Made by a program: the position numbers and the translations under genes. A stretch of 64,000 nt of DNA from assembly GCF_052324685.1 (NCBI RefSeq), contig NC_135212.1, positions 49,620,898 to 49,684,897 of the forward strand. The letters are read 5' to 3'. A model generated the notes under the pieces. It worked only from the letters and a program-made list of their open reading frames with translations, searched no databases and was not told where the DNA came from. The DNA is from Brachyhypopomus gauderio. Taxonomy: Eukaryota; Chordata; Actinopteri; Gymnotiformes; Hypopomidae. Shown here piece after piece: positions 1-64,000 of this stretch (position 1 is the first letter of the stretch; each line of letters begins with the position of its first letter).

Positions 1-122
1 GTGTGTCGATTGCGATTTCAAAGATGCAAACACTTTCACAGCACAAAAGCAGCCGTATATGACTTGTGGGTCCTGCACTTACAACAGGAGACACGATTGT
101 CAGAAATTAAAGAAAGCAACAC
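1..122. repeat. Partial spacer at the left edge
   Basis: The window opens inside a spacer, about 10 bp past its expected left end. It is the 3' flank of the first tRNA copy and has the ATTGCGATTTC form of the left half. The interrupted Pol III tail and the hairpin are present. No gene lies in it. Confidence 0.9.
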
Positions 123-204
123 CGACAAAGGTGGGATTCTAACCCACGCGTGCTATGCACAATGGATTAGCAGTCCATCCCCTTAACCTCTCGGCCACCT
201 CGTC
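123..204 (-). pseudogene. tRNA-Ser(GCT) copy k=0, class K (C56A)
   Basis: T loop reads TTAGAAT instead of TTCGAAT, so the B box core and the G19:C56 tertiary pair are lost. C25G also breaks the D stem, and G4 faces U69. Probably poorly transcribed. Confidence 0.75.
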
Positions 205-258
205 GTTTGTGGTTGTGTGTCGATTGCGATTTCAAAGATGCAAACACTTTCACAGCAC

Positions 259-262
259 AAAA
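259..262 (-). terminator. Backup Pol III terminator TTTT after the hairpin
   Basis: The + strand CACAAAAGG gives CCTTTTGTG on the minus strand, a T4 run 75 nt beyond the tRNA 3' end. It is present in nearly every unit. It could end transcripts that read through the interrupted primary tail. Confidence 0.45.
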
Positions 263-272
263 GGAGGCTTGT

Positions 273-317
273 CTGACTTGTGGGTCCTGCACTTATATCA
301 GGAGACACGATTGTCAG
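273..317 (-). other. Imperfect hairpin downstream of the tRNA (reference unit)
   Basis: The 45 bp form nested inverted arms CTGAC/GTCAG, GTG/CAC and TCCTG/CAGGA, separated by internal loops (TT against GATT, and GG against GA) around a 9-nt loop. It begins 19 nt past the tRNA 3' end. Across units the loop is the most variable part (CACTTATAT, CACTTACAC, CACTTACAA, TAGTTACAG on the + strand) while the inner arms are mostly kept. This is what a structured read-through RNA would show. Folding was done by eye. Confidence 0.5.
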
Positions 318-329
318 AAATTAAAGAAA
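318..329 (-). terminator. Interrupted Pol III terminator TTTCTTTAATTT (majority form)
   Basis: On the minus strand the tail starts 7 nt after the discriminator base. It has no run of four T residues, only T3-C-T3-AA-T3. Pol III normally needs at least T4, so this is a weak or non-canonical signal. Most units, including most consensus copies, carry it. Confidence 0.6.
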
Positions 330-347
330 GCAACACCGACGAAGGTG

Positions 348-358
348 GGATTCGAACC
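348..358 (-). promoter_or_regulatory. Pol III B box in the reference copy
   Basis: GGTTCGAATCC on the minus strand is a perfect match to the B box consensus GGTTCGANNCC, the main TFIIIC contact. The central C at 353 (+ strand g354 side of the TTCGA core) corresponds to C56, which is mutated in the K and D subfamilies. Confidence 0.9.
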
Positions 359-400
359 CACGCGTGCTATGCACAATGGATTAGCAGTCCATCGCCTTAA

Positions 401-411
401 CCTCTCGGCCA
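401..411 (-). promoter_or_regulatory. Pol III A box in the reference copy
   Basis: TGGCCGAGAGG on the minus strand fits the type 2 A box consensus except for A in place of T before the final GG. It spans residues 8-19 of the tRNA. I see no TATA-like motif about 30 bp upstream in the spacer, so these genes appear to rely on internal promoter elements. Confidence 0.85.
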
Positions 412-550
412 CCTCGTCAATTACAGTTGTGTGTCGATTGCGATTTCAAAGATGCAAACACTTTCACAGCACAAAAGCAGCCGTATATGACTTGTGGGTA
501 CTGCACTTACACCAGGAGACACGATTGTCAGAAATTAAAGAAAGCAACAC

Positions 551-632
551 CGACGAAGGTGGGATTCGAACCCACGCGTGCTATGCATAATGGATTAGCA
601 GTCCATCTCCTTAACCTCTCGGCCACCTCGTC
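551..632 (-). tRNA. tRNA-Ser-GCT: tRNA-Ser(GCT) copy k=2, class V
   Basis: Anticodon and promoter boxes are intact. The base of the variable arm has an A:C mismatch (ATGC facing GCAC) and C25A opens the D stem. Confidence 0.7.
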
Positions 633-764
633 AATCACGGTTGTGTGTCGATTGCAATTTCAAAGATGCAAAGACTTTCACAGCACAAAAGGAGGCTTGT
701 CTGACTTGTGGGTCCTGCACTTACATCAGGAGACACGATTGTCAGAAATTTAAAAAAGCAACAC

Positions 765-846
765 CGACGAAGGTGGGATTCGAACCCACGCGATCTATGC
801 AAAATGGATAAGCAGTCCATCACCTTAACCTCTAGGCCACCTCGTC
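765..846 (-). tRNA. tRNA-Ser(GCT)-like copy k=3, class L (A37U)
   Basis: The anticodon loop is CTGCTTA: position 37, normally A and t6A-modified for ANN codons, is U. The variable arm is largely unpaired (TTGC against GATC), so SerRS recognition is doubtful. Tail is T6. Confidence 0.6.
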
Positions 847-965
847 GTTTGTGGTTGTGTGTCGATAGCAATTTCAAAGAAGCAAACACTTTCACAGCAC
901 AAAAGAAGGCTTTTTTGACTTGTGGGTCCTGCACTTACATCAGGAGACACGATTGTCAGAAATTT

Positions 966-971
966 AAAAAA
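966..971 (-). terminator. Canonical T6 terminator (S and L subfamilies)
   Basis: Here the tail reads GC then six T on the minus strand, a good Pol III terminator. The T6 form is found with the L copies (all except k=17 and 23), with the S copies and with k=35. Confidence 0.75.
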
Positions 972-978
972 GCAACAC

Positions 979-1060
979 CGACGAAGGTGGGATTCGAACC
1001 CACGCGTGCTATGCAAAATTGATTAGCAGTCCATCACCTTAACCTCTAGGCCACCTCGTC
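979..1060 (-). tRNA. tRNA-Ser-GCT: tRNA-Ser(GCT) copy k=4, class S
   Basis: The 3' anticodon stem is TCAAT, giving a G29:A41 mismatch. The variable arm keeps 3 bp. B box is intact and the tail is T6. Confidence 0.62.
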
Positions 1061-1192
1061 GTTTGTGGTTGTTTGTCGATTGCGATTTCAAAGATGCAAA
1101 CACTTTCACAGCACAAAAGAAGGCTTATCTGACTTGTGGGTCCTGCACTTACACCAGGAGACACGATTGTCAGAAATTAAAGAAAGCAACAC

Positions 1193-1274
1193 CGACGAAG
1201 GTGGGATTCTAACCCACGCGTGCTATGCACAATGGATTAGCAGTCCATCGCCTTAACCTCTCGGCCACCTCGTC
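1193..1274 (-). pseudogene. tRNA-Ser(GCT) copy k=5, class K (C56A)
   Basis: Identical to the consensus except for the C56A change in the B box. First unit of the 6-unit repeat block. Confidence 0.75.
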
Positions 1275-1406
1275 AATTACGGTTGTGTGTCGATTGCGAT
1301 TTCAAAGATGCAAATACTTTCACAGCACAAAAGGAGGCGTATCTGACTTGTGGGTCCTGCACTTATATCAGGAGACACGATGGTCAGAAATTAAAGAAAG
1401 CAACAC

Positions 1407-1488
1407 CGACGAAGGTGGGATTCGAACCAACGCGTGCTATGCACTATGGATTAGCAGTCCATCGCCTTAACCTCTCGGCCACCTCGTC
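1407..1488 (-). tRNA. tRNA-Ser-GCT: tRNA-Ser(GCT) copy k=6
   Basis: Near consensus, with U44A beside the variable arm and one T-stem mismatch (position 51 is T against C63). The matching unit k=12 lacks the T-stem change, so it arose after the block duplicated. Confidence 0.68.
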
Positions 1489-1620
1489 GTTTGTGGTTGT
1501 GTGTCGATAGCAATTTCAAAGAAGCAAACACTTTCACAGCACAAAAGAAGGCTTTTCTGACTTGTGGGTCCTGTAGTTACAGCAGGAGACACGATTGTCA
1601 GAAATTAAAGAAAGCAACAC

Positions 1621-1702
1621 CGACGGAGGTGGGATTCGAACACACACGTGCTATGCATAATGGATTAGCAGTCCATCGCCTTAATCTATCGGCCACCTTG
1701 TC
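1621..1702 (-). pseudogene. tRNA-Ser(GCT) copy k=7, class H
   Basis: G15T and G19A in the D loop, a T-stem mismatch at 52:62, an A:C mismatch in the variable arm and two acceptor mismatches (A4:C69, A5:C68). Anticodon GCT is kept. Several tertiary contacts should be lost. Confidence 0.75.
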
Positions 1703-1834
1703 GTTTGTGCTTGTGTGTCGATTGCGATTTCAAAGATGCAAACACTTTCACAGCACAAAAGCAGCCGTATATGACTTGTGGGTCCTGCACTTACAACAGG
1801 AGACACGATTGTCAGAAATTAAAGAAAGCAACAC

Positions 1835-1916
1835 CGACGAAGGTGGGATTCGAACCCACGCATGCTATGCACAATGGATTAGCAGTCCATCGCCTTAACC
1901 TCTCGGCCACCTCATT
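1835..1916 (-). pseudogene. tRNA-Ser(GCT) copy k=8 with G1A
   Basis: The 5' end reads AATGAGG, so position 1 is A against C72 and position 3 wobbles with G70. Otherwise well formed. Loss of the first pair would disturb RNase P cleavage and charging. Recurs at k=14 and 20. Confidence 0.62.
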
Positions 1917-2048
1917 GTTTGTGGTGGTGTGTCGATTGCGATTTCAAAGATGCAAACACTTTCACAGCACAAAAGGAGGCTTATCTGACTTGTGGGTCCT
2001 GCTCTTATATCAGGAGACACGATTGTCAGAAATTAAAGAAAGCAACAC

Positions 2049-2130
2049 CGACGAAGGTGGGATTCGAACCCACGCGTGCTATGCACAAGGGATTAGCAGT
2101 CCATCGCCTTAACCTCTCGGCCACCTCGTC
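2049..2130 (-). tRNA. tRNA-Ser-GCT: tRNA-Ser(GCT) copy k=9 with A42C
   Basis: Consensus apart from A42C, which mismatches U28 in the anticodon stem. Recurs at k=15 and 21. Confidence 0.7.
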
Positions 2131-2262
2131 AATTACAGTTGTGTGTCGATTGCGATTTCAAAGATGCAAACACTTTCACAGCACAAAAGGAGGCTTATCT
2201 GACTTGTGGGTCCTGCACTTACTTCAGGAGACACGATTGTCAGAAATTAAAGAAAACAACAC

Positions 2263-2344
2263 CGACAAATGTGGTATTCAAACCCACGCGTGCAAAGCAC
2301 AATGGATTAGCAGTCCATCGCCTTAACCTCTTGGCTACCTCGTC
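2263..2344 (-). pseudogene. tRNA-Ser(GCT) copy k=10, class D
   Basis: Most decayed class. C56T in the T loop, A61 against G53, A66 against G7, plus G9A and G13A. The B box reads GGTTTGAATAC and should not bind TFIIIC well. Variable-arm loop is TTT. Confidence 0.78.
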
Positions 2345-2476
2345 GCTTGCGGTTTTGTGTCGATTGTGATTTCAAAGATGCAAACACTTTCACAGCACAA
2401 AAGCAGCCGTATCTGACTTGTGGGTCCTGCACTTACACCAGGAGACACGATTGTCAGAAATTAAAGAAAGCAACAC

Positions 2477-2558
2477 CGACGAAGGTGGGATTCTAACCCA
2501 CGCGTGCTATGCACAATGGATTAGCAGTCCATCGCCTTAACCTCTCGGCCACCTCGTC
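2477..2558 (-). pseudogene. tRNA-Ser(GCT) copy k=11, class K
   Basis: C56A; start of the second 6-unit block and the partner of k=5. Confidence 0.75.
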
Positions 2559-2690
2559 AATTACGGTTGTGTGTCGATTGCGATTTCAAAGATGCAAATA
2601 CTTTCACAGCACAAAAGGAGGCGTATCTGACTTGTGGGTCCTGCACTTATATCAGGAGACACGATGGTCAGAAATTAAAGAAAGCAACAC

Positions 2691-2772
2691 CGACGAAGGT
2701 GGGATTCGAACCCACGCGTGCTATGCACTATGGATTAGCAGTCCATCGCCTTAACCTCTCGGCCACCTCGTC
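2691..2772 (-). tRNA. tRNA-Ser-GCT: tRNA-Ser(GCT) copy k=12
   Basis: Consensus except U44A next to the variable arm; all stems pair. Confidence 0.82.
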
Positions 2773-2904
2773 GTTTGTGGTTGTGTGTCGATAGCAATTT
2801 CAAAGAAGCAAACACTTTCACAGCACAAAAGAAGGCTTTTCTGACTTGTGGGTCCTGTAGTTACAGCAGGAGACACGATTGTCAGAAATTAAAGAAAGCA
2901 ACAC

Positions 2905-2986
2905 CGACGGAGGTGGGATTCGAACACACACGTGCTATGCATAATGGATTAGCAGTCCATCGCCTTAATCTATCGGCCACCTTGTC
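2905..2986 (-). pseudogene. tRNA-Ser(GCT) copy k=13, class H
   Basis: Same defects as k=7, its partner in the first 6-unit block. Confidence 0.75.
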
Positions 2987-3118
2987 GTTTGTGCTTGTGT
3001 GTCGATTGCGATTTCAAAGATGCAAACACTTTCACAGCACAAAAGCAGCCGTATATGACTTGTGGGTCCTGCACTTACAACAGGAGACACGATTGTCAGA
3101 AATTAAAGAAAGCAACAC

Positions 3119-3200
3119 CGACGAAGGTGGGATTCGAACCCACGCATGCTATGCACAATGGATTAGCAGTCCATCGCCTTAACCTCTCGGCCACCTCATT
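3119..3200 (-). pseudogene. tRNA-Ser(GCT) copy k=14 with G1A
   Basis: Partner of k=8, with the same A1:C72 mismatch. Confidence 0.62.
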
Positions 3201-3332
3201 GTTTGTGGTGGTGTGTCGATTGCGATTTCAAAGATGCAAACACTTTCACAGCACAAAAGGAGGCTTATCTGACTTGTGGGTCCTGCTCTTATATCAGGAG
3301 ACACGATTGTCAGAAATTAAAGAAAGCAACAC

Positions 3333-3414
3333 CGACGAAGGTGGGATTCGAACCCACGCGTGCTATGCACAAGGGATTAGCAGTCCATCGCCTTAACCTC
3401 TCGGCCACCTCGTC
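3333..3414 (-). tRNA. tRNA-Ser-GCT: tRNA-Ser(GCT) copy k=15 with A42C
   Basis: Partner of k=9; single anticodon-stem mismatch. Confidence 0.7.
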
Positions 3415-3546
3415 AATTACAGTTGTGTGTCGATTGCGATTTCAAAGATGCAAACACTTTCACAGCACAAAAGGAGGCTTATCTGACTTGTGGGTCCTGC
3501 ACTTACTTCAGGAGACACGATTGTCAGAAATTAAAGAAAACAACAC

Positions 3547-3628
3547 CGACAAATGTGGTATTCAAACCCACGCGTGCAAAGCACAATGGATTAGCAGTCC
3601 ATCGCCTTAACCTCTTGGCTACCTCGTC
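3547..3628 (-). pseudogene. tRNA-Ser(GCT) copy k=16, class D
   Basis: Partner of k=10 with the same C56T, A61 and A66 changes. Confidence 0.78.
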
Positions 3629-3760
3629 GCTTGCGGTTTTGTGTCGATTGTGATTTCAAAGATGCAAACACTTTCACAGCACAAAAGCAGCCGTATCTGA
3701 CTTGTGGGTCCTGCACTTACACCAGGAGACACGATTGTCAGAAATTAAAAAAAGCAACAC

Positions 3761-3842
3761 CGACGAAGGTGGGATTCGAACACACGCGTGCTATGCACAA
3801 TGGATAAGCAGTCCATCGCCTTAACCTCTCGGCCACCTCGTC
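3761..3842 (-). tRNA. tRNA-Ser(GCT)-like copy k=17, A37U plus T-stem mismatch
   Basis: Loop CTGCTTA and position 52 T against C62. Tail is T7. The third 6-unit block has had its first two units replaced by this and k=18. Confidence 0.58.
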
Positions 3843-3960
3843 AATTACGGTTGTGTGTCGATTGCAATTTCAAAGATGCAAACACTTTCACAACACAAAA
3901 GCAGGCTTGTCTGACTTGTGGGTCCTGCACTTACATCAGGAGACACGATTGTCAGAAATT

Positions 3961-3967
3961 AAAAAAA
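3961..3967 (-). terminator. Canonical T7 terminator (U subfamily)
   Basis: Seven T residues on the minus strand follow the tRNA at 3975-4056. The T7 form accompanies most copies with the UUU variable-arm loop, so structurally sound genes and a strong terminator coincide there. Confidence 0.78.
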
Positions 3968-3974
3968 GCAACAC

Positions 3975-4056
3975 CGACGAAGGTGGGATTCGAACCCACG
4001 CGTGCAAAGCACAATGGATTAGCAGTCCATCGCCTTAACCTCTCGGCCACCTCGTC
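3975..4056 (-). tRNA. tRNA-Ser-GCT: tRNA-Ser(GCT) copy k=18, class U with T7 tail
   Basis: All stems match the consensus; the variable arm is GTGC-TTT-GCAC. A and B boxes are intact and the T7 terminator is canonical, so this is among the best candidates for an efficiently expressed gene. Same sequence and tail at 7398, 18526, 18740, 29654, 43564, 43778, 54692 and 61754. Confidence 0.92.
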
Positions 4057-4188
4057 AATTATGGTTGTGTGTCGATAGCAATTTCAAAGAAGCAAGCACT
4101 TTCACAGCACAAAAGAAGGCTTTTCTGACTTGTGGGTCCTGTAGTTACAGCAGGAGACACGATTGTCAGAAATTAAAGAAAGCAACAC

Positions 4189-4270
4189 CGACGGAGGTGG
4201 GATTCGAACACACACGTGCTATGCATAATGGATTAGCAGTCCATCGCCTTAATCTATCGGCCACCTTGTC
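4189..4270 (-). pseudogene. tRNA-Ser(GCT) copy k=19, class H
   Basis: Third-block partner of k=7 and 13. Confidence 0.75.
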
Positions 4271-4402
4271 GTTTGTGCTTGTGTGTCGATTGCGATTTCA
4301 AAGATGCAAACACTTTCACAGCACAAAAGCAGCCGTATATGACTTGTGGGTCCTGCACTTACAACAGGAGACACGATTGTCAGAAATTAAAGAAAGCAAC
4401 AC

Positions 4403-4484
4403 CGACGAAGGTGGGATTCGAACCCACGCATGCTATGCACAATGGATTAGCAGTCCATCGCCTTAACCTCTCGGCCACCTCATT
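4403..4484 (-). pseudogene. tRNA-Ser(GCT) copy k=20 with G1A
   Basis: Third-block partner of k=8 and 14; A1 faces C72. Confidence 0.62.
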
Positions 4485-4616
4485 GTTTGTGGTGGTGTGT
4501 CGATTGCGATTTCAAAGATGCAAACACTTTCACAGCACAAAAGGAGGCTTATCTGACTTGTGGGTCCTGCTCTTATATCAGGAGACACGATTGTCAGAAA
4601 TTAAAGAAAGCAACAC

Positions 4617-4698
4617 CGACGAAGGTGGGATTCGAACCCACACGTGCTATGCACAAGGGATTAGCAGTCCATCGCCTTAACCTCTCGGCCACCTCGTC
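4617..4698 (-). tRNA. tRNA-Ser-GCT: tRNA-Ser(GCT) copy k=21 with A42C
   Basis: Partner of k=9 and 15, with one extra private change at the variable arm/T stem junction. Confidence 0.68.
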
Positions 4699-4830
4699 AA
4701 TTACAGTTGTGTGTCGATTGCGATTTCAAAGATGCAAACACTTTCACAGCACAAAAGGAGGCTTATCTGACTTGTGGGTCCTGCACTTACTTCAGGAGAC
4801 ACGATTGTCAGAAATTAAAGAAAACAACAC

Positions 4831-4912
4831 CGACAAATGTGGTATTCAAACCCACGCGTGCAAAGCACAATGGATTAGCAGTCCATCGCCTTAACCTCTT
4901 GGCTACCTCGTC
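4831..4912 (-). pseudogene. tRNA-Ser(GCT) copy k=22, class D
   Basis: Third-block partner of k=10 and 16. Confidence 0.78.
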
Positions 4913-5044
4913 GCTTGCGGTTTTGTGTCGATTGTGATTTCAAAGATGCAAACACTTTCACAGCACAAAAGCAGCCGTATCTGACTTGTGGGTCCTGCAC
5001 TTACACCAGGAGACACGATTGTCAGAAATTAAAAAAAGCAACAC

Positions 5045-5126
5045 CGACGAAGGTGGGATTCTAACCCACGCGTGCTATGCACAATGGATAAGCAGTCCAT
5101 CGCCTTAACCTCTCGGCCACCTCGTC
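5045..5126 (-). pseudogene. tRNA-Ser(GCT) copy k=23, C56A plus A37U
   Basis: Combines the K and L lesions in one copy, with a T7 tail. A recombinant between subfamilies is the simplest origin. Confidence 0.72.
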
Positions 5127-5258
5127 AATTACGGTTGTGTGTCGATTGCGATTTCAAAGAAGCAAGCACTTTCACAGCACAAAAGAAGGCCTTTCTGACT
5201 TGTGGGTCCTGTAGTTACAGCAGGAGACACGATTGTCAGAAATTAAAGAAAGCAACAC

Positions 5259-5340
5259 CGACGAAGGTGGGATTCGAACCCACGCGTGCAAAGCACAATG
5301 GATTAGCAGTCCATCGCCTTAACCTCTCGGCCACCTCGTC
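5259..5340 (-). tRNA. tRNA-Ser-GCT: tRNA-Ser(GCT) copy k=24, class U
   Basis: Sound cloverleaf with TTT variable-arm loop but the interrupted TTTCTTT tail rather than T7. Confidence 0.88.
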
Positions 5341-5472
5341 AATTATGGTTGTGTGTCGATAGCAATTTCAAAGAAGCAAGCACTTTCACAGCACAAAAGA
5401 AGGCCTTTCTGACTTGTGGGTCCTGTAGTTACAGCAGGAGACACGATTGCCAGAAATTAAAGAAAGCAACAC

Positions 5473-5554
5473 CGACGAAGGTGGGATTCGAACCCACGCG
5501 TGCTATGCACAATGGATTAGCAGTCCATCGCCTTAACCTCTCGGCCACCTCGTC
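5473..5554 (-). tRNA. tRNA-Ser-GCT: tRNA-Ser(GCT) copy k=25, consensus
   Basis: Exact match to the reference copy at 337-418. Confidence 0.94.
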
Positions 5555-5686
5555 AATTACGGTTGTGTGTCGATTGCGATTTCAAAGATGCAAATACTTT
5601 CACAGCACAAAAGGAGGCTTATCTGACTTGTGGGTCCTGCACTTATATCAGGAGACACGATTGTCAGAAATTAAAGAAAGCAACAC

Positions 5687-5768
5687 CGACGAAGGTGGGA
5701 TTCGAACCCACGCGTGCTATGCACAATGGATTAGCAGTCCATTGCCTTAACCTCTCGGCCACCTCGTC
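5687..5768 (-). tRNA. tRNA-Ser-GCT: tRNA-Ser(GCT) copy k=26 with G26A
   Basis: Only change is G26A between D and anticodon stems. All pairs are kept, so this is likely functional. Recurs at k=117, 132 and 283. Confidence 0.87.
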
Positions 5769-5900
5769 GTTTGTGGTTGTGTGTCGATAGCAATTTCAAA
5801 GAAGCAAACACTTTCACAGCACAAAAGCAGGCGTATATGACTTGTTGGTCCTGCACTTACAACAGGAGACACGATTGTCAGAAATTAAAGAAAGCAACAC

Positions 5901-5982
5901 AGACGAAGGTGGGATTCGAACCCACGCGTGCTATGCACAATGGATTAGCAGTCCATCCCCTTAATCTCTTGGCCACCTCGTC
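5901..5982 (-). tRNA. tRNA-Ser(GCT)-like copy k=27, class Z (G73U)
   Basis: The discriminator base is U instead of G, with C25G, G13A and G19A as well. G73 is a SerRS identity base in eukaryotes, so charging is doubtful. Confidence 0.65.
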
Positions 5983-6114
5983 GTTTGTGGTTGTGTGTCG
6001 ATTGCGATTTCAAAGATGCAAACACTTTCACAGCACAAAAGGAGGCTTATCTGACTTGTGGGTCCTGCACTTATATCAGGAGACACGATTGTCAGAAATT
6101 AAAGAAAGCAACAC

Positions 6115-6196
6115 CGACGAAGGTGGGATTCGAACCCACGCGTGCTATGCACAATGGATTAGCAGTCCATCGCCTTAACCTCTCGGCCACCTCGTC
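6115..6196 (-). tRNA. tRNA-Ser-GCT: tRNA-Ser(GCT) copy k=28, consensus
   Basis: Exact match to the reference copy. Confidence 0.94.
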
Positions 6197-6328
6197 AATT
6201 ACAGTTGTGTGTCGATTGCGATTTCAAAGATGCAAACACTTTCACAGCACAAAAGGAGGCTTATCTGACTTGTGGGTCCTGCACTTATATCAGGAGACAC
6301 GATTGTCAGAAATTAAAGAAAACAACAC

Positions 6329-6410
6329 CGACGAAGGTGGGATTCGAACCCATGCGTGCTATGCACAATGGATTAGCAGTCCATCGCCTTAACCTCTCGG
6401 CCACCTCGTC
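6329..6410 (-). tRNA. tRNA-Ser-GCT: tRNA-Ser(GCT) copy k=29 with G49A
   Basis: One T-stem mismatch, A49 against C65. Block A/B relatives at this place lack it. Confidence 0.75.
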
Positions 6411-6541
6411 AATTACAGTTGTGTGTCGATTGCGATTTCAAAGATGCAAACACTATCACAGCACAAAAGGAGGCTTATCTGATTGTGGGTCCTGCACTTA
6501 TATCAGGAGACACGATTGTCAGAAATTAAAGAAAGCAACAC

Positions 6542-6623
6542 CGACGAAGGTGGGATTCGAACCCACGCGTGCTATGCACAATGGATTAGCAGTCCATCGC
6601 CTTAACCTCTCGGCCACCTCGTC
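6542..6623 (-). tRNA. tRNA-Ser-GCT: tRNA-Ser(GCT) copy k=30, consensus
   Basis: Exact consensus. The spacer before it on the + strand has lost one C after 6482, the only intra-unit length change I found. Confidence 0.94.
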
Positions 6624-6755
6624 AATTACAGTTGTGAGTCGATTGCGATTTCAAAGATGCAAACACTTTCACAGCACAAAAGGAGGCTTATCTGACTTGT
6701 GGGTCCTGCACTTACTTCAGGAGACACGATTGTCAGAAATTAAAAAAAGCAACAC

Positions 6756-6837
6756 CGACGAAGGTGGGATTCGAACCCAGGCGTGCAAAGCACAATGGAT
6801 TAGCAGTCCATCGCCTTAACCTCTCGGCCACCTCATC
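6756..6837 (-). tRNA. tRNA-Ser-GCT: tRNA-Ser(GCT) copy k=31, class U with G49C
   Basis: C49 faces C65 in the T stem and U3 wobbles with G70. T7 tail. Confidence 0.7.
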
Positions 6838-6969
6838 AATTATGGTTGTGTGTCGATTGTGATTTCAAAGATGCAAACACTTTCACAGCACAAAAGCAGG
6901 CTTGTCTGACTTGTGGGTCCTGCACTTACATCAGGAGACACGATTGTCAGAAATTAAAAAAAGCAACAC

Positions 6970-7051
6970 CGACGAAGGTGGGATTCGAACCCATGCGTGC
7001 AAAGCACAATGGATTAGCAGTCCATCGCCTTAACCTCCCGGCCACCTCGTC
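6970..7051 (-). tRNA. tRNA-Ser(GCT) copy k=32, class U with A14G and G49A
   Basis: A14, which pairs with U8 in nearly all tRNAs, is G; the T stem has A49:C65. T7 tail. Probably impaired. Confidence 0.6.
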
Positions 7052-7183
7052 GTTTGTGGTTGTGTGTCGATAGCAATTTCAAAGAAGCAAGCACTTTCAC
7101 AGCACAAAAGAAGGCCTTTCTGACTTGTGAGTCCTGCACTTACACCAGGAGACACGATTGTCAGAAATTAAAAAAAGCAACAC

Positions 7184-7265
7184 CGACGAAGGTGGGATTC
7201 AAACACACGCGTGCTATGCACAATGGATTAGCAGTCCATCGCCTTAACCTCTCGGCCACCTCGTC
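7184..7265 (-). pseudogene. tRNA-Ser(GCT) copy k=33, C56T
   Basis: T loop TTTGAAT and a T-stem 52:62 mismatch break the B box. T7 tail is retained. It lacks the other class D changes. Confidence 0.7.
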
Positions 7266-7397
7266 AATTATGGTTGTGTGTCGATTGCGATTTCAAAGAT
7301 GCAAACACTTTCACAACACAAAAGCAGGCTTGTCTGACTTGTGGGTCCTGCACTTACATCAGGAGACACGATTGTCAGAAATTAAAAAAAGCAACAC

Positions 7398-7479
7398 CGA
7401 CGAAGGTGGGATTCGAACCCACGCGTGCAAAGCACAATGGATTAGCAGTCCATCGCCTTAACCTCTCGGCCACCTCGTC
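7398..7479 (-). tRNA. tRNA-Ser-GCT: tRNA-Ser(GCT) copy k=34, class U with T7 tail
   Basis: Sound cloverleaf and canonical terminator, same as k=18. Confidence 0.92.
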
Positions 7480-7611
7480 AATTATGGTTGTGTGTCGATT
7501 GTGATTTCAAAGATGCAAACACTTTCACAGCACAAAAGCAGGCTTGTCTGACTTGTGGGTCCTGCACTTACATCAGGAGACACGATTGTCAGAAATTTAA
7601 AAAATCAACAC

Positions 7612-7693
7612 CGACGAAGGTGGGATTCGAACCCACGCGTGCAAAGCACAATGGATTAGCAGTCCATCGCCTTAACCTCTCGGCCACCTCGTC
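7612..7693 (-). tRNA. tRNA-Ser-GCT: tRNA-Ser(GCT) copy k=35, class U with T6 tail
   Basis: Sound cloverleaf; the tail is T6 with a G-to-T private change on the + strand beside it. Confidence 0.9.
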
Positions 7694-7825
7694 GTTTGTG
7701 GTTGTGTGTCGATAGCAATTTCAAAGAAGCAAGCACTTTCACAACACAAAAGCAGGCTTGTCTGACTTGTGGGTCCTGCACTTACATCAGGAGACACGAT
7801 TGTCAGAAATTAAAAAAAGCAACAC

Positions 7826-7907
7826 CGACGAAGGTGGGATTCGAACCCATGCGTGCAAAGCACAATGGATTAGCAGTCCATCGCCTTAACGTCTCGGCCA
7901 CCTCGTC
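7826..7907 (-). tRNA. tRNA-Ser(GCT) copy k=36, class U with G18C and G49A
   Basis: G18, which pairs with position 55, is C, and A49 mismatches C65. T7 tail. Probably impaired. Confidence 0.58.
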
Positions 7908-8039
7908 GTTTGTGGTTGTGTGTCGATAGCAATTTCAAAGAAGCAAGCACTTTCACAGCACAAAAGAAGGCCTTTCTGACTTGTGGGTCCTGTAGTTACA
8001 GCAGGAGACACGATTGTCAGAAATTAAAGAAAGCAACAC

Positions 8040-8121
8040 CGACGAAGGTGGGATTCGAACCCACAAGTGCTATGCATAATGGATTAGCAGTCCATCGCCT
8101 TACCCTCTCGGCCACCTTGTC
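8040..8121 (-). tRNA. tRNA-Ser(GCT) copy k=37, class W
   Basis: G4A mismatches C69, one D-loop T is G, and the two bases before the T stem are TT. The variable arm has an A:C base mismatch. Recurs at k=88, 205, 256 and 289. Confidence 0.62.
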
Positions 8122-8253
8122 GTTTGTAGTTGTGTGTCGATTGCGATTTCAAAGATGCAAACACTTTCACAGCACAAAAGAAGGCTTATCTGACTTGTGG
8201 GTCCTGCACTTACACCAGGAGACACGATTGTCAGAAATTAAAGAAAGCAACAC

Positions 8254-8335
8254 CGACGAAGGTGGGATTCGAACCCACGCGTGCTATGCACAATGGATTA
8301 GCAGTCCATCGCCTTAACCTCTCGGCCACCTCGTC
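8254..8335 (-). tRNA. tRNA-Ser-GCT: tRNA-Ser(GCT) copy k=38, consensus
   Basis: Exact consensus; its 5' leader has the rare GTGTGTGG form on the + strand. Confidence 0.94.
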
Positions 8336-8467
8336 GTGTGTGGTTGTGTGTCGATAGCAATTTCAAAGAAGCAAACACTTTCACAGCACAAAAGAAGGCT
8401 TTTCTGACTTGTGGGTCCTGTAGTTACAGCAGGAGACACGATTGTCAGAAATTAAAGAAAGCAACAC

Positions 8468-8549
8468 CGACGAAGGTGGGATTCGAACACACACGTGCTA
8501 TGCATAATGGATTAGCAGTCCATCGCCTTAATCTATCGGCCACCTTGTC
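8468..8549 (-). pseudogene. tRNA-Ser(GCT) copy k=39, class H
   Basis: G15T/G19A D loop and T-stem mismatch as in k=7, but the 3' acceptor strand is normal so only A4:C69 is unpaired. First unit of the 4280-bp duplication. Confidence 0.74.
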
Positions 8550-8681
8550 GTTTGTGCTTGTGTGTCGATTGCGATTTCAAAGATGCAAACACTTTCACAG
8601 CACAAAAGCAGCCATATATGACTTGTGGGTCCTGCACTTACAACAGGAGACACGATTGTCAGAAATTAAAGAAAGCAACAC

Positions 8682-8763
8682 CGACGAAGGTGGGATTCTA
8701 ACCCACGCGTGCTATGCACAATGGATTAGCAGTCCATCCCCTTAACCTCTCGGCCACCTCGTC
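8682..8763 (-). pseudogene. tRNA-Ser(GCT) copy k=40, class K with C25G
   Basis: C56A in the B box and G10:G25 in the D stem. Confidence 0.75.
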
Positions 8764-8895
8764 GTTTGTGGTTGTGTGTCAATTGCGATTTCAAAGATGC
8801 AAACACTTTCACAGCACAAAAGGAGGCTTATCTGACTTGTGGGTCCTGCACTTATATCAGGAGACACGATTGTCAGAAATTAAAGAAAGCAACAC

Positions 8896-8977
8896 CGACG
8901 AAGGTGGGATTCGAACCCACGCGTGCTATGCGCAATGGATTAGCAGTCCATCCCCTTAACCTCTTGGCCACCTCGTC
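8896..8977 (-). tRNA. tRNA-Ser(GCT) copy k=41, class R
   Basis: Variable arm GCGC against GCAC has an internal C:A mismatch; C25G opens the D stem and G13 is A. Boxes and anticodon are intact. Confidence 0.63.
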
Positions 8978-9109
8978 GTTTGTGGTTGTGTGTCGATTGC
9001 GATTTCAAAGATGCAAACACTTTCACAGCACAAAAGGAGGCTTATCTGACTTGTGGGTCCTGCACTTATATCAGGAGACACGATTGTCAGAAATTAAAGA
9101 AAGCAACAC

Positions 9110-9191
9110 CGACGAAGGTGGGATTCGAACCCACGCGTGCTATGCACAATGGATTAGCAGTCCATCGCCTTAACCTCTCGGCCACCTCGTC
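9110..9191 (-). tRNA. tRNA-Ser-GCT: tRNA-Ser(GCT) copy k=42, consensus
   Basis: Exact consensus. Confidence 0.94.
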
Positions 9192-9323
9192 AATTACAGT
9201 TGTGTGTCGATTGCGATTTCAAAGATGCAAACACTTTCACAGCACAAAAGGAGGCTTATCTGACTTGTGGGTCCTGCACTTATATCAGGAGACACGATTG
9301 TCAGAAATTAAAGAAAGCAACAC

Positions 9324-9405
9324 CGACGAAGGTGGGATTCGAACCCACGCGTGCTATGCACAATGGATTAGCAGTCCATCGCCTTAACCTCTCGGCCACC
9401 TCGTC
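9324..9405 (-). tRNA. tRNA-Ser-GCT: tRNA-Ser(GCT) copy k=43, consensus
   Basis: Exact consensus; the spacer on its 3' side is also the same as that of k=42 apart from the leader. Confidence 0.94.
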
Positions 9406-9537
9406 AATTACAGTTGTGTGTCGATTGCGATTTCAAAGATGCAAACACTTTCACAGCACAAAAGCAGCCGTATCTGACTTGTGGGTTCTGCACTTACACC
9501 AGGAGAAACGATTGTCAGAAATTAAAGAAAGCAACAC

Positions 9538-9619
9538 CGACGAAGGTGGGATTCGAACCCACGCGTGCTATGCATAATGGATTAGCAGTTCATCGTCTTA
9601 ACCTCTCGGCCACCTCGTC
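9538..9619 (-). tRNA. tRNA-Ser(GCT) copy k=44, class V with G30A
   Basis: A30 mismatches C40 in the anticodon stem, G24 is A in the D stem, and the variable arm has the A:C base mismatch. Confidence 0.58.
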
Positions 9620-9751
9620 AATTACAGTTGTGTGTCGATTGCGATTTCAAAGATGCAAACACTTTCACAGCACAAAAGGAGGCTTGTCTGACTTGTGGGT
9701 CCTGCACTTACATCAGAAGACACGATTGTCAGAAATTTAAAAAAGCAACAC

Positions 9752-9833
9752 CGACGAAGGTGGGATTCGAACCCACGCGTGCTATGCAAAATGGATAAGC
9801 AGTCCATCACCTTAACCTCTAGGCCACCTCGTC
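9752..9833 (-). tRNA. tRNA-Ser(GCT)-like copy k=45, class L (A37U)
   Basis: Loop CTGCTTA; variable arm keeps 3 bp; T6 tail. Confidence 0.62.
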
Positions 9834-9965
9834 GTTTGTGGTTGTGTGTCGATAGCAATTTCAAAGAAGCAAACACTTTCACAGCACAAAAGAAGGCTTT
9901 TTTGACTTGTGGGTCCTGTAGTTACAGCAGGAGACACGATTGTCAGAAATTAAAGAAAGCAACAA

Positions 9966-10047
9966 CGACGAAGGTGGGATTCGAACCCACACGGGCTATG
10001 CATAATGGATTAGCAGTCCATCGCCTTAATCTCTCGGCCACCTTGTC
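9966..10047 (-). tRNA. tRNA-Ser(GCT) copy k=46, class H2
   Basis: G19A in the D loop and A4:C69 in the acceptor, but the T arm is intact, unlike class H. The variable arm is weakened on both strands. Confidence 0.6.
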
Positions 10048-10160
10048 GTTTGTGGTTGTGTGTCGATTGCGATTTCAAAGATGCAAACACTTTCACAGCA
10101 CAAAAGCAGCCGTATATGACTTGTGGGTACTGCACTTACAACAGGAGACACGATTGTCAG

Positions 10161-10172
10161 AAATTAAGGAAA
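10161..10172 (-). terminator. Weakest tail form, TTTCCTTAATTT
   Basis: One T of the usual TTTCTTT is replaced by C. The tRNA (10180-10261) is an exact consensus copy. The same tail recurs at the matching units k=67, 107, 123 and 154 and their block B equivalents. Confidence 0.5.
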
Positions 10173-10179
10173 GCAACAC

Positions 10180-10261
10180 CGACGAAGGTGGGATTCGAAC
10201 CCACGCGTGCTATGCACAATGGATTAGCAGTCCATCGCCTTAACCTCTCGGCCACCTCGTC
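10180..10261 (-). tRNA. tRNA-Ser-GCT: tRNA-Ser(GCT) copy k=47, consensus
   Basis: Exact consensus with the weakest tail form (TTTCC). Last unit before higher-order block A. Confidence 0.93.
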
Positions 10262-11463
10262 AATTACAGTTGTGTGTCGATTGCGATTTCAAAGATGCAA
10301 ACACTTTCACAGCACAAAAGGAGGCTTATCTGACTTGTGGGTCCTGCACTTACTTCAGGAGACACGATTGTCAGAAATTAAAGAAAACAACACCGACGAA
10401 TGTGGTATTCAAACCCACGCGTGCAAAGCACAATGGATTAGCAGTCCATCGCCTTAACCTCTTGGCTACCTCGTCGCTTGTGGTTTTGTGTCGATTGCGA
10501 TTTCAAAGATGCAAACACTTTCACAGCACAAAAGCAGCCGTATCTGACTTGTGGGTACTGCACTTACACCAGGAGACACGATTGTCAGAAATTAAAGAAA
10601 GCAACACCGACGAAGGTGGGATTCGAACCCACGCGTGCTATGCATAATGGATTAGCAGTCCATCTCCTTAACCTCTCGGCCACCTCGTCAATCACGGTTG
10701 TGTGTCGATTGCGATTTCAAAGATGCAAACACTTTCACAGCACAAAAGGAGGCTTGTCTGACTTGTGGGTCCTGCACTTACATCAGGAGACACGATTGTC
10801 AGAAATTTAAAAAAGCAACACCGACGAAGGTGGGATTCGAACCCACGCGAGCTATGCAAAATGGATAAGCAGTCCATCACCTTAACCTCTAGGCCACCTC
10901 GTCGTTTGTGGTTGTGTGTCGATAGCAATTTCAAAGAAGCAAACACTTTCAAAGCACAAAAGAAGGCTTTTTTGACTTGTGGGTCCTGCACTTACATCAG
11001 GAGACACGATTGTCAGAAATTTAAAAAAGCAACACCGACGAAGGTGGGATTCGAACCCACGCGTGCTATGCAAAATTGATTAGCAGTCCATCACCTTAAC
11101 CTCTAGGCCACCTCGTCGTTTGTGGTTGTTTGTCGATTGCGATTTCAAAGATGCAAACACTTTCACAGCACAAAAGAAGGCTTATCTGACTTGTGGGTCC
11201 TGCACTTACACCAGGAGACACGATTGTCAGAAATTAAAGAAAGCAACACCGACGAAGGTGGGATTCTAACCCACGCGTGCTATGCACAATGGATTAGCAG
11301 TCCATCGCCTTAACCTCTCGGCCACCTCGTCAATTACGGTTGTGTGTCGATTGCGATTTCAAAGATGCAAATACTTTCACAGCACAAAAGGAGGCGTATC
11401 TGACTTGTGGGTCCTGCACTTATATCAGGAGACACGATGGTCAGAAATTAAAGAAAGCAACAC

Positions 11464-11545
11464 CGACGAAGGTGGGATTCGAACCCACGCGTGCTATGCA
11501 CAATGGATTAGCAGTCCATCGCCTTAACCTCTCGGCCACCTCGTC
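11464..11545 (-). tRNA. tRNA-Ser-GCT: tRNA-Ser(GCT) copy k=53, consensus
   Basis: Exact consensus tRNA whose hairpin has GATGG in place of GATTG, a mark that follows this unit through k=73, 81, 97, 144, 160 and their block B partners. Confidence 0.93.
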
Positions 11546-12615
11546 GTTTGTGGTTGTGTGTCGATAGCAATTTCAAAGAAGCAAACACTTTCACAGCACA
11601 AAAGAAGGCTTTTCTGACTTGTGGGTCCTGTAGTTACAGCAGGAGACACGATTGTCAGAAATTAAAGAAAGCAACACCGACGGAGGTGGGATTCGAACAC
11701 ACACGTGCTATGCATAATGGATTAGCAGTCCATCGCCTTAATCTATCGGCCACCTTGTCGTTTGTGCTTGTGTGTCGATTGCGATTTCAAAGATGCAAAC
11801 ACTTTCACAGCACAAAAGCAGCCGTATATGACTTGTGGGTCCTGCACTTACAACAGGAGACACGATTGTCAGAAATTAAAGAAAGCAACACCGACGAAGG
11901 TGGGATTCAAACCCACGCATGCTATGCACAATGGATTAGCAGTCCATGGCCTTAACCTCTCGGCCACCTCGTCAATTACAGTTGTGTGTCGATTGCGATT
12001 TCAAAGATGCAAACACTTTCACAGCACAAAAGGAGGCTTATCTGACTTGTGGGTCCTGCACTTACTTCAGGAGACACGATTGTCAGAAATTAAAGAAAAC
12101 AACACCGACGAATGTGGTATTCAAACCCACGCGTGCAAAGCACAATGGATTAGCAGTCCATCGCCTTAACCTCTTGGCTACCTCGTCGCTTGTGGTTTTG
12201 TGTCGATTGCGATTTCAAAGATGCAAACACTTTCACAGCACAAAAGCAGCCGTATCTGACTTGTGGGTACTGCACTTACACCAGGAGACACGATTGTCAG
12301 AAATTAAAGAAAGCAACACCGACGAAGGTGGGATTCGAACCCACGCGTGCTATGCATAATGGATTAGCAGTCCATCTCCTTAACCTCTCAGCCACCTCGT
12401 CAATCACGGTTGTGTGTCGATTGCGATTTCAAAGATGCAAACACTTTCACAGCACAAAAGGAGGCTTGTCTGACTTGTGGGTACTGCACTTACATCAGGA
12501 GACACGATTGTCAGAAATTTAAAAAAGCAACACCGACGAAGGTGGGATTCGAACCCACGCGAGCTATGCAAAATGGATAAGCAGTCCATCACCTTAACCT
12601 CTAGGCCACCTCGTC

Positions 12616-15600
12616 GTTTGTGGTTGTGTGTCGATAGCAATTTCAAAGAAGCAAACACTTTCACAGCACAAAAGAAGGCTTTTCTGACTTGTGGGTCCTG
12701 TAGTTACAGCAGGAGACACGATTGTCAGAAATTAAAGAAAGCAACACCGACGAAGGTGGGATTCGAACACACACGTGCTATGCATAATGGATTAGCAGTC
12801 CATCGCCTTAATCTATCGGCCACCTTGTCGTTTGTGCTTGTGTGTCGATTGCGATTTCAAAGATGCAAACACTTTCACAGCACAAAAGCAGCCGTATATG
12901 ACTTGTGGGTCCTGCACTTACAACAGGAGACACGATTGTCAGAAATTAAAGAAAGCAACACCGACGAAGGTGGGATTCTAACCCACGCGTGCTATGCACA
13001 ATGGATTAGCAGTCCATCCCCTTAACCTCTCGGCCACCTCGTCGTTTGTGGTTGTGTGTCAATTGCGATTTCAAAGATGCAAACACTTTCACAGCACAAA
13101 AGGAGGCTTATCTGACTTGTGGGTCCTGCACTTATATCAGGAGACACGATTGTCAGAAATTAAAGAAAGCAACACCGACGAAGGTGGGATTCGAACCCAC
13201 GCGTGCTATGCGCAATGGATTAGCAGTCCATCCCCTTAACCTCTTGGCCACCTCGTCGTTTGTGGTTGTGTGTCGATTGCGATTTCAAAGATGCAAACAC
13301 TTTCACAGCACAAAAGGAGGCTTATCTGACTTGTGGGTCCTGCACTTATATCAGGAGACACGATTGTCAGAAATTAAAGAAAGCAACACCGACGAAGGTG
13401 GGATTCGAACCCACGCGTGCTATGCACAATGGATTAGCAGTCCATCGCCTTAACCTCTCGGCCACCTCGTCAATTACAGTTGTGTGTCGATTGCGATTTC
13501 AAAGATGCAAACACTTTCACAGCACAAAAGGAGGCTTATCTGACTTGTGGGTCCTGCACTTATATCAGGAGACACGATTGTCAGAAATTAAAGAAAGCAA
13601 CACCGACGAAGGTGGGATTCGAACCCACGCGTGCTATGCACAATGGATTAGCAGTCCATCGCCTTAACCTCTCGGCCACCTCGTCAATTACAGTTGTGTG
13701 TCGATTGCGATTTCAAAGATGCAAACACTTTCACAGCACAAAAGCAGCCGTATCTGACTTGTGGGTTCTGCACTTACACCAGGAGAAACGATTGTCAGAA
13801 ATTAAAGAAAGCAACACCGACGAAGGTGGGATTCGAACCCACGCGTGCTATGCATAATGGATTAGCAGTTCATCGTCTTAACCTCTCGGCCACCTCGTCA
13901 ATTACAGTTGTGTGTCGATTGCGATTTCAAAGATGCAAACACTTTCACAGCACAAAAGGAGGCTTGTCTGACTTGTGGGTCCTGCACTTACATCAGAAGA
14001 CACGATTGTCAGAAATTTAAAAAAGCAACACCGACGAAGGTGGGATTCGAACCCACGCGTGCTATGCAAAATGGATAAGCAGTCCATCACCTTAACCTCT
14101 AGGCCACCTCGTCGTTTGTGGTTGTGTGTCGATAGCAATTTCAAAGAAGCAAACACTTTCACAGCACAAAAGAAGGCTTTTTTGACTTGTGGGTCCTGTA
14201 GTTACAGCAGGAGACACGATTGTCAGAAATTAAAGAAAGCAACAACGACGAAGGTGGGATTCGAACCCACACGGGCTATGCATAATGGATTAGCAGTCCA
14301 TCGCCTTAATCTCTCGGCCACCTTGTCGTTTGTGGTTGTGTGTCGATTGCGATTTCAAAGATGCAAACACTTTCACAGCACAAAAGCAGCCGTATATGAC
14401 TTGTGGGTACTGCACTTACAACAGGAGACACGATTGTCAGAAATTAAGGAAAGCAACACCGACGAAGGTGGGATTCGAACCCACGCGTGCTATGCACAAT
14501 GGATTAGCAGTCCATCGCCTTAACCTCTCGGCCACCTCGTCAATTACAGTTGTGTGTCGATTGCGATTTCAAAGATGCAAACACTTTCACAGCACAAAAG
14601 GAGGCTTATCTGACTTGTGGGTCCTGCACTTACTTCAGGAGACACGATTGTCAGAAATTAAAGAAAACAACACCGACGAATGTGGTATTCAAACCCACGC
14701 GTGCAAAGCACAATGGATTAGCAGTCCATCGCCTTAACCTCTTGGCTACCTCGTCGCTTGTGGTTTTGTGTCGATTGCGATTTCAAAGATGCAAACACTT
14801 TCACAGCACAAAAGCAGCCGTATCTGACTTGTGGGTACTGCACTTACACCAGGAGACACGATTGTCAGAAATTAAAGAAAGCAACACCGACGAAGGTGGG
14901 ATTCGAACCCACGCGTGCTATGCATAATGGATTAGCAGTCCATCTCCTTAACCTCTCGGCCACCTCGTCAATCACGGTTGTGTGTCGATTGCGATTTCAA
15001 AGATGCAAACACTTTCACAGCACAAAAGGAGGCTTGTCTGACTTGTGGGTCCTGCACTTACATCAGGAGACACGATTGTCAGAAATTTAAAAAAGCAACA
15101 CCGACGAAGGTGGGATTCGAACCCACGCGAGCTATGCAAAATGGATAAGCAGTCCATCACCTTAACCTCTAGGCCACCTCGTCGTTTGTGGTTGTGTGTC
15201 GATAGCAATTTCAAAGAAGCAAACACTTTCAAAGCACAAAAGAAGGCTTTTTTGACTTGTGGGTCCTGCACTTACATCAGGAGACACGATTGTCAGAAAT
15301 TTAAAAAAGCAACACCGACGAAGGTGGGATTCGAACCCACGCGTGCTATGCAAAATTGATTAGCAGTCCATCACCTTAACCTCTAGGCCACCTCGTCGTT
15401 TGTGGTTGTTTGTCGATTGCGATTTCAAAGATGCAAACACTTTCACAGCACAAAAGAAGGCTTATCTGACTTGTGGGTCCTGCACTTACACCAGGAGACA
15501 CGATTGTCAGAAATTAAAGAAAGCAACACCGACGAAGGTGGGATTCTAACCCACGCGTGCTATGCACAATGGATTAGCAGTCCATCGCCTTAACCTCTCG

Positions 15601-16895
15601 GCCACCTCGTCAATTACGGTTGTGTGTCGATTGCGATTTCAAAGATGCAAATACTTTCACAGCACAAAAGGAGGCGTATCTGACTTGTGGGTCCTGCACT
15701 TATATCAGGAGACACGATGGTCAGAAATTAAAGAAAGCAACACCGACGAAGGTGGGATTCGAACCCACGCGTGCTATGCACAATGGATTAGCAGTCCATC
15801 GCCTTAACCTCTCGGCCACCTCGTCGTTTGTGGTTGTGTGTCGATAGCAATTTCAAAGAAGCAAACACTTTCACAGCACAAAAGAAGGCTTTTCTGACTT
15901 GTGGGTCCTGTAGTTACAGCAGGAGACACGATTGTCAGAAATTAAAGAAAGCAACACCGACGGAGGTGGGATTCGAACACACACGTGCTATGCATAATGG
16001 ATTAGCAGTCCATCGCCTTAATCTATCGGCCACCTTGTCGTTTGTGCTTGTGTGTCGATTGCGATTTCAAAGATGCAAACACTTTCACAGCACAAAAGCA
16101 GCCGTATATGACTTGTGGGTCCTGCACTTACAACAGGAGACACGATTGTCAGAAATTAAAGAAAGCAACACCGACGAAGGTGGGATTCAAACCCACGCAT
16201 GCTATGCACAATGGATTAGCAGTCCATGGCCTTAACCTCTCGGCCACCTCGTCAATTACAGTTGTGTGTCGATTGCGATTTCAAAGATGCAAACACTTTC
16301 ACAGCACAAAAGGAGGCTTATCTGACTTGTGGGTCCTGCACTTACTTCAGGAGACACGATTGTCAGAAATTAAAGAAAACAACACCGACGAATGTGGTAT
16401 TCAAACCCACGCGTGCAAAGCACAATGGATTAGCAGTCCATCGCCTTAACCTCTTGGCTACCTCGTCGCTTGTGGTTTTGTGTCGATTGCGATTTCAAAG
16501 ATGCAAACACTTTCACAGCACAAAAGCAGCCGTATCTGACTTGTGGGTACTGCACTTACACCAGGAGACACGATTGTCAGAAATTAAAGAAAGCAACACC
16601 GACGAAGGTGGGATTCGAACCCACGCGTGCTATGCATAATGGATTAGCAGTCCATCTCCTTAACCTCTCAGCCACCTCGTCAATCACGGTTGTGTGTCGA
16701 TTGCGATTTCAAAGATGCAAACACTTTCACAGCACAAAAGGAGGCTTGTCTGACTTGTGGGTACTGCACTTACATCAGGAGACACGATTGTCAGAAATTT
16801 AAAAAAGCAACACCGACGAAGGTGGGATTCGAACCCACGCGAGCTATGCAAAATGGATAAGCAGTCCATCACCTTAACCTCTAGGCCACCTCGTC
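12616..16895. repeat. 4280-bp (20-unit) duplication, copy 2
   Basis: Units k=59-78 repeat k=39-58 with very few changes, such as A to G in the spacer before the second unit. The right edge is marked by different spacers after k=58 (TAGTTACAGC form) and k=78 (CACTTACATC form). Confidence 0.88.
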
Positions 16896-18311
16896 GTTTG
16901 TGGTTGTGTGTCGATAGCAATTTCAAAGAAGCAAACACTTTCACAGCACAAAAGAAGGCTTTTTTGACTTGTGGGTCCTGCACTTACATCAGGAGACACG
17001 ATTGTCAGAAATTTAAAAAAGCAACACCGACGAAGGTGGGATTCGAACCCACGCGTGCTATGCAAAATTGATTAGCAGTCCATCACCTTAACCTCTAGGC
17101 CACCTCGTCGTTTGTGGTTGTTTGTCGATTGCGATTTCAAAGATGCAAACACTTTCACAGCACAAAAGAAGGCTTATCTGACTTGTGGGTCCTGCACTTA
17201 CACCAGGAGACACGATTGTCAGAAATTAAAGAAAGCAACACCGACGAAGGTGGGATTCTAACCCACGCGTGCTATGCACAATGGATTAGCAGTCCATCGC
17301 CTTAACCTCTCGGCCACCTCGTCAATTACGGTTGTGTGTCGATTGCGATTTCAAAGATGCAAATACTTTCACAGCACAAAAGGAGGCGTATCTGACTTGT
17401 GGGTCCTGCACTTATATCAGGAGACACGATGGTCAGAAATTAAAGAAAGCAACACCGACGAAGGTGGGATTCGAACCCACGCGTGCTATGCACAATGGAT
17501 TAGCAGTCCATCGCCTTAACCTCTCGGCCACCTCGTCGTTTGTGGTTGTGTGTCGATAGCAATTTCAAAGAAGCAAACACTTTCACAGCACAAAATAAGG
17601 CTTTTCTGACTTGTGGGTCCTGTAGTTACAGCAGGAGACACGATTGTCAGAAATTAAAGAAAGCAACACCGACGGAGGTGGGATTCGAACACACACGTGC
17701 TATGCATAATGGATTAGCAGTCCATCGCCTTAATCTATCGGCCACCTTGTCGTTTGTGCTTGTGTGTCGATTGCGATTTCAAAGATGCAAACACTTTCAC
17801 AGCACAAAAGCAGCCGTATATGACTTGTGGGTCCTGCACTTACAACAGGAGACACGATTGTCAGAAATTAAAGAAAGCAACACCGACGAAGGTGGGATTC
17901 GAACCCACGCGTGCTATGCACAATGGATTAGCAGTCCATCGCCTTAACCTCTCGGCCACCTCGTCGTTTGTGGTTGTGTGTCGATAGCAATTTCAAAGAA
18001 GCAAACACTTTCACAGCACAAAAGAAGGCTTTTCTGACTTGTGGGTCCTGTAGTTACAGCAGGAGACACGATTGTCAGAAATTAAAGAAAGCAACACCGA
18101 CGGAGGTGGGATTCGAACACACACGTGCTATGCATAATGGATTAGCAGTCCATCGCCTTAACCTCTCGGCCACCTCGTCGTTTGTGGTGGTGTGTCGATT
18201 GCGATTTCAAAGATGCAAACACTTTCACAGCACAAAAGGAGGCTTATCTGACTTGTGGGTCCTGCACTTATATAAGGAGACACGATTGTCAGAAATTAAA
18301 GAAAGCAACAA

Positions 18312-18393
18312 CGACGAAGGTGGGATTCGAACCCACGCGTGCAAAGCACAATGAATTAGCAGTCCATCGCCTTAACCTCTCGGCCACCTCGTC
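18312..18393 (-). tRNA. tRNA-Ser-GCT: tRNA-Ser(GCT) copy k=85, class U with C40U
   Basis: Anticodon stem has G30:U40 wobble; otherwise sound. Recurs at k=202. Confidence 0.8.
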
Positions 18394-18525
18394 GCTTGTG
18401 GTTTTGTGTCGATTGCGATTTCAAAGATGCAAACACTTTCACAGCACAAAAGCAGCCGAATCTGACTTGTGGGTCCTGCACTTACACCAGGAGACACGAT
18501 TGTCAGAAATTAAAAAAAGCAACAC

Positions 18526-18607
18526 CGACGAAGGTGGGATTCGAACCCACGCGTGCAAAGCACAATGGATTAGCAGTCCATCGCCTTAACCTCTCGGCCA
18601 CCTCGTC
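18526..18607 (-). tRNA. tRNA-Ser-GCT: tRNA-Ser(GCT) copy k=86, class U with T7 tail
   Basis: Sound cloverleaf and canonical terminator; likely active type. Confidence 0.92.
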
Positions 18608-18739
18608 AATTATGGTTGTGTGTCGATTGTGATTTCAAAGATGCAAACACTTTCACAGCACAAAAGCAGGCTTGTCTGACTTGTGGGTCCTGCACTTACA
18701 TCAGGAGACACGATTGTCAGAAATTAAAAAAAGCAACAC

Positions 18740-18821
18740 CGACGAAGGTGGGATTCGAACCCACGCGTGCAAAGCACAATGGATTAGCAGTCCATCGCCT
18801 TAACCTCTCGGCCACCTCGTC
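18740..18821 (-). tRNA. tRNA-Ser-GCT: tRNA-Ser(GCT) copy k=87, class U with T7 tail
   Basis: As k=86, but with the GTTTGTGG leader in place of AATTATGG. Confidence 0.92.
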
Positions 18822-20319
18822 GTTTGTGGTTGTGTGTCGATAGCAATTTCAAAGAAGCAAGCACTTTCACAGCACAAAAGAAGGCCTTTCTGACTTGTGG
18901 GTCCTGTAGTTACAGCAGGAGACACGATTGTCAGAAATTAAAGAAAGCAACACCGACGAAGGTGGGATTCGAACCCACAAGTGCTATGCATAATGGATTA
19001 GCAGTCCATCGCCTTACCCTCTCGGCCACCTTGTCGTTTGTGGTTGTGTGTCGATTGCGATTTCAAAGATGCAAACACTTTCACAGCACAAAAGAAGGCT
19101 TATCTGACTTGTGGGTCCTGCACTTACACCAGGAGACACGATTGTCAGAAATTAAAGAAAGCAACACCGACGAAGGTGGGATTCGAACCCACGCGTGCTA
19201 TGCACAATGGATTAGCAGTCCATCGCCTTAACCTCTCGGCCACCTCGTCGTGTGTGGTTGTGTGTCGATAGCAATTTCAAAGAAGCAAACACTTTCACAG
19301 CACAAAAGAAGGCTTTTCTGACTTGTGGGTCCTGTAGTTACAGCAGGAGACACGATTGTCAGAAATTAAAGAAAGCAACACCGACGAAGGTGGGATTCGA
19401 ACACACACGTGCTATGCATAATGGATTAGCAGTCCATCGCCTTAATCTATCGGCCACCTTGTCGTTTGTGCTTGTGTGTCGATTGCGATTTCAAAGATGC
19501 AAACACTTTCACAGCACAAAAGCAGCCGTATATTACTTGTGGGTCCTGGACTTACAACAGGAGACACGATTGTCAGAAATTAAAGAAAGCAACACCGACG
19601 AAGGTGGGATTCTAACCCACGCGTGCTATGCACAATGGATTAGCAGTCCATCCCCTTAACCTCTCGGCCACCTCGTCGTTTGTGGTTGTGTGTCGATTGC
19701 GATTTCAAAGATGCAAACACTTTCACAGCACAAAAGGAGGCTTATCTGACTTGTGGGTCCTGCACTTATATCAGGAGACACGATTGTCAGAAATTAAAGA
19801 AAGCAACACCGACGAAGGTGGGATTCGAACCCACGCGTGCTATGCACAATGGATTAGCAGTCCATCGCCTTAACCTCTCGGCCACCTCGTCGTTTGTGGT
19901 TGTGTGTCGATAGCAATTTCAAAGAAGCAAACACTTTCACAGCACAAAAGAAGGCTTTTCTGACTTGTGGGTCCTGTAGTTACAGCAGGAGACACGATTG
20001 TCAGAAATTAAAGAAAGCAACACCGACGAAGGTGGGATTCGAACCCACGCGTGCTATGCACAATGGATTAGCAGTCCATCCCCTTAACCTCTCGGCCACC
20101 TCGTCGTTTGTGGTTGTGTGTCGATTGCGATTTCAAAGATGCAAACACTTTCACAGCACTAAAGGAGGCTTATCTGACTTGTGGGTCCTGCACTTATATC
20201 AGGAGACACGATTGTCAGAAATTAAAGAAAGCAACACCGACGAAGGTGGGATTCGAACCCACGCGTGCTATGCACAATGGATTAGCAGTCCATCGACTTA
20301 ACCTCTCGGCCACCTCGTC

Positions 20320-20533
20320 AATTACGGTTGTGTGTCGATTGCGATTTCAAAGATGCAAACACTTTCACAGCACAAAAGGAGGCTTGTCTGACTTGTGGGT
20401 CCTGCACTTACATCAGGAGACACGATTGTCAGAAATTTAAAAAAGCAACACCGACGAAGGTGGGATTCGAACCCACGCGTGCTATGCAAAATTGATTAGC
20501 AGTCCATCACCTTAACCTCTAGGCCACCTCGTC
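20320..20533 (-). repeat. Extra unit k=95 in block A (absent from block B)
   Basis: A class S copy (tRNA 20452-20533) with T6 tail. Block B runs from the equivalent of k=94 straight to the equivalent of k=96. Confidence 0.82.
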
Positions 20534-23500
20534 GTTTGTGGTTGTGTGTCGATTGCGATTTCAAAGATGCAAACACTTTCACAGCACAAAAGAAGGCTTA
20601 TCTGACTTGTGGGTCCTGCACTTACACCAGGAGACACGATTGTCAGAAATTAAAGAAAGCAACACCGACGAAGGTGGGATTCGAACCCACGCGTGCTATG
20701 CACAATGGATTAGCAGTCCATCGCCTTAACCTCTCGGCCACCTCGTCAATTACGGTTGTGTGTCGATTGCGATTTCAAAGATGCAAATACTTTCACAGCA
20801 CAAAAGGAGGCGTATCTGACTTGTGGGTCCTGCACTAATATCAGGAGACACGATGGTCAGAAATTAAAGAAAGCAACACCGACGAAGGTGGGATTCGAAC
20901 CCACGCGTGCTATGCACAATGGATTAGCAGTCCATCGCCTTAACCTCTCGGCCACCTCGTCGTTTGTGGTTGTGTGTCGATAGCAATTTCAAAGAAGCAA
21001 ACACTTTCACAGCACAAAAGAAGGCTTTTCTGACTTGTGGGTCCTGTAGTTACAGCAGGAGACACGATTGTCAGAAATTAAAGAAAGCAACACCGACGGA
21101 GGTGGGATTCGAACACACACGTGCTATGCATAATGGATTAGCAGTCCATCGCCTTAATCTATCCGCCACCTTGTCGTTTGTGCTTGTGTGTCGATTGCGA
21201 TTTCAAAGATGCAAACACTTTCACAGCACAAAAGCAGCCGTATATGACTTGTGGGTCCTGCACTTACAACAGGAGACACGATTGTCAGAAATTAAAGAAA
21301 GCAACACCGACGAAGGTGGGATTCTAACCCACGCGTGCTATGCACAATGGATTAGCAGTCCATCCCCTTAACCTCTCGGCCACCTCGTCGTTTGTGGTTG
21401 TGTGTCGATTGCGATTTCAAAGATGCAAACACTTTCACAGCACAAAAGGAGGCTTATCTGACTTGTGGGTCCTGCACTTATATCAGGAGACACGATTGTC
21501 AGAAATTAAAGAAAGCAACACCGACGAAGGTGGGATTCGAACCCACGCGTGCTATGCACAATGGATTAGCAGTCCATCGCCTTAACCTCTTGGCCACCTC
21601 GTCGTTTGTGGTTGTGTGTCGATAGCAATTTCAAAGAAGCAAACACTTTCACAGCACAAAAGCAGCCGTATATGACTTGTTGGTCCTGCACTTACAACAG
21701 GAGACACGATTGTCAGAAATTAAAGAAAGCAACACCGACGAAGGTGGGATTCGAACCCACGCGTGCTATGCGCAATGGATTAGCAGTCCATCCCCTTAAC
21801 CTCTTGGCCACCTCGTCGTTTGTGGTTGTGTGTCGATTGCGATTTCAAAGATGCAAACACTTTCACAGCACAAAAGGAGGCTTATCTGACTTGTGGGTCC
21901 TGCACTTATATCAGGAGACACGATTGTCAGAAATTAAAGAAAGCAACACCGACGAAGGTGGGATTCGAACCCACGCGTGCTATGCACAATGGATTAGCAG
22001 TCCATCGCCTTAACCTCTCGGCCACCTCGTCAATTACAGTTGTGTGTCGATTGCGATTTCAAAGATGCAAACACTTTCACAGCACAAAAGGAGGCTTATC
22101 TGACTTGTGGGTCCTGCACTTATATCAGGAGACACGATTGTCAGAAATTAAAGAAAGCAACACCGACGAAGGTGGGATTCGAACCCACGCGTGCTATGCA
22201 CAATGGATTAGCAGTCCATCGCCTTAACCTCTCGGCCACCTCGTCAATTACAGTTGTGTGTCGATTGCAATTTCAAAGATGCAAACACTTTCACAGCACA
22301 AAAGGAGGCTTATCTGACTTGTGGGTACTGCACTTACACCAGGAGAAACGATTGTCAGAAATTAAAGAAAGCAACACCGACGAAGGTGGGATTCGAACCC
22401 ACGCGTGCTATGCATAATGGATTAGCAGTCCATCGTCTTAACCTCTCGGCCACCTCGTCAATTACAGTTGTGTGTCGATTGCGATTTCAAAGATGCAAAC
22501 ACTTTCACAGCACAAAAGGAGGCTTGTCTGACTTGTGGGTCCTGCACTTACATCAGAAGACACGATTGTCAGAAATTTAAAAAAGCAACACCGACGAAGG
22601 TGGGATTCGAACCCACGCGTGCTATGCAAAATGGATAAGCAGTCCATCACCTTAACCTCTAGGCCACCTCGTCGTTTGTGGTTGTGTGTCGATAGCAATT
22701 TCAAAGAAGCAAACACTTTCACAGCACAAAAGAAGGCTTTTTTGACTTGTGGGTCCTGTAGTTACAGCAGGAGACACGATTGTCAGAAATTAAAGAAAGC
22801 AACAACGACGAAGGTGGGATTCGAACCCACACGGGCTATGCATAATGGATTAGCAGTCCATCGCCTTAATCTCTCGGCCACCTTGTCGTTTGTGGTTGTG
22901 TGTCGATTGCGATTTCAAAGATGCAAACACTTTCACAGCACAAAAGCAGCCGTATATGACTTGTGGGTACTGCACTTACAACAGGAGACACGATTGTCAG
23001 AAATTAAGGAAAGCAACACCGACGAAGGTGGGATTCGAACCCACGCGTGCTATGCACAATGGATTAGCAGTCCATCGCCTTAACCTCTCGGCCACCTCGT
23101 CAATTACAGTTGTGTGTCGATTGCGATTTCAAAGATGCAAACACTTTCACAGCACAAAAGGAGGCTTATCTGACTTGTGGGTCCTGCACTTACTTCAGGA
23201 GACACGATTGTCAGAAATTAAAGAAAACAACACCGACGAATGTGGTATACAAACCCACGCGTGCAAAGCACAATGGATTAGCAGTCCATCGCCTTAACCT
23301 CTTGGCTACCTCGTCGCTTGTGGTTTTGTGTCGATTGCGATTTCAAAGATGCAAACACTTTCACAGCACAAAAGCAGCCGTATCTGACTTGTGGGTACTG
23401 CACTTACACCAGGAGACACGATTGTCAGAAATTAAAGAAAGCAACACCGATGAAGGTGGGATTCGAACCCACGCGTGCTATGCATAATGGATTAGCAGTC

Positions 23501-24303
23501 CATCTCCTTAACCTCTCGGCCACCTCGTCAATCACGGTTGTGTGTCGATTGCGATTTCAAAGATGCAAACACTTTCACAGCACAAAAGGAGGCTTGTCTG
23601 ACTTGTGGGTCCTGCACTTACATCAGGAGACACGATTGTCAGAAATTTAAAAAAGCAACACCGACGAAGGTGGGATTCGAACCCACGCGAGCTATGCAAA
23701 ATGGATAAGCAGTCCATCACCTTAACCTCTAGGCCACCTCGTCGTTTGTGGTTGTGTGTCGATAGCAATTTCAAAGAAGCAAACACTTTCACAGCACAAA
23801 AGAAGGCTTTTTTGACTTGTGGGTCCTGCACTTACATCAGGAGACACGATTGTCAGAAATTTAAAAAAGCAACACCGACGAAGGTGGGATTCGAACCCAC
23901 GCGTGCTATGCAAAATTGATTAGCAGTCCATCACCTTAACCTCTAGGCCACCTCGTCGTTTGTGGTTGTTTGTCGATTGCGATTTCAAAGATGCAAACAC
24001 TTTCACAGCACAAAAGAAGGCTTATCTGACTTGTGGGTCCTGCACTTACACCAGGAGACACGATTGTCAGAAATTAAAGAAAGCAACACCGACGAAGGTG
24101 GGATTCTAACCCACGCGTGCTATGCACAATGGATTAGCAGTCCATCGCCTTAACCTCTCGGCCACCTCGTCAATTACGGTTGTGTGTCGATTGCGATTTC
24201 AAAGATGCAAATACTTTCACAGCACAAAAGGAGGCGTATCTGACTTGTGGGTCCTGCACTTATATCAGGAGACACGATGGTCAGAAATTAAAGAAAGCAA
24301 CAC

Positions 24304-24385
24304 CGACGAAGGTGGGATTCGAACCCACGCGTGCTATGCACAATGGATTTGCAGTCCATCACCTTAACCTCTCGGCCACCTCATC
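24304..24385 (-). tRNA. tRNA-Ser body with GCA (Cys) anticodon, k=113
   Basis: Loop reads CTGCAAA, so the anticodon at 24350-24352 is GCA, which reads UGC/UGU cysteine codons. The change from GCT is one base, U36A. The rest is consensus apart from U3:G70 and G10:U25 wobbles: the long variable arm GTGC/GCAC, the T arm, the A and B boxes and G73 are intact. SerRS is known to recognise the variable arm and G73 and not the anticodon, so if transcribed this tRNA should carry serine. A35/A36-type identity for CysRS resides partly in GCA and U73, and U73 is absent here. The tail is the interrupted TTTCTTT. An automated anticodon-based call would label it Cys. Confidence 0.9.
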
Positions 24386-25373
24386 GTTTGTGGTTGTGTG
24401 TCGATAGCAATTTCAAAGAAGCAAGCACTTTCACAGCACAAAAGGAGGCCTTTCTGACTTGTGGGTCCTGTAGTTACATCAGGAGACACGATTGTCAGAA
24501 ATTAAAAAAAGCAACACCGACGAAGGTGGGATTCGAACCCACGCATGCAAAGCACAATGGATTAGCAGTCCATCGCCTTAACCTCTCGGCCACCTCGTCA
24601 ATTATGGTTGTGTGTCGATTGTGATTTCAAAGATGCAAACACTTTCACAGCACAAAAGCAGGCTTGTCTGACTTGTGGGTCCTGCACTTACATCAGGAGA
24701 CACGATTGTCAGAAATTAAAAAAAGCAACACCGACGAAGGTGGGATTCGAACCCACGCGTGCAAAGCACAATGGATTAGCAGTCCATCACCTTAACCTCT
24801 CGGCCACCTCATCGTTTGTGGTTGTGTGTCGATAGCAATTTCAAAGAAGCAAGCACTTTCACAGCACAAAAGAAGGCCTTTCTGACTTGTGGGTCCTGTA
24901 GTTACAGCAGGAGACACGATTGTCAGAAATTAAAGAAAGCAACACCGACGAAGGTGGGATTCGAACCCACGCGTGCTATGCACAATGGATTAGCAGTCCA
25001 TCGCCTTAACCTCTCGGCCACCTCGTCAATTACGGTTGTGTGTCGATTGCGATTTCAAAGATGCAAATACTTTCACAGCACAAAAGGAGGCTTATCTGAC
25101 TTGTGGGTCCTGCACTTATATCAGGAGACACGATTGTCAGAAATTAAAGAAAGCAACACCGACGAAGGTGGGATTCGAACCCACGCGTGCTATGCACAAT
25201 GGATTAGCAGTCCATTGCCTTAACCTCTCGGCCACCTCGTCGTTTGTGGTTGTGTGTCGATAGCAATTTCAAAGAAGCAAACACTTTCACAGCACAAAAG
25301 CAGCCGTATATGACTTGTTGGTCCTGCACTTACAACAGGAGACACGATTGTCAGAAATTAAAGAAAGCAACAC

Positions 25374-25455
25374 AGACGAAGGTGGGATTCGAACCCACGC
25401 GTGCTATGCACAATGGATTAGCAGTCCATCCCCTTAACCTCTTGGCCACCTCGTC
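25374..25455 (-). tRNA. tRNA-Ser(GCT)-like copy k=118, class Z (G73U)
   Basis: U73 in place of G73, C25G and G13A. Other Z copies start at 5901, 28584, 50198, 53622 and 60898. Confidence 0.65.
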
Positions 25456-26097
25456 GTTTGTGGTTGTGTGTCGATTGCGATTTCAAAGATGCAAACACTT
25501 TCACAGCACAAAAGGAGGCTTATCTGACTTGTGGGTCCTGCACTTATATCAGGAGACACGATTGTCAGAAATTAAAGAAAGCAACACCGACGAAGGTGGG
25601 ATTCGAACCCACGCGTGCTATGCACAATGGATTAGCAGTCCATCGCCTTAACCTCTCGGCCACCTCGTCAATTACAGTTGTGTGTCGATTGCGATTTCAA
25701 AGATGCAAACACTTTCACAGCACAAAAGGAGGCTTATCTGACTTGTGGGTCCTGCACTTATATCAGGAGACACGATTGTCAGAAATTAAAGAAAACAACA
25801 CCGACGAAGGTGGGATTCGAACCCACGCGTGCTATGCACAATGGATTAGCAGTCCATCGCCTTAACCTCTCGGCCACCTCGTCAATTACAGTTGTGTGTC
25901 GATTGCGATTTCAAAGATGCAAACACTATCACAGCACAAAAGGAGGCTTATCTGACTTGTGGGTCCTGCACTTATATCAGGAGACACGATTGTCAGAAAT
26001 TAAAGAAAGCAACACCGACGAAGGTGGGATTCGAACCCACGCGTGCTATGCACAATGGATTAGCAGTCCATCGCCTTAACCTCTCGGCCACCTCGTC

Positions 26098-29000
26098 GTT
26101 TGTGGTTGTGTGTCGATAGCAATTTCAAAGAAGCAAACACTTTCACAGCACAAAAGAAGGCTTTTTTGACTTGTTGGTCCTGTAGTTACAGCAGGAGACA
26201 CGATTGTCAGAAATTAAAGAAAGCAACAACGACGAAGGTGGGATTCGAACCCACACGGGCTATGCATAATGGATTAGCAGTCCATCGCCTTAATCTCTCG
26301 GCCACCTTGTCGTTTGTGGTTGTGTGTCGATTGCGATTTCAAAGATGCAAACACTTTCACAGCACAAAAGCAGCCGTATATGACTTGTGGGTACTGCACT
26401 TACAACAGGAGACACGATTGTCAGAAATTAAGGAAAGCAACACCGACGAAGGTGGGATTCGAACCCACGCGTGCTATGCACAATGGATTAGCAGTCCATC
26501 GCCTTAACCTCTCGGCCACCTCGTCAATTACAGTTGTGTGTCGATTGCGATTTCAAAGATGCAAACACTTTCACAGCACAAAAGGAGGCTTATCTGACTT
26601 GTGGGTCCTGCACTTACTTCAGGAGACACGATTGTCAGAAATTAAAGAAAACAACACCGACGAATGTGGTATACAAACCCACGCGTGCAAAGCACAATGG
26701 ATTAGCAGTCCATCGCCTTAACCTCTTGGCTACCTCGTCGCTTGTGGTTTTGTGTCGATTGCGATTTCAAAGATGCAAACACTTTCACAGCACAAAAGCA
26801 GCCGTATCTGACTTGTGGGTACTGCACTTACACCAGGAGACACGATTGTCAGAAATTAAAGAAAGCAACACCGATGAAGGTGGGATTCGAACCCACGCGT
26901 GCTATGCATAATGGATTAGCAGTCCATCTCCTTAACCTCTCGGCCACCTCGTCAATCACGGTTGTGTGTCGATTGCGATTTCAAAGATGCAAACACTTTC
27001 ACAGCACAAAAGGAGGCTTGTCTGACTTGTGGGTCCTGCACTTACATCAGGAGACACGATTGTCAGAAATTTAAAAAAGCAACACCGACGAAGGTGGGAT
27101 TCGAACCCACGCGAGCTATGCAAAATGGATAAGCAGTCCATCACCTTAACCTCTAGGCCACCTCGTCGTTTGTGGTTGTGTGTCGATAGCAATTTCAAAG
27201 AAGCAAACACTTTCACAGCACAAAAGAAGGCTTTTTTGACTTGTGGGTCCTGCACTTACATCAGGAGACACGATTGTCAGAAATTTAAAAAAGCAACACC
27301 GACGAAGGTGGGATTCGAACCCACGCGTGCTATGCAAAATTGATTAGCAGTCCATCACCTTAACCTCTAGGCCACCTCGTCGTTTGTGGTTGTTTGTCGA
27401 TTGCGATTTCAAAGATGCAAACACTTTCACAGCACAAAAGAAGGCTTATCTGACTTGTGGGTCCTGCACTTACACCAGGAGACACGATTGTCAGAAATTA
27501 AAGAAAGCAACACCGACGAAGGTGGGATTCTAACCCACGCGTGCTATGCACAATGGATTAGCAGTCCATCGCCTTAACCTCTCGGCCACCTCGTCAATTA
27601 CGGTTGTGTGTCGATTGCGATTTCAAAGATGCAAATACTTTCACAGCACAAAAGGAGGCGTATCTGACTTGTGGGTCCTGCACTTATATCAGGAGACACG
27701 ATTGTCAGAAATTAAAAAAAGCAACACCGACAAAGGTGGGATTCGAACCCACGCATGCAAAGCACAATGGATTAGCAGTCCATCGCCTTAACCTCTCGGC
27801 CACCTCGTCAATTATGGTTGTGTGTCGATTGTGATTTCAAAGATGCAAACACTTTCACAGCACAAAAGCAGGCTTGTCTGACTTGTGGGTCCTGCACTTA
27901 CATCAGGAGACACGATTGTCAGAAATTAAAAAAAGCAACACCGACGAAGGTGGGATTCGAACCCACGCGTGCAAAGCACAATGGATTAGCAGTCCATCAC
28001 CTTAACCTCTCGGCCACCTCATCGTTTGTGGTTGTGTGTCGATAGCAATTTCAAAGAAGCAAGCACTTTCACAGCACAAAAGAAGGCCTTTCTGACTTGT
28101 GGGTCCTGTAGTTACAGCAGGAGACACGATTGTCAGAAATTAAAGAAAGCAACACCGACGAAGGTGGGATTCGAACCCACGCGTGCTATGCACAATGGAT
28201 TAGCAGTCCATCGCCTTAACCTCTCGGCCACCTCGTCAATTACGGTTGTGTGTCGATTGCGATTTCAAAGATGCAAATACTTTCACAGCACAAAAGGAGG
28301 CTTATCTGACTTGTGGGTCCTGCACTTATATCAGGAGACACGATTGTCAGAAATTAAAGAAAGCAACACCGACGAAGGTGGGATTCGAACCCACGCGTGC
28401 TATGCACAATGGATTAGCAGTCCATTGCCTTAACCTCTCGGCCACCTCGTCGTTTGTGGTTGTGTGTCGATAGCAATTTCAAAGAAGCAAACACTTTCAC
28501 AGCACAAAAGCAGCCGTATATGACTTGTTGGTCCTGCACTTACAACAGGAGACACGATTGTCAGAAATTAAAGAAAGCAACACAGACGAAGGTGGGATTC
28601 GAACCCACGCGTGCTATGCACAATGGATTAGCAGTCCATCCCCTTAACCTCTTGGCCACCTCGTCGTTTGTGGTTGTGTGTCGATTGCGATTTCAAAGAT
28701 GCAAACACTTTCACAGCACAAAAGGAGGCTTATCTGACTTGTGGGTCCTGCACTTATATCAGGAGACACGATTGTCAGAAATTAAAGAAAGCAACACCGA
28801 CGAAGGTGGGATTCGAACCCACGCGTGCTATGCACAATGGATTAGCAGTCCATCGCCTTAACCTCTCGGCCACCTCGTCAATTACAGTTGTGTGTCGATT
28901 GCGATTTCAAAGATGCAAACACTTTCACAGCACAAAAGGAGGCTTATCTGACTTGTGGGTCCTGCACTTATATCAGGAGACACGATTGTCAGAAATTAAA

Positions 29001-29307
29001 GAAAACAACACCGACGAAGGTGGGATTCGAACCCACGCGTGCTATGCACAATGGATTAGCAGTCCATCGCCTTAACCTCTCGGCCACCTCGTCAATTACA
29101 GTTGTGTGTCGATTGCGATTTCAAAGATGCAAACACTATCACAGCACAAAAGGAGGCTTATCTGACTTGTGGGTCCTGCACTTATATCAGGAGACACGAT
29201 TGTCAGAAATTAAAGAAAGCAACACCGACGAAGGTGGGATTCGAACCCACGCGTGCTATGCACAATGGATTAGCAGTCCATCGCCTTAACCTCTCGGCCA
29301 CCTCGTC
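26098..29307. repeat. 16-unit duplication in block A, copy 2 (15 units left)
   Basis: Units k=122-136. The offset to copy 1 is 3424 bp up to k=128 and 3210 bp after it, because the GCA unit was lost in the k=129 fusion. Confidence 0.84.
27596..27809 (-). repeat. Fusion unit k=129 in block A
   Basis: Its spacer begins like block B unit k=245 (GGCGTATCTG, CTTATATCAGG) and ends like k=246 (A-rich tail, GACAAAGG, CATGCAAAGC). The join lies in the shared stretch around 27687-27702. One whole unit, including a GCA tRNA, is missing relative to block B. tRNA 27728-27809 is class U. Confidence 0.82.
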
Positions 29308-32300
29308 AATTATGGTTGTGTGTCGATTGCGATTTCAAAGATGCAAACACTTTCACAACACAAAAGCAGGCTTGTCTGACTTGTGGGTCCTGCACCTACA
29401 TCAGGAGACACGATTGTCAGAAATTAAAAAAAGCAACACCGACGAAGGTGGGATTCGAACCCACACGTGCAAAGCACAATGGATTAGCAGTCCATCGCCT
29501 TAACCTCTCGGCCACCTCGTCAATTATGGTTGTGTGTCGATTGTGATTTCAAAGATGCAAACACTTTCACAGCACAAAAGCAGGCTTGTCTGACTTGTGG
29601 GTCCTGCACTTACATCAGGAGACACGATTGTCAGAAATTAAAAAAAGCAACACCGACGAAGGTGGGATTCGAACCCACGCGTGCAAAGCACAATGGATTA
29701 GCAGTCCATCGCCTTAACCTCTCGGCCACCTCGTCGTTTGTGGTTGTGTGTCGATAGCAATTTCAAAGAAGCAAGCACTTTCACAGCACAAAAGAAGGCC
29801 TTTCTGACTTGTGGGTCCTGTAGTTACAGCAGGAGACACGATTGTCAGAAATTAAAGAAAGCAACACCGACAAAGGTGGGATTCGAACCCACGCGTGCTA
29901 TGCACAATGGATTAGCAGTCCATCGCCTTAACCTCTCGGCCACCTCGTCGTGTGTGGTTGTGTGTCGATAGCAATTTCAAAGAAGCAAACACTTTCACAG
30001 CACAAAAGAAGGCTTTTCTAACTTGTGGGTCCTGTAGTTACAGCAGGAGACACGATTGTCAGAAATTAAAGAAAGCAACACCGACGAAGGTGGGATTCGA
30101 ACACACACGTGCTATGCATAATGGATTAGCAGTCCATCGCCTTAATCTATCGGCCACCTTGTCGTTTGTGCTTGTGTGTCGATTGCGATTTCAAAGATGC
30201 AAACACTTTCACAGCACAAAAGCAGCCGTATATGACTTGTGGGTCCTGCACTTACAACAGGAGACACGATTGTCAGAAATTAAAGAAAACAACACCGACG
30301 AAGGTGGGATTCTAACCCACGCGTGCTATGCACAATGGATTAGCAGTCCATCCCCTTAACCTCTCGGCCACCTCGTCGTTTGTGGTTGTGTGTCGATTGC
30401 GATTTCAAAGATGCAAACACTTTCACAGCACAAAAGGAGGCTTATCTGACTTGTGGGTCCTGCACTTACATCAGGAGACACGATTGTCAGAAATTTAAAA
30501 AAGCAACACCGACGAAGGTGGGATTCGAACCCACGCGTGCTATGCAAAATTGATTAGCAGTCCATCACCTTAACCTCTAGGCCACCTCGTCGTTTGTGGT
30601 TGTGTGTCGATTGCGATTTCAAAGATGCAAACACTTTCACAGCACAAAAGAAGGCTTATCTGACTTGTGGGTCCTGCACTTACACCAGGAGACACGATTG
30701 TCAGAAATTAAAGAAAGCAACACCGACGAAGGTGGGATTCGAACCCACGCGTGCTATGCACAATGGATTAGCAGTCCATCGCCTTAACCTCTCGGCCACC
30801 TCGTCAATTACGGTTGTGTGTCGATTGCGATTTCAAAGATGCAAATACTTTCACAGCACAAAAGGAGGCGTATCTGACTTGTGGGTCCTGCACTAATATC
30901 AGGAGACACGATGGTCAGAAATTAAAGAAAGCAACACCGACGAAGGTGGGATTCGAACCCACGCGTGCTATGCACAATGGATTAGCAGTCCATCGCCTTA
31001 ACCTCTCGGCCACCTCGTCGTTTGTGGTTGTGTGTCGATAGCAATTTCAAAGAAGCAAACACTTTCACAGCACAAAAGAAGGCTTTTCTGACTTGTGGGT
31101 CCTGTAGTTACAGCAGGAGACACGATTGTCAGAAATTAAAGAAAGCAACACCGACGGAGGTGGGATTCGAACACACACGTGCTATGCATAATGGATTAGC
31201 AGTCCATCGCCTTAATCTATCCGCCACCTTGTCGTTTGTGCTTGTGTGTCGATTGCGATTTCAAAGATGCAAACACTTTCACAGCACAAAAGCAGCCGTA
31301 TATGACTTGTGGGTCCTGCACTTACAACAGGAGACACGATTGTCAGAAATTAAAGAAAGCAACACCGACGAAGGTGGGATTCTAACTTACGCGTGCTATG
31401 CACAATGGATTAGCAGTCCATCCCCTTAACCTCTCGGCCACCTCGTCGTTTGTGGTTGTGTGTCGATTGCGATTTCAAAGATGCAAACACTTTCACAGCA
31501 CAAAAGGAGGCTTATCTGACTTGTGGGTCCTGCACTTATATCAGGAGACACGATTGTCAGAAATTAAAGAAAGCAACACCGACGAAGGTGGGATTCGAAC
31601 CCACGCGTGCTATGCACAATGGATTAGCAGTCCATCGCCTTAACCTCTCGGCCACCTCGTCGTTTGTGGTTGTGTGTCGATAGCAATTTCAAAGAAGCAA
31701 ACACTTTCACAGCACAAAAGCAGCCGTATATGACTTGTTGGTCCTGCACTTACAACAGGAGACACGATTGTCAGAAATTAAAGAAAGCAACACCGACGAA
31801 GGTGGGATTCGAACCCACGCGTGCTATGCGCAATGGATTAGCAGTCCATCCCCTTAACCTCTTGGCCACCTCGTCGTTTGTGGTTGTGTGTCGATTGCGA
31901 TTTCAAAGATGCAAACACTTTCACAGCACAAAAGGAGGCTTATCTGACTTGTGGGTCCTGCACTTATATCAGGAGACACGATTGTCAGAAATTAAAGAAA
32001 GCAACACCGACGAAGGTGGGATTCGAACCCACGCGTGCTATGCACAATGGATTAGCAGTCCATCGCCTTAACCTCTCGGCCACCTCGTCAATTACAGTTG
32101 TGTGTCGATTGCGATTTCAAAGATGCAAACACTTTCACAGCACAAAAGGAGGCTTATCTGACTTGTGGGTCCTGCACTTATATCAGGAGACACGATTGTC
32201 AGAAATTAAAGAAAGCAACACCGACGAAGGTGGGATTCGAACCCACGCGTGCTATGCACAATGGATTAGCAGTCCATCGCCTTAACCTCTCGGCCACCTC

Positions 32301-35299
32301 GTCAATTACAGTTGTGTGTCGATTGCGATTTCAAAGATGCAAACACTTTCACAGCACAAAAGGAGGCTTATCTGACTTGTGGGTACTGCACTTACACCAG
32401 GAGAAACGATTGTCAGAAATTAAAGAAAGCAACACCGACGAAGGTGGGATTCGAACCCACGCGTGCTATGCATAATGGATTAGCAGTCCATCGTCTTAAC
32501 CTCTCGGCCACCTCGTCAATTACAGTTGTGTGTCGATTGCGATTTCAAAGATGCAAACACTTTCACAGCACAAAAGGAGGCTTGTCTGACTTGTGGGTCC
32601 TGCACTTACATCAGAAGACACGATTGTCAGAAATTTAAAAAAGCAACACCGACGAAGGTGGGATTCGAACCCACGCGTGCTATGCAAAATGGATAAGCAG
32701 TCCATCACCTTAACCTCTAGGCCACCTCGTCGTTTGTGGTTGTGTGTCGATAGCAATTTCAAAGAAGCAAACACTTTCACAGCACAAAAGAAGGCTTTTT
32801 TGACTTGTGGGTCCTGTAGTTACAGCAGGAGACACGATTGTCAGAAATTAAAGAAAGCAACAACGACGAAGGTGGGATTCGAACCCACACGGGCTATGCA
32901 TAATGGATTAGCAGTCCATCGCCTTAATCTCTCGGCCACCTTGTCGTTTGTGGTTGGTTGTCGATTGCGATTTCAAAGATGCAAACACTTTCACAGCACA
33001 AAAGCAGCCGTATATGACTTGTGGGTACTGCACTTACAACAGGAGACACGATTGTCAGAAATTAAGGAAAGCAACACCGACGAAGGTGGGATTCGAACCC
33101 ACGCGTGCTATGCACAATGGATTAGCAGTCCATCGCCTTAACCTCTCGGCCACCTCGTCAATTACAGTTGTGTGTCGATTGCGATTTCAAAGATGCAAAC
33201 ACTTTCACAGCACAAAAGGAGGCTTATCTGACTTGTGGGTCCTGCACTTACTTCAGGAGACACGATTGTCAGAAATTAAAGAAAACAACACCGACGAATG
33301 TGGTATACAAACCCACGCGTGCAAAGCACAATGGATTAGCAGTCCATCGCCTTAACCTCTTGGCTACCTCGTCGCTTGTGGTTTTGTGTCGATTGCGATT
33401 TCAAAGATGCAAACACTTTCACAGCACAAAAGCAGCCGTATCTGACTTGTGGGTACTGCACTTACACCAGGAGACACGATTGTCAGAAATTAAAGAAAGC
33501 AACACCGACGAAGGTGGGATTCGAACCCACGCGTGCTATGCATAATGGATTAGCAGTCCATCCCCTTAACCTCTCGGCCACCTCGTCAATCACGGTTGTG
33601 TGTCGATTGCGATTTCAAAGATGCAAACACTTTCACAGCACAAAAGGAGGCTTGTCTGACTTGTGGGTCCTGCACTTACATCAGGAGACACGATTGTCAG
33701 AAATTTAAAAAAGCAACACCGACGAAGGTGGGATTCGAACCCACGCGAGCTATGCAAAATGGATAAGCAGTCCATCACCTTAACCTCTAGGCCACCTCGT
33801 CGTTTGTGGTTGTGTGTCGATAGCAATTTCAAAGAAGCAAACACTTTCACAGCACAAAAGAAGGCTTTTTTGACTTGTGGGTCCTGCACTTACATCAGGA
33901 GACACGATTGTCAGAAATTTAAAAAAGCAACACCGACGAAGGTGGGATTCGAACCCACGCGTGCTATGCAAAATTGATTAGCAGTCCATCACCTTAACCT
34001 CTAGGCCACCTCGTCGTTTGTGGTTGTTTGTCGATTGCGATTTCAAAGATGCAAACACTTTCACAGCACAAAAGAAGGCTTATCTGACTTGTGGGTCCTG
34101 CACTTACACCAGGAGACACGATTGTCAGAAATTAAAGAAAGCAACACCGACGAAGGTGGGATTCTAACCCACGCGTGCTATGCACAATGGATTAGCAGTC
34201 CATCGCCTTAACCTCTCGGCCACCTCGTCAATTACGGTTGTGTGTCGATTGCGATTTCAAAGATGCAAATACTTTCACAGCACAAAAGGAGGCGTATCTG
34301 ACTTGTGGGTCCTGCACTTATATCAGGAGACACGATGGTCAGAAATTAAAGAAAGCAACACCGACGAAGGTGGGATTCGAACCCACGCGTGCTATGCACA
34401 ATGGATTAGCAGTCCATCGCCTTAACCTCTCGGCCACCTCGTCGTTTGTGGTTGTGTGTCGATAGCAATTTCAAAGAAGCAAACACTTTCACAGCACAAA
34501 AGAAGGCTTTTCTGACTTGTGGGTCCTGTAGTTACAGCAGGAGACACGATTGTCAGAAATTAAAGAAAGCAACACCGACGAAGGTGGGATTCGAACCCAC
34601 GCGTGTAAAGCACAATGGATTAGCAGTCCATCACCTTAACCTCTCGGCCACCTCATCGTTTGTGGTTGTGTGTCGATAGCAATTTCAAAGAAGCAAGCAC
34701 TTTCACAGCACAAAAGAAGGCCTTTCTGACTTGTGGGTGCTGTAGTTACATCAGGAGACACGATTGTCAGAAATTAAAAAAAGCAACACCGACGAAGGTG
34801 GGATTCGAACCCACACATGCAAAGCACAATGGATTAGCAGTCCATCGCCTTAACCTCTCGGCCACCTCGTCAATTATGGTTGTGTGTCGATTGTGATTTC
34901 AAAGATGCAAACACTTTCACAGCACAAAAGCAGGCTTGTCTGACTTGTGGGTCCTGCACTTACATCAGGAGACACGATTGTCAGAAATTAAAAAAAGCAA
35001 CACCGACGAAGGTGGGATTCGAACCCACGCGTGCAAAGCACAATGGATTAGCAGTCCATCACCTTAACCTCTCGGCCACCTCATCGTTTGTGGTTGTGTG
35101 TCGATAGCAATTTCAAAGAAGCAAGCACTTTCACAGCACAAAAGAAGGCCTTTCTGACTTGTGGGTCCTGTAGTTACAGCAGGAGACACGATTGTCAGAA
35201 ATTAAAGAAAGCAACACCGACGAAGGTGGGATTCGAACCCACGCGTGCTATGCACAATGGATTAGCAGTCCATCGCCTTAACCTCTCGGCCACCTCGTC
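27810..35299 (-). repeat. Block A part 3: tRNA copies k=130-164
   Basis: Classes in order: 130 U with C25U, 131 Con, 132 G26A, 133 Z, 134 Con, 135 Con, 136 Con, 137 U, 138 U, 139 near-Con (G4:U69), 140 H, 141 K, 142 S, 143 Con, 144 Con, 145 H, 146 K with extra T-stem damage, 147 Con, 148 R, 149 Con, 150 Con, 151 V, 152 L, 153 H2, 154 Con, 155 D, 156 V, 157 L, 158 S, 159 K, 160 Con, 161 U variant, 162 U variant, 163 U with C25U, 164 Con. Confidence 0.8.
29868..29949 (-). tRNA. tRNA-Ser-GCT: tRNA-Ser(GCT) copy k=139, fused unit
   Basis: Near-consensus tRNA (G4:U69) joined to the spacer of the neighbouring class W unit. Block B has the two parent units separately at k=256 and 257. Confidence 0.85.
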
Positions 35300-38200
35300 A
35301 ATTACAGTTGTGTGTCGATTGCGATTTCAAAGATGCAAACACTTTCACAGCACAAAAGGAGGCTTATCTGACTTGTGGGTCCTGCACTTACTTCAGGAGA
35401 CACGATTGTCAGAAATTAAAGAAAACAACACCGACGAATGTGGTATTCAAACCCACGCGTGCAAAGCACAATGGATTAGCAGTCCATCGCCTTAACCTCT
35501 TGGCTACCTCGTCGCTTGTGGTTTTGTGTCGATTGCGATTTCAAAGATGCAAACACTTTCACAGCACAAAAGCAGCCGTATCTGACTTGTGGGTACTGCA
35601 CTTACACCAGGAGACACGATTGTCAGAAATTAAAGAAAGCAACACCGACGAAGGTGGGATTCGAACCCACGCGTGCTATGCATAATGGATTAGCAGTCCA
35701 TCTCCTTAACCTCTCGGCCACCTCGTCAATCACGGTTGTGTGTCGATTGCGATTTCAAAGATGCAAACACTTTCACAGCACAAAAGGAGGCTTGTCTGAC
35801 TTGTGGGTCCTGCACTTACATCAGGAGACACGATTGTCAGAAATTTAAAAAAGCAACACCGACGAAGGTGGGATTCGAACCCACGCGAGCTATGCAAAAT
35901 GGATAAGCAGTCCATCACCTTAACCTCTAGGCCACCTCGTCGTTTGTGGTTGTGTGTCGATAGCAATTTCAAAGAAGCAAACACTTTCAAAGCACAAAAG
36001 AAGGCTTTTTTGACTTGTGGGTCCTGCACTTACATCAGGAGACACGATTGTCAGAAATTTAAAAAAGCAACACCGACGAAGGTGGGATTCGAACCCACGC
36101 GTGCTATGCAAAATTGATTAGCAGTCCATCACCTTAACCTCTAGGCCACCTCGTCGTTTGTGGTTGTTTGTCGATTGCGATTTCAAAGATGCAAACACTT
36201 TCACAGCACAAAAGAAGGCTTATCTGACTTGTGGGTCCTGCACTTACACCAGGAGACACGATTGTCAGAAATTAAAGAAAGCAACACCGACGAAGGTGGG
36301 ATTCTAACCCACGCGTGCTATGCACAATGGATTAGCAGTCCATCGCCTTAACCTCTCGGCCACCTCGTCAATTACGGTTGTGTGTCGATTGCGATTTCAA
36401 AGATGCAAATACTTTCACAGCACAAAAGGAGGCGTATCTGACTTGTGGGTCCTGCACTTATATCAGGAGACACGATGGTCAGAAATTAAAGAAAGCAACA
36501 CCGACGAAGGTGGGATTCGAACCCACGCGTGCTATGCACAATGGATTAGCAGTCCATCGCCTTAACCTCTCGGCCACCTCGTCGTTTGTGGTTGTGTGTC
36601 GATAGCAATTTCAAAGAAGCAAACACTTTCACAGCACAAAAGAAGGCTTTTCTGACTTGTGGGTCCTGTAGTTACAGCAGGAGACACGATTGTCAGAAAT
36701 TAAAGAAAGCAACACCGACGGAGGTGGGATTCGAACACACACGTGCTATGCATAATGGATTAGCAGTCCATCGCCTTAATCTATCGGCCACCTTGTCGTT
36801 TGTGCTTGTGTGTCGATTGCGATTTCAAAGATGCAAACACTTTCACAGCACAAAAGCAGCCGTATATGACTTGTGGGTCCTGCACTTACAACAGGAGACA
36901 CGATTGTCAGAAATTAAAGAAAGCAACACCGACGAAGGTGGGATTCAAACCCACGCATGCTATGCACAATGGATTAGCAGTCCATGGCCTTAACCTCTCG
37001 GCCACCTCGTCAATTACAGTTGTGTGTCGATTGCGATTTCAAAGATGCAAACACTTTCACAGCACAAAAGGAGGCTTATCTGACTTGTGGGTCCTGCACT
37101 TACTTCAGGAGACACGATTGTCAGAAATTAAAGAAAACAACACCGACGAATGTGGTATTCAAACCCACGCGTGCAAAGCACAATGGATTAGCAGTCCATC
37201 GCCTTAACCTCTTGGCTACCTCGTCGCTTGTGGTTTTGTGTCGATTGCGATTTCAAAGATGCAAACACTTTCACAGCACAAAAGCAGCCGTATCTGACTT
37301 GTGGGTACTGCACTTACACCAGGAGACACGATTGTCAGAAATTAAAGAAAGCAACACCGACGAAGGTGGGATTCGAACCCACGCGTGCTATGCATAATGG
37401 ATTAGCAGTCCATCTCCTTAACCTCTCAGCCACCTCGTCAATCACGGTTGTGTGTCGATTGCGATTTCAAAGATGCAAACACTTTCACAGCACAAAAGGA
37501 GGCTTGTCTGACTTGTGGGTACTGCACTTACATCAGGAGACACGATTGTCAGAAATTTAAAAAAGCAACACCGACGAAGGTGGGATTCGAACCCACGCGA
37601 GCTATGCAAAATGGATAAGCAGTCCATCACCTTAACCTCTAGGCCACCTCGTCGTTTGTGGTTGTGTGTCGATAGCAATTTCAAAGAAGCAAACACTTTC
37701 ACAGCACAAAAGAAGGCTTTTCTGACTTGTGGGTCCTGTAGTTACAGCAGGAGACACGATTGTCAGAAATTAAAGAAAGCAACACCGACGAAGGTGGGAT
37801 TCGAACACACACGTGCTATGCATAATGGATTAGCAGTCCATCGCCTTAATCTATCGGCCACCTTGTCGTTTGTGCTTGTGTGTCGATTGCGATTTCAAAG
37901 ATGCAAACACTTTCACAGCACAAAAGCAGCCGTATATGACTTGTGGGTCCTGCACTTACAACAGGAGACACGATTGTCAGAAATTAAAGAAAGCAACACC
38001 GACGAAGGTGGGATTCTAACCCACGCGTGCTATGCACAATGGATTAGCAGTCCATCCCCTTAACCTCTCGGCCACCTCGTCGTTTGTGGTTGTGTGTCAA
38101 TTGCGATTTCAAAGATGCAAACACTTTCACAGCACAAAAGGAGGCTTATCTGACTTGTGGGTCCTGCACTTATATCAGGAGACACGATTGTCAGAAATTA

Positions 38201-41200
38201 AAGAAAGCAACACCGACGAAGGTGGGATTCGAACCCACGCGTGCTATGCGCAATGGATTAGCAGTCCATCCCCTTAACCTCTTGGCCACCTCGTCGTTTG
38301 TGGTTGTGTGTCGATTGCGATTTCAAAGATGCAAACACTTTCACAGCACAAAAGGAGGCTTATCTGACTTGTGGGTCCTGCACTTATATCAGGAGACACG
38401 ATTGTCAGAAATTAAAGAAAGCAACACCGACGAAGGTGGGATTCGAACCCACGCGTGCTATGCACAATGGATTAGCAGTCCATCGCCTTAACCTCTCGGC
38501 CACCTCGTCAATTACAGTTGTGTGTCGATTGCGATTTCAAAGATGCAAACACTTTCACAGCACAAAAGGAGGCTTATCTGACTTGTGGGTCCTGCACTTA
38601 TATCAGGAGACACGATTGTCAGAAATTAAAGAAAGCAACACCGACGAAGGTGGGATTCGAACCCACGCGTGCTATGCACAATGGATTAGCAGTCCATCGC
38701 CTTAACCTCTCGGCCACCTCGTCAATTACAGTTGTGTGTCGATTGCGATTTCAAAGATGCAAACACTTTCACAGCACAAAAGCAGCCGTATCTGACTTGT
38801 GGGTTCTGCACTTACACCAGGAGAAACGATTGTCAGAAATTAAAGAAAGCAACACCGACGAAGGTGGGATTCGAACCCACGCGTGCTATGCATAATGGAT
38901 TAGCAGTTCATCGTCTTAACCTCTCGGCCACCTCGTCAATTACAGTTGTGTGTCGATTGCGATTTCAAAGATGCAAACACTTTCACAGCACAAAAGGAGG
39001 CTTGTCTGACTTGTGGGTCCTGCACTTACATCAGAAGACACGATTGTCAGAAATTTAAAAAAGCAACACCGACGAAGGTGGGATTCGAACCCACGCGTGC
39101 TATGCAAAATGGATAAGCAGTCCATCACCTTAACCTCTAGGCCACCTCGTCGTTTGTGGTTGTGTGTCGATAGCAATTTCAAAGAAGCAAACACTTTCAC
39201 AGCACAAAAGAAGGCTTTTTTGACTTGTGGGTCCTGTAGTTACAGCAGGAGACACGATTGTCAGAAATTAAAGAAAGCAACAACGACGAAGGTGGGATTC
39301 GAACCCACACGGGCTATGCATAATGGATTAGCAGTCCATCGCCTTAATCTCTCGGCCACCTTGTCGTTTGTGGTTGTGTGTCGATTGCGATTTCAAAGAT
39401 GCAAACACTTTCACAGCACAAAAGCAGCCGTATATGACTTGTGGGTACTGCACTTACAACAGGAGACACGATTGTCAGAAATTAAGGAAAGCAACACCGA
39501 CGAAGGTGGGATTCGAACCCACGCGTGCTATGCACAATGGATTAGCAGTCCATCGCCTTAACCTCTCGGCCACCTCGTCAATTACAGTTGTGTGTCGATT
39601 GCGATTTCAAAGATGCAAACACTTTCACAGCACAAAAGGAGGCTTATCTGACTTGTGGGTCCTGCACTTACTTCAGGAGACACGATTGTCAGAAATTAAA
39701 GAAAACAACACCGACGAATGTGGTATTCAAACCCACGCGTGCAAAGCACAATGGATTAGCAGTCCATCGCCTTAACCTCTTGGCTACCTCGTCGCTTGTG
39801 GTTTTGTGTCGATTGCGATTTCAAAGATGCAAACACTTTCACAGCACAAAAGCAGCCGTATCTGACTTGTGGGTACTGCACTTACACCAGGAGACACGAT
39901 TGTCAGAAATTAAAGAAAGCAACACCGACGAAGGTGGGATTCGAACCCACGCGTGCTATGCATAATGGATTAGCAGTCCATCTCCTTAACCTCTCGGCCA
40001 CCTCGTCAATCACGGTTGTGTGTCGATTGCGATTTCAAAGATGCAAACACTTTCACAGCACAAAAGGAGGCTTGTCTGACTTGTGGGTCCTGCACTTACA
40101 TCAGGAGACACGATTGTCAGAAATTTAAAAAAGCAACACCGACGAAGGTGGGATTCGAACCCACGCGAGCTATGCAAAATGGATAAGCAGTCCATCACCT
40201 TAACCTCTAGGCCACCTCGTCGTTTGTGGTTGTGTGTCGATAGCAATTTCAAAGAAGCAAACACTTTCAAAGCACAAAAGAAGGCTTTTTTGACTTGTGG
40301 GTCCTGCACTTACATCAGGAGACACGATTGTCAGAAATTTAAAAAAGCAACACCGACGAAGGTGGGATTCGAACCCACGCGTGCTATGCAAAATTGATTA
40401 GCAGTCCATCACCTTAACCTCTAGGCCACCTCGTCGTTTGTGGTTGTTTGTCGATTGCGATTTCAAAGATGCAAACACTTTCACAGCACAAAAGAAGGCT
40501 TATCTGACTTGTGGGTCCTGCACTTACACCAGGAGACACGATTGTCAGAAATTAAAGAAAGCAACACCGACGAAGGTGGGATTCTAACCCACGCGTGCTA
40601 TGCACAATGGATTAGCAGTCCATCGCCTTAACCTCTCGGCCACCTCGTCAATTACGGTTGTGTGTCGATTGCGATTTCAAAGATGCAAATACTTTCACAG
40701 CACAAAAGGAGGCGTATCTGACTTGTGGGTCCTGCACTTATATCAGGAGACACGATGGTCAGAAATTAAAGAAAGCAACACCGACGAAGGTGGGATTCGA
40801 ACCCACGCGTGCTATGCACAATGGATTAGCAGTCCATCGCCTTAACCTCTCGGCCACCTCGTCGTTTGTGGTTGTGTGTCGATAGCAATTTCAAAGAAGC
40901 AAACACTTTCACAGCACAAAAGAAGGCTTTTCTGACTTGTGGGTCCTGTAGTTACAGCAGGAGACACGATTGTCAGAAATTAAAGAAAGCAACACCGACG
41001 GAGGTGGGATTCGAACACACACGTGCTATGCATAATGGATTAGCAGTCCATCGCCTTAATCTATCGGCCACCTTGTCGTTTGTGCTTGTGTGTCGATTGC
41101 GATTTCAAAGATGCAAACACTTTCACAGCACAAAAGCAGCCGTATATGACTTGTGGGTCCTGCACTTACAACAGGAGACACGATTGTCAGAAATTAAAGA

Positions 41201-44200
41201 AAGCAACACCGACGAAGGTGGGATTCAAACCCACGCATGCTATGCACAATGGATTAGCAGTCCATGGCCTTAACCTCTCGGCCACCTCGTCAATTACAGT
41301 TGTGTGTCGATTGCGATTTCAAAGATGCAAACACTTTCACAGCACAAAAGGAGGCTTATCTGACTTGTGGGTCCTGCACTTACTTCAGGAGACACGATTG
41401 TCAGAAATTAAAGAAAACAACACCGACGAATGTGGTATTCAAACCCACGCGTGCAAAGCACAATGGATTAGCAGTCCATCGCCTTAACCTCTTGGCTACC
41501 TCGTCGCTTGTGGTTTTGTGTCGATTGCGATTTCAAAGATGCAAACACTTTCACAGCACAAAAGCAGCCGTATCTGACTTGTGGGTACTGCACTTACACC
41601 AGGAGACACGATTGTCAGAAATTAAAGAAAGCAACACCGACGAAGGTGGGATTCGAACCCACGCGTGCTATGCATAATGGATTAGCAGTCCATCTCCTTA
41701 ACCTCTCAGCCACCTCGTCAATCACGGTTGTGTGTCGATTGCGATTTCAAAGATGCAAACACTTTCACAGCACAAAAGGAGGCTTGTCTGACTTGTGGGT
41801 ACTGCACTTACATCAGGAGACACGATTGTCAGAAATTTAAAAAAGCAACACCGACGAAGGTGGGATTCGAACCCACGCGAGCTATGCAAAATGGATAAGC
41901 AGTCCATCACCTTAACCTCTAGGCCACCTCGTCGTTTGTGGTTGTGTGTCGATAGCAATTTCAAAGAAGCAAACACTTTCACAGCACAAAAGAAGGCTTT
42001 TTTGACTTGTGGGTCCTGCACTTACATCAGGAGACACGATTGTCAGAAATTTAAAAAAGCAACACCGACGAAGGTGGGATTCGAACCCACGCGTGCTATG
42101 CAAAATTGATTAGCAGTCCATCACCTTAACCTCTAGGCCACCTCGTCGTTTGTGGTTGTTTGTCGATTGCGATTTCAAAGATGCAAACACTTTCACAGCA
42201 CAAAAGAAGGCTTATCTGACTTGTGGGTCCTGCACTTACACCAGGAGACACGATTGTCAGAAATTAAAGAAAGCAACACCGACGAAGGTGGGATTCTAAC
42301 CCACGCGTGCTATGCACAATGGATTAGCAGTCCATCGCCTTAACCTCTCGGCCACCTCGTCAATTACGGTTGTGTGTCGATTGCGATTTCAAAGATGCAA
42401 ATACTTTCACAGCACAAAAGGAGGCGTATCTGACTTGTGGGTCCTGCACTTATATCAGGAGACACGATGGTCAGAAATTAAAGAAAGCAACACCGACGAA
42501 GGTGGGATTCGAACCCACGCGTGCTATGCACAATGGATTAGCAGTCCATCGCCTTAACCTCTCGGCCACCTCGTCGTTTGTGGTTGTGTGTCGATAGCAA
42601 TTTCAAAGAAGCAAACACTTTCACAGCACAAAATAAGGCTTTTCTGACTTGTGGGTCCTGTAGTTACAGCAGGAGACACGATTGTCAGAAATTAAAGAAA
42701 GCAACACCGACGGAGGTGGGATTCGAACACACACGTGCTATGCATAATGGATTAGCAGTCCATCGCCTTAATCTATCGGCCACCTTGTCGTTTGTGCTTG
42801 TGTGTCGATTGCGATTTCAAAGATGCAAACACTTTCACAGCACAAAAGCAGCCGTATATGACTTGTGGGTCCTGCACTTACAACAGGAGACACGATTGTC
42901 AGAAATTAAAGAAAGCAACACCGACGAAGGTGGGATTCGAACCCACGCGTGCTATGCACAATGGATTAGCAGTCCATCGCCTTAACCTCTCGGCCACCTC
43001 GTCGTTTGTGGTTGTGTGTCGATAGCAATTTCAAAGAAGCAAACACTTTCACAGCACAAAAGAAGGCTTTTCTGACTTGTGGGTCCTGTAGTTACAGCAG
43101 GAGACACGATTGTCAGAAATTAAAGAAAGCAACACCGACGGAGGTGGGATTCGAACACACACGTGCTATGCATAATGGATTAGCAGTCCATCGCCTTAAC
43201 CTCTCGGCCACCTCGTCGTTTGTGGTGGTGTGTCGATTGCGATTTCAAAGATGCAAACACTTTCACAGCACAAAAGGAGGCTTATCTGACTTGTGGGTCC
43301 TGCACTTATATAAGGAGACACGATTGTCAGAAATTAAAGAAAGCAACAACGACGAAGGTGGGATTCGAACCCACGCGTGCAAAGCACAATGAATTAGCAG
43401 TCCATCGCCTTAACCTCTCGGCCACCTCGTCGCTTGTGGTTTTGTGTCGATTGCGATTTCAAAGATGCAAACACTTTCACAGCACAAAAGCAGCCGAATC
43501 TGACTTGTGGGTCCTGCACTTACACCAGGAGACACGATTGTCAGAAATTAAAAAAAGCAACACCGACGAAGGTGGGATTCGAACCCACGCGTGCAAAGCA
43601 CAATGGATTAGCAGTCCATCGCCTTAACCTCTCGGCCACCTCGTCAATTATGGTTGTGTGTCGATTGTGATTTCAAAGATGCAAACACTTTCACAGCACA
43701 AAAGCAGGCTTGTCTGACTTGTGGGTCCTGCACTTACATCAGGAGACACGATTGTCAGAAATTAAAAAAAGCAACACCGACGAAGGTGGGATTCGAACCC
43801 ACGCGTGCAAAGCACAATGGATTAGCAGTCCATCGCCTTAACCTCTCGGCCACCTCGTCGTTTGTGGTTGTGTGTCGATAGCAATTTCAAAGAAGCAAGC
43901 ACTTTCACAGCACAAAAGAAGGCCTTTCTGACTTGTGGGTCCTGTAGTTACAGCAGGAGACACGATTGTCAGAAATTAAAGAAAGCAACACCGACGAAGG
44001 TGGGATTCGAACCCACAAGTGCTATGCATAATGGATTAGCAGTCCATCGCCTTACCCTCTCGGCCACCTTGTCGTTTGTGGTTGTGTGTCGATTGCGATT
44101 TCAAAGATGCAAACACTTTCACAGCACAAAAGAAGGCTTATCTGACTTGTGGGTCCTGCACTTACACCAGGAGACACGATTGTCAGAAATTAAAGAAAGC

Positions 44201-45357
44201 AACACCGACGAAGGTGGGATTCGAACCCACGCGTGCTATGCACAATGGATTAGCAGTCCATCGCCTTAACCTCTCGGCCACCTCGTCGTGTGTGGTTGTG
44301 TGTCGATAGCAATTTCAAAGAAGCAAACACTTTCACAGCACAAAAGAAGGCTTTTCTGACTTGTGGGTCCTGTAGTTACAGCAGGAGACACGATTGTCAG
44401 AAATTAAAGAAAGCAACACCGACGAAGGTGGGATTCGAACACACACGTGCTATGCATAATGGATTAGCAGTCCATCGCCTTAATCTATCGGCCACCTTGT
44501 CGTTTGTGCTTGTGTGTCGATTGCGATTTCAAAGATGCAAACACTTTCACAGCACAAAAGCAGCCGTATATTACTTGTGGGTCCTGGACTTACAACAGGA
44601 GACACGATTGTCAGAAATTAAAGAAAGCAACACCGACGAAGGTGGGATTCTAACCCACGCGTGCTATGCACAATGGATTAGCAGTCCATCCCCTTAACCT
44701 CTCGGCCACCTCGTCGTTTGTGGTTGTGTGTCGATTGCGATTTCAAAGATGCAAACACTTTCACAGCACAAAAGGAGGCTTATCTGACTTGTGGGTCCTG
44801 CACTTATATCAGGAGACACGATTGTCAGAAATTAAAGAAAGCAACACCGACGAAGGTGGGATTCGAACCCACGCGTGCTATGCACAATGGATTAGCAGTC
44901 CATCGCCTTAACCTCTCGGCCACCTCGTCGTTTGTGGTTGTGTGTCGATAGCAATTTCAAAGAAGCAAACACTTTCACAGCACAAAAGAAGGCTTTTCTG
45001 ACTTGTGGGTCCTGTAGTTACAGCAGGAGACACGATTGTCAGAAATTAAAGAAAGCAACACCGACGAAGGTGGGATTCGAACCCACGCGTGCTATGCACA
45101 ATGGATTAGCAGTCCATCCCCTTAACCTCTCGGCCACCTCGTCGTTTGTGGTTGTGTGTCGATTGCGATTTCAAAGATGCAAACACTTTCACAGCACTAA
45201 AGGAGGCTTATCTGACTTGTGGGTCCTGCACTTATATCAGGAGACACGATTGTCAGAAATTAAAGAAAGCAACACCGACGAAGGTGGGATTCGAACCCAC
45301 GCGTGCTATGCACAATGGATTAGCAGTCCATCGACTTAACCTCTCGGCCACCTCGTC
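35300..45357 (-). repeat. Block B part 1: tRNA copies k=165-211
   Basis: Class order equals k=48-94 shifted by 117 units (25,038 bp). tRNA k starts at 122+214k. k=202 (43350-43431) repeats the C40U copy, and k=203 and 204 (43564, 43778) are class U with T7 tails. Confidence 0.85.
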
Positions 45358-47497
45358 AATTACGGTTGTGTGTCGATTGCGATTTCAAAGATGCAAACAC
45401 TTTCACAGCACAAAAGAAGGCTTATCTGACTTGTGGGTCCTGCACTTACACCAGGAGACACGATTGTCAGAAATTAAAGAAAGCAACACCGACGAAGGTG
45501 GGATTCGAACCCACGCGTGCTATGCACAATGGATTAGCAGTCCATCGCCTTAACCTCTCGGCCACCTCGTCAATTACGGTTGTGTGTCGATTGCGATTTC
45601 AAAGATGCAAATACTTTCACAGCACAAAAGGAGGCGTATCTGACTTGTGGGTCCTGCACTAATATCAGGAGACACGATGGTCAGAAATTAAAGAAAGCAA
45701 CACCGACGAAGGTGGGATTCGAACCCACGCGTGCTATGCACAATGGATTAGCAGTCCATCGCCTTAACCTCTCGGCCACCTCGTCGTTTGTGGTTGTGTG
45801 TCGATAGCAATTTCAAAGAAGCAAACACTTTCACAGCACAAAAGAAGGCTTTTCTGACTTGTGGGTCCTGTAGTTACAGCAGGAGACACGATTGTCAGAA
45901 ATTAAAGAAAGCAACACCGACGGAGGTGGGATTCGAACACACACGTGCTATGCATAATGGATTAGCAGTCCATCGCCTTAATCTATCCGCCACCTTGTCG
46001 TTTGTGCTTGTGTGTCGATTGCGATTTCAAAGATGCAAACACTTTCACAGCACAAAAGCAGCCGTATATGACTTGTGGGTCCTGCACTTACAACAGGAGA
46101 CACGATTGTCAGAAATTAAAGAAAGCAACACCGACGAAGGTGGGATTCTAACCCACGCGTGCTATGCACAATGGATTAGCAGTCCATCCCCTTAACCTCT
46201 CGGCCACCTCGTCGTTTGTGGTTGTGTGTCGATTGCGATTTCAAAGATGCAAACACTTTCACAGCACAAAAGGAGGCTTATCTGACTTGTGGGTCCTGCA
46301 CTTATATCAGGAGACACGATTGTCAGAAATTAAAGAAAGCAACACCGACGAAGGTGGGATTCGAACCCACGCGTGCTATGCACAATGGATTAGCAGTCCA
46401 TCGCCTTAACCTCTTGGCCACCTCGTCGTTTGTGGTTGTGTGTCGATAGCAATTTCAAAGAAGCAAACACTTTCACAGCACAAAAGCAGCCGTATATGAC
46501 TTGTTGGTCCTGCACTTACAACAGGAGACACGATTGTCAGAAATTAAAGAAAGCAACACCGACGAAGGTGGGATTCGAACCCACGCGTGCTATGCGCAAT
46601 GGATTAGCAGTCCATCCCCTTAACCTCTTGGCCACCTCGTCGTTTGTGGTTGTGTGTCGATTGCGATTTCAAAGATGCAAACACTTTCACAGCACAAAAG
46701 GAGGCTTATCTGACTTGTGGGTCCTGCACTTATATCAGGAGACACGATTGTCAGAAATTAAAGAAAGCAACACCGACGAAGGTGGGATTCGAACCCACGC
46801 GTGCTATGCACAATGGATTAGCAGTCCATCGCCTTAACCTCTCGGCCACCTCGTCAATTACAGTTGTGTGTCGATTGCGATTTCAAAGATGCAAACACTT
46901 TCACAGCACAAAAGGAGGCTTATCTGACTTGTGGGTCCTGCACTTATATCAGGAGACACGATTGTCAGAAATTAAAGAAAGCAACACCGACGAAGGTGGG
47001 ATTCGAACCCACGCGTGCTATGCACAATGGATTAGCAGTCCATCGCCTTAACCTCTCGGCCACCTCGTCAATTACAGTTGTGTGTCGATTGCGATTTCAA
47101 AGATGCAAACACTTTCACAGCACAAAAGGAGGCTTATCTGACTTGTGGGTACTGCACTTACACCAGGAGAAACGATTGTCAGAAATTAAAGAAAGCAACA
47201 CCGACGAAGGTGGGATTCGAACCCACGCGTGCTATGCATAATGGATTAGCAGTCCATCGTCTTAACCTCTCGGCCACCTCGTCAATTACAGTTGTGTGTC
47301 GATTGCGATTTCAAAGATGCAAACACTTTCACAGCACAAAAGGAGGCTTGTCTGACTTGTGGGTCCTGCACTTACATCAGAAGACACGATTGTCAGAAAT
47401 TTAAAAAAGCAACACCGACGAAGGTGGGATTCGAACCCACGCGTGCTATGCAAAATGGATAAGCAGTCCATCACCTTAACCTCTAGGCCACCTCGTC

Positions 47498-50400
47498 GTT
47501 TGTGGTTGTGTGTCGATAGCAATTTCAAAGAAGCAAACACTTTCACAGCACAAAAGAAGGCTTTTTTGACTTGTGGGTCCTGTAGTTACAGCAGGAGACA
47601 CGATTGTCAGAAATTAAAGAAAGCAACAACGACGAAGGTGGGATTCGAACCCACACGGGCTATGCATAATGGATTAGCAGTCCATCGCCTTAATCTCTCG
47701 GCCACCTTGTCGTTTGTGGTTGTGTGTCGATTGCGATTTCAAAGATGCAAACACTTTCACAGCACAAAAGCAGCCGTATATGACTTGTGGGTACTGCACT
47801 TACAACAGGAGACACGATTGTCAGAAATTAAGGAAAGCAACACCGACGAAGGTGGGATTCGAACCCACGCGTGCTATGCACAATGGATTAGCAGTCCATC
47901 GCCTTAACCTCTCGGCCACCTCGTCAATTACAGTTGTGTGTCGATTGCGATTTCAAAGATGCAAACACTTTCACAGCACAAAAGGAGGCTTATCTGACTT
48001 GTGGGTCCTGCACTTACTTCAGGAGACACGATTGTCAGAAATTAAAGAAAACAACACCGACGAATGTGGTATACAAACCCACGCGTGCAAAGCACAATGG
48101 ATTAGCAGTCCATCGCCTTAACCTCTTGGCTACCTCGTCGCTTGTGGTTTTGTGTCGATTGCGATTTCAAAGATGCAAACACTTTCACAGCACAAAAGCA
48201 GCCGTATCTGACTTGTGGGTACTGCACTTACACCAGGAGACACGATTGTCAGAAATTAAAGAAAGCAACACCGATGAAGGTGGGATTCGAACCCACGCGT
48301 GCTATGCATAATGGATTAGCAGTCCATCTCCTTAACCTCTCGGCCACCTCGTCAATCACGGTTGTGTGTCGATTGCGATTTCAAAGATGCAAACACTTTC
48401 ACAGCACAAAAGGAGGCTTGTCTGACTTGTGGGTCCTGCACTTACATCAGGAGACACGATTGTCAGAAATTTAAAAAAGCAACACCGACGAAGGTGGGAT
48501 TCGAACCCACGCGAGCTATGCAAAATGGATAAGCAGTCCATCACCTTAACCTCTAGGCCACCTCGTCGTTTGTGGTTGTGTGTCGATAGCAATTTCAAAG
48601 AAGCAAACACTTTCACAGCACAAAAGAAGGCTTTTTTGACTTGTGGGTCCTGCACTTACATCAGGAGACACGATTGTCAGAAATTTAAAAAAGCAACACC
48701 GACGAAGGTGGGATTCGAACCCACGCGTGCTATGCAAAATTGATTAGCAGTCCATCACCTTAACCTCTAGGCCACCTCGTCGTTTGTGGTTGTTTGTCGA
48801 TTGCGATTTCAAAGATGCAAACACTTTCACAGCACAAAAGAAGGCTTATCTGACTTGTGGGTCCTGCACTTACACCAGGAGACACGATTGTCAGAAATTA
48901 AAGAAAGCAACACCGACGAAGGTGGGATTCTAACCCACGCGTGCTATGCACAATGGATTAGCAGTCCATCGCCTTAACCTCTCGGCCACCTCGTCAATTA
49001 CGGTTGTGTGTCGATTGCGATTTCAAAGATGCAAATACTTTCACAGCACAAAAGGAGGCGTATCTGACTTGTGGGTCCTGCACTTATATCAGGAGACACG
49101 ATGGTCAGAAATTAAAGAAAGCAACACCGACGAAGGTGGGATTCGAACCCACGCGTGCTATGCACAATGGATTTGCAGTCCATCACCTTAACCTCTCGGC
49201 CACCTCATCGTTTGTGGTTGTGTGTCGATAGCAATTTCAAAGAAGCAAGCACTTTCACAGCACAAAAGGAGGCCTTTCTGACTTGTGGGTCCTGTAGTTA
49301 CATCAGGAGACACGATTGTCAGAAATTAAAAAAAGCAACACCGACGAAGGTGGGATTCGAACCCACGCATGCAAAGCACAATGGATTAGCAGTCCATCGC
49401 CTTAACCTCTCGGCCACCTCGTCAATTATGGTTGTGTGTCGATTGTGATTTCAAAGATGCAAACACTTTCACAGCACAAAAGCAGGCTTGTCTGACTTGT
49501 GGGTCCTGCACTTACATCAGGAGACACGATTGTCAGAAATTAAAAAAAGCAACACCGACGAAGGTGGGATTCGAACCCACGCGTGCAAAGCACAATGGAT
49601 TAGCAGTCCATCACCTTAACCTCTCGGCCACCTCATCGTTTGTGGTTGTGTGTCGATAGCAATTTCAAAGAAGCAAGCACTTTCACAGCACAAAAGAAGG
49701 CCTTTCTGACTTGTGGGTCCTGTAGTTACAGCAGGAGACACGATTGTCAGAAATTAAAGAAAGCAACACCGACGAAGGTGGGATTCGAACCCACGCGTGC
49801 TATGCACAATGGATTAGCAGTCCATCGCCTTAACCTCTCGGCCACCTCGTCAATTACGGTTGTGTGTCGATTGCGATTTCAAAGATGCAAATACTTTCAC
49901 AGCACAAAAGGAGGCTTATCTGACTTGTGGGTCCTGCACTTATATCAGGAGACACGATTGTCAGAAATTAAAGAAAGCAACACCGACGAAGGTGGGATTC
50001 GAACCCACGCGTGCTATGCACAATGGATTAGCAGTCCATTGCCTTAACCTCTCGGCCACCTCGTCGTTTGTGGTTGTGTGTCGATAGCAATTTCAAAGAA
50101 GCAAACACTTTCACAGCACAAAAGCAGCCGTATATGACTTGTTGGTCCTGCACTTACAACAGGAGACACGATTGTCAGAAATTAAAGAAAGCAACACAGA
50201 CGAAGGTGGGATTCGAACCCACGCGTGCTATGCACAATGGATTAGCAGTCCATCCCCTTAACCTCTTGGCCACCTCGTCGTTTGTGGTTGTGTGTCGATT
50301 GCGATTTCAAAGATGCAAACACTTTCACAGCACAAAAGGAGGCTTATCTGACTTGTGGGTCCTGCACTTATATCAGGAGACACGATTGTCAGAAATTAAA

Positions 50401-50921
50401 GAAAGCAACACCGACGAAGGTGGGATTCGAACCCACGCGTGCTATGCACAATGGATTAGCAGTCCATCGCCTTAACCTCTCGGCCACCTCGTCAATTACA
50501 GTTGTGTGTCGATTGCGATTTCAAAGATGCAAACACTTTCACAGCACAAAAGGAGGCTTATCTGACTTGTGGGTCCTGCACTTATATCAGGAGACACGAT
50601 TGTCAGAAATTAAAGAAAACAACACCGACGAAGGTGGGATTCGAACCCACGCGTGCTATGCACAATGGATTAGCAGTCCATCGCCTTAACCTCTCGGCCA
50701 CCTCGTCAATTACAGTTGTGTGTCGATTGCGATTTCAAAGATGCAAACACTATCACAGCACAAAAGGAGGCTTATCTGACTTGTGGGTCCTGCACTTATA
50801 TCAGGAGACACGATTGTCAGAAATTAAAGAAAGCAACACCGACGAAGGTGGGATTCGAACCCACGCGTGCTATGCACAATGGATTAGCAGTCCATCGCCT
50901 TAACCTCTCGGCCACCTCGTC
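47498..50921. repeat. 3424-bp duplication in block B, copy 1
   Basis: Units k=222-237, equivalent to 22674-26097, with GCA copy k=229. Confidence 0.84.
49128..49209 (-). tRNA. tRNA-Ser body with GCA (Cys) anticodon, k=229
   Basis: Block B partner of the copy at 24304-24385, with the anticodon at 49174-49176 and the same sound cloverleaf. Confidence 0.9.
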
Positions 50922-53900
50922 GTTTGTGGTTGTGTGTCGATAGCAATTTCAAAGAAGCAAACACTTTCACAGCACAAAAGAAGGCTTTTTTGACTTGTTG
51001 GTCCTGTAGTTACAGCAGGAGACACGATTGTCAGAAATTAAAGAAAGCAACAACGACGAAGGTGGGATTCGAACCCACACGGGCTATGCATAATGGATTA
51101 GCAGTCCATCGCCTTAATCTCTCGGCCACCTTGTCGTTTGTGGTTGTGTGTCGATTGCGATTTCAAAGATGCAAACACTTTCACAGCACAAAAGCAGCCG
51201 TATATGACTTGTGGGTACTGCACTTACAACAGGAGACACGATTGTCAGAAATTAAGGAAAGCAACACCGACGAAGGTGGGATTCGAACCCACGCGTGCTA
51301 TGCACAATGGATTAGCAGTCCATCGCCTTAACCTCTCGGCCACCTCGTCAATTACAGTTGTGTGTCGATTGCGATTTCAAAGATGCAAACACTTTCACAG
51401 CACAAAAGGAGGCTTATCTGACTTGTGGGTCCTGCACTTACTTCAGGAGACACGATTGTCAGAAATTAAAGAAAACAACACCGACGAATGTGGTATACAA
51501 ACCCACGCGTGCAAAGCACAATGGATTAGCAGTCCATCGCCTTAACCTCTTGGCTACCTCGTCGCTTGTGGTTTTGTGTCGATTGCGATTTCAAAGATGC
51601 AAACACTTTCACAGCACAAAAGCAGCCGTATCTGACTTGTGGGTACTGCACTTACACCAGGAGACACGATTGTCAGAAATTAAAGAAAGCAACACCGATG
51701 AAGGTGGGATTCGAACCCACGCGTGCTATGCATAATGGATTAGCAGTCCATCTCCTTAACCTCTCGGCCACCTCGTCAATCACGGTTGTGTGTCGATTGC
51801 GATTTCAAAGATGCAAACACTTTCACAGCACAAAAGGAGGCTTGTCTGACTTGTGGGTCCTGCACTTACATCAGGAGACACGATTGTCAGAAATTTAAAA
51901 AAGCAACACCGACGAAGGTGGGATTCGAACCCACGCGAGCTATGCAAAATGGATAAGCAGTCCATCACCTTAACCTCTAGGCCACCTCGTCGTTTGTGGT
52001 TGTGTGTCGATAGCAATTTCAAAGAAGCAAACACTTTCACAGCACAAAAGAAGGCTTTTTTGACTTGTGGGTCCTGCACTTACATCAGGAGACACGATTG
52101 TCAGAAATTTAAAAAAGCAACACCGACGAAGGTGGGATTCGAACCCACGCGTGCTATGCAAAATTGATTAGCAGTCCATCACCTTAACCTCTAGGCCACC
52201 TCGTCGTTTGTGGTTGTTTGTCGATTGCGATTTCAAAGATGCAAACACTTTCACAGCACAAAAGAAGGCTTATCTGACTTGTGGGTCCTGCACTTACACC
52301 AGGAGACACGATTGTCAGAAATTAAAGAAAGCAACACCGACGAAGGTGGGATTCTAACCCACGCGTGCTATGCACAATGGATTAGCAGTCCATCGCCTTA
52401 ACCTCTCGGCCACCTCGTCAATTACGGTTGTGTGTCGATTGCGATTTCAAAGATGCAAATACTTTCACAGCACAAAAGGAGGCGTATCTGACTTGTGGGT
52501 CCTGCACTTATATCAGGAGACACGATGGTCAGAAATTAAAGAAAGCAACACCGACGAAGGTGGGATTCGAACCCACGCGTGCTATGCACAATGGATTTGC
52601 AGTCCATCACCTTAACCTCTCGGCCACCTCATCGTTTGTGGTTGTGTGTCGATAGCAATTTCAAAGAAGCAAGCACTTTCACAGCACAAAAGGAGGCCTT
52701 TCTGACTTGTGGGTCCTGTAGTTACATCAGGAGACACGATTGTCAGAAATTTAAAAAAGCAACACCGACAAAGGTGGGATTCGAACCCACGCATGCAAAG
52801 CACAATGGATTAGCAGTCCATCGCCTTAACCTCTCGGCCACCTCGTCAATTATGGTTGTGTGTCGATTGTGATTTCAAAGATGCAAACACTTTCACAGCA
52901 CAAAAGCAGGCTTGTCTGACTTGTGGGTCCTGCACTTACATCAGGAGACACGATTGTCAGAAATTAAAAAAAGCAACACCGACGAAGGTGGGATTCGAAC
53001 CCACGCGTGCAAAGCACAATGGATTAGCAGTCCATCACCTTAACCTCTCGGCCACCTCATCGTTTGTGGTTGTGTGTCGATAGCAATTTCAAAGAAGCAA
53101 GCACTTTCACAGCACAAAAGAAGGCCTTTCTGACTTGTGGGTCCTGTAGTTACAGCAGGAGACACGATTGTCAGAAATTAAAGAAAGCAACACCGACGAA
53201 GGTGGGATTCGAACCCACGCGTGCTATGCACAATGGATTAGCAGTCCATCGCCTTAACCTCTCGGCCACCTCGTCAATTACGGTTGTGTGTCGATTGCGA
53301 TTTCAAAGATGCAAATACTTTCACAGCACAAAAGGAGGCTTATCTGACTTGTGGGTCCTGCACTTATATCAGGAGACACGATTGTCAGAAATTAAAGAAA
53401 GCAACACCGACGAAGGTGGGATTCGAACCCACGCGTGCTATGCACAATGGATTAGCAGTCCATTGCCTTAACCTCTCGGCCACCTCGTCGTTTGTGGTTG
53501 TGTGTCGATAGCAATTTCAAAGAAGCAAACACTTTCACAGCACAAAAGCAGCCGTATATGACTTGTTGGTCCTGCACTTACAACAGGAGACACGATTGTC
53601 AGAAATTAAAGAAAGCAACACAGACGAAGGTGGGATTCGAACCCACGCGTGCTATGCACAATGGATTAGCAGTCCATCCCCTTAACCTCTTGGCCACCTC
53701 GTCGTTTGTGGTTGTGTGTCGATTGCGATTTCAAAGATGCAAACACTTTCACAGCACAAAAGGAGGCTTATCTGACTTGTGGGTCCTGCACTTATATCAG
53801 GAGACACGATTGTCAGAAATTAAAGAAAGCAACACCGACGAAGGTGGGATTCGAACCCACGCGTGCTATGCACAATGGATTAGCAGTCCATCGCCTTAAC

Positions 53901-54345
53901 CTCTCGGCCACCTCGTCAATTACAGTTGTGTGTCGATTGCGATTTCAAAGATGCAAACACTTTCACAGCACAAAAGGAGGCTTATCTGACTTGTGGGTCC
54001 TGCACTTATATCAGGAGACACGATTGTCAGAAATTAAAGAAAACAACACCGACGAAGGTGGGATTCGAACCCACGCGTGCTATGCACAATGGATTAGCAG
54101 TCCATCGCCTTAACCTCTCGGCCACCTCGTCAATTACAGTTGTGTGTCGATTGCGATTTCAAAGATGCAAACACTATCACAGCACAAAAGGAGGCTTATC
54201 TGACTTGTGGGTCCTGCACTTATATCAGGAGACACGATTGTCAGAAATTAAAGAAAGCAACACCGACGAAGGTGGGATTCGAACCCACGCGTGCTATGCA
54301 CAATGGATTAGCAGTCCATCGCCTTAACCTCTCGGCCACCTCGTC
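50922..54345. repeat. 3424-bp duplication in block B, copy 2
   Basis: Units k=238-253, full length, with GCA copy k=245 retained. This shows the 16-unit duplication predates the A/B duplication. Confidence 0.84.
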
Positions 54346-57300
54346 AATTATGGTTGTGTGTCGATTGCGATTTCAAAGATGCAAACACTTTCACAACACA
54401 AAAGCAGGCTTGTCTGACTTGTGGGTCCTGCACCTACATCAGGAGACACGATTGTCAGAAATTAAAAAAAGCAACACCGACGAAGGTGGGATTCGAACCC
54501 ACACGTGCAAAGCACAATGGATTAGCAGTCCATCGCCTTAACCTCTCGGCCACCTCGTCAATTATGGTTGTGTGTCGATTGTGATTTCAAAGATGCAAAC
54601 ACTTTCACAGCACAAAAGCAGGCTTGTCTGACTTGTGGGTCCTGCACTTACATCAGGAGACACGATTGTCAGAAATTAAAAAAAGCAACACCGACGAAGG
54701 TGGGATTCGAACCCACGCGTGCAAAGCACAATGGATTAGCAGTCCATCGCCTTAACCTCTCGGCCACCTCGTCGTTTGTGGTTGTGTGTCGATAGCAATT
54801 TCAAAGAAGCAAGCACTTTCACAGCACAAAAGAAGGCCTTTCTGACTTGTGGGTCCTGTAGTTACAGCAGGAGACACGATTGTCAGAAATTAAAGAAAGC
54901 AACACCGACGAAGGTGGGATTCGAACCCACAAGTGCTATGCATAATGGATTAGCAGTCCATCGCCTTACCCTCTCGGCCACCTTGTCGTTTGTGGTTGTG
55001 TGTCGATTGCGATTTCAAAGATGCAAACACTTTCACAGCACAAAAGAAGGCTTATCTGACTTGTGGGTCCTGCACTTACACCAGGAGACACGATTGTCAG
55101 AAATTAAAGAAAGCAACACCGACAAAGGTGGGATTCGAACCCACGCGTGCTATGCACAATGGATTAGCAGTCCATCGCCTTAACCTCTCGGCCACCTCGT
55201 CGTGTGTGGTTGTGTGTCGATAGCAATTTCAAAGAAGCAAACACTTTCACAGCACAAAAGAAGGCTTTTCTAACTTGTGGGTCCTGTAGTTACAGCAGGA
55301 GACACGATTGTCAGAAATTAAAGAAAGCAACACCGACGAAGGTGGGATTCGAACACACACGTGCTATGCATAATGGATTAGCAGTCCATCGCCTTAATCT
55401 ATCGGCCACCTTGTCGTTTGTGCTTGTGTGTCGATTGCGATTTCAAAGATGCAAACACTTTCACAGCACAAAAGCAGCCGTATATGACTTGTGGGTCCTG
55501 CACTTACAACAGGAGACACGATTGTCAGAAATTAAAGAAAACAACACCGACGAAGGTGGGATTCTAACCCACGCGTGCTATGCACAATGGATTAGCAGTC
55601 CATCCCCTTAACCTCTCGGCCACCTCGTCGTTTGTGGTTGTGTGTCGATTGCGATTTCAAAGATGCAAACACTTTCACAGCACAAAAGGAGGCTTATCTG
55701 ACTTGTGGGTCCTGCACTTACATCAGGAGACACGATTGTCAGAAATTTAAAAAAGCAACACCGACGAAGGTGGGATTCGAACCCACGCGTGCTATGCAAA
55801 ATTGATTAGCAGTCCATCACCTTAACCTCTAGGCCACCTCGTCGTTTGTGGTTGTGTGTCGATTGCGATTTCAAAGATGCAAACACTTTCACAGCACAAA
55901 AGAAGGCTTATCTGACTTGTGGGTCCTGCACTTACACCAGGAGACACGATTGTCAGAAATTAAAGAAAGCAACACCGACGAAGGTGGGATTCGAACCCAC
56001 GCGTGCTATGCACAATGGATTAGCAGTCCATCGCCTTAACCTCTCGGCCACCTCGTCAATTACGGTTGTGTGTCGATTGCGATTTCAAAGATGCAAATAC
56101 TTTCACAGCACAAAAGGAGGCGTATCTGACTTGTGGGTCCTGCACTAATATCAGGAGACACGATGGTCAGAAATTAAAGAAAGCAACACCGACGAAGGTG
56201 GGATTCGAACCCACGCGTGCTATGCACAATGGATTAGCAGTCCATCGCCTTAACCTCTCGGCCACCTCGTCGTTTGTGGTTGTGTGTCGATAGCAATTTC
56301 AAAGAAGCAAACACTTTCACAGCACAAAAGAAGGCTTTTCTGACTTGTGGGTCCTGTAGTTACAGCAGGAGACACGATTGTCAGAAATTAAAGAAAGCAA
56401 CACCGACGGAGGTGGGATTCGAACACACACGTGCTATGCATAATGGATTAGCAGTCCATCGCCTTAATCTATCCGCCACCTTGTCGTTTGTGCTTGTGTG
56501 TCGATTGCGATTTCAAAGATGCAAACACTTTCACAGCACAAAAGCAGCCGTATATGACTTGTGGGTCCTGCACTTACAACAGGAGACACGATTGTCAGAA
56601 ATTAAAGAAAGCAACACCGACGAAGGTGGGATTCTAACTTACGCGTGCTATGCACAATGGATTAGCAGTCCATCCCCTTAACCTCTCGGCCACCTCGTCG
56701 TTTGTGGTTGTGTGTCGATTGCGATTTCAAAGATGCAAACACTTTCACAGCACAAAAGGAGGCTTATCTGACTTGTGGGTCCTGCACTTATATCAGGAGA
56801 CACGATTGTCAGAAATTAAAGAAAGCAACACCGACGAAGGTGGGATTCGAACCCACGCGTGCTATGCACAATGGATTAGCAGTCCATCGCCTTAACCTCT
56901 CGGCCACCTCGTCGTTTGTGGTTGTGTGTCGATAGCAATTTCAAAGAAGCAAACACTTTCACAGCACAAAAGCAGCCGTATATGACTTGTTGGTCCTGCA
57001 CTTACAACAGGAGACACGATTGTCAGAAATTAAAGAAAGCAACACCGACGAAGGTGGGATTCGAACCCACGCGTGCTATGCGCAATGGATTAGCAGTCCA
57101 TCCCCTTAACCTCTTGGCCACCTCGTCGTTTGTGGTTGTGTGTCGATTGCGATTTCAAAGATGCAAACACTTTCACAGCACAAAAGGAGGCTTATCTGAC
57201 TTGTGGGTCCTGCACTTATATCAGGAGACACGATTGTCAGAAATTAAAGAAAGCAACACCGACGAAGGTGGGATTCGAACCCACGCGTGCTATGCACAAT

Positions 57301-60300
57301 GGATTAGCAGTCCATCGCCTTAACCTCTCGGCCACCTCGTCAATTACAGTTGTGTGTCGATTGCGATTTCAAAGATGCAAACACTTTCACAGCACAAAAG
57401 GAGGCTTATCTGACTTGTGGGTCCTGCACTTATATCAGGAGACACGATTGTCAGAAATTAAAGAAAGCAACACCGACGAAGGTGGGATTCGAACCCACGC
57501 GTGCTATGCACAATGGATTAGCAGTCCATCGCCTTAACCTCTCGGCCACCTCGTCAATTACAGTTGTGTGTCGATTGCGATTTCAAAGATGCAAACACTT
57601 TCACAGCACAAAAGGAGGCTTATCTGACTTGTGGGTACTGCACTTACACCAGGAGAAACGATTGTCAGAAATTAAAGAAAGCAACACCGACGAAGGTGGG
57701 ATTCGAACCCACGCGTGCTATGCATAATGGATTAGCAGTCCATCGTCTTAACCTCTCGGCCACCTCGTCAATTACAGTTGTGTGTCGATTGCGATTTCAA
57801 AGATGCAAACACTTTCACAGCACAAAAGGAGGCTTGTCTGACTTGTGGGTCCTGCACTTACATCAGAAGACACGATTGTCAGAAATTTAAAAAAGCAACA
57901 CCGACGAAGGTGGGATTCGAACCCACGCGTGCTATGCAAAATGGATAAGCAGTCCATCACCTTAACCTCTAGGCCACCTCGTCGTTTGTGGTTGTGTGTC
58001 GATAGCAATTTCAAAGAAGCAAACACTTTCACAGCACAAAAGAAGGCTTTTTTGACTTGTGGGTCCTGTAGTTACAGCAGGAGACACGATTGTCAGAAAT
58101 TAAAGAAAGCAACAACGACGAAGGTGGGATTCGAACCCACACGGGCTATGCATAATGGATTAGCAGTCCATCGCCTTAATCTCTCGGCCACCTTGTCGTT
58201 TGTGGTTGGTTGTCGATTGCGATTTCAAAGATGCAAACACTTTCACAGCACAAAAGCAGCCGTATATGACTTGTGGGTACTGCACTTACAACAGGAGACA
58301 CGATTGTCAGAAATTAAGGAAAGCAACACCAACGAAGGTGGGATTCGAACCCACGCGTGCTATGCACAATGGATTAGCAGTCCATCGCCTTAACCTCTCG
58401 GCCACCTCGTCAATTACAGTTGTGTGTCGATTGCGATTTCAAAGATGCAAACACTTTCACAGCACAAAAGGAGGCTTATCTGACTTGTGGGTCCTGCACT
58501 TACTTCAGGAGACACGATTGTCAGAAATTAAAGAAAACAACACCGACGAATGTGGTATACAAACCCACGCGTGCAAAGCACAATGGATTAGCAGTCCATC
58601 GCCTTAACCTCTTGGCTACCTCGTCGCTTGTGGTTTTGTGTCGATTGCGATTTCAAAGATGCAAACACTTTCACAGCACAAAAGCAGCCGTATCTGACTT
58701 GTGGGTACTGCACTTACACCAGGAGACACGATTGTCAGAAATTAAAGAAAGCAACACCGACGAAGGTGGGATTCGAACCCACGCGTGCTATGCATAATGG
58801 ATTAGCAGTCCATCCCCTTAACCTCTCGGCCACCTCGTCAATCACGGTTGTGTGTCGATTGCGATTTCAAAGATGCAAACACTTTCACAGCACAAAAGGA
58901 GGCTTGTCTGACTTGTGGGTCCTGCACTTACATCAGGAGACACGATTGTCAGAAATTTAAAAAAGCAACACCGACGAAGGTGGGATTCGAACCCACGCGA
59001 GCTATGCAAAATGGATAAGCAGTCCATCACCTTAACCTCTAGGCCACCTCGTCGTTTGTGGTTGTGTGTCGATAGCAATTTCAAAGAAGCAAACACTTTC
59101 ACAGCACAAAAGAAGGCTTTTTTGACTTGTGGGTCCTGCACTTACATCAGGAGACACGATTGTCAGAAATTTAAAAAAGCAACACCGACGAAGGTGGGAT
59201 TCGAACCCACGCGTGCTATGCAAAATTGATTAGCAGTCCATCACCTTAACCTCTAGGCCACCTCGTCGTTTGTGGTTGTTTGTCGATTGCGATTTCAAAG
59301 ATGCAAACACTTTCACAGCACAAAAGAAGGCTTATCTGACTTGTGGGTCCTGCACTTACACCAGGAGACACGATTGTCAGAAATTAAAGAAAGCAACACC
59401 GACGAAGGTGGGATTCTAACCCACGCGTGCTATGCACAATGGATTAGCAGTCCATCGCCTTAACCTCTCGGCCACCTCGTCAATTACGGTTGTGTGTCGA
59501 TTGCGATTTCAAAGATGCAAATACTTTCACAGCACAAAAGGAGGCGTATCTGACTTGTGGGTCCTGCACTTATATCAGGAGACACGATGGTCAGAAATTA
59601 AAGAAAGCAACACCGACGAAGGTGGGATTCGAACCCACGCGTGCTATGCACAATGGATTAGCAGTCCATCGCCTTAACCTCTCGGCCACCTCGTCGTTTG
59701 TGGTTGTGTGTCGATAGCAATTTCAAAGAAGCAAACACTTTCACAGCACAAAAGAAGGCTTTTCTGACTTGTGGGTCCTGTAGTTACAGCAGGAGACACG
59801 ATTGTCAGAAATTAAAGAAAGCAACACCGACGAAGGTGGGATTCGAACCCACGCGTGTAAAGCACAATGGATTAGCAGTCCATCACCTTAACCTCTCGGC
59901 CACCTCATCGTTTGTGGTTGTGTGTCGATAGCAATTTCAAAGAAGCAAGCACTTTCACAGCACAAAAGAAGGCCTTTCTGACTTGTGGGTGCTGTAGTTA
60001 CATCAGGAGACACGATTGTCAGAAATTAAAAAAAGCAACACCGACGAAGGTGGGATTCGAACCCACACATGCAAAGCACAATGGATTAGCAGTCCATCGC
60101 CTTAACCTCTCGGCCACCTCGTCAATTATGGTTGTGTGTCGATTGTGATTTCAAAGATGCAAACACTTTCACAGCACAAAAGCAGGCTTGTCTGACTTGT
60201 GGGTCCTGCACTTACATCAGGAGACACGATTGTCAGAAATTAAAAAAAGCAACACCGACGAAGGTGGGATTCGAACCCACGCGTGCAAAGCACAATGGAT

Positions 60301-60551
60301 TAGCAGTCCATCACCTTAACCTCTCGGCCACCTCATCGTTTGTGGTTGTGTGTCGATAGCAATTTCAAAGAAGCAAGCACTTTCACAGCACAAAAGAAGG
60401 CCTTTCTGACTTGTGGGTCCTGTAGTTACAGCAGGAGACACGATTGTCAGAAATTAAAGAAAGCAACACCGACGAAGGTGGGATTCGAACCCACGCGTGC
60501 TATGCACAATGGATTAGCAGTCCATCGCCTTAACCTCACGCCCACCTCGTC
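52420..60551 (-). repeat. Block B part 3: tRNA copies k=245-282
   Basis: k=245 is a GCA copy and k=246 class U; together they match the single fused unit k=129. k=247-255 equal k=130-138. k=256 (class W) and k=257 (G4:U69 near-consensus) match the single fused unit k=139. k=258-282 equal k=140-164 shifted by 118 units. k=272 has C72U (58330-58411) and k=282 has two changes in its D arm (60470-60551). Confidence 0.83.
52552..52633 (-). tRNA. tRNA-Ser body with GCA (Cys) anticodon, k=245
   Basis: Third GCA copy, anticodon at 52598-52600, in the second 3424-bp duplicate of block B. Its partner in block A was deleted by the k=129 fusion. Confidence 0.9.
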
Positions 60552-60683
60552 AATTACGGTTGTGTGTCGATTGCGATTTCAAAGATGCAAATACTTTCAC
60601 AGCACAAAAGGAGGCTTATCTGACTTGTGGGTCCTGCACTTATATCAGGAGACACGATTGTCAGAAATTAAAGAAAGCAACAC

Positions 60684-60765
60684 CGACGAAGGTGGGATTC
60701 GAACCCACGCGTGCTATGCACAATGGATTAGCAGTCCATTGCCTTAACCTCTCGGCCACCTCGTC
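60684..60765 (-). tRNA. tRNA-Ser-GCT: tRNA-Ser(GCT) copy k=283 with G26A
   Basis: All stems pair; likely functional. Confidence 0.87.
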
Positions 60766-60897
60766 GTTTGTGGTTGTGTGTCGATAGCAATTTCAAAGAA
60801 GCAAACACTTTCACAGCACAAAAGCAGCCGTATATGACTTGTTGGTCCCGCACTTACAACAGGAGACACGATTGTCAGAAATTAAAGAAAGCAACAC

Positions 60898-60979
60898 AGA
60901 CGAAGGTGGGATTCGAACCCACGCGTGCTATGCACAATGGATTAGCAGTCCATCCCCTTAACCTCTTGGCCACCTCGTC
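60898..60979 (-). tRNA. tRNA-Ser(GCT)-like copy k=284, class Z (G73U)
   Basis: U73, C25G and G13A. Its hairpin loop side has a private T-to-C change. Confidence 0.65.
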
Positions 60980-61111
60980 GTTTGTGGTTGTGTGTCGATT
61001 GCGATTTCAAAGATGCAAACACTTTCACAGCACAAAAGGAGGCTTATCTGACTTGTGGGTCCTGCACTTATATCAGGAGACACGATTGTCAGAAATTAAA
61101 GAAAGCAACAC

Positions 61112-61193
61112 CGACGAAGGTGGGATTCGAACCCACGCGTGCTATGCACAATGGATTAGCAGTCCATCGCCTTAACCTCTCGGCCACCTCGTC
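61112..61193 (-). tRNA. tRNA-Ser-GCT: tRNA-Ser(GCT) copy k=285, consensus
   Basis: Exact consensus. Confidence 0.94.
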
Positions 61194-61325
61194 GTTTGTG
61201 GTTGTGTGTCGATAGCAATTTCAAAGAAGCAAACACTTTCACAGCACAAAAGCAGCCGTATATGACTTGTTGGTCCTGCACTTACAACAGGAGACACGAT
61301 TGTCAGAAATTAAAGAAAGCAACAC

Positions 61326-61407
61326 CGACGAAGGTGGGATTCGAACCCACGCGTGCTATGCACAATGGATTAGCAGTCCATCGCCTTAACCTCTCGGCCA
61401 CCTCGTC
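61326..61407 (-). tRNA. tRNA-Ser-GCT: tRNA-Ser(GCT) copy k=286, consensus
   Basis: Exact consensus, but on a spacer that elsewhere goes with classes R and Z (CTTGTTGG form), so it is a new combination. Confidence 0.93.
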
Positions 61408-61539
61408 AATTATGGTTGTGTGTCGATTGCGATTTCAAAGATGCAAACACTTTCACAACACAAAAGCAGGCTTGTCTGACTTGTGGGTCCTGCACTTACA
61501 TCAGGAGACACGATTGTCAGAAATTAAAAAAAGCAACAC

Positions 61540-61621
61540 CGACGAAGGTGGGATTCGAACCCACACGTGCAAAGCACAATGGATTAGCAGTCCATCGCCT
61601 TAACCTCTCGGCCACCTCGTC
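61540..61621 (-). tRNA. tRNA-Ser-GCT: tRNA-Ser(GCT) copy k=287, class U with T7 tail
   Basis: Sound stems with one change between variable arm and T stem. Confidence 0.88.
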
Positions 61622-61753
61622 AATTATGGTTGTGTGTCGATTGTGATTTCAAAGATGCAAACACTTTCACAGCACAAAAGCAGGCTTGTCTGACTTGTGG
61701 GTCCTGCACTTACATCAGGAGACACGATTGTCAGAAATTAAAAAAAGCAACAC

Positions 61754-61835
61754 CGACGAAGGTGGGATTCGAACCCACGCGTGCAAAGCACAATGGATTA
61801 GCAGTCCATCGCCTTAACCTCTCGGCCACCTCGTC
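61754..61835 (-). tRNA. tRNA-Ser-GCT: tRNA-Ser(GCT) copy k=288, class U with T7 tail
   Basis: Sound cloverleaf and canonical terminator. Confidence 0.92.
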
Positions 61836-61967
61836 GTTTGTGGTTGTGTGTCGATAGCAATTTCAAAGAAGCAAGCACTTTCACAGCACAAAAGAAGGCC
61901 TTTCTGACTTGTGGGTCCTGTAGTTACAGCAGGAGACACGATTGTCAGAAATTAAAGAAAGCAACAC

Positions 61968-62049
61968 CGACGAAGGTGGGATTCGAACCCACAAGTGCTA
62001 TGCATAATGGATTAGCAGTCCATCGCCTTACCCTCTCGGCCACCTTGTC
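61968..62049 (-). tRNA. tRNA-Ser(GCT) copy k=289, class W
   Basis: Same acceptor (A4:C69), D-loop and variable-arm changes as k=37. Confidence 0.62.
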
Positions 62050-62181
62050 GTTTGTGGTTGTGTGTCGATTGCGATTTCAAAGATGCAAACACTTTCACAG
62101 CACAAAAGAAGGCTTATCTGACTTGTGGGTCCTGCACTTACACCAGGAGACACAATTGTCAGAAATTAAAGAAAGCAACAC

Positions 62182-62263
62182 CGACGAAGGTGGGATTCGA
62201 ACCCACGCGTGCTATGCACAATGGATTAGCAGTCCATCGCCTTAACCTCTCGGCCACCTCGTC
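62182..62263 (-). tRNA. tRNA-Ser-GCT: tRNA-Ser(GCT) copy k=290, consensus
   Basis: Exact consensus; a private change lies in the hairpin arm (CACAATTG). Confidence 0.93.
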
Positions 62264-62395
62264 GTGTGTGGTTGTGTGTCGATAGCAATTTCAAAGAAGC
62301 AAACACTTTCACAGCACAAAAGAAGGCTTTTCTGACTTGTGGGTCCTGTAGTTACAGCAGGAGACACGATTGTCAGAAATTAAAGAAAGCAACAC

Positions 62396-62477
62396 CGACG
62401 AAGGTGGGATTCGAACACACACGTGCTATGCATAATGGATTAGCAGTCCATCGCCTTAATCTATCGGCCACCTTGTC
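62396..62477 (-). pseudogene. tRNA-Ser(GCT) copy k=291, class H
   Basis: G15T/G19A D loop and T-stem 52:62 mismatch. Confidence 0.74.
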
Positions 62478-62609
62478 GTTTGTGCTTGTGTGTCGATTGC
62501 GATTTCAAAGATGCAAACACTTTCACAGCACAAAAGCAGCCGTATATTACTTGTGGGTCCTGCACTTACAACAGGAGACACGATTGTCAGAAATTAAAGA
62601 AAGCAACAC

Positions 62610-62691
62610 CGACGAAGGTGGGATTCTAACCCACGCGTGCTATGCACAATGGATTAGCAGTCCATCCCCTTAACCTCTCGGCCACCTCGTC
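62610..62691 (-). pseudogene. tRNA-Ser(GCT) copy k=292, class K with C25G
   Basis: C56A in the B box; D stem opened. Confidence 0.75.
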
Positions 62692-62823
62692 GTTTGTGGT
62701 TGTGTGTCGATTGCGATTTCAAAGATGCAAACACTTTCACAGCACAAAAGGAGGCTTATCTGACTTGTGGGTCCTGCACTTATATCAGGAGACACGATTG
62801 TCAGAAATTAAAGAAAGCAACAC

Positions 62824-62905
62824 CGACGAAGGTGGGATTCGAACCCACGCGTGCTATGCACAATGGATTAGCAGTCCATCGCCTTAACCTCTCGGCCACC
62901 TCGTC
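62824..62905 (-). tRNA. tRNA-Ser-GCT: tRNA-Ser(GCT) copy k=293, consensus
   Basis: Exact consensus. Confidence 0.94.
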
Positions 62906-63037
62906 GTTTGTGGTTGTGTGTCGATAGCAATTTCAAAGAAGCAAACACTTTCACAGCACAAAAGAAGGCTTTTCTGACTTGTGGGTCCTGTAGTTACAGC
63001 AGGAGACACGATTGTCAGAAATTAAAGAAAGCAACAC

Positions 63038-63119
63038 CGACGGAGGAGGGATTCGAACACACACGTGCTATGCATAATGGATTAGCAGTCCATCGCCTTA
63101 ACCTCTCGGCCACCTCGTC
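63038..63119 (-). pseudogene. tRNA-Ser(GCT) copy k=294, H-hybrid
   Basis: Normal D arm and 5' acceptor strand, but the T arm of class H with a further 3' T-stem change, so the T stem is badly paired. Confidence 0.72.
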
Positions 63120-63251
63120 GTTTGTGGTGGTGTGTCGATTGCGATTTCAAAGATGCAAACACTTTCACAGCACAAAAGGAGGCTTATCTGACTTGTGGGT
63201 CCTGCACTTATATAAGGAGACACGATTGTCAGAAATTAAAGAAAGCAACAC

Positions 63252-63333
63252 CGACGAAGGTAGGATTCGAACCCACGCGTGCTATGCACAATGGATTAGC
63301 AGTCCATCGCCTTAACCTCTCGGCCACCTCGTC
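63252..63333 (-). tRNA. tRNA-Ser-GCT: tRNA-Ser(GCT) copy k=295, near consensus
   Basis: Single change giving a G51:U63 wobble in the T stem. Confidence 0.88.
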
Positions 63334-63465
63334 GTTTGTGGTTGTGTGTCGATAGCAATTTCAAAGAAGCAAACACTTTCACAGCACAAAAGCGGCCGTA
63401 TATGACTTGTGGGTCCTGCACTTACAACAGGAGACACGATTGTCAGAAATTAAAGAAAGCCACAC

Positions 63466-63547
63466 CGACGAAGGTGGGATTCGAACCCACGCGTGCTATG
63501 CACAATGGATTAGCAGTCCATCCCCTTAACCTCTCGGCCACCTCGTC
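63466..63547 (-). tRNA. tRNA-Ser-GCT: tRNA-Ser(GCT) copy k=296 with C25G
   Basis: D-stem G10:G25 mismatch; otherwise consensus. Confidence 0.75.
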
Positions 63548-63679
63548 GTTTGTGGTTGTGTGTCGATTGCGATTTCAAAGATGCAAACACTTTCACAGCA
63601 CAAAAGGAGGCTTGTCTGACTTGTGGGTCCTGCACTTACATCAGGAGACACGATTGTCAGAAATTTAAAAAAGCAACAC

Positions 63680-63761
63680 CGACGAAGGTGGGATTCGAAC
63701 CCACGCGAGCTATGCAAAATGGATAAGCAGTCCATCACCTTAACCTCTAGGCCACCTCGTC
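63680..63761 (-). tRNA. tRNA-Ser(GCT)-like copy k=297, class L (A37U)
   Basis: Loop CTGCTTA; the variable arm keeps only two pairs; T6 tail. Confidence 0.6.
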
Positions 63762-63893
63762 GTTTGTGGTTGTGTGTCGATAGCAATTTCAAAGAAGCAA
63801 ACACTTTCACAGCAAAAAAGAAGGCTTTTTTGACTTGTGGGTCCTGCACTTACATCAGGAGACACGATTGTCAGAAATTTAAAAAAGCAACAC

Positions 63894-63975
63894 CGACGAA
63901 GGTGGGATTCGAACCCACGCGTGCTATGCAAAATTGATTAGCAGTCCATCACCTTAACCTCTAGGCCACCTCGTC
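63894..63975 (-). tRNA. tRNA-Ser-GCT: tRNA-Ser(GCT) copy k=298, class S
   Basis: Last complete copy. G29:A41 mismatch in the anticodon stem; T6 tail. Confidence 0.62.
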
Positions 63976-64000
63976 GTTTGTGGTTGTGTGTCGATTGCGA
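63976..64000. repeat. Partial spacer at the right edge
   Basis: First 25 bp of the next spacer (GTTTGTGG leader, ATTGCGA form). The array continues beyond the window. Confidence 0.9.

Follow-up and report, generated by a model that had tools for sequence, protein, structure and literature searches.

A tandem array of 214-bp tRNA-Ser(GCT) units in Brachyhypopomus gauderio that evolves like a satellite

The 64,000-nucleotide stretch of Brachyhypopomus gauderio DNA analysed here (the window) is occupied from its first to its last position by one tandem array, for which TRF reported a period of 214, 299.1 copies, 92% matches and 0% indels. ARAGORN predicted 299 tRNA genes in the window, all on the minus strand, 296 of them tRNA-Ser(GCT) and three tRNA-Cys, the latter so called because their anticodon reads GCA. 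The same number was obtained with the Rfam tRNA model RF00005 (149 + 150 matches at or above its gathering score of 29 bits, with scores of 30.1–64.8 bits), and the gene-to-gene spacing was 214 bp at 297 of the 298 intervals and 213 bp at the remaining one (Table 1). Rfam matches to Plastid-psbl-rps4 and mascRNA were discarded, as they overlap the tRNAs and score below their own gathering scores. These results agree with the preliminary description of the locus as a 64-kb array of 299 equally oriented copies in 214-bp units; its statement that only tRNA-Ser(GCT) genes are present holds for 296 copies and fails for the three with a GCA anticodon. A homogeneous tDNA cluster is described as one isoacceptor family with neighbours less than 1,000 nt apart (PMC2888827), and both the spacing and the composition of the window correspond to such a cluster, three copies carrying an altered anticodon. 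The long head-to-tail series of near-identical units in a single orientation also corresponds to a satellite.

Table 1. Coordinates of the array and of selected features within the window
Feature	Position	Strand	Evidence and remarks
Tandem array of 214-bp units, each a tRNA gene plus spacer	1..64000	-	TRF, ARAGORN, spacing, Rfam; any transcription would run leftwards
Example of an exact-consensus tRNA-Ser(GCT) gene, 82 nt	337..418	-	Sequence, Rfam (63.9 bits), consensus
Example of a 132-bp spacer between neighbouring tRNA genes	419..550	-	Coordinates
Sole 213-bp unit interval of the window (others 214)	6326..6538	-	Spacing
46-unit block, first copy	10332..20175	-	Repeats 25,038 bp rightward (lag 117 units, 0 differences)
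Serine-type tRNA with anticodon GCA (called tRNA-Cys)	24303..24386	-	ARAGORN; 58.3 bits
46-unit block, second copy	35370..45213	-	0 differences from first copy
Serine-type tRNA with anticodon GCA (called tRNA-Cys)	49127..49210	-	ARAGORN; 58.3 bits
Serine-type tRNA with anticodon GCA (called tRNA-Cys)	52551..52634	-	ARAGORN; 58.3 bits

The window forms part of an array of ~410–444 kb situated close to the end of contig C2, and a second array of like kind is located on C40, a 2.26-Mb scaffold. A search of the assembly with the unit core returned 3,518 matches (places listed for 100 of them), of which 3,516 lie on one strand, and from these same-strand matches it is estimated that the two arrays jointly hold roughly 3,900 units. 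The other two matches are single sites, and the opposite-strand search of the assembly yielded just these two, both damaged relics. A tRNA-derived SINE, which would be dispersed and present in both orientations, was ruled out by this strand distribution. Within the sequence patterns used, no clearly intact tRNA-Ser(GCT) gene was found outside the arrays on C2 and C40. On C2 the left edge of the array runs into non-array DNA, and at its right end the window is directly followed by a run of 5,000 Ns, whose length does not fit the register of the units (5,266 mod 214 = 130). The array carries four different inserts; one interruption measures 1,997 bp. No more than about 0.5 Mb separates the array from the end of C2, in the last 2 kb of which no telomere repeat array was found. 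Comparison of a 750-bp piece at C40:53,201, which adjoins TTAA-flanked non-array sequence, with five flanking loci of the C2 array gave matches to array units only. Further tRNA arrays, along with a 5S array, are present in the genome.

To a large extent the units retain the features of a serine tRNA gene, namely a cloverleaf with a long variable arm and a GCT anticodon, the latter being kept in 1,104 of 1,108 units, and the discriminator base G73, a serine identity element, is G in 1,088 of them. The 1,108 units fall into 277 distinct haplotypes, the commonest of which is a perfect tRNA: one identical tRNA-Ser(GCT) with all 24 of 24 pairs formed is present in 247 of 1,113 analysed units, and 978 exact-consensus copies, all on the same strand, occur in the assembly. 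In the window, 72 of the 298 units analysed are exact consensus, in keeping with the quarter that had been given for them. The accompanying characterisation of the other copies as decayed was partly upheld, in that only 380 of 1,108 copies in the wider array retain all 24 stem pairs and every conserved base considered; it is a relative term, because all 299 window copies are still recognised as tRNA. The tRNA of the array carries ATA in its variable loop and GAGAGG in its D loop. The T-loop C is altered in 205 of 1,113 copies. A run of four or more Ts is situated 6–8 nt downstream in 384 of 1,113 units, and in 240 of the 247 exact-consensus units the first four-T run occurs only 74 nt downstream. 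Some units contain a T7 run, and TTTCTTT is a candidate terminator. A lower incidence of nearby terminators among intact tRNAs (p = 5e-8 over copies) is not claimed as a link, because p is 0.10 over unique units.

The array evolves like a satellite. Constraint on the tRNA part was sought by comparing its variability with that of the spacer and was not found, either over all sites (57/82 variable in the tRNA versus 87/132 in the spacer, p = 0.65) or with CpG sites removed (40/65 versus 80/125, p = 0.75). Pairing is preserved by 12 of 57 observed stem changes versus 25 of 144 possible ones, indicating no bias toward pairing, and a search for compensatory stem changes produced no two-sided case. 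Weak trends in the opposite direction are present: the GCT anticodon persists in 1,104 of 1,108 copies, 1.35 pairs are lost per haplotype versus 1.45 +/- 0.07 in the null, and the mean variant frequency is 0.035 in the tRNA versus 0.052 in the spacer (rank test p = 0.56). Transitions were present at 20/24 CpG sites versus 25/79 for the comparison (Fisher p = 3e-4 on presence), with p = 0.64 for transversions, and such an excess of CpG transitions is the usual scar of germline methylation. The observed/expected CpG ratio of the window, 0.91, exceeds what would be expected of methylated DNA, an effect of the abundance of CpG in the tRNA part. The CpG transition excess bears only indirectly on heterochromatic packaging. 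A silent array would account equally well for the CpG scars and for the broken copies.

Homogenisation by exchange is evident in near-exact blocks of 8–50 units that recur along the array, as well as in segments of ~25 kb that bring a transposon along; recurring blocks of eight or more units take in 965 of 1,113 units. Neighbouring units are no more similar to each other than random pairs. A fixed higher-order repeat was considered on account of a local 6-unit period at the left of the window and rejected, since the lag profiles display slight peaks, none of which is dominant. The earlier view of the locus as intermediate between gene cluster and satellite is thus supported by the predominance of the perfect tRNA, a tRNA as variable as its spacer and the recurring multi-unit blocks.

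Tandem tRNA arrays are already known in zebrafish, blue catfish, Nippostrongylus, human and Entamoeba, and it is scale, purity and satellite-like evolution that distinguish the present one. The rarity implied by the preliminary description was overstated, since large tandem or clustered tRNA arrays have been published for nematode, zebrafish, stickleback and blue catfish (further sources: PMC3706591, PMC10071708) and since other tRNA arrays exist in the same genome. In the nematode Nippostrongylus brasiliensis, the so-called very long complex tandem repeats likewise consist of a single tRNA gene with a short unique spacer in massive tandem repetition: tRNA-Ser, whose spacer is 80 bp long, is present in ~90 copies, and a tRNA-Trp unit of ~200 bp in nearly 150 (PMC5765664); however, these copies are tens of times fewer, and constraint, CpG and block structure are not covered in the available text of that source. 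Zebrafish, also a teleost, has repetitive clusters that comprise thousands of tRNA genes, chiefly on the long arm of chromosome 4, with nearly all gene pairs parallel (PMC11417395, PMC11075544, PMC2888827), and 5S arrays in the same genome, but most of its neighbouring pairs are heterogeneous (K-N, K-S and R-T being most frequent), whereas in the present array a single isoacceptor, repeated in 214-bp units, extends over hundreds of kb. The blue catfish arrays are likewise tandem tRNA arrays of a fish; they lie near chromosome ends and leave assembly gaps; they are mentioned in passing, in the available passage without isoacceptor, unit or copy number. The human 1q23.3 variable-number tandem repeat also bears tRNA genes and has an unstable copy number (9–43 units per allele), yet its units measure 7.3 kb and tRNA genes make up less than 6% of each (PMC4041453). 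Entamoeba, a protist, has tRNA genes in tandem arrays as well, though in 25 unit types with up to five tRNA genes each and short tandem repeats between genes (PMC2652664).

The reading that we favour, with a probability of roughly 0.55, is that tandem amplification of a tRNA-Ser(GCT) gene gave rise to a gene satellite, whose function is kept by numbers and which is used mainly in the ovary and early embryo. Amplification would have started from the gene together with its own 132-bp flank, after which unequal crossing-over or conversion would have left the recurring blocks seen on the assembly. Copy number, rather than constraint on each unit, would then maintain function, such that the hundreds of identical intact copies may constitute a reservoir for Pol III-transcribed tRNA, with damaged copies as passengers. 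The cell may obtain its supply of this tRNA from the array, perhaps chiefly in eggs; the suggested use in ovary and early embryo follows the analogy of zebrafish, in which highly repetitive tRNA clusters give rise to the egg isodecoders and scattered genes to the later ones (PMC11417395). A stronger version appears doubtful, namely that this vertebrate draws its entire Ser(GCT) supply from a methylated satellite of nearly megabase size, in which selection is not detectable on any single unit, copy number alone sustains function, damaged units are amplified with intact ones and no working gene exists elsewhere.

A dead tRNA-derived satellite in silent heterochromatin, with intact copies representing the ancestral or youngest state and tRNA-Ser(GCT) provided by genes missed by the patterns, would fit the undetectable constraint, the CpG scars, the altered T-loop C and the distance of most intact copies from a T-run. 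We nevertheless regard it as rather unlikely, since a perfect tRNA is the most frequent haplotype and an essential tRNA needs a gene, of which the patterns used revealed none that is clearly intact beyond the arrays. It is also improbable that the assembly has greatly inflated the copy number, for instance by representing two haplotypes separately as C2 and C40 or by duplicating the exact blocks. The similar array on C40, the length of the exact blocks and the out-of-phase N run, as expected of an arbitrary scaffold gap, point in that direction; however, the 277 haplotypes, the four inserts and the junction of the left edge with non-array DNA indicate that an array of hundreds of units holds even if the total were halved. 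Lastly, the Pol III sites could be the active part of a chromatin boundary, replication-fork barrier or chromosome-end structure, as hinted at by the proximity to the end of C2 and by the proposal of the human tRNA tandem repeat as a boundary element (PMC4041453). Such a non-tRNA role is very improbable, as no test made here points to it and the end of C2 lacks a telomere repeat array over its last 2 kb.

As a caution, tRNA dosage is not to be read from the predicted number of tRNA genes. Gene and satellite are here the same sequence, which directly poses the question of how an essential function persists with freely drifting, block-amplified units. The presence of roughly 3,900 units in distinct subfamilies would allow transcribed copies to be told apart, and the system could show whether, in fishes besides zebrafish, eggs and early embryos are served by repetitive tRNA arrays.

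The preliminary description had read the window as a satellite of 299 tRNA-Ser(GCT) genes. TRF analysis identified a single array with a period of 214 bp and 299.1 copies spanning all 64,000 bases, while ARAGORN called 299 tRNAs, none of them on the plus strand, 296 being Ser(GCT) and three having anticodon GCA. All 299 (149 and 150 per half) reached the Rfam tRNA gathering score, at 30.1 to 64.8 bits, and 297 of the 298 unit-to-unit intervals measure 214 bp. The array is real and not explicable by chance, and its extent exceeds what had been reported. Each unit consists of an 82-nt tRNA and a 132-bp spacer. In the consensus tRNA, 24 of 24 stem positions are paired, the variable arm is GTGC-ATA-GCAC and the discriminator is G. 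A split T-run (TTTCTTT) lies downstream; among the 247 exact-consensus units, 240 have their first stretch of at least four T residues beginning 74 nt downstream, and such a stretch lies 6–8 nt downstream in 384 of 1,113 units overall.

On contig C2, where the window occupies 49,620,898–49,684,897, the array starts on the left at 49,480,597 and was still found at about 49,890,165, while samples at 49,470,898 and 49,924,898 were without it; contiguous reading covered 49,473,898–49,744,897, and the region further right was assessed by samples. The contiguous part holds six interruptions, measured unit to unit (5,227 bp twice, 3,499, 3,493, 2,565 and 1,997 bp). Exactly 5,000 N occupy 49,684,898–49,689,897, from the first base past the window. 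The phase of the units is not kept across this run (5,266 mod 214 = 130), which makes an arbitrary scaffold gap its probable origin, although withheld sequence would appear as N too. A second array was found on contig C40 (2,256,775 bp) at 53,670, 400,001 and 421,001, with matches listed up to 479,069, samples at 530,001 and 600,001 being free of it. Across the assembly (796.5 Mb, 840 contigs), there are 978 exact matches to the 82-nt consensus, on the reverse strand throughout, while a 26-nt core, allowing at most two mismatches, has 3,516 reverse-strand matches versus two forward. Since 90.7% of the 1,113 analysed C2 units match this core, the assembly holds about 3,900 (3,875) units, which would agree with both array lengths provided that C40 is filled throughout. 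The first 100 of the 3,518 matches, those listed by place, fall on C2, C3, C14 and C40, and other contigs could also carry reverse-strand copies.

Both forward-strand matches are damaged relics, on C3 and C14, sharing the D-loop T of the vertebrate type and a TCT variable loop absent among the 1,113 array units, while their 3' halves differ widely. Their Rfam scores (35.0 and 31.1 bits) are barely over the cut-off, and neither was called as a tRNA by ARAGORN under bacterial settings. A vertebrate-type 43-mer had no match in the assembly, a TCT-loop 25-mer matched the C3 site only, and no clearly intact tRNA-Ser(GCT) gene was found outside the arrays by the core, 43-mer and 25-mer patterns. The relics may be a trace of a former dispersed gene type. 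Other tRNA clusters were identified among 63 of 74,024 candidates scored, with one gene typed per place, and 5S rRNA sites among 47 of 24,554; two further 5S sites, on C28 and C469, had lower scores. RAG1 was found in the assembly, split by about 0.9 kb; together with repeats of a kind known from teleosts, it suggests that the host is a bony fish.

Locations of elements, relics, other small-RNA arrays and GCA-anticodon copies
Feature	Location	Remarks
piggyBac-like elements	C2:49,484,021 and 49,508,936	TTAA ends, in spacer, 99.98% alike
piggyBac-like elements	C2:49,717,446 and 49,723,941	TTAA ends, in spacer, 99.8% alike
Damaged tRNA-Ser(GCT) relic	C3:23,827,967	forward-strand core match
Damaged tRNA-Ser(GCT) relic	C14:6,449,985	forward-strand core match
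Thr(TGT) tRNA cluster	C7:23.22-24.29 Mb	spacings multiples of about 1,219 bp
Thr(TGT) tRNA cluster	C4:23.03-23.06 Mb	
Lys(TTT) tRNA cluster	C71:47-514 kb	
Cys(GCA) tRNA array or cluster	C2:47.6 Mb	
5S rRNA array	C14:8,569,299-8,626,107	spacing about 1,087 bp
tRNA copy, anticodon GCA	window 24303-24386	
tRNA copy, anticodon GCA	window 49127-49210	
tRNA copy, anticodon GCA	window 52551-52634	

To describe variation, about 1,115 anchors yielded 1,113 units after removal of those at ends or touching N, and a set of 1,108 excluded five of less than 88% identity. The units fell into 277 distinct sequences and their tRNA parts into 132; the commonest tRNA (247 copies) was the consensus, from which the others of the 25 commonest differ by 1–8 substitutions. 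The T-loop C is altered in 205 of 1,113 units, while all stem pairs and all bases on a list of conserved positions are intact in 380 of 1,108. Variable sites are equally frequent in tRNA (57/82) and spacer (87/132), likewise without CpG (40/65 versus 80/125). Of the 57 distinct stem changes, 12 preserved pairing, versus 25 of 144 possible ones, and no two-sided compensatory change was found among the array units. Relative to redistributed substitutions, haplotypes had 1.35 lost pairs (versus 1.45 ± 0.07) and 0.42 conserved-base hits (versus 0.48 ± 0.06); the GCT anticodon is retained in 1,104 of 1,108 units, and mean variant frequency is 0.035 in the tRNA and 0.052 in the spacer (rank test p 0.56). 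These last four measures show weak trends toward constraint, against a satellite-like reading.

Transition variants at a frequency of 0.2% or more were present at 20 of 24 CpG positions versus 25 of the 79 remaining C/G positions (for presence at all, Fisher p 3e-4), with transversions alike at both (p 0.64); germline methylation would be expected to leave such an excess. CpG observed/expected ratios of 0.51 and 0.49 were obtained for the spacer consensus and for six flank samples (25 kb), against 1.21 for the tRNA consensus and 0.91 for the window as a whole.

Pairs differing at two positions or fewer were as frequent among adjacent units (3.2%) as among random pairs (3.3%). We identified 108 block pairs of 8–50 units in which corresponding units differ at no more than one position, covering 965 of 1,113 units; one 46-unit block in the window has a second copy 25 kb away with zero differences. 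The two 5,227-bp segments, 24.9 kb apart, are identical at 5,226 positions (99.98%), and the 3,499/3,493-bp pair is 99.8% alike. Provided that the assembly is correct, this is recent block-wise exchange. Both segment pairs encode a DDE_Tnp_1_7 transposase, a piggyBac-family enzyme; a reverse transcriptase is encoded in the 2,565-bp interruption. The piggyBac-like elements were duplicated along with array blocks.

Tandem tRNA gene arrays are a known kind of locus, and this array is one of them. Published accounts record about 90 tRNA-Ser copies in tandem and nearly 150 of tRNA-Trp in N. brasiliensis (PMC5765664), clustering of 65% of tDNAs in zebrafish and 87% in stickleback, with teleost clusters of fifty and more (PMC2888827), most zebrafish tRNA genes in Region-2 of chromosome 4, beside maternal 5S and snRNA genes (PMC11075544), and rDNA and tRNA tandem arrays close to chromosome ends in blue catfish (PMC10071708). 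What sets the present array apart is its scale, its purity, the size of its unit and its satellite-like evolution, and literature searched mostly outside subscription journals yielded no description of a vertebrate single-isoacceptor tRNA array of comparable size. All three serine-type copies with anticodon GCA are located inside recurring blocks; were they aminoacylated with serine, they would decode a cysteine codon. The array may supply the cellular pool of tRNA-Ser(GCT), possibly above all in eggs.
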